Below the pieces are notes generated by a model. The model was given only the letters and a program-made list of their open reading frames with translations. It did no database searches and was not told the origin of the DNA. Shown here in pieces: positions 1 to 36,425 of a DNA stretch of 36,425 nt (its first letter is position 1; the number at the start of each line of letters is the position of its first letter). This DNA is from Gammaproteobacteria bacterium (GTDB taxonomy: Bacteria > Pseudomonadota > Gammaproteobacteria > Steroidobacterales > Steroidobacteraceae), in NCBI GenBank assembly GCA_016874175.1, contig VGUP01000009.1, positions 1 to 36,425 of the forward strand, written 5' to 3'. The position numbers and the translations under genes are program-made.

Positions 1-473
1 AACTTGAGGCGTGCCAACGCCGGGGGCGCGGGTTTTTTCCCCGACTTCAAATCATTGACGCGATAGAGTGCGCCATGAGCGATCTCTGCGGCCGAGCGTG
101 CGAAAAGATAATCGTCGAGCTCGCGCGGCGCGGGGCGGGTGAGCGCGACCGCTGCGGTTTTGCAGCGCGTGCGCAAAAGCGCACCCACCGCTGTATGCAG
201 CGCTTTGCGCAAGGCCTTGCGATTGACTTCGGCGCGGCCTTGGCCCACCAGCAGAATCCGCTCGGCTTTCATGCGCGGGAAAGCGGGCAGCAGCAGGGTT
301 TCGCCCAAGTGGCCGGTGAAATCGCCGGATTGCAAAAACCGCGTGAGTTTACCGGCACACTGCCGGTCGAGTGCCGCGGCAAGCGGTGACAGTGTGCCGC
401 CTTCGTGAACGCCGATAACGACGCAATCGGCCTGAACCTGGGCCGTGGTACCCGTGAAAATCTCGAACTGCAT
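1..473 (-). CDS. pepA: Leucyl aminopeptidase, N-terminal part (cut by window edge)
   Basis: This is the first ~157 residues of a cytosol aminopeptidase (family M17), running off the left edge. The protein begins MQFEIFTGTTAQVQADCVVI and contains the N-terminal regulatory/DNA-binding-like domain typical of PepA. The metal-binding catalytic domain lies outside the window. The start at 473 is chosen because a GGAGG sequence sits 5 nt upstream. An in-frame ATG at 551 also exists but would add 26 residues that do not look like the family. PepA is a manganese- or zinc-dependent exopeptidase that removes N-terminal residues, and in some bacteria it is also a DNA-binding protein. Its head-to-head position with lptF-lptG is a common gammaproteobacterial arrangement and supports the call. 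Confidence 0.88.
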   Translation of the reverse strand, partial: MQFEIFTGTTAQVQADCVVIGVHEGGTLSPLAAALDRQCAGKLTRFLQSGDFTGHLGETLLLPAFPRMKAERILLVGQGRAEVNRKALRKALHTAVGALLRTRCKTAAVALTRPAPRELDDYLFARSAAEIAHGALYRVNDLKSGKKPAPPALARLK

Positions 474-603
474 GCGAACCTCCGCGAGGATACGGCCCGC
501 GGGTAGAAGGGTGCTTCCCTGCACCACGGGCCGTGCCAGTTGACGTAACATTCTATCGTTTTCCGGACCCCTTCAGGGGTCGCGACCCTCGGTAGCGAAG
601 TTC
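474..603. promoter_or_regulatory. Divergent pepA / lptF control region
   Basis: This 130-nt spacer must drive both pepA (minus) and lptF (plus). On the plus strand there is a TTGACG hexamer at 540-545 resembling a -35 element, but no convincing -10 follows at the usual distance. A small inverted repeat, GACCCC-TTCA-GGGGTC, lies at 566-581, 22 nt before the lptF GTG start, and could form a leader hairpin. Both assignments are weak. Confidence 0.35.
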
Positions 604-1725
604 GTGGCGCAAATCCTTTCCCGATACATTCTGCGCGAAACCCTGGGCACTTGGCTCGGGGTGACGACCGTGCTGCTCGTGATCCTGCTCACCAACCAGG
701 TTGCGACCGTATTGGCACGCGCCGGGGAGCAGGGTTTTCCACGGGACGTTGTCCTCGAGCTCGTTTGGTTTGGGGCGATCAGCAATCTCTTCGTGCTGCT
801 TCCGGTCGGGCTGCTGCTCGGCATCATGCTGGCCTTGGGTCGCCTGTATCACGACAGCGAAATGACGGCAGTGCTTGCATGCGGCGTCGATCGCTGGCGC
901 ATTCACGCTCCGGTCACCCTGCTTGCGCTCGTGGTGGCAGCCCTCGTTGCCTGGCTCACGTTGTTGACGGCGCCCGCGGCGGCGGCGCGAGTCGAGGAGC
1001 TGCGCGCGAGCGCACTGCGCGCCGGTGAATTTGCGCCGATCGCCCCTGGCAAGTTTCGCAGTTTTGGGGGTGGCTCCGCTGTGTTCTACGCGCAGTCGGC
1101 GGCTGCGGACGGCACGCTCGAAGGCATCTTCGTCAAGCGGGTGCGCGCTGATCGCTATGAAATTGCAGTAGCCAAGCGCGCGCGTCACCAAGTCTCGGCC
1201 GATGGCAGTCTGCACACCCTCACGCTTCTTGATGGCGAGCGCTACGAAGGCACGCCTGGCTCGCGCGAATTTCGCATCGTGCACTTTGCCAGCAATGTCA
1301 TTCCGGTACGCGTACCGCCCATGGCCAGCAAGGTCGGTGAGCTCGACGCCATGCCGACCGCAAAACTTTGGTCTACCGACGATCCCGAACTGCGTGCCGA
1401 ATTTCATTGGCGCTTGGCAGCGCCGATCATGGTATTCGTGCTGGCCGTGCTCGCCGTACCGCTGTCGCGACTGCGGCCGCGCCAAGGTCGCTATGCGCGC
1501 ATCTGGCTCGCCATCGTCGTTTACTTTGTGTATTTCAGTCTCGCCTCGGCCGCCAAAGTGTGGCTTGCCAAAGGCGTAGTGCCCGCCGCTCTCGGGCTTT
1601 GGTGGGTGCATCTGCTGGTCGCCTTGCTGACGCTGGGAGTCATTGCGCTGCCCGATCTGCGCGCGCGGCTGCGCCATCGAGATACCTCGGCACTCGCGTC
1701 ACCCGTGGTCGGAGCAGCTACATGA
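604..1725 (+). CDS. lptF: LPS export ABC transporter permease LptF
   Basis: The 373-residue inner-membrane protein matches the LptF/LptG (YjgP/YjgQ) family. There is a cluster of transmembrane segments in the first ~110 residues, a soluble periplasmic beta-jellyroll region (about residues 125-255), and further membrane helices at the C-terminus. With LptG and the ATPase LptB it extracts lipopolysaccharide from the inner membrane and feeds the LptC-A-D bridge. The start is GTG at 604; no upstream in-frame ATG exists before stop codons. It overlaps lptG by 4 nt (ATGA at 1722-1725), so the two are translationally coupled. LptF rather than LptG is assigned from gene order and the N-terminal sequence (ILSRYILRETLGTWLGV). 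Confidence 0.93.
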   Translation: MAQILSRYILRETLGTWLGVTTVLLVILLTNQVATVLARAGEQGFPRDVVLELVWFGAISNLFVLLPVGLLLGIMLALGRLYHDSEMTAVLACGVDRWRIHAPVTLLALVVAALVAWLTLLTAPAAAARVEELRASALRAGEFAPIAPGKFRSFGGGSAVFYAQSAAADGTLEGIFVKRVRADRYEIAVAKRARHQVSADGSLHTLTLLDGERYEGTPGSREFRIVHFASNVIPVRVPPMASKVGELDAMPTAKLWSTDDPELRAEFHWRLAAPIMVFVLAVLAVPLSRLRPRQGRYARIWLAIVVYFVYFSLASAAKVWLAKGVVPAALGLWWVHLLVALLTLGVIALPDLRARLRHRDTSALASPVVGAAT

Positions 1726-2798
1726 CTTGGCTCGGCGTGCTCGAGCGTCATGTCATACGCGCCGTGCTCGGCGGTGTGTTGATGGTCGTCGTGGTGCTGC
1801 TCTCGCTCGGGGCGCTGTCTCTTTTCATGGGGCAGCAAGATGACATCGGCGTCGGCAACTATTCCACGGTCGACGCGCTGCTGTTCGTGCTGCTCAACTT
1901 GCCGCAGCAGGGTTGGGAGTTGCTGCCGATCAGCGCGTTGATTGGCGCACTGATGGGTCTTGGCAATTTGGCGCGCGGCAGCGAACTGATTGTCATGCGT
2001 ACTTCCGGTTTGTCGGTATGGCAGATCGCGAGGCCGGTCGCGATCGCCGGCGTGTTGCTCGCAGTCATCGGGTCGCTGCTCGGCGAGGCGTTAGGGCCGC
2101 CGCTGCAGCAGTTGGCGCGTCAACAAAAAGTCTTTGCCAAAGTTGCCAACGTCAGTTTTTCGGGGTCCGGTGATGCGTGGGTACGCGACGGCAATCTACT
2201 CGTCAACGTCGAGCGACAGACCGGCGAGGCGCATTTCGGCGGCATGACGGTATATGAAATCGGGGTCGATGGTCGACTCGCGGCGATCGGTCGCGCAGTC
2301 AGTGCGAGTGCAGCGGACAGCGGCTCCTGGGCGCTCGAGCAATACGCCGAGACGCGTTTCGCCGCAGATCGCGTCACCAGTCAAAAAATACCGCGGCGTG
2401 TCCTCGAATCGAATGTCACCGCCGAGTTCCTCGGCATTGCGGCAACGGTTCCTGCGCAGTTGCCCACCGCTGTTCTGTGGCGAGTGGTGCGCCATTTAGA
2501 TGCCAACGGACTCGATAACCGCGAGGCCGCTTTTGCCTTGTGGTCGCGGATTGCCCGTACGCTGGCACCGCTGTTTGCCGTGCTGTTGGCCCTGCCGTTC
2601 ATGTTCGGCTCGTTACGCTCGAGTGGGGCAGGGGTGCGTATCGGCTTGGGGCTGGTACTCGGCATGGTTTTCTTTCTTGTTCAACAGATGCTGGAAAGCG
2701 GTACCGTCGTGTTCAACGGCAATCCCGCACTGTTCGCCTGGCTGCCAACCCTGCTGATGGCGACGGCCGCACTGACGCTGCTGTCGCGCACGCGATGA
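1722..2798 (+). CDS. lptG: LPS export ABC transporter permease LptG
   Basis: This 358-residue permease is the second membrane subunit of the LptB2FG complex. It starts with an amphipathic helix and the first transmembrane segment (VIRAVLGGVLMVVVVLLSLG). A periplasmic jellyroll domain follows around residues 130-250, and three hydrophobic helices close the protein. The segment ELLPISALIGALMGLGNLA is typical of LptG. The start is the ATG inside the ATGA overlap with lptF. The next gene begins 12 nt after its stop, so the VOC and cytochrome genes downstream are probably on the same transcript. Confidence 0.93.
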   Translation: MTWLGVLERHVIRAVLGGVLMVVVVLLSLGALSLFMGQQDDIGVGNYSTVDALLFVLLNLPQQGWELLPISALIGALMGLGNLARGSELIVMRTSGLSVWQIARPVAIAGVLLAVIGSLLGEALGPPLQQLARQQKVFAKVANVSFSGSGDAWVRDGNLLVNVERQTGEAHFGGMTVYEIGVDGRLAAIGRAVSASAADSGSWALEQYAETRFAADRVTSQKIPRRVLESNVTAEFLGIAATVPAQLPTAVLWRVVRHLDANGLDNREAAFALWSRIARTLAPLFAVLLALPFMFGSLRSSGAGVRIGLGLVLGMVFFLVQQMLESGTVVFNGNPALFAWLPTLLMATAALTLLSRTR

Positions 2799-2810
2799 GC
2801 GGAGCGCACC

Positions 2811-3305
2811 ATGAACGCTGAAGTCGACGCAATCTTTCCGCCGCTCGTCAAACGCACCACCTTGATCGTGCGCTCGATCGAGCGCTCGGTGGCGTTTTAT
2901 CGCGACGTGCTCGGACTCGCGGTGTGGTACGACGATGAAGTCGTGCTCTCTGGCGTCGGGCTCGCGGCCGGTGCGAAGGGCGATCGTACCCATCTCGTGA
3001 TTTTGAAAGCGGAAAATCCCGTCATCGGCATGATCGGTCTGCTCGAGTTCACGAGTCCCCGATTACCGGAGCGCGCAACGCGCTCGCGTCTCGGGGTCGG
3101 CGACATCGTTTTCGTGATGCAAGGCCGCGATGTCGAGGCGGTGCATCGACGTGCCGTAGCCTTCGGCGCGCGTATCCATGCAGCGCCGCATCATTTCGCG
3201 ATCCGCGGCGCCGCGGGCAACATGATTTCCATGACCTCGCTCAGTCTCTGGGATCCCGATGACTTCTTCATCGAGTACAACGAACGTCACGAGCGAACGC
3301 CATGA
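2811..3305 (+). CDS. VOC-superfamily (glyoxalase/bleomycin-resistance fold) protein
   Basis: The 164-residue protein has the paired beta-alpha-beta-beta-beta layout of the vicinal oxygen chelate fold. The first half contains TTLIVRSIERSVAFYRDVLG, the characteristic opening of the family. The C-terminus ends LWDPDDFFIEYNERHE, which carries the usual final metal-ligand glutamate. Known members are glyoxalase I, extradiol dioxygenases and antibiotic-binding proteins; the sequence does not decide among these. The start is ATG 2811, shortly after lptG. The stop overlaps the following cytochrome start by 4 nt (ATGA), indicating coupling. A small-molecule lyase or dioxygenase working with the cytochrome is possible but is inference. 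Confidence 0.8.
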   Translation: MNAEVDAIFPPLVKRTTLIVRSIERSVAFYRDVLGLAVWYDDEVVLSGVGLAAGAKGDRTHLVILKAENPVIGMIGLLEFTSPRLPERATRSRLGVGDIVFVMQGRDVEAVHRRAVAFGARIHAAPHHFAIRGAAGNMISMTSLSLWDPDDFFIEYNERHERTP

Positions 3306-4042
3306 GCGGCGGCACCGACAACGCTGCTGCCGGTTCGAGTCGCGAGGTCCTCGTGTGGGATCCGTGGGTACGACTCACGCACTGGAGTCTGGCAATGTGC
3401 GTCGCCGGCGCCTGGCTCACGCGTGAACTCGAGGGTGACTGGTTTGTTTGGCACACGCGCTTCGGTTACGCCGTACTGGTGCTTGTCGTGACACGAATTC
3501 TTTGGGGATTCGTCGGTAGCAAGCACGCGCGCTTCGCGGATTTCATCCGCGGGCCTCGCGCCATCATTGCTTATCTCAAGGTCGCCGCGGGCGAGCGCCC
3601 GCTCGGTCATAATCCGCTAGGCGCGCTGATGATCAGCGCTTTGCTTGCGTTGTTGCTCGTGCAAGCGCTGACGGGTCTCTTCGCCAACGATCAGGTCTTC
3701 GAAACCGGGCCACTATTCGGCTATGTCGCCATCGAGACCAGTGATCGCCTCACGACCCTCCACAAGCAAACCTTCGACTGGATCACGGCGGCCATCGGCG
3801 TACATGTGGCTGCAGCGCTCTTTTATCTTTGGGTGAAGCGCGACAATCTGATTTTGCCGATGATCACGGGTCGCAAGCGCATCGAGGGAGCTTCGGCGGC
3901 AGATGGCATTACCAACCTGCCGCCGTCGGCATCGACCGCCATGGGTAGCTGGTGGCTCGCAGTGTTGATCGCCGCGCTCGTGGCGGGCGCGCTGGCGTGG
4001 GTCGTGATGACAGCCCCGGAGGCGGGGCTATACACCTTTTAA
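3302..4042 (+). CDS. Di-haem b-type cytochrome (cytochrome b561 / Ni-Fe hydrogenase b-subunit type)
   Basis: The 246-residue integral membrane protein has four core transmembrane helices and an extra C-terminal anchor helix. Candidate haem-ligating histidines are H27 (RLTHWSL), H51 (VWHTRFGY), H154 (TTLHKQTFD) and H168 (GVHVAAALFY), matching the two-haem pattern of the prokaryotic b561 superfamily. Such proteins pass electrons between quinol and soluble or membrane-bound redox partners. No cytochrome c or hydrogenase gene is adjacent, so the partner is unknown. It is translationally coupled to the preceding VOC gene and probably belongs to the lptF-lptG transcript. The next gene is convergent with a 13-nt gap. 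Confidence 0.85.
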   Translation: MSGGTDNAAAGSSREVLVWDPWVRLTHWSLAMCVAGAWLTRELEGDWFVWHTRFGYAVLVLVVTRILWGFVGSKHARFADFIRGPRAIIAYLKVAAGERPLGHNPLGALMISALLALLLVQALTGLFANDQVFETGPLFGYVAIETSDRLTTLHKQTFDWITAAIGVHVAAALFYLWVKRDNLILPMITGRKRIEGASAADGITNLPPSASTAMGSWWLAVLIAALVAGALAWVVMTAPEAGLYTF

Positions 4043-4055
4043 CCGGACCCGCCGC

Positions 4056-6107
4056 TCAAGTGCCGCTGAGTTCGCGCAGCAAGTCCTGCGCCCCGTAAAC
4101 CTTGTCCAGCGCCTCGCGCATGATCGCCGGATGCACGGCAATCGCGCGATTCTTTTCGGAATCGAACCAATACGCGCCGGAAATCGAGTGGATGTTGCCG
4201 TCGAACATGAGGCCGACGACGTCACCACGGGCATCGAGCAGGGGACTGCCGGAATTTCCACCCACGATGTCGCTGGTCGTCGACAGATTCACCGGAATCT
4301 GCATGTTCAGCTTGTCGCGCACGCGTTGCCAGCTGTCCGGAATACGGAACGGTGGTTGACCGGTCGCTCGCGCGAAAGCAGTTTCGAGACGCGTGAACGG
4401 CTCGACAGGACGACCCTTTTCGACCCAGCCCTGAACGCTGCCGTAGTTCAGGCGCAGCGTGAAGGTGGCGTCCGGATAGACCGCCGTGCCATAAAGCTTG
4501 AAGCGCGCACGGGCGATCTTTTCCTCGGCAGCGCTGATCGGCGCTTCCACCTCGTCCTCGTAACGCTTGCGTATTACCCGCGCCTCGGCATCGATGCTGC
4601 GCGCCAACTGAATGAAGGGGTCGTCCGCGGCCGCCACCGCCGTCGCCCCACCACTCCACAGCGCAAGGCGCACCGCCGGATCGTTGAGCTTGGTCTTCGC
4701 GACCAAAGATTCGGCCAAAGTATCCGGTGAATCTTTAGAGAGCAGTTGCCGGACGGTCGGGTGATCCGGGCCCAGCCACTCCCGCATGCGCTCGAAGCCG
4801 AACGACAGCGTCAGTCTCTCGAGCTCGGGGTAAATCGGCGTCGGTGCTGCAAGCTGTTGACGAATGCGCGGCAGGGCGGCGTCCGTGTATTCGCGCAGGC
4901 GATCGGTATTCGCCTTTTCGCGCTCCGTGGTGCCGCGCAGCAGGGTGCGCGCGTAGCGGAAGTATCGACTGTTGAAGCCGGCGCCGCCTTCGAGATAACC
5001 AAGCTCGAGATCGAGGTTGCGCGCGAGCGCATTGGCTTTCTCGATCTCGGCCCAGGGATCGCCCATCTTGGTGAGTTCTTTGTCGGCGCGCACCCGCGCA
5101 CGCAACTCGGTCTCTTCGCGACGCTTCTGCGCCATCATGTTTTCGTCGAGCAGCGCATCGAGCTGCTTGCGGCGAACTTTGATGCCGTTTTCGAGGCCTG
5201 TGAGCGGATCGTCGACGATGCGGCGTGCCGCATCGCTGATTTTGGCAAATTGAATATAGCGTCCGCGTAACTCATTGCTGCGCAGCAGGGCGGGCGGCAG
5301 ATCGCTCTCGCGCAGCTGCTGCAGCTGCGCCGCGGTCAGCAGGCGATCGGTCGAACCCGGGTGTCCGGAAACGAGTACGAATTCACCGGCCTGCGGACCG
5401 GCAAAGTTCATCTTCAAATGTTGTGCCGGCGGTACTGGCTTACCGTTTTCGTAGGCGCGCAACAGTCCCATGTCGAGACACCAGCGCGGGAACTGGAAAT
5501 TGTCCGGATCGCCGCCGAACGCGGCAATGCCGGCCTCCGGCGCAAACACCAGTCGAATATCGGTATAGCGCTTGTACTGGTATAAAAAATATTGCCCGCC
5601 GTTGTAGAGCGCGACGCTCTGACACTTGTTGCTCGTGGTTTTTTCACAGTTTTGTTCGAGCTCGGTGAGAGTCTTCTTGCGTGCCTCATTGGCCGCGCGA
5701 TCATCGAGACCGCGGGTTGCCGCTTCGACCTTCGGCGTGATGTTGTCCATGGCCAACAGAATGTCGGCGACTTGTGTAGGGCATTTGATTTCGGCGTCGC
5801 GACCGCGGGCCACGAATCCGTCATCGAGCAGGCTTTTTTCTTTGGTGGAATTTTCGGCGAGACAGGCTGCGATACAGTGGTGGTTGGTGAGGATCAATCC
5901 CTCGCCAGAGACGAACGAGGCGGTGCAGCCGGCGAGGCGGACCGTCGATTGACGAACCCGGTCCAACCACGCCCCGTCGATTCGCACGCTGTATTTCTTT
6001 TCGACCGCTGCGCTCGGGAAGTTGTCGTAGGTCCACATGCCCTCGTCGGCTAGTGCGGAGGAGGTGGCAAGCAACGCGGCAAGCGCAACCGCAAGACGGC
6101 TTTTCAT
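4056..6107 (-). CDS. Secreted S46-family dipeptidyl-peptidase (DPP7/DPP11-like)
   Basis: The 683-residue protein begins with a signal peptide (MKSRLAVALAALLATSSALA, cleavage likely before DEGMW). Mature features match peptidase family S46. EGMWTYDNFP opens the mature part. LTNHHC (residues 73-78) holds the catalytic histidine, FGGDPDNFQFPRW holds the aspartate region, and GGNSGSPLLD carries the nucleophile at about Ser619. S46 enzymes are periplasmic exopeptidases that release dipeptides from oligopeptide N-termini. Specificity (hydrophobic versus acidic) depends on a C-terminal residue that I cannot align safely here. It is transcribed alone on the minus strand with a TATACT box 39 nt upstream of its ATG. 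Length is close to the family norm of about 700. Confidence 0.9.
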   Translation of the reverse strand: MKSRLAVALAALLATSSALADEGMWTYDNFPSAAVEKKYSVRIDGAWLDRVRQSTVRLAGCTASFVSGEGLILTNHHCIAACLAENSTKEKSLLDDGFVARGRDAEIKCPTQVADILLAMDNITPKVEAATRGLDDRAANEARKKTLTELEQNCEKTTSNKCQSVALYNGGQYFLYQYKRYTDIRLVFAPEAGIAAFGGDPDNFQFPRWCLDMGLLRAYENGKPVPPAQHLKMNFAGPQAGEFVLVSGHPGSTDRLLTAAQLQQLRESDLPPALLRSNELRGRYIQFAKISDAARRIVDDPLTGLENGIKVRRKQLDALLDENMMAQKRREETELRARVRADKELTKMGDPWAEIEKANALARNLDLELGYLEGGAGFNSRYFRYARTLLRGTTEREKANTDRLREYTDAALPRIRQQLAAPTPIYPELERLTLSFGFERMREWLGPDHPTVRQLLSKDSPDTLAESLVAKTKLNDPAVRLALWSGGATAVAAADDPFIQLARSIDAEARVIRKRYEDEVEAPISAAEEKIARARFKLYGTAVYPDATFTLRLNYGSVQGWVEKGRPVEPFTRLETAFARATGQPPFRIPDSWQRVRDKLNMQIPVNLSTTSDIVGGNSGSPLLDARGDVVGLMFDGNIHSISGAYWFDSEKNRAIAVHPAIMREALDKVYGAQDLLRELSGT

Positions 6108-6145
6108 CTAGGCAACTCCAATTTGGGCGATTGATGCGGAGTTAA

Positions 6146-6151
6146 AGTATA
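6146..6151 (-). promoter_or_regulatory. Candidate -10 element for the S46 peptidase gene
   Basis: On the minus strand TATACT (5/6 match to TATAAT) lies 39 nt upstream of the peptidase ATG. No good -35 is present 16-18 nt further upstream (TGCGCA). The rest of 6108-6301 contains no gene that I can support. Confidence 0.35.
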
Positions 6152-6301
6152 GCCGCTGCATTTATGCATGCGCACCGGCTTTCGAGCGAGGTGGCGCATC
6201 TCTCACGCGCTTGCCGATTTCACGAGCGGACGCCAAGCGGGTCGCCGGGTTCGAATTGCCCGCGCCAACAGTCCGTCGGCGATCCCTTCGGAGATTTCAT
6301 C

Positions 6302-6484
6302 ATGAGGCAGCACAAATCACTCCGGCGCCAAGTGGCCGGGCAGGGAATGACCGAGTACATCATCGTCGTCGCGCTCATCGCGGTCGCCGCTATCGGCGTC
6401 TACACCGCATTTGGCGACGTCGTTCGCGCGCGGACTGCTGCCGCTGTTCGGCGGCGATTACGCAGCGGGCGCGGAGCCGGCTAA
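6302..6484 (+). CDS. Flp/Fap-type pilin-like small protein, probably truncated
   Basis: The 60-residue product carries GQGMTEYIIVVALIAVAAIG, the motif of small Flp-family pilin-like proteins: a prepilin-type GxxxxE processing site followed by one hydrophobic helix. The start ATG 6302 has a GGAG Shine-Dalgarno 8 nt upstream. Members of this group usually continue for another 15-30 residues. Here the tail turns arginine-rich (AVRRRLRSGRGAG) and stops at 6484, while a different forward frame opens at the same place and keeps good coding character. This suggests a frameshift or deletion joint at about 6425-6480. No tad/flp assembly genes lie nearby, so it would be an orphan pilin. Confidence 0.6.
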   Translation: MRQHKSLRRQVAGQGMTEYIIVVALIAVAAIGVYTAFGDVVRARTAAAVRRRLRSGRGAG

Positions 6485-6758
6485 GGGTCTCGAGCAGTGG
6501 CAACTCGCGCTGGGCGAGGCCAGCTTGCCGAATCGACTGCAGATCAGCATCAAAGATAAACTGCTGCAGACCGCGGATATCGAGGTCGGACTGCTCGAGG
6601 CGACTTATTGCAGCGAGCTGTTCTTCGTTCCTGCCAATATACTGATTCCGGAGCTGATGTCGCTGTGGACGACCGACCCCTTCGAGTTGGCTTGCCTTGC
6701 GGATAGTCGGGTGCCGATTGCCGCAGCGGCGCCGATGAGTCGCTCAAAATTTCCTTGA
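6411..6758 (+). pseudogene. Unrecognised coding remnant overlapping the pilin ORF
   Basis: This forward frame gives up to 115 residues from a TTG codon. It includes LQISIKDKLLQTADIEVGLL and a cysteine-containing stretch, ATYCSELFFVPANILIPELM. Third-position base use and amino-acid composition look genuinely coding, but there is no ATG or ribosome binding site at the front. The frame begins inside the pilin coding region. I do not recognise the family. The simplest reading is the C-terminal part of a gene whose front end was lost and whose remainder is now joined to the pilin segment. It overlaps the 3' end of the convergent nucleotidyltransferase by 15 nt. It could instead be a real small gene with a non-standard start. 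Confidence 0.4.
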
Positions 6759-7367
6759 TGACGCGCTGCGATGTAGGTTACCGACCAGGCGGTCGAGCTG
6801 CGCAAGATCCTCGGGTGTATCGACATCGCAAGTCGCGCTGGCCATGGGTACCCGAGTCAGGCCCTCGACACCGCGCAGCAGTGACTTCGCACCACGATCG
6901 CCAATCAAGTGCATCGCAGAGCCAAAGAAAGTTCGCGGCAGAATGCACGGAGCGCCGATATCACCCGCGTACTCGGCGGCCGCGGGTTTGGCCGGATTGG
7001 CAAGCCAGGCGTCGGCAAGATTTCGCAAATCTTCATTAGTGATGGCGGGCTGATCGACGAGCATGACGAGCGTGGCGCTCGCGCTGGCAGGCAGTGAGCG
7101 CAAGCCATGCTTCAGGCTTTCGGCAAGACCCAAGGTCCAGCTGTCGTGAGTCGCCAGCTGCCGAGGTGCGAGATCGACCACGGCGATGATCGAGGCGGCA
7201 TGCGCACCGAGAACGACGAGGTAGCGATCCTCGACCAGCGATGAGGCGCGCGCGATTGCGATGTCGAGCAGTCGCTGGTCGCCGAGCTTGGCGAGTGCTT
7301 TTGGTGAGCCATAGCGTCGGGCAGCTCCTGCGGCGAGGATCAGGGCGTACAGCGACCACGTGCTCAT
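6744..7367 (-). CDS. MobA-like nucleotidyltransferase, probable molybdenum cofactor cytidylyltransferase (MocA/CoxI type)
   Basis: The 207-residue protein has the nucleotidyltransferase signature ILAAGAARRYGSPKAL (residues 10-25; glycine loop, Arg and Lys), a metal-binding aspartate in LVDQPAIT (around D105), and GDRGAKSLL near the C-terminus. This is the pattern of NTP_transferase_3 proteins such as MocA, which adds CMP to molybdopterin for xanthine-oxidase-family enzymes. The start is ATG 7367, placing the conserved motif at the N-terminus. Longer in-frame starts would overlap the transporter and add unrelated sequence. It lies 25 nt behind the MFS gene on the same strand. A molybdenum hydroxylase subunit at 33.4 kb is a plausible client, but the link is inferred. 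Confidence 0.78.
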   Translation of the reverse strand: MSTWSLYALILAAGAARRYGSPKALAKLGDQRLLDIAIARASSLVEDRYLVVLGAHAASIIAVVDLAPRQLATHDSWTLGLAESLKHGLRSLPASASATLVMLVDQPAITNEDLRNLADAWLANPAKPAAAEYAGDIGAPCILPRTFFGSAMHLIGDRGAKSLLRGVEGLTRVPMASATCDVDTPEDLAQLDRLVGNLHRSASSRKF

Positions 7368-7392
7368 CGACTTGGGTTCATCGCGCGTCGAC

Positions 7393-8715
7393 TCACTTGC
7401 CACGGGATTTGAAATACACAACCAGCGCAAATACGGCGAGCACGCCGTCGGCCGCGCCCACCAGCAGGTATGGTGCCGACGGCTTCCAAGCATCGAACAG
7501 GATGCCGCCGACGAAACTCGCCATCAGGATGCCAGCAGCACCGAACATGCTGAACACGCCAATGATGGCGCCGCGACCGCGGTCACCCGCCACCTTACCA
7601 ATCAGTGACTGTGAGGCGAGGATGGCGCTCATTTCGCCGATGCCCATGAAGGCTGCCGCGAAGTACATGCCGCTGCCGAGTGGATCGTCGATCGAGCCGA
7701 TGATGAGATACGACGCCGAAGCGAGCACCATGGCGAGCGTCAGGGCGAGCGTTCGGTCGAGCTTGTCGATGAATGCGATGACGACGAGCGCCCAGAGCGT
7801 TGCCATGATTTGCGCCAGGCCAAAGAATTTGGTGCCGGCGGCTTGCGCCTCGGCAGGGCTCAGGCCCTGACCGATGCCGTAGGTAGTGATCCACAGCAAG
7901 AAAAAGGTCGAGAGCACGGCAAGATCCCCGCGCGAAACCATGGCGGAAAAGTAGGCGAGCAGGATGCTCGGCTCGCGTGCGGCCTCGAGACCGATACGCA
8001 GGGTGGTGAGCAGCGGATCTTTTTTTTCGATACGCGCGGGTGCGCCGGCTTGCAGGCCGAAGGCGACGATCAGAAAAGGCAGAAAACAGAGCGCAGCCAC
8101 CGTCCAGTAAGCGCAACGAGCGGCCATGACGGGTTCGGCCCCCATCGCCTCGATGATTTTAGGCAGGCGACCACCGAAAACGACCAAGGTGGCGACCCCG
8201 ATGCCATTCAGAAAAAAGCAGATGCCGACGAGGCGCCCGCGCGAGGATTCCATCGCGTAGTCGGCGATGATCGCGGCCAGCATCGAGGACACGCAGGCGG
8301 CACCGAGGGCAAAAATGCCGCGGAACAAAAACAGCTGCGACGCTTCGGTGGCGAGCGGGTAGAGGACATAAGCCGTCGCCATGATCACGAAACCAAGCGC
8401 GTAGATGGGTCTGCGACCCACCTTGTCGGATGCTGCGCCGATGAAGCTGGCCGCCACCAGAAACAGGATTTCATTGAACGAGGCGAGACTGCCGCTGAGT
8501 TTGCCTTGCTCGCCGATCGGTACGGTGAGCACCGCATTGAAGAGATAGGGCTGAAGATTGCCGACCAGAGTCATCAGCCCAATCGTGAAGAAAGACGCGC
8601 CTAGCAAAGCGTTGAAGTGGGCACGCTTCACCCCCGGCACCAGCTCCCAAGGGCCGATCTTGAGCGGCGGCGGCAGGGAGGTTGATCCGGCGCTGGTCGT
8701 GGCGGTGATACTCAT
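7393..8715 (-). CDS. MFS transporter
   Basis: The 440-residue protein has the twelve-helix pattern of the major facilitator superfamily. GAASDKVGRRPIYALGF, between helices 2 and 3, is the family's motif A. An acidic/basic cytoplasmic loop near the middle (IEKKDPLL) separates the two six-helix halves. It would move a small solute using the proton gradient; the substrate is not evident. It lies downstream of the Rieske oxygenase on the same strand, but a strong hairpin terminator separates them. It may therefore be transcribed by readthrough or from its own weak promoter in the 8716-8755 stretch. No clear Shine-Dalgarno precedes ATG 8715. Confidence 0.88.
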   Translation of the reverse strand: MSITATTSAGSTSLPPPLKIGPWELVPGVKRAHFNALLGASFFTIGLMTLVGNLQPYLFNAVLTVPIGEQGKLSGSLASFNEILFLVAASFIGAASDKVGRRPIYALGFVIMATAYVLYPLATEASQLFLFRGIFALGAACVSSMLAAIIADYAMESSRGRLVGICFFLNGIGVATLVVFGGRLPKIIEAMGAEPVMAARCAYWTVAALCFLPFLIVAFGLQAGAPARIEKKDPLLTTLRIGLEAAREPSILLAYFSAMVSRGDLAVLSTFFLLWITTYGIGQGLSPAEAQAAGTKFFGLAQIMATLWALVVIAFIDKLDRTLALTLAMVLASASYLIIGSIDDPLGSGMYFAAAFMGIGEMSAILASQSLIGKVAGDRGRGAIIGVFSMFGAAGILMASFVGGILFDAWKPSAPYLLVGAADGVLAVFALVVYFKSRGK

Positions 8716-8755
8716 GCGGTCAGCGTCTCAGAGTTGCTTGAGCTCTGACAAGCAA

Positions 8756-8797
8756 AAAGGAAAAGGGCAGCAGGTGTTATCCACCTGATGCCCTTTT
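8756..8797 (-). terminator. Rho-independent terminator after the Rieske oxygenase gene
   Basis: On the minus strand GGGCATCAGGTG-GATAA-CACCTGCTGCCC forms a 12-bp stem with one T/C mismatch, followed by TTTTCCTTTTT. The stem occupies 8765-8793. The plus strand also has TTTT after the stem, so it could act weakly in both directions. It lies about 70 nt past the oxygenase stop and 41 nt before the MFS start. Confidence 0.8.
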
Positions 8798-8864
8798 GAG
8801 CAATCACCCTGCGGGCTTCTGGGCCTTGGAGTGGTGCCTCTGAAAGACCGTCGCGGGGTTGTGC

Positions 8865-10079
8865 TTAGCCGCCGCCTGCCGCCTGCAGCGTCGCTTGGGC
8901 AGTAGCTGCGCGTGCCGGCATGCGCGGCGCTTCGTCCAACACCCAGGCGTTCGCTTCGCGACGCGCGGGGCAGGGGATCGCGAACACCACATCGGCCTTT
9001 TCGCGGGCTTGTTTGATGCTCTGCATATCGAGCTTCCAGCCGCGTGCCTCGAACTCGTCGAGTTTGTCCCGGTACTGCAGGATGACTTTGTCGGCGGGCA
9101 TCATCAATTCTTTGGCGCGTGTCGGCGGCGTGAGCGTCGGTCGCACGTTGTTCATGACCTTGATGTCTTGCGAGGCGATGAACATGTTACGTTCGTTGAT
9201 TTTTTTGTCGAGCCAGGCGTTGATGCGCGGTTTGATCAGCTTGCCGATCGCGCCCATCTTGCTGCCCTTGAAAAAGACGATGTTGCGCTGATTGAGCAGG
9301 AACACGCGGGTGCGGTTCTCGTCGATCGGTGCCTCGAACATGTACTGATGCATTACCGTCTTGGGCGAGAAATTGATGTAGGTCCACATGTGGTTGGGAC
9401 CATAGGTACCCGAGCCCGCTTCCATCTTGCCGCCTTCCTTGCGGAACTGACGCATGATGGGATTTTTGAGCGGCGGCGCATCGAAGGTGGAGAGAAAGCC
9501 GTAGCCCCAGGGGTTGTTCTGGTGCGGGCGCAGTTCAGTCATCAGGTAAGTGTCTTCGCGCTCGCCCTGATATCCGTGGGTCGTGTGCACGTATTCGTTG
9601 TGCGCGGGATCGAGACCGTTTTCGATCGAGCGCTCGTAGTGATAGTTGACGTCAAAAGTGATGAGGGTCGAGCGCCACTCGTCGGTGCCGTGCTCGTCGA
9701 CCGGCATGATGGGCGGGCGTTGTTCTGCGGGCAGATCGCCCAGGAACGCGAACACGATGCCGTACTTTTCTTCGACCGGGTAGGCGTCGACACGCGCGCG
9801 CGGCGGCGGTTTGACGGTTTTACCGATCGAGGGAATGCGCGTGCAGACGCCTTCGCGATTGAAGCGCCAGCCATGGTAGGGGCACTGCACCGTGCCGTCG
9901 TCCTTGCACTTGCCTGACGAGAGGGCGGCGCCGCGGTGGATGCAGGTGTCGGCGAGCACCGCCGGCTTGCCCTGGTCATCGCGAAACACCACGAAGTCGT
10001 GCGCCAGGATGCGCACCTTTTGCGGTGTTTGGCCCAAGTCCTCGGCCCTGATCACCGGATACCAAAAGTTCATGTACAT
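8865..10079 (-). CDS. Rieske non-haem iron oxygenase, alpha-type subunit
   Basis: The 404-residue protein has an N-terminal Rieske domain with the 2Fe-2S ligands C46-x-H48 (TCIHRG) and C66-xx-H69 (QCPYHGW). A C-terminal catalytic domain carries the mononuclear iron motif ENGLDPAHNEYVH (bridging D157, ligands H160 and H165). Such enzymes hydroxylate, demethylate or dihydroxylate aromatic rings, terpenoids or steroids, using electrons from a separate reductase. No beta subunit, ferredoxin or reductase gene is present in the window, so it is probably a single-subunit (homotrimeric) type such as the O-demethylase or KshA-like group, fed by an unlinked reductase. An AAGGAGG sequence 10 nt upstream sets the ATG at 10079; a second ATG follows two codons later. 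The substrate is unknown. Confidence 0.9.
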   Translation of the reverse strand: MYMNFWYPVIRAEDLGQTPQKVRILAHDFVVFRDDQGKPAVLADTCIHRGAALSSGKCKDDGTVQCPYHGWRFNREGVCTRIPSIGKTVKPPPRARVDAYPVEEKYGIVFAFLGDLPAEQRPPIMPVDEHGTDEWRSTLITFDVNYHYERSIENGLDPAHNEYVHTTHGYQGEREDTYLMTELRPHQNNPWGYGFLSTFDAPPLKNPIMRQFRKEGGKMEAGSGTYGPNHMWTYINFSPKTVMHQYMFEAPIDENRTRVFLLNQRNIVFFKGSKMGAIGKLIKPRINAWLDKKINERNMFIASQDIKVMNNVRPTLTPPTRAKELMMPADKVILQYRDKLDEFEARGWKLDMQSIKQAREKADVVFAIPCPARREANAWVLDEAPRMPARAATAQATLQAAGGG

Positions 10080-10339
10080 AAAGGTTTGACCTCCTTGCCA
10101 ACCGGCGCCCGAGTTGCGGCGCGACCGACCCGATAAAACGGGCGCCTTGTACCACTCTCGCGCCCGAGCCTAGCGCGCTGGGACGGGCGCGTCCACCGCT
10201 TGGACGCCCGGCTCGCGCGCGTTGGCGAACGCGCGGCAAGGCGGCAGTGTGCTGCCCCGGGTGGGGGTGCGTCGCGCCGACGCAGAGGATAATGTTGGGG
10301 TGACACCCGCGCCATGCGCATAAACCGAAGGAGTCCACC
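10080..10339. other. Divergent intergenic region, Rieske oxygenase / 180-aa protein
   Basis: This 260-nt spacer holds no gene that I can support. It contains a GATAAT hexamer at 10288-10293 that could be a plus-strand -10 for the following gene, without a good -35. A short perfect inverted repeat, GCGTCG-CGC-CGACGC, lies at 10269-10283 just upstream of it and is placed as an operator would be. Shine-Dalgarno sequences for both flanking genes lie at its ends. Confidence 0.35.
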
Positions 10340-10882
10340 ATGCAAACAAATCCTATTTCGGCCGCCAACAGTGGCTTCGAGGGCAGGGAAGAGATGCTCG
10401 GGCAGGCCGTGGGGCTCGCGATCCGCACGCTCAAGGATTCGATGCCGTACCAGCATGAGATGAACGATGCACTGGTCAAAATGCATCTGAACTCGGTGCA
10501 GTTCGCCAAAAATAAGGGCTTGCTCAAGGAATACGTCGTGCATGACGTGAAGGCCATGGAGCCGATGCTCAAGCGCATGCGCGCCGAAATCGAGCGCACC
10601 GGTGATCGCGAGATCGCGCTCACGGGGATGTTCGAGCGCATGGCCTGTTTCTATCAGCTCTGTCTCGATCTGGCGGTGACCCCAGGGCGGCGCACGTTCA
10701 GCTTTCCGTTCAGTCACGTGCTCGATATTTCACGGCGTATCGGTCAGTTCGATCTCACTAACGAAGAAATGCATGAGCATTGGCTGAAGGCACGTCTATT
10801 GGGCTACGCGGCGGTGCTGGGGGTCGAGATCGAGGTGTCCGATATCGGCCCCGACAACAAGGTGACCGTGTCGTTGCGCTAA
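10340..10882 (+). CDS. Unrecognised 180-residue helical protein
   Basis: I do not recognise a family. The product is soluble, has no signal peptide or transmembrane helix, and is rich in predicted helix: a region with regularly spaced Met, Leu and charged residues spans about 15-110. It then has PGRRTFSFPFSHVLDISRRI around residues 118-137 and a compact alpha/beta-looking end (GVEIEVSDIGPDNKVTVSLR). The start ATG 10340 is set by AAGGAG 7 nt upstream. It is alone on the plus strand, divergent from the Rieske oxygenase and followed after 186 nt by a TonB-dependent receptor. It may belong to the same uptake/oxidation programme as an accessory or sensory protein, but that is context only. Confidence 0.75.
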   Translation: MQTNPISAANSGFEGREEMLGQAVGLAIRTLKDSMPYQHEMNDALVKMHLNSVQFAKNKGLLKEYVVHDVKAMEPMLKRMRAEIERTGDREIALTGMFERMACFYQLCLDLAVTPGRRTFSFPFSHVLDISRRIGQFDLTNEEMHEHWLKARLLGYAAVLGVEIEVSDIGPDNKVTVSLR

Positions 10883-11012
10883 GTCGCATTGAGATCGGAC
10901 CTCGCCTGTCCACTAGTCGGACGAGCGGGCCGTCGTGCTCGGGTCGAGCCTTCGTGCAGTGATAGAAATTCCCCTGAAGCAGCGGGCACATGCTGCGTAA
11001 GTCCGGGCATCT

Positions 11013-11034
11013 GTTGTTGCCTATGGGCAACAAC
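11013..11034. promoter_or_regulatory. Perfect inverted repeat upstream of TonB receptor 1
   Basis: GTTGTTGCC-TATG-GGCAACAAC is a perfect 9-bp inverted repeat with a 4-nt loop. It lies 34 nt before the receptor ATG. No T-run follows, so it is not a standard terminator. An operator for a dimeric regulator or a leader-RNA hairpin are the main alternatives. The rest of 10883-11068 shows nothing else. Confidence 0.5.
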
Positions 11035-11068
11035 GATGATTGGGTTGGTCATCTGATTGGGGGTCTAC

Positions 11069-13951
11069 ATGTCTAAATTTGCCAAAGGGCTTCATGGTCT
11101 TTGGGTGGCGCCGCTGACCGTTTGTCTGGGCATGCCCGCGTACGGGCAGGCACCGGATGAGGGCGCAGTACTCGATGAAATCGTGGTGACCGCGCGCAAG
11201 CGCGAGGAAAACCTGCAGGACGTGCCCATCGCGGTCACGGCCATCAGCGCCGAAACCTTGCAGCGCGAAGGCATCAAAGATGTGCAGGACATCGCTGCGG
11301 GCGATCCGAGTTTGGGTTTCGACAAAGGCATCGCGGCCTACGACACGCGGATCGTGATTCGTGGTCTCTCGCCGACGCGCGGCCGCCCTAATGTCGCAAC
11401 GCTGGTCGACGGCATCGACGTGTCGAGCGAGTCGATCGGTGTGGCCGGCGGTTCGCTGCTCATCAATCCGCGGCTCGTCGACATTGCACGAGTCGAGGTG
11501 GTGAAAGGTCCGCAAAGTGCGCTCTATGGTCGCAGTGCGTTTGCGGGGGCGATCTCCTACATCACGGCGGACCCTGATGACGAAGTCTCGGGTAACGTGT
11601 CGGCCGAGTACGGCCAGTACAGTCAGTACGACATCAAGGCGAGCCTGTCGCTGCCGATGAGCGACACCTTCGGCATGCGCCTCAACGGCTATTCTTTTGA
11701 CGAGCGCGGCTATTACAAGAACGTCGCTGGCGGCGAGTACGTTGGTGGCGGCGACGGCATGGGCGGTTCGCTCACCCTGAAGTGGGCGCCGACCGAGAAC
11801 TACTCCGTCAAGCTGCGGCAGGAGTACGCCGACGATCACTTTGATCAGGCCGCGCAGGCGACCGTCGCGTTCAATACTTTGGGCATTGTGCCGGCGACGG
11901 CATCGAGCTGCCGCACCTATTCGGTGGCGAATCCGGCGGGGGGGGCGAATCTCGTAGCGCCGGGTCCCGTGCTCGACGCCTCCTGCACCCTGATGGATGC
12001 GAACCCTGCAATCCCGGCAAATACGGTCAATCTGGTGCGCATATTCGAGACCGCGACCGGCAGCAAGGGTTATTACAACGATATGGCGGTGCCGGCGTTC
12101 CGCGGACAGATGGTCCGCGCAGGCGCGCTGGCGGTCCGCTACAACAAAGATTTCACCAAGTCGCTGGATAATGGCCTGACGGCGCCCGCGTTCCCGGGCA
12201 CCAACCGACAAGTGTCGCGGCTATCGGTCGTGCAGGAATATCAGTCTGATTACGGCACGTTCTCGTTGCTCTCGGGCTACACCAAAGCGAATGTCTCGAC
12301 GGACGTCGATTTCGACAAGGCCGACTTGCTGACGGCCATGCAGACCATCAAGACTGATAGCGAGACCTCGCAGTACAGCCAGGAACTGCGCTTCACGTCG
12401 GACTTCGAGGGTCCGGTGCAGTTCATCACCGGTCTGCAGTACTGGAAAGAAGAGGTTGCGCAGATCGACAACAACAACACGGTATTCGGTGCGGGTGTAG
12501 CCTGTCCGCTGGCCAGCGGCCCGCCGTTCACGGCACCGCCGTTGCCGCCGACCTTTGCGCCGAGCTATGCCTGTGTGGGTAATTCAAACATCGTCCCGGC
12601 TTTTGCGCGCTATACCTACACCGAGACCAGCGTCGTGCCCTACATGGATGATGTGGGTCGTGCACGCGTGCCAACGCTCGTCGAGCGTAATGTCAAACAC
12701 AAGTCGGCCTATCTCGAGTTCGAATGGGATATCACCGAGCAACTGCGCGTGATCGGCGAAGCTCGCTATATCGACGAAGACAACTCGGTCGCGGCGCCGA
12801 CGACGGCAGGTAGCCAGGGTCCGGGCACCGTGATTCTTTGTGGTGCGACCGGTGACTGTCGGGCGGCTGCGAGCATTCCGTATGCCGCAGCACCCGGCGT
12901 GCCGGCCTCGTTCGCGGGCCTCGGTGCACCGATCACGCGCTTGACCTACAAGCGCAATGACTCGTACGTGTCGCCGAAAGCGACGGTGCAGTGGAAGGCG
13001 TCCGAGGATCTGAACACCTACGCGTCGTACTCCGTCGGTAAGAAGCCCGGTGGGTTCTCAACGATCACAATCGGTGCGTTTGGTCTGCCCTCGCAGGCGG
13101 ATGTGGAGTTCGAGCCTGAACAGGTCAAGGTTTATGAACTCGGTGCCAAGTGGACTTCGCCCTCGCGCACTCTGCAGATCAACGGTGCGGCCTTCTTGCA
13201 GGACTTCACTGACAAGCAGGTGAGCACGCAGGTGATCATCGGCAACACGCTTGGCAACCGTATCACTAATGCCGAAGGCGGCGAGCTCAAGGGCATCGAA
13301 CTCGCAGCAACTTGGCGTGCCACCGAGAACATCACCATCGGTGCGGGACTCACGCATTTCTTTGCCTATGAATTTACCAACTACCGCACGCTCTCGGGTG
13401 GCGCCGCAGAAATTGCTCGCGTCGGCAACTGTACGCCGGTGACTACGGTGGTGGTGGAGTCGGGCGTCAACAAGGCGCGGGCCACGTGCTCGGTCGATCG
13501 CACAGGCAACAAGTTCGAAGACGTACCAGAAACCGCCGCAGCCCTCAACGTCAGCTATCGTAAGCCCTTAGGTACCGACTCGTTCTGGTTCGTTGACGTC
13601 GACACCAGCTATGCCGGTGAGCGCTTCATTGAAGACGACAACACGGTTTGGCTTGAGGCTTACACCAACGTCGACCTGCGCTTCGGCGTGGGTAACGAGA
13701 ACTGGGAAGCTGTGCTGTTCGTCAACAACGCGACCGATGACGACAAGGTCCGTTCTGCGGGAACGGGCCCGGCCAACGCGCTGGCGACGGTTCGTCTCAA
13801 CCAGACGATCGGTGCGGTGGGTGCGCGGGTGCCGGCTAATATGCGCAGCCCGTTCGGGGGTTCGCCCTTGGGTCTGAGAATTCCGACGCAGGTGTTCGCC
13901 AACATGCCGGATCCGCGCGTAGTCGGTCTGCGCGTGAACTACCGCTTCTGA
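11069..13951 (+). CDS. TonB-dependent outer-membrane receptor 1
   Basis: The 960-residue protein starts with a signal peptide (cleavage near AYGQA). A TonB-box-like region follows (DEIVVTARKREENLQDVPIA), then a plug domain with IRGLSPTRGRP and VEVVKGPQSALYGRSAFAGA, then a long beta-barrel ending in an aromatic residue (VNYRF). These receptors import scarce large or poorly diffusing substrates across the outer membrane using TonB-ExbBD energy. ATG 11069 is preferred over the in-frame TTG at 11057 because it follows a G-rich stretch (GGGGG) and opens a normal signal peptide. Its stop is 12 nt before a Tat-exported DUF1838 gene. A clearly related receptor follows, so the region is a tandem duplication. 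The ligand is not deducible. Confidence 0.93.
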   Translation: MSKFAKGLHGLWVAPLTVCLGMPAYGQAPDEGAVLDEIVVTARKREENLQDVPIAVTAISAETLQREGIKDVQDIAAGDPSLGFDKGIAAYDTRIVIRGLSPTRGRPNVATLVDGIDVSSESIGVAGGSLLINPRLVDIARVEVVKGPQSALYGRSAFAGAISYITADPDDEVSGNVSAEYGQYSQYDIKASLSLPMSDTFGMRLNGYSFDERGYYKNVAGGEYVGGGDGMGGSLTLKWAPTENYSVKLRQEYADDHFDQAAQATVAFNTLGIVPATASSCRTYSVANPAGGANLVAPGPVLDASCTLMDANPAIPANTVNLVRIFETATGSKGYYNDMAVPAFRGQMVRAGALAVRYNKDFTKSLDNGLTAPAFPGTNRQVSRLSVVQEYQSDYGTFSLLSGYTKANVSTDVDFDKADLLTAMQTIKTDSETSQYSQELRFTSDFEGPVQFITGLQYWKEEVAQIDNNNTVFGAGVACPLASGPPFTAPPLPPTFAPSYACVGNSNIVPAFARYTYTETSVVPYMDDVGRARVPTLVERNVKHKSAYLEFEWDITEQLRVIGEARYIDEDNSVAAPTTAGSQGPGTVILCGATGDCRAAASIPYAAAPGVPASFAGLGAPITRLTYKRNDSYVSPKATVQWKASEDLNTYASYSVGKKPGGFSTITIGAFGLPSQADVEFEPEQVKVYELGAKWTSPSRTLQINGAAFLQDFTDKQVSTQVIIGNTLGNRITNAEGGELKGIELAATWRATENITIGAGLTHFFAYEFTNYRTLSGGAAEIARVGNCTPVTTVVVESGVNKARATCSVDRTGNKFEDVPETAAALNVSYRKPLGTDSFWFVDVDTSYAGERFIEDDNTVWLEAYTNVDLRFGVGNENWEAVLFVNNATDDDKVRSAGTGPANALATVRLNQTIGAVGARVPANMRSPFGGSPLGLRIPTQVFANMPDPRVVGLRVNYRF
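11189..11224 (+). repeat. 36-nt direct repeat, copy 1 (copy 2 at 14987-15022)
   Basis: The two receptor genes share a 36-nt block encoding TARKREENLQDV with one mismatch (35/36). Similar but weaker identity continues in the plug region. The repeat reflects paralogy and could allow recombination that deletes the intervening DUF1838 gene. Confidence 0.8.
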
Positions 13952-13963
13952 TCAATCTTTGAG

Positions 13964-14821
13964 TTGACGACCTTCGCGTTATCGCGTCGCTCCTGGCTCA
14001 GTAATTCACTGGTGCTTGGAGTAGGACTCGGAGCAGGGGCCCTGATGCCCCTGCCCGAGGCCGATGCGGCCTCGCGAGGTGCACTGCCCGATTTCTCTGA
14101 CCCCGCTGCGAACCTGCGCCAGATCGTGCGTATGCAGGGTAGCTTGCGTGAGCAAGACGTGCCTTGGTGGTTCACCGGTGTCATCTTTGCCGTGCGCGGC
14201 GACAACGAAACGCCGCGACCTCTCGTGCGTTTCGAGGGCATGGAGATTTATTGGTTCAAGCACACGCCCTCGGGCTATCAGCTCGGTGGCAATACCGTGA
14301 CGTTCTTCCGCGACTTCGAGACCAATGAATTTCTGTCCGAGTTCCGCAATCCCTGGACGGGCAAGACCGATGTCGTGAAGCCTGCAGTGCAGGGCGGAAA
14401 TCTCGGTTTCAGTTATGGCGTGGAGGGCATCTGGCCGGTGCGCCTCGATGGCACGGCAATCGGTGAGCCCAAGCGAGTGCCGTTGCGTTTGCAGTGGCAC
14501 AGCATGGGCGATCACGTTTGGCTACAGCATCAAACCGTGTATCCGCCCGGCATGCCCGCGATGCACGGCCAGCGACAGACGATGTTCGCGCGTGCCAGCG
14601 ATGTGCGCGAAGGCAAGCTCGATGCGCTACCGGCGACTTTTTCGTCGACGGTGTTCATGGGTTGGCTGAAATGGATGGACATGCAGGGCGAGCCCGGTCA
14701 CGTTGTCTGGCACGCCGCAGGAGCCAAATTACGCAGTATCGACGAGTTGCCGCGTGAATATCGAGAGCGCACAGCGCGCGAGTATCCGGAGCGCATGAGC
14801 GCCCAGCCGAAGTCGAATTGA
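13964..14821 (+). CDS. Tat-exported DUF1838 family protein
   Basis: The 285-residue protein has a twin-arginine signal (LSRRSWLSNSLVLGVGLGAG) leading to a mature domain that matches DUF1838. It is rich in aromatic residues, with motifs WWFTGVIFAVRGDNETPRPL and YWFKHTPSGYQLGGNTVTFF. The biochemical role of DUF1838 is not established; members recur beside TonB-dependent receptors in proteobacterial catabolic loci. The start is TTG at 13964, since no ATG precedes the Tat motif; initiation may rely on coupling with the receptor ending 12 nt upstream. Tat export suggests folding in the cytoplasm, perhaps with a cofactor. Its place between two related receptors suggests a periplasmic step on the imported compound. 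Confidence 0.82.
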   Translation: MTTFALSRRSWLSNSLVLGVGLGAGALMPLPEADAASRGALPDFSDPAANLRQIVRMQGSLREQDVPWWFTGVIFAVRGDNETPRPLVRFEGMEIYWFKHTPSGYQLGGNTVTFFRDFETNEFLSEFRNPWTGKTDVVKPAVQGGNLGFSYGVEGIWPVRLDGTAIGEPKRVPLRLQWHSMGDHVWLQHQTVYPPGMPAMHGQRQTMFARASDVREGKLDALPATFSSTVFMGWLKWMDMQGEPGHVVWHAAGAKLRSIDELPREYRERTAREYPERMSAQPKSN

Positions 14822-14865
14822 TTTACAGATCGATAGTAAAGATTGATCACAGGAAGTCACCAGCA

Positions 14866-17668
14866 ATGAAAAAAAAACCATCTTGCAAAGCAGCGTCTTG
14901 CTGCGGCAATGGCGGGCGCCATGGCAACCGTCATGGCCATGCCAGTGCTTGCAGATAACGAAGCAGGCCTCGAAGAGGTGGTCGTCACCGCGCGCAAGCG
15001 CGAGGAAAATCTGCAGGACGTGTCGATGTCGATTACTGCGATCCCCGCGGCCGAGATCGAGCGCTTGGGGATACAGGACGTCGATGACGTCGCTCGGCTC
15101 GATGCCTCGCTCATTTACGACAAGGGCTATTCGGCGACCGACAATCGAATCTCCATTCGTGGACTCTCGCCCACTCGTGGTCGCGTCAACGTGGCTATTC
15201 TCGTCGATGGCATCGACACCTCCAGCGAGAGTATTTCTTTTGGTGGTGGATCGTTGCTGGCCACCAATCGTCTGCTCGACTTGCAAGCCGTCGAAATCGT
15301 CAAAGGTCCGCAGTCGGCGCTCTACGGACGCAGCGCGTTCGCCGGTGCCGTGCAATACGTGACCAAAGATCCTGCAAAGATTTCCGAGGGCAATATTCGC
15401 GGCTCGTACGGCGATTACGGTCGCTACGACCTTTCGGGTAGCTGGAGCAGGCCGTTGAACGACAGCTTCGGACTGCGGGTAAACGCCGTGTATTGGAATC
15501 AGGATGGTATTCACGCCAACATCGTTACCGGCAGCAAAGTGGGTGACGGTGACGGTTGGGGGCTTGCGCTCACCGGCAAATGGGAGCCGACCGAAAACAT
15601 GAGTGCCAAGCTGCGTGTCGAATACGCAGATGATCATTACGGTCAGTTTCCCACTGTGCAGATGCCCATCAATTTGGTGAGTGCTCGTCCGACAGCGGGT
15701 TCGCAGTGTCTGGTCGTAGGCAGCGGCGCTGCCGTGGCGGCGGTCAGCAGCCGTTGTCCGACGGGCAGCCAGCGCGTGTACTCGGGTACGACGGTGCTGC
15801 CACCGGGTTTCGTGCTGCCGCCAGGATCAGGTAACCCGGCATATCCCGGCACATTCTTTGGAAGCAACCACGTTTACTCGTCGGTGGGACGCGTACCCGC
15901 GGCGAGCAAACTTGCGGTCAAACTCGATCGTAATCCGTACACGGGTGGCGACTACGAAGGCAGCAACCGCGAGGTGTTGCGTGCATCGGCCGTCCTGAAC
16001 TGGACAGCGGAGCACGGTACCTTCACCTCGCTCACCGGCTACACCGACGCCTACTTCAATTTTGATGAAGACGGCGACTTCGACTCGGGGGTGGTCAACG
16101 GCGTCGATCTCGCCTCGCGTGCGGCGCGCTTCGACAACGAAAACGACACCAAACAATTCAGCCAGGAATTGCGTTACCGCTCGGACTTCGAAGGTCCCCT
16201 CAACGTGATGGCGGGCGTACTCTACTGGCAAGAGAAAGCCGCGCAGACCACACGCTCGATCAACATTTTCTGTCTATCGCCCGTGCCGTCGAACACCTTC
16301 TTCCCGGGTCAACCGCCGATTCCTGCGAGCTGCACGCAGGGTGGGCGGGTGCTCACGGCCAACCAGGCGATGGCGCAGATGACGCCGATTCCGCGTCTCA
16401 ACTCTCGCGATATCGAACACACCTCGATGTTCGGCATGCTCGAGTACGAGTTCGCCGACAGCTTCAAGATCTCGCTCGAAGGCCGCTACGCCGACGAAAC
16501 CGAGACGGTGGTGGGCGTGAACTGCTCGGCGAGCTTGACGACGCCGGGTGCGGGACCGCCGGGCACACCGCCGGTCGTGTGCCAGGATCCCTCATTCCCG
16601 GGCTTCCAGGTGTTCTGGCCGTCCATCAACTATCTCTATCCCTTCTTCAATCCGTTCGCGCCCACGGCACCGGGCTCGGGCGTGCGTCAGGCGCCGGGTA
16701 CGCCGGTCGAACTCGAAAGCACGCACAGCTACTTTGCGCCCCGTGCGACGTTCGAGTATCGCGCCAACGACAACGCGCTCTACTACCTGACCTAGGCGAA
16801 GGGCGTGAAGCCGGGCGGTATCTCCACCGTCACCGCGGGCTCATGGCAAGACGCCGATTACGATGGGCTCTACGAAGAGTTCAAGTTCAAGGACGAGAAG
16901 ATCCAGGAGTACGAGCTCGGGGCAAAGCTGCAGACAGAAGATGGCCGACTGCGCTTCAACCCTGCGGTTTTCCTGATCAAGTACGAAGACAAGCAGACAG
17001 GCGCACAGCTGATCACGCCTTCGGGAATCGCCGTGGGTCGACTGCTCAACGCCGGCAAGGCCGAAGTCGAGGGTCTCGAGCTTGATGCGCAGTGGGCACC
17101 GAGCGCCAACTGGCTGTTCGGGGTCAACTACTCCTTCTTGCGCACTGAGTTCACGGACTTCCCATTCACCTCGGCCTCGGCCACTGACGCGGTGCGCGTC
17201 AACGATTGCGGACGGCAGTTCGACACCGCTGCCAACGCTCGGCTGTGCTTCTTCAACCTGAGGGGCAAAGAGCTCGAGCGTGCGCCGAAGCACTCGGTGG
17301 TCGGGCTCGCCCGCTGGTCGATGCCGATGGGCGATTTCTTCGGGGGTTCGGGCGCAAGGTTCTTCATCGAAGGTGACATGCAGTACCAGTCGACGCGCTT
17401 CGTCGACTTCTTCAATCGCGTGAAGCTTGACAGCTACACGATTGGTAACCTGCGTATCGGCGTGACCTCCGATCGTTGGGATGTGCTCGTCTATGCGAAC
17501 AACATCACTGATGACGACACCTTCCAGGGTGGATCAGCCAACCCCGGCGATGTGGCGCAATCGCTCGCCGACCCGTCGAACTTTTCGCCCGCCAACACTA
17601 CTGGGCTGACGATGCCGGATCCGCGTATCATCGGCATCCGCTTCGGCTATCGGTTCGGGGGCAATTGA
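14866..17668 (+). pseudogene. TonB-dependent receptor 2, interrupted by a frameshift and an amber codon
   Basis: This paralogue of receptor 1 would be about 933 residues if intact. AGGAAG lies 9 nt before ATG 14866, but the ATG is followed by nine A residues (14869-14877). Reading with eight gives MKKNHLAKQRLAAAMAGAMA, a proper signal peptide, in frame with the rest; with nine it stops after about 30 codons. An in-frame ATG at 14909 could start a product with a shortened signal peptide. A TAG at 16793-16795 interrupts the barrel in YYLT*AKGVKPGG, where receptor 1 has YASYSVGKKPGG. The frame continues intact to a normal end (GIRFGYRFGGN) at 17668. Plug motifs IRGLSPTRGR and VKGPQSALYGRSAFAGA are present. 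It is either a recently inactivated gene or one carrying sequencing errors. Confidence 0.85.
14987..15022 (+). repeat. 36-nt direct repeat, copy 2
   Basis: This is the partner of 11189-11224, in the TonB-box region of receptor 2, with a single C/T difference. Confidence 0.8.
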
Positions 17669-17720
17669 ACGAATCGATCGCGGACCAAATCAAGGTAGGG
17701 GTAACAACTACCGACTCGAA

Positions 17721-17758
17721 GGGCTGCGACCACACGTGGGTCGCAGCCCTTTTTCTTT
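17721..17758 (+). terminator. Rho-independent terminator after TonB receptor 2
   Basis: GGGCTGCGACC and GGTCGCAGCCC form a perfect 11-bp stem (17721-17731 with 17739-17749) with a 7-nt loop. TTTTTCTTTCT follows. It ends the receptor/DUF1838/receptor unit. Confidence 0.92.
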
Positions 17759-17774
17759 CTGCGCGCAGCGTCGC

Positions 17775-17812
17775 GCCGACCTAATATCTTTTGGTCGGCC
17801 CGCGCGCCGACC
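17775..17812. promoter_or_regulatory. Inverted and direct repeat cluster upstream of the FG-GAP gene
   Basis: GCCGACC (17775-17781) and GGTCGGC (17793-17799) form a 7-bp inverted repeat around the AT-rich loop TAATATCTTTT, which contains a -10-like TAATAT. A third GCCGACC follows at 17806-17812. The layout would suit a promoter covered by an operator. No clear -35 was found. Confidence 0.4.
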
Positions 17813-17844
17813 GGTATTGAGTGTCGATGAGTATGGAGGGGGCC

Positions 17845-19533
17845 ATGCCGAGCAGATCCAAGTTGTTGCCTGTGCTGGCAGCCGCGCTGCCGCTGTGGGC
17901 TGCCGTGCCGCCTGCCGCGGCGCCTGCAGCGCCGATCCGCTTCAAGGATGAGGCCGCTGCGCGCGGCGTGCAGGATCTTGCGGTCAATGCGACGGGTCCT
18001 ACTTTTGGCGACTACGACGGTGACGGCGATCTCGACGTGTTCGTGCCGGTCGAAGATTTAGGTCCGGGGCTGCATGATCGCTTGTTCGAGAATGACGGCC
18101 AAGGCGTCTTCCGTGATGTGGCTGCCGAGCGCGGCGTGCAAAACCCCGGCAGTTTCAGTCGTGGCGCCGTGTTCTGCGATTTCGATAACGACGGCGATCT
18201 CGATCTGCTATCGGCCAACATGCCGCCGGGGCAGCGACAACGGCACGTGCCGACTACGCTCTATCGCAATGACTTGCGCGAGAGTGGCAAGGCGAGTTTC
18301 ATCGATGTCACGCGTGCGGCGGGCTTGATGCGCGCAGGCAATGAAAACGACCAAAAAATTGGTGGCATCGGTGATACGGCAGGCGGCGTCGGCTGTGCCG
18401 ATTATGATCGTGACGGCGATCTCGACATCTACTGGAAGAACACCGACGGCGAGATCGATAACGCGCTCTTTCGCAACGAGGGGGCCTGGCGGTTTACCGA
18501 TGTCACGACGGCGGCGGGCGCTGCCGTCCAAGCGAAGCTCAAAGATTCGAATGCGCAGGGTTCGCCCAACTGGGTCGATTTCGATCAGGACGGCTGGCCA
18601 GATCTGCTGGTCACCAACGAGCGGGATAGCAAACTCCTGCTGCGCAATCGGGGCGACGGCAGTTTCGTCGATATCACCCGCGAACGCCGGCCGCCCAATG
18701 CCTCGCCGCTGATCAACCCGGGGTACGCGCAGGGTGCCTGCATCGCCGACTTCGACCATGACGGTGATATGGATATCTTTTTACCGATGGCCGATCAGGC
18801 CGGTCGGATGCTGCTGAATCGCCTTAAAGAAAAAGGTGCACTGGGTTTCGAGGATGTAACGGCCAAGAGCGGCGCCGGGGTGATCCGTGGTGCTCGCGGC
18901 TGTGTCGCCGCCGATTTCGACAACGACGGCCATGTCGATCTTTATTTAAATAACGGCGGCCCGTCGAACGTGCTCATCAACGATGTCATTGCCGATTTTC
19001 CGCCGTTCGTGCAGTTCTATATTGCCTGGGAGCAGGCCGAGAACACCTTGCTGCGTAACCGCGGTGACGGCAGTTTCGTCGAGGTGACGCGCGGTTCGGG
19101 GGCCGAGGGGCTCGGTATCGGTTCAGGAGTCGGGGCAGCGGATATCAACGATGACGGCTTCGTCGATCTCTTCGTCACCAATCGCACTTACTATGCGATG
19201 GGCAAGCAGGTGAGTCCGGTGGCGGGTCAAAACCGCTTGTTCATCAATGCGGGCAATCGCAACGGCTGGATCAAAATTGCGCTGCAGGGGACGCGCAGCA
19301 ATCGCAATGCCTATGGCGCACGGGTACGCGTGGTCGCGAGTGACTTGGTGCAATACCACGAGTTGCAAAGTGCGCATGGGTACAACTCGACCAACGACCC
19401 TGTGCTGACGTTCGGTCTCGGTACACGCCAGGCGGTCGATCGCGTCGAGGTCGTCTGGCCCTCGGGTGCGGTGCAGGTCGTCGAGGCGCCGGCGATTCGC
19501 CGCAAACATCTCCTCATCGAGCCTGCCCAATGA
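17845..19533 (+). CDS. Secreted FG-GAP repeat protein with C-terminal ASPIC/UnbV domain (CRTAC1 type)
   Basis: The 562-residue protein begins with a signal peptide (MPSRSKLLPVLAAALPLWAA). ATG 17845 is chosen because GGAGG lies 5 nt upstream. Seven calcium-loop motifs of the DxDxDG kind punctuate a beta-propeller: DYDGDGDLD near residue 56, then DFDNDGDLD, DYDRDGDLD, DFDQDGWPD, DFDHDGDMD, DFDNDGHVD and DINDDGFVD. The last ~80 residues form the ASPIC/UnbV domain (NAYGARVRVVAS, LTFGLGTRQAVDRVEVVWPS). Such proteins are exported and calcium-bound, and are often found near TonB-dependent receptors; their molecular role is mostly unknown. The stop overlaps the aldehyde dehydrogenase start (ATGA at 19530-19533), so a periplasmic or surface protein is coupled to a cytoplasmic enzyme. 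Confidence 0.88.
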   Translation: MPSRSKLLPVLAAALPLWAAVPPAAAPAAPIRFKDEAAARGVQDLAVNATGPTFGDYDGDGDLDVFVPVEDLGPGLHDRLFENDGQGVFRDVAAERGVQNPGSFSRGAVFCDFDNDGDLDLLSANMPPGQRQRHVPTTLYRNDLRESGKASFIDVTRAAGLMRAGNENDQKIGGIGDTAGGVGCADYDRDGDLDIYWKNTDGEIDNALFRNEGAWRFTDVTTAAGAAVQAKLKDSNAQGSPNWVDFDQDGWPDLLVTNERDSKLLLRNRGDGSFVDITRERRPPNASPLINPGYAQGACIADFDHDGDMDIFLPMADQAGRMLLNRLKEKGALGFEDVTAKSGAGVIRGARGCVAADFDNDGHVDLYLNNGGPSNVLINDVIADFPPFVQFYIAWEQAENTLLRNRGDGSFVEVTRGSGAEGLGIGSGVGAADINDDGFVDLFVTNRTYYAMGKQVSPVAGQNRLFINAGNRNGWIKIALQGTRSNRNAYGARVRVVASDLVQYHELQSAHGYNSTNDPVLTFGLGTRQAVDRVEVVWPSGAVQVVEAPAIRRKHLLIEPAQ

Positions 19534-20966
19534 TGTTGATCGATGGTGAACTTACCGCCGGCGAGGGCGGTGCAGCGGGTCAGTGGATCGAATCGCACGA
19601 CCCGGCGACACTTGCACCCGTGGGGCGCGTGCCTGCGGCGACAGCGGGCGATGTGGACCGCGCGGTGCAGGCCGCGGCACGGGCGCAGATCGCCTGGAAA
19701 GGGCGGTCGGTATGGGAGCGTGCAGCGCTGCTGCGCGCGCTGGCAGCGGCGATCCAAACTCGCGGTAAAGAAATCCTCGAACTCGAGGCGCGCGACACGG
19801 GCAATACGCTCGCCAAACTGCAGGCCGACATCCAGATCGCGGCTGGATATCTCGAATATTTTGCAGGGTTAGGCTCCGAGCTCAAGGGCGAGACGATCCC
19901 GGCGACTGCACAAGGCTTGCACCTGACACTACGCGAGCCTTACGGCGTGGTGGCGCGCATCGTGCCCTTCAATCATCCCTTCATGTTTGCCGCGGCGCAT
20001 CTTGCGGCCCCGCTGATGGCGGGTAATGCCGTAGTCGTCAAAACACCCGAAACGAGCCCGCTGACCGGCGTGATCTTGGGCGAATTGTGCCGTGAGGTGT
20101 TACCGCGGGGTCTCGTCAACATCATCCACGGCCATGGAAATCCCGCGGGTGATGCGCTCGTGCGTCACCCGCTGGTTCGCCGGATCGGTTTCACGGGCTC
20201 GGTTGCTACAGGGCTTGCGATTCAGCGGGCGGCGGCTGAATCTTCCGTCAAGCACGTCACGCTCGAACTCGGCGGCAAGAATCCGTTCATCGTATTCCCC
20301 GATGCCGATCTCGATCGCGTCGTCGACATGGCCGTCGCCGGCATGAATTTTTCTTGGGCGGGGCAGTCATGCGGATCGACAAGTCGCGTGCTGCTGCACG
20401 AGTCGATACACGACGAGATCGTCGAGCGCGTCGCCGCCAAATTGTCGGCGCTGGGCATCGGCAATCCGCTGTCGCTCGATTCTGAAATGGGGCCGGTCAA
20501 CTCGGCGCGTCAGCATGAACGTGTGCTGGGCTTTATTGCCTCGGCAAAGGCTGACGGGGCGCGACTCGTGAGCGGCGGCGGGCGGCCGCCGGGCGAGTCG
20601 TTCGCAAAAGGATATTGGATACAGCCGACGTTGTTTGCCGAGGTGCAACCAACGATGCGTATCGCACGTGAGGAAATTTTTGGTCCGGTGATGTGTGCAC
20701 TACGCTTCGCGACCGAAGAGCAGGCGATCGCGCTGGCCAACGACAGTGACTATGGGCTCACTGCAGCGGTGTGGACGCGCGATCTGCCACGGGCGTTGCG
20801 GGTGATGCGCACGCTCGATGCCGGCACGGTCTGGATCAATACCGCCGGCCAGCACTATGTGGGTTCGCCGTTTGGTGGCTGGAAGGATAGTGGCCTCGGC
20901 GGTGAGGAGTGCCTCGAGGAACTCTTCAGCTATTCACAGACAAAGGCCGTGCACGCGTTTGCCTGA
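19530..20966 (+). CDS. NAD(P)+-dependent aldehyde dehydrogenase
   Basis: The 478-residue protein has all ALDH superfamily hallmarks: the oxyanion asparagine N148 (VPFNHPF), the general base E246 (VTLELGGKNP), the nucleophile C281 (WAGQSCGSTSR), and the late motif EEIFGPV. It would oxidise an aldehyde to an acid, fitting a step between a hydroxylase/alcohol dehydrogenase and CoA activation. The start is ATG 19530 in a 4-nt overlap with the FG-GAP gene; a second ATG at 19533 is equally possible. Its 3' end overlaps the convergent MFS gene by 41 nt. The substrate is not predictable; the closest general type is betaine/aromatic-aldehyde dehydrogenase. Confidence 0.93.
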   Translation: MMLIDGELTAGEGGAAGQWIESHDPATLAPVGRVPAATAGDVDRAVQAAARAQIAWKGRSVWERAALLRALAAAIQTRGKEILELEARDTGNTLAKLQADIQIAAGYLEYFAGLGSELKGETIPATAQGLHLTLREPYGVVARIVPFNHPFMFAAAHLAAPLMAGNAVVVKTPETSPLTGVILGELCREVLPRGLVNIIHGHGNPAGDALVRHPLVRRIGFTGSVATGLAIQRAAAESSVKHVTLELGGKNPFIVFPDADLDRVVDMAVAGMNFSWAGQSCGSTSRVLLHESIHDEIVERVAAKLSALGIGNPLSLDSEMGPVNSARQHERVLGFIASAKADGARLVSGGGRPPGESFAKGYWIQPTLFAEVQPTMRIAREEIFGPVMCALRFATEEQAIALANDSDYGLTAAVWTRDLPRALRVMRTLDAGTVWINTAGQHYVGSPFGGWKDSGLGGEECLEELFSYSQTKAVHAFA

Positions 20967-22302
20967 ACGCCTGCCAAAGAAACCAGGCTGCTAGCGGATT
21001 GGCGAGCAGTGAGGTCAGCGACATCGATAGCCCGATTTTTTGTTCATCGGCGAACAGGAAGTCAGTCATGAAACCGACCATGAAAGGGCCGAGCGTGGCG
21101 CCGACCAGCACCAGCGACAACTGGTACGCAGCGCCAAACTGCGCGCGCATGGGTTCGGGGCTGCTCGATTGCACATAGGCGCCTGCGGGGCCGGTGGCTG
21201 CAGAGCCAAAGAAAAACATGAAGAAAATCACGGCGGCGTGGGCGTGCATGCTCGGCATGAAGGGCGCCACGATGCCCGGGAGCAAAAGACCGAGACCGCA
21301 GCCGCAAAGCACACGCAGTTTGGCGTGGGTATCGCCGCGCGATTCGAGTCGATCAGAGAGCCACCCACCCGCGAAAGCGCCGAGCAAGCCGCCGAGCAAG
21401 GCCACGGTGCCGAGGACGGTCGCGGCTTCGGGGATACTTGCGCCGTACTGTCGCTGATAGAGTGCCGGGGTCCAGGTCATCACGGCAAACGCCGTGATCG
21501 AGGTCGTGCCGTAGCCCGCAAACACATAGCCGTAGCGCGGCAGGTGTTTGCGGAAATAGCTCCAGACTTCGCTGCTCGAAGCGCGCGCGAAGCCAGCGGC
21601 GCGCGGGGGTTCGCGAACCAGCAGCATCAGCAGTCCGACCGGCAGACCCAAGAGGCCAATCAACACCATCACCAATCGCCAGCCGGCAAACTCGCCAAGG
21701 ACGGGCACGACAACCTCACCCTGCGCGAATACCCAACCGATGACTGCACCGCCGAGCAGATAGGCGATGCCGGTGCCGGCGGTGACCCCTGCGCTGAAGA
21801 GTCCGATCGCGAGCGCCAATCGACGCTGCGGAAAGTAACCCGCGAGCATGGAGTACGCCGAGGGCGATAGCGTGGCTTCACCGACACCGACACCGATGCG
21901 GAACAGAAAGAGCTGCGCGTAGGAGCGTGCTGTGCCCGACAGGGCCGTCATCGCGCACCAGAGGGTGACACCTGAGGTGATGATCCATTTACGGCTGTAG
22001 CGGTCGGCCCAACGCGCAATGATCAGACCCATGCCGCAGTAAAAGATCGCGAAGGCGGCACCGGCGAGCAGGCTGAAGGCGGTGTCGGAGATACCGAGTT
22101 CGGCTTTGATCGGCTGCACGAGCAGTGAGAGGATCAGGCGGTCTATGAAAGACACGCAGTTGGCGAGGGCCAGCACCGCAACGACGAACCAGGCATACGC
22201 TGCCTTGAAGCCACCCGTGGCGGGATCGCTCGGCGGCGTGCCAGGGGAACTTGCGGCGGCTTTCGCTGCGACGGTCGCGGTGGAAGTGGTCACGGGGTTC
22301 AC
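20926..22302 (-). CDS. MFS transporter, spinster-like
   Basis: The 458-residue membrane protein has twelve predicted helices and a motif A (IIARWADRYSRKWIITSG) after helix 2. FIDRLILSLLVQPIKAELGI in helix 1 resembles the spinster-like branch of MFS common in catabolic clusters. The N-terminus is a ~30-residue Ala/Thr/Pro-rich cytoplasmic stretch before the first helix. The start is GTG 22302; no ATG is available upstream. It is divergent from the alpha/beta hydrolase across a 59-nt spacer with overlapping -10 boxes, and its 3' end overlaps the aldehyde dehydrogenase. A role in substrate uptake for the island is likely but inferred. Confidence 0.9.
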   Translation of the reverse strand: MNPVTTSTATVAAKAAASSPGTPPSDPATGGFKAAYAWFVVAVLALANCVSFIDRLILSLLVQPIKAELGISDTAFSLLAGAAFAIFYCGMGLIIARWADRYSRKWIITSGVTLWCAMTALSGTARSYAQLFLFRIGVGVGEATLSPSAYSMLAGYFPQRRLALAIGLFSAGVTAGTGIAYLLGGAVIGWVFAQGEVVVPVLGEFAGWRLVMVLIGLLGLPVGLLMLLVREPPRAAGFARASSSEVWSYFRKHLPRYGYVFAGYGTTSITAFAVMTWTPALYQRQYGASIPEAATVLGTVALLGGLLGAFAGGWLSDRLESRGDTHAKLRVLCGCGLGLLLPGIVAPFMPSMHAHAAVIFFMFFFGSAATGPAGAYVQSSSPEPMRAQFGAAYQLSLVLVGATLGPFMVGFMTDFLFADEQKIGLSMSLTSLLANPLAAWFLWQAFRQTRARPLSVNS

Positions 22303-22309
22303 GACCTGT

Positions 22310-22337
22310 TTGATTGGCTGACCCGCCGGAGTATATC
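22310..22337 (+). promoter_or_regulatory. Promoter of the alpha/beta hydrolase, overlapping a minus-strand -10
   Basis: TTGATT (22310-22315), a 16-nt spacer and TATATC (22332-22337) form a plausible sigma70 promoter, followed by GGGGAGG 7 nt before ATG 22362. On the minus strand TATACT (22335-22330) overlaps it and could serve the MFS gene. The core reads GGAG-TATAT-CTCC, an inverted repeat centred on both -10s. Confidence 0.5.
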
Positions 22338-22361
22338 TCTCCGTTACGGGGAGGCCTGTCC

Positions 22362-23339
22362 ATGCCTGGGATCAAGAGAATTCTTCGGGCGCTGTTGTGG
22401 TTGATCGCGACTGTCGCCGTGCTGCTGCTGCTGGGCGCCGTGATCTATCGCGACGTGCCGGCCAGCGAAGTCGAGGCCAAGTGGGCGACGCCGCCCTCGA
22501 AGTTCGTGGTGATCGACGGGGTGCGGCTGCATTACCGGGACGAGGGCAGTGGTCCCGCCGTCGTGTTGCTGCATGCTAATTACTCGAGCCTTTTCATGTG
22601 GGAGCCTTGGGTAGCGAAACTGCGTGATCACTATCGAGTCATCCGCATCGATCTGCCCGCGCATGGGTTGACCGGCCCCGAGCCGAGCGGCAACTACACC
22701 CTCGAGCGTATCCAAGCGCTGTTCGAACGCTTTGTCGATGAGCGCGGGCTACAAAGATTTACGGTCGTGGGCACCTCCATCGGGGGCACGGTCGCCATGC
22801 GTTACACGGCGGCGCATCCCGAGCGTATCGAGCGATTGGTGTTGATCAGTCCGGGGTCACTCGAGGCCCGTGTTCGCGGGCGGACAACGCCTGCCAACGT
22901 GCCGCGCGTCGCTGACATACTCGGGTATGTCACCCCGAAAGCCTTCACGCGATTTTTGCTGACCAATGATTACGGCGATCCGGCGCGACTGACCGATGCG
23001 GTGACGGACGAGTGGTATGAGATGTGGACGCGTGAAGGCAATCGTCTCGCCATGATCAACTTGCTGCGGCAGTACGTCTCTGGCGGCGTCGAGGACAAGA
23101 TCCGCGCGGTCAAGGTACCGGTGCTGCTGATCTGGGGCGAAAAAAACCAGCGTGTGCCGCTGGCGCTCGCCTACGAGACGCAAAAGCTGCTGGAAAATTC
23201 ACCCGAAGTGAAGCTCGAAGTTTTGCCGGGCATCGGCCACATGCTGGTGCAGGAGGCCCCCGCGGCGAGTGCGCAGCTGATTCGTCGCTATCTCGATGAG
23301 CGTCAGCCGGTCAAAACCGTGGCCGACGCTTCTCCATGA
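22362..23339 (+). CDS. Membrane-anchored alpha/beta hydrolase
   Basis: The 325-residue protein has an N-terminal hydrophobic segment (residues 8-28, an uncleaved anchor or signal) followed by an alpha/beta-hydrolase domain. The nucleophile elbow is GTSIGG (Ser139) and the catalytic histidine is H293 (GIGHMLVQEAP). The usual aspartate position after strand 6 reads IWGEKNQRVP, with Asn262 where Asp is normally found. The catalytic acid is therefore displaced, replaced by E260, or missing. The ATG at 22362 follows GGGGAGG at a 7-nt spacing; an earlier in-frame start at 22314 would lie inside the promoter. It could hydrolyse an ester, lactone or C-C bond. Its 3' end overlaps the convergent crotonase gene by 29 nt. 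Confidence 0.85.
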   Translation: MPGIKRILRALLWLIATVAVLLLLGAVIYRDVPASEVEAKWATPPSKFVVIDGVRLHYRDEGSGPAVVLLHANYSSLFMWEPWVAKLRDHYRVIRIDLPAHGLTGPEPSGNYTLERIQALFERFVDERGLQRFTVVGTSIGGTVAMRYTAAHPERIERLVLISPGSLEARVRGRTTPANVPRVADILGYVTPKAFTRFLLTNDYGDPARLTDAVTDEWYEMWTREGNRLAMINLLRQYVSGGVEDKIRAVKVPVLLIWGEKNQRVPLALAYETQKLLENSPEVKLEVLPGIGHMLVQEAPAASAQLIRRYLDERQPVKTVADASP

Positions 23340-24081
23340 ACGCGCGCGCGCCTTCGAGAAATTCGGGCGAGGAGAAACTCTCGTCGTAATAGCGGCGTGA
23401 CTCCGCGGTTTCGGCCAGTACCCCGGCGTTGATCATGTTGACCACGGCTTTGGCGGCGCGTAACGAGTTGCCGGCGTTGCCGGCGATCTCGCGGGCGAGG
23501 GTAACGGCGCGCTCGTCGAGCGCTTCGGCTGCTACGATTTCGTTGACGAGCCCGAGTGAGAGCGCTTCTTCGGCCAAGATTCGGCGACCGGTGTACAGTA
23601 TTTCTTTGGTGCGCGAGGGCCCGACGAGGTCGTGCAGGCGTTTGGTATCGGCCAGACTGTAGGCGAGGCCGAGTTTGGCCGGTGGTATGGCAAAGAACGC
23701 GTCCGGTGTCGCCAGGCGCAGATCGCAGGCGAGCGCGAGTCCGCAGCCACCGCCCGTGCAAGCGCCACGGATGACCGCGAGCGTGGGTATGGGCAGGCGT
23801 TCCCAGGCCACTTGCGCATCGAGTACCGCCTGCTGCATCACCTTCATGCGTGGCGGGTCGGCAAGGCCCTGCTGCATTTCGAGGATGTCGGCGCCGGCGC
23901 TGAACGCGGCATCACCCGCGCCGGTGATGACGACGATCTTGATCGTCGGATCATCATGGAGCCGTCCGACAATGGCCGCGAGCTCTTGCCACATGGCACT
24001 CGAGATGGCGTTGCGTCGATCGGGTCGGTTGATGGTGACCCGCGCGATCGGCGGGTGGATGTCCGTGACAAGGTCGCTCAT
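23311..24081 (-). CDS. Enoyl-CoA hydratase/isomerase-fold (crotonase) protein
   Basis: The 256-residue protein follows the crotonase fold. INRPDRRNAIS lies near the N-terminus, FSAGADILEM forms the first oxyanion-hole loop, and RGACTGGGCGLALACDL forms the second. Both glutamates used by classical hydratases are absent: the GGGCE position is Gly114, and the FGxPE position is Pro134 (AIPPAKLGLAYSLADTKRL). This points to a different crotonase chemistry, such as decarboxylation, isomerisation or thioester/C-C cleavage. The start is ATG 24081; no strong Shine-Dalgarno is visible. It is divergent from the SDR gene across 68 nt and overlaps the hydrolase gene at its 3' end. Confidence 0.87.
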   Translation of the reverse strand: MSDLVTDIHPPIARVTINRPDRRNAISSAMWQELAAIVGRLHDDPTIKIVVITGAGDAAFSAGADILEMQQGLADPPRMKVMQQAVLDAQVAWERLPIPTLAVIRGACTGGGCGLALACDLRLATPDAFFAIPPAKLGLAYSLADTKRLHDLVGPSRTKEILYTGRRILAEEALSLGLVNEIVAAEALDERAVTLAREIAGNAGNSLRAAKAVVNMINAGVLAETAESRRYYDESFSSPEFLEGARAFMEKRRPRF

Positions 24082-24149
24082 GCGATCATGTTAGCAGCCG
24101 TCCGGCAGGATGCGCTCCACAGCCACATCACAGGAGGACTGAGTACACC

Positions 24150-24992
24150 ATGGCTATGTATGCGGATTTGGCGGGCAAGGTCGCCATCGTGACGGGATCG
24201 GGTCGTCCCAAAGGCCTCGGCGAGGCCATGGTCAAGCGACTCGCCGCCGAAGGTTGCAAGGTGGTAGTGAGTGATCTTGGCGCCCCGCAAGGCGAGGCGA
24301 TGCCAGCCTCGGCCATTGGTTCGACCGCCGAGATGCAACAAATCGTCGCCGAGATTCGGGCGAGTGGCGGCGAGGCCATTGGCCTCGCCTGCAATGTGCT
24401 CGAAGAATCGGCGGTCGCAGCGCTGGTGGCGCGCACCGTCGAGTACTATGGTCGGCTCGACATCATGGTGAACAACTCGGGCATCGGCTATCTCATGAAG
24501 CCGATCGTCGAAATGAGTCACGCTGAATGGGACACCGTGCTTGGGGTCAATTTGCGCGGTGCATTCTTTGGCATCAAGCATGCGGGCCTGCAGATGCTCA
24601 AGCAGAAGCAGGGTGGGCGCATCATCAATATCGGCAGCCAGGCTTCCAAATCGGGCTTCCCGTTTGCCGCGGCTTACACCGCTTCGAAACATGGCATGGT
24701 GGGGCTTACGCGCAGCGCAGCGATCGAGTTCGGTCCTCATGGCATTACCGTCAACGCGATTTGTCCCAACCACGTGACCACCAGGCTTGGCGCCTGGCAG
24801 AACCAGTTCTTCAGCGCGGCGACCGGCCGCAGCGAAGAAAAATATCTCGCCGACATGCGGGCGCGCATCCCGCTCGGTCGCCCGGGCTTGCAAGATGACA
24901 TCGCCAAGGCCTGCGCTTTTTTGGCCTCGAACGAAGCTGCGTATATCACCGGCGAGGCGATGAATGTCTCGGGCGGCGAGGAGTATCACTGA
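24150..24992 (+). CDS. Short-chain dehydrogenase/reductase (SDR)
   Basis: The 280-residue classical SDR has the cofactor motif TGSGRPKGLG (residues 15-24), D42 at the end of beta-2 (SDLG, favouring NAD over NADP), NNSG (108-111), and the catalytic triad S163, Y176 and K180 (AAYTASK). The C-terminal consensus ITGEAMNVSGGEEYH is also typical. It would interconvert a secondary alcohol and a ketone. AGGAGG lies 12 nt upstream of ATG 24150 (M-A-M), so the second ATG is also possible. Its stop overlaps the next start by one base (TGATG), making the deacetylase-like gene translationally coupled, so the two probably act in one pathway. Confidence 0.92.
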   Translation: MAMYADLAGKVAIVTGSGRPKGLGEAMVKRLAAEGCKVVVSDLGAPQGEAMPASAIGSTAEMQQIVAEIRASGGEAIGLACNVLEESAVAALVARTVEYYGRLDIMVNNSGIGYLMKPIVEMSHAEWDTVLGVNLRGAFFGIKHAGLQMLKQKQGGRIINIGSQASKSGFPFAAAYTASKHGMVGLTRSAAIEFGPHGITVNAICPNHVTTRLGAWQNQFFSAATGRSEEKYLADMRARIPLGRPGLQDDIAKACAFLASNEAAYITGEAMNVSGGEEYH

Positions 24993-25855
24993 TGGGCTAT
25001 TCATGGCCGGGCGGCGCACGCCTCGCGTTGTCGATCGTCGTCAATGTCGAGGAAGGCGCGGAGTTCAATATTCAGGATGGGGATCGATGCCCGGAGCCTG
25101 TCGATGAACTTGGCATCACCCTCAAAAAGCGGGTACGCAATTTCGGTAACGAGAGCAATTACGCCTACGGTATCCACGAAGGCGCGCCGCGGGTCTTGGG
25201 CTTGCTCGCGCGGCACGGCGTGCCTGCGACGTTCACGGCCGCGGCAGTGGCGCTCGAGCGTGCGCCGCAGGTCGCGCAGGGCATCATGTCGGGTGGGCAT
25301 GAAGTCTGCGCGCATGGTTATCGCTGGGCGCATCAGCTCGGCATGAGTGAAGACGCGGAGCGCGACTTCATTCGCAAGGCGACGGCGAGTATCGAGCACA
25401 AGACGGGCGCGCGGCCTGTCGGTTGGTTGTCGCGTTATCTGCACACGGCCGAGACTCGACGCTTGCTGCTCGAGGAGGGCTATCTCTATCACATGGACGA
25501 CTACAGTCGTGACGAACCGTTCATGGATCGCACGCTGGCGAAGCCCATGGTGGTGCTGCCCTACGCGCTCGACTCCAACGACATGAAAATGTGGAATGCG
25601 CCGTCGCTGACACCGCGCGATTGGTTGGCCTATGCCATCGACAGTTTCGATTGGCTGCTCGCCGAGTCCGAATCACGCCCGCGCATGATGTCGCTCGGCG
25701 TGCATTTGCGAATCATCGGCAGGCCCGGGCGTATCGGTGCGCTCGAAAAATTCCTGCAGCATGTGCGCGCCCAGGGCAAGCAGCAGGTGTGGGCGGCGCG
25801 GCGCCGGGATATCGCCGAGTATTACGCAGGTCTCGTACGCGGCGGTCTCGACTAA
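24992..25855 (+). CDS. NodB-type polysaccharide deacetylase-fold hydrolase, PuuE/HpPgdA-like
   Basis: The 287-residue protein belongs to the carbohydrate esterase 4 fold but resembles its cytoplasmic, cyclic-amide-hydrolysing branch (PuuE allantoinase, HpPgdA) more than cell-wall deacetylases. It has no signal peptide. The first motif is IVVNVEEGAEF, where classical members have a metal-binding Asp. The metal-binding histidines are probably H108 and H114 (VCAHGYRWAHQ), and RMMSLGVHLRIIGRPGRIG lies near the end. Coupling to an SDR and closeness to an amidase argue for hydrolysis of a C-N bond in a small molecule rather than polysaccharide work. That is inference. The stop overlaps the convergent amidase gene by 4 nt. 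Confidence 0.82.
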   Translation: MGYSWPGGARLALSIVVNVEEGAEFNIQDGDRCPEPVDELGITLKKRVRNFGNESNYAYGIHEGAPRVLGLLARHGVPATFTAAAVALERAPQVAQGIMSGGHEVCAHGYRWAHQLGMSEDAERDFIRKATASIEHKTGARPVGWLSRYLHTAETRRLLLEEGYLYHMDDYSRDEPFMDRTLAKPMVVLPYALDSNDMKMWNAPSLTPRDWLAYAIDSFDWLLAESESRPRMMSLGVHLRIIGRPGRIGALEKFLQHVRAQGKQQVWAARRRDIAEYYAGLVRGGLD

Positions 25856-27123
25856 CGCGCGCTGTTCTCGAAGGCTGTAGCGAGTCTGCAGGCTAAAGAA
25901 TCCTCGCCCGAAGGCGTGACGATCTGCAAGCCGACGGGCAAGTCATCGCCGCTCGGCAAGGGTACTGAGGCGGCGGGCAGGCCGGCAGCGGTGGCAATCG
26001 CCGTGAGATCCGCGTTATCGAGCGGCGTGGGTCCCTCGAAATCACAGGCCTGTCCCGGTGAGGTCGGCATTACGAGCGCTTGCAGGGTCTGCATTCGCGC
26101 CTGCAGCTGTTGTGTGAAATCTTTGATTCGGGTCGCGAAGGTGGCAAGCTTGCTGTCGTCCAAGGAACCGCCATAGCGCAGCATAGCCGTGAGTGCTGGC
26201 GAATACTTTTGGGGTTCGCGCTGCAATGATTGCCGATGCTGCAGCCATATGGCGTGCTCGCAGAGCGCAAAGATGGCGCGCCGCACTTTACCGGGATCGA
26301 GTGGAGCGATAGTCACCGGTTCGAGTTGTGCGCCTAGCGCACGCAGCTGCTGCAAGCCGCACTTATAGTGATGAAGTACCGCGCTCGTGGCACCGAGCGC
26401 GGCCGCATCGCTCACGAAACCTATTCGCAAGCCTCGCCAAGGCTCGCTGAGGGAAGCTGGGTTGCCGGGGCTGTCGTCCGCCAGCACGCGCCATAAGGTT
26501 TCGAGTTGCTGGGCGCGCGCTGTTATCGGGCCGACATGATCGAAACGCTCGTGCACAGGCAGTACGCCAGCCAAGCTGATCCGACTCGCCGAGGGTTTGA
26601 GGCTGCTGACTCCACAGTAGGCTGCCGGAATACGCACTGAGCCGATAGTGTCGGTGCCGAGTGCAAAATCGACATGACCCGCGGCCACGACCGCGGCAGA
26701 GCCGCCGCTCGAGCCACCAGCCGAGTGTGTGGGACGCCGCGGATTGCGGATCGGTCCGTCGGTCGAGCGACCCTCGGCACCGAGTGCGCCGGCATCCATG
26801 CACGTCTGCCCGAGCAGGATCGCCCCAGCGGCGCGCAATCGAGTAATGACCGCCGCGTCTTCGTCGGCAAAGATTCCGCGTCGCACGGGCAGACCGCCGT
26901 CATACGGCCAGCCACGAACCGCGATATTGGCCTTGATGGCGATGAGTTCGCCTTCGAGTGCGCGCGGCGCGTGACCAGCCGCGAGCCAAGCCATCGATTC
27001 TTTGGCCGCCGCGAGTGCACCCTCACGATCGAGGTGTGACCAGGCGTTCAACTGCCGATCGCGTTCGATGTGTTCGAGGGCTGCGCTGACCGCAGCGCTG
27101 CGGTCGCTCACGATTTGTCTCAC
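25852..27123 (-). CDS. Amidase-signature family hydrolase
   Basis: The 423-residue protein carries the Ser-cisSer-Lys triad: K64 (IAIKANIAVRG), the cis-Ser within GGSSGGSAA (S138/S139), and the nucleophile S162 in GTDTIGSVRIPA. The motif normally reads GTDTGGS; the Ile at residue 160 replaces a conserved Gly and may alter the oxyanion hole or specificity. Family members hydrolyse amides, nitrile-derived amides, carbamates or glutaminyl-tRNA. The absence of gatB/gatC nearby and the catabolic context argue against GatA. The start is GTG 27123, inside a 4-nt overlap (GTGA) with the CoA ligase. It is the last gene of the PrpD-ligase-amidase operon. Confidence 0.9.
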   Translation of the reverse strand: MRQIVSDRSAAVSAALEHIERDRQLNAWSHLDREGALAAAKESMAWLAAGHAPRALEGELIAIKANIAVRGWPYDGGLPVRRGIFADEDAAVITRLRAAGAILLGQTCMDAGALGAEGRSTDGPIRNPRRPTHSAGGSSGGSAAVVAAGHVDFALGTDTIGSVRIPAAYCGVSSLKPSASRISLAGVLPVHERFDHVGPITARAQQLETLWRVLADDSPGNPASLSEPWRGLRIGFVSDAAALGATSAVLHHYKCGLQQLRALGAQLEPVTIAPLDPGKVRRAIFALCEHAIWLQHRQSLQREPQKYSPALTAMLRYGGSLDDSKLATFATRIKDFTQQLQARMQTLQALVMPTSPGQACDFEGPTPLDNADLTAIATAAGLPAASVPLPSGDDLPVGLQIVTPSGEDSLACRLATAFENSAR

Positions 27124-28532
27124 GATTTGGCCTTGTGGCGCTCTTCGAGCAGGCGTACAGGTTTTTGACGGCTGTCGATTTGCGTGAGGGCGGCGGTACC
27201 GCCTGAGGCCACGAGTTCGGTTTTGAGATCGACGCCCACGCGGCGAGTGAGCAGTTCGGCGAACGCTTGCTGTAACTCGGGTGTACGGGTGCTCGCTGCA
27301 CCGCGAGTTTCGATGATCACGGTAATCTCATCGCGTCCCGAGGCATCGCGTGTTGCGCGGCAGATATATTCGCCGGCGAACTCAGGCCGATCGTTCAGGA
27401 TGGCGGCGAGCGCCAGCGGATAAACGTTGATACCCCGCAACTTGACCATGTTGTCGCTGCGGCCGAGCACGCCGACTGTACGCCGCAGGGTGTAGTTGAG
27501 CGCCGAACAGCCGAACTTCCACGCCGAAAGATCATGCGTATTGAAGCGGATGAGGGGATAGACGTCATCGCGGTAAAGCGAGGTGACGACCATATCGCCC
27601 GGTTGTTTATCCTCGATGAGACGACCGGTGTCTTCGTCGACGAGTTCGAGATATTGCGCATCTTCCATGACGTACATGCCGTCGCGGTCCGGGCCTTCGG
27701 CGGCGATGGGGCCGGTGTCGGCAACGCCGTACCAGTCGTAGACTTCGGCGCCGCCCCAGGCGCGCGAGAGCGCCGCCCGCGACTCGCGACCGACGTGCCC
27801 GAGGATCGCGCGCACCGGCAGATCGCGCCCCGGTTCGAGGCCGAGTTCGCGCGCGGTCTCGGCGAGCTGTCGAATGTAATCGACGAAGCCGACCAGCACG
27901 GTCACGCGCAGGTCACGCATCAATTCGATTTGCGTGATCGAGCGGGTTTCTTTGCCGGTGCCGGCCGACAGAAACAGACAGTTGGTGTAATGCAGAGCCG
28001 CTTCACGCACGAAATGCCCGCCGTTGATCATGCCGTGACCATAGACCGAATGGATGATATCGCTCGGCTGCAGGCCCTGCATGCGCCAGATGCGCGCGAC
28101 GAGTAGCGCCTGCACTTCGCGTGACTTGGGACTGAAGAGCACCACCTGCGGTCGGCCGGTCGTGCCGCTCGTCGTATGCACGACGGTGATCGGTCGATTC
28201 TCGATGGGCCATTTGTCCCAGCCGTGGTAGTCGCCGTAGGGCGGATGCTCGGCGAGGCTCTGCATGAGATCGCTTTTGCCGAAGATCGGCAGGCGGTTGA
28301 TGTCATCGAGACTGCGGATATCGCCCGCCTCGACGCCGTGGTTTTTCCAGAGTCGCTGATAGAAGGGGATTTCGGCGGCGCGCGCGACGCAGCGCAGGAA
28401 AAGTCGATTTTGATGTTCGCGAATCTGCTCGCGGGAGGCGCGCGCGAAGCCCGCGGTGAAGGGCTCGCCGACCGGAAAGTCGCGCAGCATCTGCGCGTAA
28501 TCGAAGGACTCAAAATAATGTGGGAAGCTCAT
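27120..28532 (-). CDS. Phenylacetate-CoA ligase-like AMP-forming acyl-CoA synthetase
   Basis: The 470-residue protein matches the PaaK branch of the ANL superfamily. The P-loop is TTSGTTGRPQ (residues 120-129), the adenine-binding region is YDWYGVADTG, the ribose-binding Asp motif is RFNTHD, and the hinge/A8 motif is GRSDNMVKLRGINVYP. A C-terminal lysine lies in SRQKPVRLLEE. It would activate an aromatic or alicyclic carboxylic acid to its CoA thioester. It overlaps the PrpD-family gene upstream (ATGA) and the amidase downstream (GTGA), each by 4 nt, a tightly coupled operon. No paa ring-epoxidation genes are present, so phenylacetate itself is not indicated. Confidence 0.9.
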   Translation of the reverse strand: MSFPHYFESFDYAQMLRDFPVGEPFTAGFARASREQIREHQNRLFLRCVARAAEIPFYQRLWKNHGVEAGDIRSLDDINRLPIFGKSDLMQSLAEHPPYGDYHGWDKWPIENRPITVVHTTSGTTGRPQVVLFSPKSREVQALLVARIWRMQGLQPSDIIHSVYGHGMINGGHFVREAALHYTNCLFLSAGTGKETRSITQIELMRDLRVTVLVGFVDYIRQLAETARELGLEPGRDLPVRAILGHVGRESRAALSRAWGGAEVYDWYGVADTGPIAAEGPDRDGMYVMEDAQYLELVDEDTGRLIEDKQPGDMVVTSLYRDDVYPLIRFNTHDLSAWKFGCSALNYTLRRTVGVLGRSDNMVKLRGINVYPLALAAILNDRPEFAGEYICRATRDASGRDEITVIIETRGAASTRTPELQQAFAELLTRRVGVDLKTELVASGGTAALTQIDSRQKPVRLLEERHKAKS

Positions 28533-29921
28533 GGGGTATCCGGGTCGAAAACGAGGGCATCTACGAGTCGACGCAGTTCGTCGAGCTGCTCGAGATCATC
28601 GACGAGGTGCTGCAGATGATCCATCGCGCGCGCACTCATCGGCCGCAGACCGGAGGTCGCAGCACGGTGAAATTTGGCGAGATGTCGTTCGCGGCCGAGT
28701 GGTCTGCCGGGTGCACCGAGCACTGCAGGCAGATCGAGTGCCAGCTCGCGACCATCCAACAAAGAAATCGCGACCCGCTGTGGCGCCAGCGCGTTGAGCG
28801 AGGGGTTTTGATCGCGCGCTACGCGGATCCGCGTTGCGAGCGCCTGACGACGCGCATCGGCTAATGCGGCAGGCTCGAAGTCATCGACACCGACGCTGCC
28901 GGTCAGCAACGCGGTCGCCGCCACATAAGGCAGACAGAGTCGCGCATACGAGGGCGCCATGTCGGGCGAGGGCGCACGATCGACCAGCTGTATGACGAGC
29001 GGTGGCGCGTGCACCCTGATCTCGCCGATGTGCTCGAGCACAAAGCCGTGTTGCTCGCGCAGTGTGAGGACGCCATCGACACCGCCATGAGTGGCGCGCC
29101 CGCTGGGGAAGGGCTTGTGCGACAACTCGGTGATGGCCTCGCGAGTTTCGAGTGCTGCGAACTCCGCGGGCTCCCACTCCGGATCCATCAGCGTGAAATA
29201 GCCGAACGGGCCCTCAAGGAAATCGACGGGACCGCGAACGCCGCGGCGCGCGAGGCACACGGCGTCGAAGGCGACGCGGGTATTGAAGCCGATCTGCATC
29301 GGCAGCACGGGCGAGCCTTCGATGTGGGCCTGCATGGTCCCGGAGAGTTGGCTGTAAGCGAGGCCGAGCGCACTACGCGTGGTGGCGGCATCGAGACCCT
29401 CGATATTCGCGAGGCCAGCCGTCGCCCCGAGAGCACCGCACATGGCCGGCCGGAAAAAGCGCAGCTTGTTGCGCGCGGCACGGCCGATGCCGGTCGCGAC
29501 GTCGACGGCAACACTGCAGCCCGTGATCAATTGGCGCGTTGACGCCACCCTGCGCCTCGCACCACGCGAGCAGCGTCGAGAGCACGACTGCCATCGGGTG
29601 GACGACGGCGGGCTCGTGTACACAATCCCACTCCTGATTATGGATTTGATAGCCATTGATGAATGCGGCGGTTGCGGCGGGAACGCGACGACCGGTGCCC
29701 CAGATGCGTGCTGCTTTGCCGCTGCCCCATTCGGCAGCGACGGCCTCGAGTTCGCGCACCATGGGGACTCGGGTGCCCGAGAGCGCGACCCCAAGTGAAT
29801 CCAGGATGAAGGTTTTCGTCGATTCGACCGCTGCCTTGGATAACCGCTCGTAACGCTGCTGCGTCACATGTTCCACGAGGCGGTGGGTGATGTTGCTGGG
29901 CGGGGCTTTTGAACTGCTCAT
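28529..29921 (-). pseudogene. MmgE/PrpD-family protein, broken by a frameshift
   Basis: Two adjacent minus-strand frames together make one ~463-residue MmgE/PrpD protein (2-methylcitrate dehydratase / immune-responsive-gene fold). The N-terminal part starts at ATG 29921 (MSSSKAPPSNITHRLVEHVT) and runs to WCEAQGGVN. The reading then moves to the other frame at RQLITGCSVAVDVATGIGRA and continues to the stop at 28529. The shift lies at about 29533-29541 and is equivalent to one extra or two missing bases. Conserved stretches sit on both sides (LDSLGVALSGTRVP; KPFPSGRATHGGVDGVL). Family members are dehydratases or isomerases of small carboxylates and epoxides, or have unknown chemistry. It heads the ligase-amidase operon and its start is only 27 nt from the divergent methyltransferase. 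Confidence 0.85.
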
Positions 29922-29948
29922 GAGAAGCACGATGCTACAATTTTGGCC

Positions 29949-31142
29949 ATGACACGCGCCACACGGCTCGACGCTGCGCCGCCTTGGTCCGAGGTGGGTG
30001 AGCACGCGATGTCGCCCACGGCGACGCACGATGAGATCGCGCGTTTCAACTTCCTCGCCAACTTCAACAAGTACATGTCGAATGTCGTGGTGGCGGGGAA
30101 TGCCGTCGCCTATGAGCGACGCGTGGCACCGCATTGGCGGGCGCAGCACGGCGTCGACCCGGCTAACCGGCGCGAGATCCGCGCAGCGATGAGCGCCGAC
30201 GCGTACTACCAGTTGTGGAGTGCGCTGCGTCGCAGTGGCATGGAGATGCGTCAGCAGGCGGGCCGTTCACTGGTATTGCGCCAGATGCAAGCGCTGAGGG
30301 ATCGCGCCCGCGAGCTCAATGCCGCCTGTGCAGCGACCCTGCGTCTCGATAATTCGATCGCGATTCCACCTTATCAAAGCGAGCTCGACAATCACTGCAT
30401 GCCAGGCAGCTATTACGCCGAATACATTGATGACGATGTGTCGGCGGCGGCGAACTACGACGCGGGGATGTTTGCCACCACGACCGGACTCTTCGGTCGC
30501 TATCTCGATGGCGCGGGGCGCGGTACGGCGCAATGGCTGAGCCGCTCTCGTCCGGGCTGGCAGCCGCGGCGTATTCTCGATCTCGGCTGCGGACTCGGCC
30601 ACAACCTCTTGCCGCTCGCCCGCGCTTACCCTGAGGCCGAGGTGGTTGGTGTCGATGTCGCGGCGCCGATGCTGCGCTACGGTCATTCGCGCGCCGTCGG
30701 CATGGGACTAGGTCGAGTGATTTTTCAGCAGGCGAATGCCGAGCGGCTGCCATTCGAAGACGCCTCCTTCGACTTCATTTACAGCACCATGTTTTTGCAC
30801 GAGACCTCGCATGCGGCACTGCGCAATATTTTCGGCGAGGTACGTCGCCTGCTAGCCCCGGGCGGTGTGCAGCTGCACCTCGAGCAACCGCCGTATCGTG
30901 GCATGAGCGATTTCGAGCAGTTTTTGCGCGACTGGGATTGTCACTACAACAACGAGCCGTTCTGGAGCGCGCTGCACGAAACGCATCTGCCCACGTTGCT
31001 CGCCGAAAAAGGTTTCGCCCAGGCGGATATCTTCGAGACCGAGATCCACGCCATCGTCGAGGACGAAATGCCCAAAGTGGCGACGGCGGTCGAAGATTTC
31101 GGGCGCGGTGGCCTGTGGTATGCCTGCGGCGCTGCGGCATGA
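29949..31142 (+). CDS. Class I SAM-dependent methyltransferase with long N-terminal extension
   Basis: The ~397-residue protein has a Rossmann methyltransferase core with motif I ILDLGCGLGHN (about residues 209-219), the acidic end of beta-2 (VVGVDVAAPML), and LPFEDASFDFIYS at motif II/III. About 200 residues precede the core, containing RFNFLANFNKYMSNVVVAGN and an acidic Tyr-rich patch (SYYAEYIDDDV). I do not recognise this extension. ATG 29949 is preferred; ATG 30009 (MSPTATH) is an alternative. A TACAAT box at 29936-29941 would place the transcript start almost on the first ATG, which would make it leaderless or favour the later start. The stop overlaps a 106-residue gene (ATGA). It may methylate a pathway intermediate or CoA-linked acid. 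Confidence 0.83.
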   Translation: MTRATRLDAAPPWSEVGEHAMSPTATHDEIARFNFLANFNKYMSNVVVAGNAVAYERRVAPHWRAQHGVDPANRREIRAAMSADAYYQLWSALRRSGMEMRQQAGRSLVLRQMQALRDRARELNAACAATLRLDNSIAIPPYQSELDNHCMPGSYYAEYIDDDVSAAANYDAGMFATTTGLFGRYLDGAGRGTAQWLSRSRPGWQPRRILDLGCGLGHNLLPLARAYPEAEVVGVDVAAPMLRYGHSRAVGMGLGRVIFQQANAERLPFEDASFDFIYSTMFLHETSHAALRNIFGEVRRLLAPGGVQLHLEQPPYRGMSDFEQFLRDWDCHYNNEPFWSALHETHLPTLLAEKGFAQADIFETEIHAIVEDEMPKVATAVEDFGRGGLWYACGAAA

Positions 31143-31459
31143 ACGAGCTCGATCTGCAAAAGTTGATTAATGCGGCAGCGAGCGGCAAGCGACCACATTT
31201 CTTTGGCGATCATGACGTCGATCGGCTACTCAGCATTGTTTGGGCGATGGCGGCAGAGCTGGCCGTGACGCGCGAGCGACTCGATACGGTCGAGCGGCTG
31301 CTCGCCGAGCGTGCGCTGCTCGATCGGGCGGCCATCGATGCCTATCGACCCGATGGGGCAGCCGCCGCGGAGCGTGGACAGTGGCAGATCGAATACCTCT
31401 CGCGCTTGCTGCGCGTGCTGCAGCAAGAGGTCGACGCGCTACGCCGCGAAGAGCGTTGA
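31139..31459 (+). CDS. Unrecognised 106-residue protein coupled to the methyltransferase
   Basis: The start ATG 31139 overlaps the methyltransferase stop by 4 nt, so it is almost certainly translated. The product is soluble and helical. A short N-terminal part (LDLQKLINAAASGKRPHFFG) is followed by two heptad-rich segments, around residues 30-62 (VTRERLDTVERLLAERALLD) and 82-106 (YLSRLLRVLQQEVDALRREE), which suggest a coiled coil. No family is recognised. A small subunit or dimerising partner for the methyltransferase is the natural guess from coupling. Confidence 0.75.
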   Translation: MNELDLQKLINAAASGKRPHFFGDHDVDRLLSIVWAMAAELAVTRERLDTVERLLAERALLDRAAIDAYRPDGAAAAERGQWQIEYLSRLLRVLQQEVDALRREER

Positions 31460-31478
31460 TTACCGTCGCTAGTCCGCG

Positions 31479-32504
31479 TCAAAGACTCCAGGTCCAAAAT
31501 TTCCAGTCGAGTACGCGCGTCTCTTGCTCGGCTTGGCCGCGTGCGGCGTAGCAATCAGCCTCGAGGCGCAGCAGAGCGCCGCCGCCCTCGGCGGTGCTGA
31601 GCGGTACGATGTCGGTAACGGTGAATTCGCTACGCAGGCGATCGCCCTCGATGACGGGTGCGAGGTGATCACAGCTCTCCCAGGCCAGCATCGACAGCAG
31701 GTTCGGCAGGGCGCGGGTGATTTGCGCAAAACCCATGAAAATGGTGTGACCTCCATAAACGAGTCGCTCGCCGAGATGAGAGAGCTTCGAGTCGGTATGC
31801 GCCATCGCCATGTTGAGCGACAGCCGTACGAGTTCGGGTGCTGCGGTGATTGTATCGCGTGCTTCGATCCGAAATCTTTGGCCGACCACGAGATCGGCTG
31901 CGCGTCGTCCGCTCCAAGCAGCGGTTGGCTCCAGCGTCCAGCCGCGTGGCACGGCTTGGCAGATCACAGTGGCGTCAACGGCTCTACCGATCGCATCGAG
32001 CTCATCGGCGTGGCCGGTGCGCGCTTCGGGATCGCGGCAAGGAAGCATCGGGCAGCGCCAGAAATGCAGTACGGTCGCGCCGCACTGGTTGGTCGTGGTC
32101 ATCTCGAGGGCGACGATGCCTGTGGCAGCCCGACCCGCTTGCGGGCCGTTCTGGCGCAGGCCCACCACGCGGGTCCTCGTGTGCAGGGTGTCGCCCGTGA
32201 AGACGGGTTGTTGCAGCGCGAGACCACGGTAGAAGAGATTGCCCTTGACGCGCTGCGAGGCCCAAGTCGACTGCCCGATCGCGATATTGATGGCGAGCAG
32301 CGGATGGCAGAGCGGCTGTTCGGCGCCGGTTACGCGCGCGGCAGTGGCCGCATCGAGCGGCAGGCGCAGGCGATCGCCAAACAGCGCTTGATGCAGGGCG
32401 CCATGACCGGCGTTCAAAGTGATCGCCGGCGCGTCGAACTCGAGCCCCGGGTAGAGATCCTCGAACCATGGGCCGCTGATATCGATCAGCTCGGTCGGGT
32501 TCAT
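31479..32504 (-). CDS. Double-hotdog MaoC-family dehydratase/hydratase
   Basis: The 341-residue protein is long enough for two hotdog domains, as in mesaconyl-C4-CoA hydratase and related MaoC proteins. The N-terminal half contains YRGLALQQPVFTGDTLHTRT. The C-terminal half contains NMAMAHTDSKLSHLGERLVY followed by GGHTIFMGFAQITRALPN, where the Asp/His and YGGH elements fit the hydratase active site. It would add or remove water at a CoA thioester. It overlaps the TauE/SafE gene upstream by 4 nt (ATGA) and lies convergent to the methyltransferase pair with 19 nt between. With the CoA ligase and the crotonase-fold protein it gives this island a set of acyl-CoA enzymes. Confidence 0.85.
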   Translation of the reverse strand: MNPTELIDISGPWFEDLYPGLEFDAPAITLNAGHGALHQALFGDRLRLPLDAATAARVTGAEQPLCHPLLAINIAIGQSTWASQRVKGNLFYRGLALQQPVFTGDTLHTRTRVVGLRQNGPQAGRAATGIVALEMTTTNQCGATVLHFWRCPMLPCRDPEARTGHADELDAIGRAVDATVICQAVPRGWTLEPTAAWSGRRAADLVVGQRFRIEARDTITAAPELVRLSLNMAMAHTDSKLSHLGERLVYGGHTIFMGFAQITRALPNLLSMLAWESCDHLAPVIEGDRLRSEFTVTDIVPLSTAEGGGALLRLEADCYAARGQAEQETRVLDWKFWTWSL

Positions 32505-33328
32505 GCGAAGGTCCTGAAGAGCATGCGTAGGGCTACCAAAGAAAGAAAGCCACCGAATATTTTGGATAGCGTGCGCTTATCTAGCGAGTGCGCGAGGCGC
32601 GCGCCAGTGGGGGCGCTGAGCATCGAGAGGGGTGCGACCAGCACCAGCACTAGCAGGCTGACGAGGCCCACGGTAGCTCCCGGCAGCGCGACGCCCGGAC
32701 TCGCCAGCAGGTAGCCCAGAGTGCCGGGAACCGACAGCAGCAGGCCAAAGAAAGCGGCGGTTCCTACAGCCTGGTGGATGGCGCCACCCGTCAGGGTCAT
32801 GGCGGGCACCGAGAGCGTGCCACCGCCTATCCCCATCATCGAGGACACGCCACCAATCACGGTGGCGATGAGCTTGCCAGCGAGGCCTTTTGGCACGCGC
32901 TCGGCGAGGCGCAGATGATCGAGTAGCAAAAACATTTTCAAGGAAATCAGCGCGGCGACCGCGCCGAAGACGCCCGTCAGCACATCGTCGCTGGCCCGCG
33001 AGGCCAGCAGGCTGCCGGCCAGGCCGCCGAGGATGATCCCGGGGGCCCAGGCGCGGGCGATATCCCAATCGATTCCGCCGCGCCGGTGGTGGGCACGCGC
33101 GGAGGATATCGAGGTCGGCACAATGGCCGCGAGCGAGGTGGCCACCGCCACGTGCATGCACCACTCGCGCGGGAAACCGGCGTAGGGCAGGGCGAGTTCG
33201 AGGACCGGGACCATGACGATACCGCCGCCCACGCCGAGCAAGCCGGCGAGCAGCCCCGCACACAGGCCCGTTGCCATGAGCAACAGGGCCAGCAGCCAGA
33301 GCGTGGAGGGGTCGGAGGCCAAAGCCAT
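32501..33328 (-). CDS. TauE/SafE family membrane permease
   Basis: The 275-residue protein has about eight hydrophobic helices in two related halves, each with the family's glycine-rich signature: GLLAGLLGVGGGIVMVPVLE near the start and IGGVSSMMGIGGGTLSVPAM in the middle. TauE/SafE proteins export or import small organic or sulfur anions such as sulfite, sulfoacetate or other carboxylates. ATG 33328 is chosen; an in-frame start at 33373 would add 15 polar residues and lie within the divergent promoter. It is the first gene of a two-gene unit with MaoC. Coupling to a hydratase suggests transport of a pathway acid rather than sulfite, but this is inferred. Confidence 0.87.
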   Translation of the reverse strand: MALASDPSTLWLLALLLMATGLCAGLLAGLLGVGGGIVMVPVLELALPYAGFPREWCMHVAVATSLAAIVPTSISSARAHHRRGGIDWDIARAWAPGIILGGLAGSLLASRASDDVLTGVFGAVAALISLKMFLLLDHLRLAERVPKGLAGKLIATVIGGVSSMMGIGGGTLSVPAMTLTGGAIHQAVGTAAFFGLLLSVPGTLGYLLASPGVALPGATVGLVSLLVLVLVAPLSMLSAPTGARLAHSLDKRTLSKIFGGFLSLVALRMLFRTFA

Positions 33329-33387
33329 GCGGATATCGAGTGTAGGGGAAGTTTCGTCCGCGCGTGGCAACACGTAGAGTGCAAGCC

Positions 33388-35601
33388 ATGCAGCGGCAGA
33401 ACGGCACCGATCGTCGTCAGTTCATGATTCGCGCGGCCGGCGCGGCGAGCGGCGCGTGGCTCGCCTTGGAACTGCCGGTGGCGGAGGCCATCGAACGGCA
33501 GGATGCGGGGCTGCCTTTGCCGCCGACGGCTTGGCGCAGTTCCGCGTGGCTCACGATGCAGCCCGACGGCTTGATCCTCGTCACCGTCCACAAAGCCGAG
33601 ATGGGGCAGGGCGTACTGACTGCGTTACCGATGCTGATTGCCGAGGAGTTGGCGCTGCCGATGTCCCGGGTCGCGGCCGTGCTCGCGCCTGCCGCCGATG
33701 AATTTCGTGACGAACGGGGTAATCAATCGACGGGTTACTCGAGCAGCATTCGCACCAGCTATCTGCCGTTCAGAACTTTGGGCGCCACGGCTCGCGAACT
33801 TTTGCTTGTGGCGGCTGCGCACGAATGGCAAGCCGACCCGACGCGGCTGCGGGTGCAGGATGGCTACGTGGTCGACCCGGCGAACAGCGCTCGACGGGTG
33901 CCATTTTCGGCGTTGCTCGAGACCGCGCGTACGCTAGCCGTACCCGTCAAGCCGACGCTCAAAGATTCCTTGCAGTTTCGGTTGCTCGGCACGCGTCCGA
34001 CCCGACTCGATACGCCGTCAAAGATTGATGGCAGTGCCGTGTTCGGCATCGATTTTAAACTACCCGGGATGAAGGTAGCGGTACTTGAGCGCACGCCGAC
34101 GTTCGACGGCGTCTTGAGCGATGTGGACGATGCTGCAGCGCTCGCCATTCCCGGGGTGGTGTCGGTGCGGGTGCTGCCGGTAGGCGTTGCGGTGATTGCC
34201 GATTCTTTCTGGGCAGCACAGCGTGGGCGAGCCGCGCTCAAAATTGATTGGGATCCGGGGGCCAACGAGGCGCAAAACTCGGCGCAGCACGAACGCGAGC
34301 TGACAGGACCCATGCCCGATCAAGGTCATCCGGCGCGCGTGCGCGGTGATGTCGATCGTTTGCGTCGCGATCCTGAAAACCGTTGGCTCGTCGCCGATTA
34401 TTTTGCCCCGTTCCTCGCCCATGCCGCGCTCGAGCCGATCGCCACCACGGTCTGGTTTCATGATGGTCTGTGTGAAATCTGGGTGGGTACCCAAGCCCCC
34501 TTGCGAGCGCAGGATGCGGCGATGAAAGTCACTGGCTTGCCGCGTGAGCGGGTCAAGGTGAACTGCCTGCAGATCGGCGGCTCCTTCGGTCGTCGCGGCG
34601 AGCGCGATTACATCACCGAGGCGGTGACAGTCGCCCGTAGCATGCCGGCGACGCCGATCAAGCTCATGTGGAGTCGCGAGGACGACATGCGCGCAGACTT
34701 CTACCGTCCGGCGAGCGCGCATCGGGTGGCGGGCTGTGTCAATCCGCAGGGTGAGCTCGTTGGTCTCGCTCATCGCGTGGTCGCGCCGTCGGTCGCGCGC
34801 CGTCGCGCACCCGAGATGCTGACCACTGCCCATGATTTTTTGCTGACGCAGGGCAGCGATGACTCGCTCTACGACATCCCGCACCTCCGCGTCGATTACC
34901 ACGAACTCGATCTTGGCGTGCCGGTCGGTTTCTGGCGCTCGGTCGGTCACTCGTACAACGTCTTCGTGATCGAAAGTTTCATCGACGAGGTGGCGGCCTT
35001 GGCCAAGCGCGATCCTGTGGACTTGCGGCTCGAATTACTGCGTAACGATCCACGCATGCTGCGCGTGTTGCGGGCCGCTGCCGCAGCAGCGGGTTGGGGG
35101 CGCAAGCTCGGCGCGGGAATGGGTCTCGGCATTGCCTGCTCGAAAAGCTATGAAACGCGGGTCGCCGTGGTCGCCGAGATCAACGTCGAGGGTGCGAGTT
35201 GGCGCGCGACTCGCCTCTGGTGCGCGGTTGATTGCGGCAGCGTGGTCCACCCGGGTCAGGTTGAGCAGCAGATTCAGGGTGGTCTCGTATTCGGGCTCAC
35301 GGCAGCGATGTACGGCGAGATCACCTTCGACAAGGGCGCCGTCAAGCAGGCCAACTTCGATGCTTACCCTTTGCTCGCGATGTCGGCGATGCCGCGCATC
35401 GCGGTGCAGTTGATGGCGAGTGATGAGTCGCCGACCGGCGTTGGCGAGCCGGCGACGCCGGTCATCGCGCCCGCCGTGGCCAACGCGTTGTTTGCCACCT
35501 CCGGTCAGCGTCTGCGGCGCATGCCGCTCAAGCTCAAAGAACCGCCGAGAGAGACTGCAAAATCGCCGTCAACCTTGCGTCGTCCGGTCACCGACCGATA
35601 G
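33388..35601 (+). CDS. Tat-exported molybdopterin-binding subunit of a xanthine-dehydrogenase-family hydroxylase (IorB-like)
   Basis: The ~737-residue protein resembles the large subunit of isoquinoline 1-oxidoreductase and membrane-associated aldehyde dehydrogenases. A twin-arginine signal (TDRRQFMIRAAGAASGAWLA) sits at the N-terminus, a known feature of the IorB branch. Molybdopterin-contact regions include GQGVLTALPMLIAEELALPM, VGTQAPLRAQD and QIGGSFGRRGERDY. The catalytic glutamate is E687 in TGVGEPATPV. These enzymes hydroxylate N-heteroaromatics or aldehydes with water as oxygen donor. The partner with two 2Fe-2S clusters (IorA) is not adjacent on either side. ATG 33388 is preferred; GTG 33364 is also possible. 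Assembly would need CMP-modified cofactor, consistent with the MocA-like gene at 6.7 kb. Confidence 0.9.
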   Translation: MQRQNGTDRRQFMIRAAGAASGAWLALELPVAEAIERQDAGLPLPPTAWRSSAWLTMQPDGLILVTVHKAEMGQGVLTALPMLIAEELALPMSRVAAVLAPAADEFRDERGNQSTGYSSSIRTSYLPFRTLGATARELLLVAAAHEWQADPTRLRVQDGYVVDPANSARRVPFSALLETARTLAVPVKPTLKDSLQFRLLGTRPTRLDTPSKIDGSAVFGIDFKLPGMKVAVLERTPTFDGVLSDVDDAAALAIPGVVSVRVLPVGVAVIADSFWAAQRGRAALKIDWDPGANEAQNSAQHERELTGPMPDQGHPARVRGDVDRLRRDPENRWLVADYFAPFLAHAALEPIATTVWFHDGLCEIWVGTQAPLRAQDAAMKVTGLPRERVKVNCLQIGGSFGRRGERDYITEAVTVARSMPATPIKLMWSREDDMRADFYRPASAHRVAGCVNPQGELVGLAHRVVAPSVARRRAPEMLTTAHDFLLTQGSDDSLYDIPHLRVDYHELDLGVPVGFWRSVGHSYNVFVIESFIDEVAALAKRDPVDLRLELLRNDPRMLRVLRAAAAAAGWGRKLGAGMGLGIACSKSYETRVAVVAEINVEGASWRATRLWCAVDCGSVVHPGQVEQQIQGGLVFGLTAAMYGEITFDKGAVKQANFDAYPLLAMSAMPRIAVQLMASDESPTGVGEPATPVIAPAVANALFATSGQRLRRMPLKLKEPPRETAKSPSTLRRPVTDR

Positions 35602-35637
35602 AGTTCGAAGGTTTTAGTCAGCGCAGGTCGACATTGC

Positions 35638-36425
35638 ATGCCGCTTTCTCCGTGGGTCGTTCACAAGTTCGGTGGTTCCAGCGTTGCCGACGCCGCCTGT
35701 TTCGAGCGGGTGGCCGCCATTCTGGACACGCAAGCTGCCGGCCGGCTCGGCGTGGTGCTTTCGGCGTGCAAGGGCGTTACCGATGCCTTGCTTGCGCTGG
35801 TCGCTCAGGCGGAGCGCCAGGATCCGAGCTACAAGGCCGGGCTTGATGCGCTGCGCGAACGGCACGCCAAAATCGCCGCGGCGCTGCTCTTGGCCGAAAC
35901 CGCGCAGCACTACATGGCGGGGTTCGATAATGACCGGCAGGACATCGACGGCATCTTGCAAGCCGTCCGGCTGACGCGGTCGGCCGGCCGGCATCTCACC
36001 GATCTCATCGCGGGTTTTGGCGAGATCTGGTCGACGCGGCTGTTTCGCGAGTTCTATGCCGCCCGTGCGCAGACCGTCAAAGCGCGCGCGGGTGCCGTAC
36101 GTTGGCTCGATGCGCGCGAGGTCGTGGTCATCGAGTGGGGCCCCCTCGGGCCGGCTGTGCAGTGGGAAGAGTCGCGTCGTCGCCTGCAGTCGACGGTAAA
36201 CGCAGACTTCGCCGGCACGCTGATCATCACGGGGTTCATTGCCGTCGATCAGCGCGGCGTGCAGACTACGCTCGGACGCAACGGCAGCGATTTCTCCGGT
36301 TCGATTTTCGGCTCGTTGCTCGATGCCGCCGAGATCCATATCTGGACCGACGTCGACGGCGTGCTCTCGGCCGATCCGCGTCGCGTACCCGACGCTCAGG
36401 TCATCGATTCTTTGTCGTACAACGA
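35638..36425 (+). CDS. Aspartate kinase, N-terminal part (cut by window edge; possibly bifunctional)
   Basis: This 5' portion encodes ~262 residues of an amino-acid kinase domain. VVHKFGGSSVADAACFERV is the ATP-binding start, TLGRNGSDFSGS is the aspartate/phosphate site, and IWTDVDGVLSADPRRVPDA is the family's nucleotide-binding signature. Aspartate kinase makes aspartyl phosphate for lysine, methionine and threonine synthesis. The sequence type is that of fused enzymes (ThrA with homoserine dehydrogenase, or LysAC with diaminopimelate decarboxylase) rather than the short LysC; the second half is outside the window, so this is unresolved. The start is ATG 35638. The 36-nt gap to the Mo-hydroxylase gene shows no terminator, but the two are functionally unrelated and this gene probably marks the right edge of the island. 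Confidence 0.9.
   Translation, partial: MPLSPWVVHKFGGSSVADAACFERVAAILDTQAAGRLGVVLSACKGVTDALLALVAQAERQDPSYKAGLDALRERHAKIAAALLLAETAQHYMAGFDNDRQDIDGILQAVRLTRSAGRHLTDLIAGFGEIWSTRLFREFYAARAQTVKARAGAVRWLDAREVVVIEWGPLGPAVQWEESRRRLQSTVNADFAGTLIITGFIAVDQRGVQTTLGRNGSDFSGSIFGSLLDAAEIHIWTDVDGVLSADPRRVPDAQVIDSLSYN

Follow-up and report, generated by a model that had tools for sequence, protein, structure and literature searches.

A conserved gene block of a Steroidobacteraceae bacterium with a putative cyclic imide- or ureide-opening module

The gene block at positions 8865-35601 is best explained, with a probability of roughly 55%, as a conserved two-part locus for uptake and breakdown, in which a cyclic imide or ureide would be opened, ammonia freed and the acid degraded via CoA, in parallel to the HxnW-HxnM-HxnN steps. 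The original prediction of a catabolic island agrees with the catabolic appearance of the block and with the co-conservation of its genes, and the C-N hydrolysis and CoA activation proposed there turned out to be the most informative part; this set recurs outside the genus. Among the papers listed in searches of the open-licence literature, none was recognised as describing the gene set.

The window, i.e. the whole stretch of 36,425 nucleotides analysed, corresponds to one complete contig; the draft genome to which it belongs comprises 2.56 Mb. The host is described as a water bacterium, and the block comprises about 20 genes for uptake and breakdown. Family assignments in the window are based on Pfam and NCBIfam profile matches (coordinates, strand, gene product):

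6744..7493, minus, MobA/MocA-like nucleotidyltransferase (PF12804), block edge, just outside 8865-35601
7393..8715, minus, MFS carrier 1, accessory, just outside 8865-35601
8865..10079, minus, Rieske oxygenase, PF00355 and VanA_C (Pfam and CxH-x17-CxxH)
10340..10882, plus, 180-aa protein, no match in Pfam, NCBIfam or PHROG
11057..13951, plus, TonB-dependent receptor 1 (profile match)
13964..14821, plus, DUF1838 protein, SRR-type N-terminus, fold predicted to be beta-rich
14909..17668, plus, TonB-dependent receptor 2, in-frame TAG at 16793-16795
17821..19533, plus, FG-GAP/ASPIC-UnbV protein, accessory
19530..20966, plus, aldehyde dehydrogenase (ALDH; Pfam/NCBIfam)
20926..22302, minus, MFS carrier 2, core within the genus
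22314..23339, plus, alpha/beta hydrolase (abH; Pfam)
23311..24081, minus, enoyl-CoA hydratase-like protein (ECH; profile match)
24150..24992, plus, short-chain dehydrogenase (SDR), 1-base overlap with the PuuE-like start
24992..25855, plus, PuuE-like (NodB fold) hydrolase, proposed opener of a cyclic imide/ureide ring
25852..27123, minus, amidase-signature hydrolase, motifs GGSSGG and GTDTIGS, Lys65
27120..28532, minus, PaaK-like CoA ligase (Pfam/NCBIfam)
28529..29921, minus, MmgE/PrpD protein, frameshift near 29536
29943..31142, plus, SAM methyltransferase (profile match)
31139..31459, plus, 106-aa protein, 3' of the methyltransferase in other lineages too
31479..32504, minus, MaoC-like protein, weak score (27.7 bits, cut-off 27)
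32501..33373, minus, TauE/SafE permease (profile match)
33364..35601, plus, IorB-type Mo-hydroxylase large subunit (MoCoBD), orphan, accessory

All enzyme families named in the original prediction are present by Pfam and NCBIfam, but TonB receptor 2 contains an in-frame stop and the PrpD gene is frameshifted. At the TAG position, the eight orthologues spanning the site (66-80% identical) carry Trp (six) or Tyr (two), while near 29536 the window PrpD gene has 2 bases fewer than its two closest relatives; intact PrpD copies exist elsewhere. Of two MFS carriers placed within 8865-35601, one is located inside (20926-22302) and the other outside (7393-8715). The housekeeping edges are supported by profiles for LptF/LptG and for an AA_kinase protein interpreted as aspartate kinase; the assignment of pepA, located at the left end, was made by eye alone. 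Additional to the genes listed earlier are the 180-aa gene, DUF1838, the FG-GAP/ASPIC protein, the methyltransferase and the small gene at 31139-31459.

The block adjoining the aspartate kinase gene is syntenic throughout the genus, and its genes travel together across genomes. Among the ten genus relatives with most of the locus on a single contig, MFS carrier 2, ECH, SDR, PrpD and MaoC are present in all ten, the Rieske and TauE genes in nine, mocA in eight, and PuuE, PaaK, ALDH, DUF1838 and TonB receptor 1 in seven. The abH and amidase genes follow with six each (seven for the amidase including a copy in G008 of 39% identity, below the cut used), IorB with three, one of them a fragment, and MFS carrier 1 with one. 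Genus-wide, almost every genome carries the MobA/MocA-like gene with an identity of 36-49%; the 180-aa gene is found in 15 of 23 relatives, the FG-GAP/ASPIC-UnbV gene and the methyltransferase in nine each and MFS carrier 1 in four. The PuuE-like gene is present in 18 of 24 genus genomes; the amidase is the least conserved enzyme, with 39-62% identity in 16 of 18 genus genomes.

A single ordered pathway, as originally proposed, is called into question by the absence of the hydrolase module in several relatives retaining SDR, ECH, PrpD and MaoC. G007, G016 and G020 are devoid of PuuE, amidase and PaaK, with a 72-aa PaaK-like stretch left in G016; in G003 all three are absent from the SDR-PrpD interval, and in G014 the amidase is kept while PuuE and PaaK are absent. 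As SDR, PrpD and MaoC are retained in all five of these relatives, they act without the hydrolases, and the loss of PuuE and PaaK beside them divides the block into at least two modules.

Outside the genus, 70 loci were gathered with the PuuE-like query among its closest homologues listed, 47 of them with a length of at least 20 kb; the counts given here ignore kinship. The SDR/PuuE-like/amidase/PaaK/PrpD set recurs at PuuE-like homologues in Alpha-, Beta- and Gammaproteobacteria. Among the matches listed, PaaK occurs in 42 of the 70 loci, amidase in 32, PrpD in 31, MaoC in 29, SDR in 27 and ECH in 14, and in 22 of the 27 SDR-bearing loci the SDR gene is located immediately upstream of the PuuE-like gene on the same strand. 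At least one of PaaK, amidase and PrpD is found in 46/70 loci and all three in 20/70; in 18 unrelated loci, searched with the same models and cut-offs, PaaK, amidase, PrpD, PuuE and SDR are all absent. Sixteen of the 47 full-length loci are without any of PaaK, amidase and PrpD, and four are without SDR as well. Further partners are the acyl-CoA dehydrogenase family (25/70), CoA-transferase (21/70), CitE-type lyase (17/70) and the methyltransferase (10/70), with hydratase genes also common. On the Tistrella mobilis plasmid pTM2, for example, a polysaccharide deacetylase family protein, a TRAP transporter, MmgE/PrpD, an acyl-CoA dehydrogenase and CoA transferases are annotated. The lyase, transferase and acyl-CoA dehydrogenase of the other lineages were not found in the window by family profiles, and the single CitE-like gene of the host genome (35% identical) is located on a different contig. 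A 242-aa family without Pfam match, present in other lineages only, adjoins the methyltransferase in some of them; its structure match (DUF1849, 6ntr, Z 17.2) is uninformative for the block.

The Rieske oxygenase, encoded in 22 of 24 genus genomes, harbors its cluster motif from residue 46 onwards, and its solved-structure matches are mostly confined to the N-terminal Rieske part. The aromatic substrate of the original prediction rests on this gene, which is located near none of the 70 outside loci, and was not upheld. Hydroxylation beside a ring nitrogen by a Mo enzyme is not supported either: the IorB gene is carried by 5 of the 23 relatives, in one case as a fragment, and no gene for a small [2Fe-2S] subunit is located next to it. 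The genome contains three Fer2_2 genes, all of them on contigs other than that of the window; those on contigs C16 and C61 adjoin other IorB-like genes, and the C10 locus is without IorB match. The best solved match of the IorB-type protein is an aldehyde dehydrogenase large subunit. As an accessory orphan, IorB was rejected as the entry enzyme of the core.

The nearest solved relatives of the PrpD protein are cis-aconitate decarboxylases. Aligned by eye to 7br9 and 6r6t, the intact PrpD of a relative appears to keep the His103 position alone out of the catalytic residues of human ACOD1 (D93, T97, H103, K207, H277 and Y318); a decarboxylase of this type was rejected because these residues look mostly changed. 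Membership in RipABC was rejected as well, since the best models for the Shewanella lyase, hydratase and transferase (RipC, RipB and succinyl-CoA:mesaconate CoA-transferase, respectively) all score below their curated cut-offs and the window contains neither the transferase nor the lyase family.

According to the hxn passages of PMC9304392, HxnW is an SDR converting a hydroxy-lactam to an imide, HxnM is a ring-opening imidase of the PuuE/HP0310 superfamily, with HP0310 given as its structural relative, and HxnN is an amidase releasing the nitrogen. The same combination of an SDR, an imidase-superfamily hydrolase and an amidase is co-located in the window. We infer the following step order, together with the imide chemistry and each substrate. 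The first part, found in almost the entire genus, would import and oxygenate the substrate by means of TonB receptors, an MFS carrier and the Rieske oxygenase. In the second part, common to many other proteobacteria, the SDR would convert a hydroxylated cyclic amide to the imide, or produce a comparable carbonyl group in the ring. Cleavage of a C-N bond by the PuuE-like hydrolase would then open the ring, and the amidase would free ammonia from the resulting half-amide. The PaaK-like ligase, or perhaps a CoA-transferase in other lineages, would activate the remaining acid as its CoA ester, which would be processed by the PrpD-, MaoC- and crotonase-type enzymes.

It is possible, though unlikely, that at least two unrelated modules lie side by side, with Rieske, TonB, MFS, SDR, PrpD, MaoC and ECH serving a nitrogen-free compound, e.g. 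a terpenoid or steroid fragment, and PuuE, amidase and PaaK added for something else. The relatives lacking the hydrolase genes but retaining the rest and the absence of the Rieske gene from the 70 outside loci are in line with this, as is the model of a 4beta-methylsterol monooxygenase, which the VanA_C-type Rieske protein matches weakly in its N-terminal part (88 of 600 bits); however, SDR and PrpD, retained without the hydrolases, also partner PuuE in other lineages. That the PuuE-like gene would encode an allantoinase, the block serving purine or ureide nitrogen, appears highly improbable. Its best NCBIfam match is indeed allantoinase PuuE (TIGR03212), but with 228.8 bits against a curated cut-off of 424.6, and the best named solved match is the allantoinase 3cl6 (211 bits, versus 66 bits for HP0310, 3qbu). 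The E-x3-H pattern is found in all 15 PuuE-like rows aligned, as in 1z7a and 3cl6, its Glu probably standing where HP0310 has the first metal-binding His (PMC3084791). In the tree, however, 86 PuuE-like rows are separated from 7 allantoinase-like rows with a support of 100/99, and no ureide gene is found among the families matched in the window, unlike the Klebsiella locus, where PuuE, as annotated, adjoins ureidoglycolate lyase. Least probable of all is a biosynthetic block, in which methyltransferase, ligase, PrpD and hydratase would yield a secondary metabolite: methyltransferase and PaaK-like genes are biosynthetic elsewhere (e.g. the PaaK-like ligases AjiA1 and 6siw), but TonB receptors and carriers, acyl-CoA dehydrogenase and lyase partners and the TRAP transporters of relatives argue against it.

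Boldly, the substrate could be a maleimide derived from a tetrapyrrole, with evidence for and against. The block would then serve terminal breakdown of chlorophyll, heme or bilin, PuuE and amidase opening alkyl-maleimides to alkyl-maleates, which is quite improbable; similarly slim are the chances of a route in water bacteria leading from oxidative fragmentation via alkyl-maleimides and alkyl-maleates to PrpD/CoA-dependent cleavage. Compared with 2-methyl-cis-aconitate, a compound of the type handled by PrpD, hydrolysed hematinic acid is the homologue with one additional carbon. In two loci a gene of the red-chlorophyll-catabolite (RCC) reductase family adjoins the PuuE operon, namely that of L127 and its homologue of L171 (69% identical); the family is found in 14 of 24 genus genomes versus 1 of 398 in a phylum sample (the host genome itself) and co-occurs with PuuE across 118 relatives (Fisher p 1.5e-9, kinship ignored). 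Within the genus, however, p is 0.05 and the gene is unlinked to the block, the overlap in the class sample is the host genome alone, and just 2 of 50 outside PuuE genomes carry the gene, one being identical with the G073 genome. A general RCC-reductase link, failing in 48 of these 50, was therefore rejected, as was pheophorbide a oxygenase (PaO, PF08417), with no match in the host genome and 0/118 relatives over the cut-off. The predicted DUF1838 model can be aligned with two bilin lyases, 4tq2 (Z 10.5) and 3bdr (Z 9.0), as well as with nitrobindin (Z 7.9), but Foldseek yields TM-scores of only about 0.2-0.3. In the VIA comparison, 5yvf (BFA1) is the best match of the model (Z 10.6, 133 aligned, rmsd 2.8), followed by 4tq2; having a barrel in common does not demonstrate a function.

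If the imide- or ureide-opening reading is true, Alpha-, Beta- and Gammaproteobacteria share an undescribed route for opening such rings with recovery of nitrogen and carbon. Labels such as 'polysaccharide deacetylase', 'amidase' or 'PrpD' are readily given to its proteins, which thereby stay hidden. Cultured carriers, e.g. Shewanella, Niveispirillum, Colwellia and Caenimonas, make the substrate testable.

Several known systems are related in part. The cluster for riboflavin/lumichrome (lum) catabolism (PMC12746152) likewise unites amide hydrolysis with a xanthine-oxidase-type Mo enzyme and a Rieske dioxygenase, but includes a P450, an extradiol dioxygenase and a two-component Rieske enzyme, whereas the window contains PuuE-like, PaaK and PrpD proteins. 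RipC-, RipB- and mesaconate-CoA-transferase-like genes in the PuuE operons of other lineages recall RipABC itaconate degradation, yet they match under cut-off, and the window lacks lyase and transferase. With PuuE allantoinase the window hydrolase shares the fold family and the E-x3-H pattern, differing in its sub-cut-off score, its own clade and the lack of ureide neighbours. In Aspergillus nidulans nicotinate catabolism (hxn), CoA ligase, PrpD, MaoC and Rieske proteins are absent from the passages of PMC9304392 on hxn, and the window hydrolase is closer to allantoinase than to HP0310; nevertheless, as far as these passages describe it, the pathway unites an SDR, a PuuE/HP0310-superfamily imidase and an amidase, and it starts with a Mo-hydroxylase, an enzyme that some carriers of the present block possess as well.

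The window genes between the LptF/LptG and aspartate kinase edges form a real co-conserved catabolic block. Stretches from all 23 genus relatives were fetched and the window genes mapped onto them. The order from mocA and the Rieske gene to TauE and the kinase is constant among these relatives, with gains and losses, and presence counts were taken from the ten relatives judged to hold most of the locus on one contig. MFS2, ECH, SDR, PrpD and MaoC are present in all ten, which together with the shared order bears out the expectation that these genes move together. PuuE and PaaK are found in seven of the ten each and the amidase in six, or seven if G008, a relative just under the cut, is counted. 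Across all 24 genus genomes the Rieske gene and the kinase occur in 22 each and the PuuE-like gene in 18; a Rieske match is absent anywhere in G003 and G007, where both contigs end inside the locus.

PuuE, amidase and PaaK are jointly missing in G007, G016 and G020, with a 72-residue PaaK-like stretch retained in G016. In G003 the SDR adjoins PrpD without these three genes between them, and in G014 the amidase is kept while PuuE and PaaK are missing. The joint loss in some relatives shows that the block is modular, and it is the portion most clearly handling nitrogen that is lost. IorB is present in three of the ten spanning relatives and in five of all 23, one of these being a fragment; the contig end of G012 adds a 33-residue piece. 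The ordered pathway of the original prediction is half right: C-N hydrolysis and CoA activation are supported, hydroxylation by a Mo enzyme is not. A MobA/MocA-like gene (window 6744-7493) lies at the block edge in eight of the ten spanning relatives, even where the block is without the Mo-hydroxylase gene.

The contig (36,425 bases) belongs to a draft genome of 2,557,637 bases in 254 contigs, with completeness and contamination given as 96.34% and 1.48%. Its close relatives in the collection are metagenome-assembled genomes (Gammaproteobacteria bacterium, uncultured proteobacterium (Erken), Steroidobacteraceae bacterium), most of them freshwater as read from isolate names. The G+C content varies little over the contig, from 0.59 to 0.67 per kilobase, and hence gives no compositional sign of a recent import. 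Two genes are damaged, and intact copies of both are present in relatives. TonB receptor 2 (14909-17668) carries an in-frame TAG with the frame open on either side, at a place occupied by Trp or Tyr in all eight orthologues spanning it, and PrpD (28529-29921) changes frame near 29536, where the two closest relatives have two extra bases and remain in frame. These may be real decay or draft-assembly faults. The start of another contig (G000:C185:1-261) matches the final 87 residues of the truncated kinase at 99% identity, which suggests that it continues the window. A paralogue of the Rieske gene, 44% identical, is located at G000:C195:825-1943.

When 84,980 species genomes were scanned with the PuuE alignment, at least 521 relatives were found among candidate stretches; the best 80 of them were used, 10 in the genus and 70 outside it (Alpha-, Beta- and Gammaproteobacteria). 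Profiles from genus orthologues were run with fixed cut-offs on the reading frames of these 70 loci, the best-matching homologues of one gene; all counts are raw and ignore kinship. Near PuuE were found PaaK (42), amidase (32), PrpD (31), MaoC (29), SDR (27, of which 22 directly upstream on the same strand), ECH (14), methyltransferase (10), TonB1 (8), ALDH (6) and DUF1838 (4); Rieske, MFS2, TauE and the 180-aa gene had no match in these loci. Among the 47 loci of at least 20 kb, four are without any of PaaK, amidase, PrpD and SDR. In 18 loci fetched for another reason, which served as a rough control, these models at identical cut-offs detected no PaaK, amidase, PrpD, PuuE or SDR. L134, L147 and L158 hold a second, more distant PuuE-like copy near the first, in two pieces. 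The widespread PuuE-centred set appears to be undescribed in the open-licence literature searched.

That the block is the end of tetrapyrrole breakdown (chlorophyll, heme or bilin) is improbable. The idea derives from a PuuE neighbour in Paraferrimonas (L127:3265-4080) matching red chlorophyll catabolite (RCC) reductase (52.8 bits, cut-off 24.9), with a counterpart at the equivalent position in L171 that is 69% identical, and from one gene of this family in the own genome:

G000:C44:3557-4045 (L191), RCC-reductase-family gene, 35.8 bits, cut-off 24.9

The family is found in 14 of 24 genus genomes and 25 of 118 relatives and is rare in the samples (4/369 class and 1/398 phylum genomes, the own genome counted in both). 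Its co-occurrence with PuuE, ignoring kinship, is strong for the 118 relatives pooled (p 1.5e-9), with p 0.0014 outside and 0.05 inside the genus. However, it is present in only two of 50 genomes taken from the 70 outside PuuE loci, one being the already met G073; in the class sample PuuE (3/369) and RCC reductase (4/369) overlap in the own genome only; no part of the PuuE set was seen in 18 fetched RCC-reductase loci, and no pheophorbide a oxygenase domain exceeds the cut-off in the relatives. By eye, the C44 gene is flanked by GNAT-like and glycerophosphodiesterase-like frames, and in other families of the order (L199, L201; L202, L203, L207, L208) a gene resembling RCC reductase is adjacent to a ferrochelatase-like frame or close to one of 2Fe-2S-ferredoxin type.

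For the PuuE-centred catabolic set, further frequent neighbours emerged when the reading frames from the 70 best-matching outside loci were clustered: acyl-CoA dehydrogenase (25), CoA-transferase family III (21), CitE-type lyase (17) and TRAP transporter parts, with Pfam confirming representatives of these clusters. SDR, PuuE, lyase, MaoC, acyl-CoA dehydrogenase and two CoA-transferases follow one another in this order in Shewanella, Alkalimonas, Thalassotalea, Colwellia, Aestuariibacter and others, and neighbours of this type also occur on an annotated Tistrella mobilis plasmid. The MaoC of these operons matches mesaconyl-CoA hydratase in Pfam, and the Shewanella lyase, MaoC and transferase score best, all under cut-offs, with RipC, RipB and succinyl-CoA:mesaconate CoA-transferase, respectively; for those lineages this evidence suggests that the compound handled downstream is a branched C4-C6 dicarboxylic acid. 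The window version, in contrast, is without acyl-CoA dehydrogenase, CoA-transferase and lyase genes; it carries PaaK and ECH, and its MaoC-like protein is longer and of a different kind. An arylmalonate decarboxylase/EutA-type frame, of the superfamily to which maleate isomerases belong, recurs near PuuE-like loci (L111, L119, L122, L131, L135, L150, L127, L171).

The PuuE-like protein falls under the curated allantoinase cut-off and retains the E-x3-H pattern of PuuE. In a tree holding one sequence twice (as L105 and as row L024 of the PuuE alignment), its clade of 86 rows separates with support 100/99 from seven comparison rows, the annotated Klebsiella PuuE and six proteins of the same order labelled allantoinase-like in this analysis. 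PuuE is described as a metal-independent enzyme whose substrate is a small cyclic imide (PMC3084791, PMC10967932). A study of Aspergillus nidulans (PMC9304392) presents HxnW as an SDR converting a hydroxy-lactam to an imide, HxnM, related to HP0310 and PuuE, as the imidase opening it, and HxnN as the amidase freeing the nitrogen afterwards. By analogy, the most likely reading of the SDR-PuuE-amidase set is an imide route of equivalent steps, in which the SDR would form the imide from a hydroxy-lactam as HxnW does, the PuuE-like hydrolase would open the ring like HxnM, and the amidase would release nitrogen like HxnN, with CoA activation presumably following.
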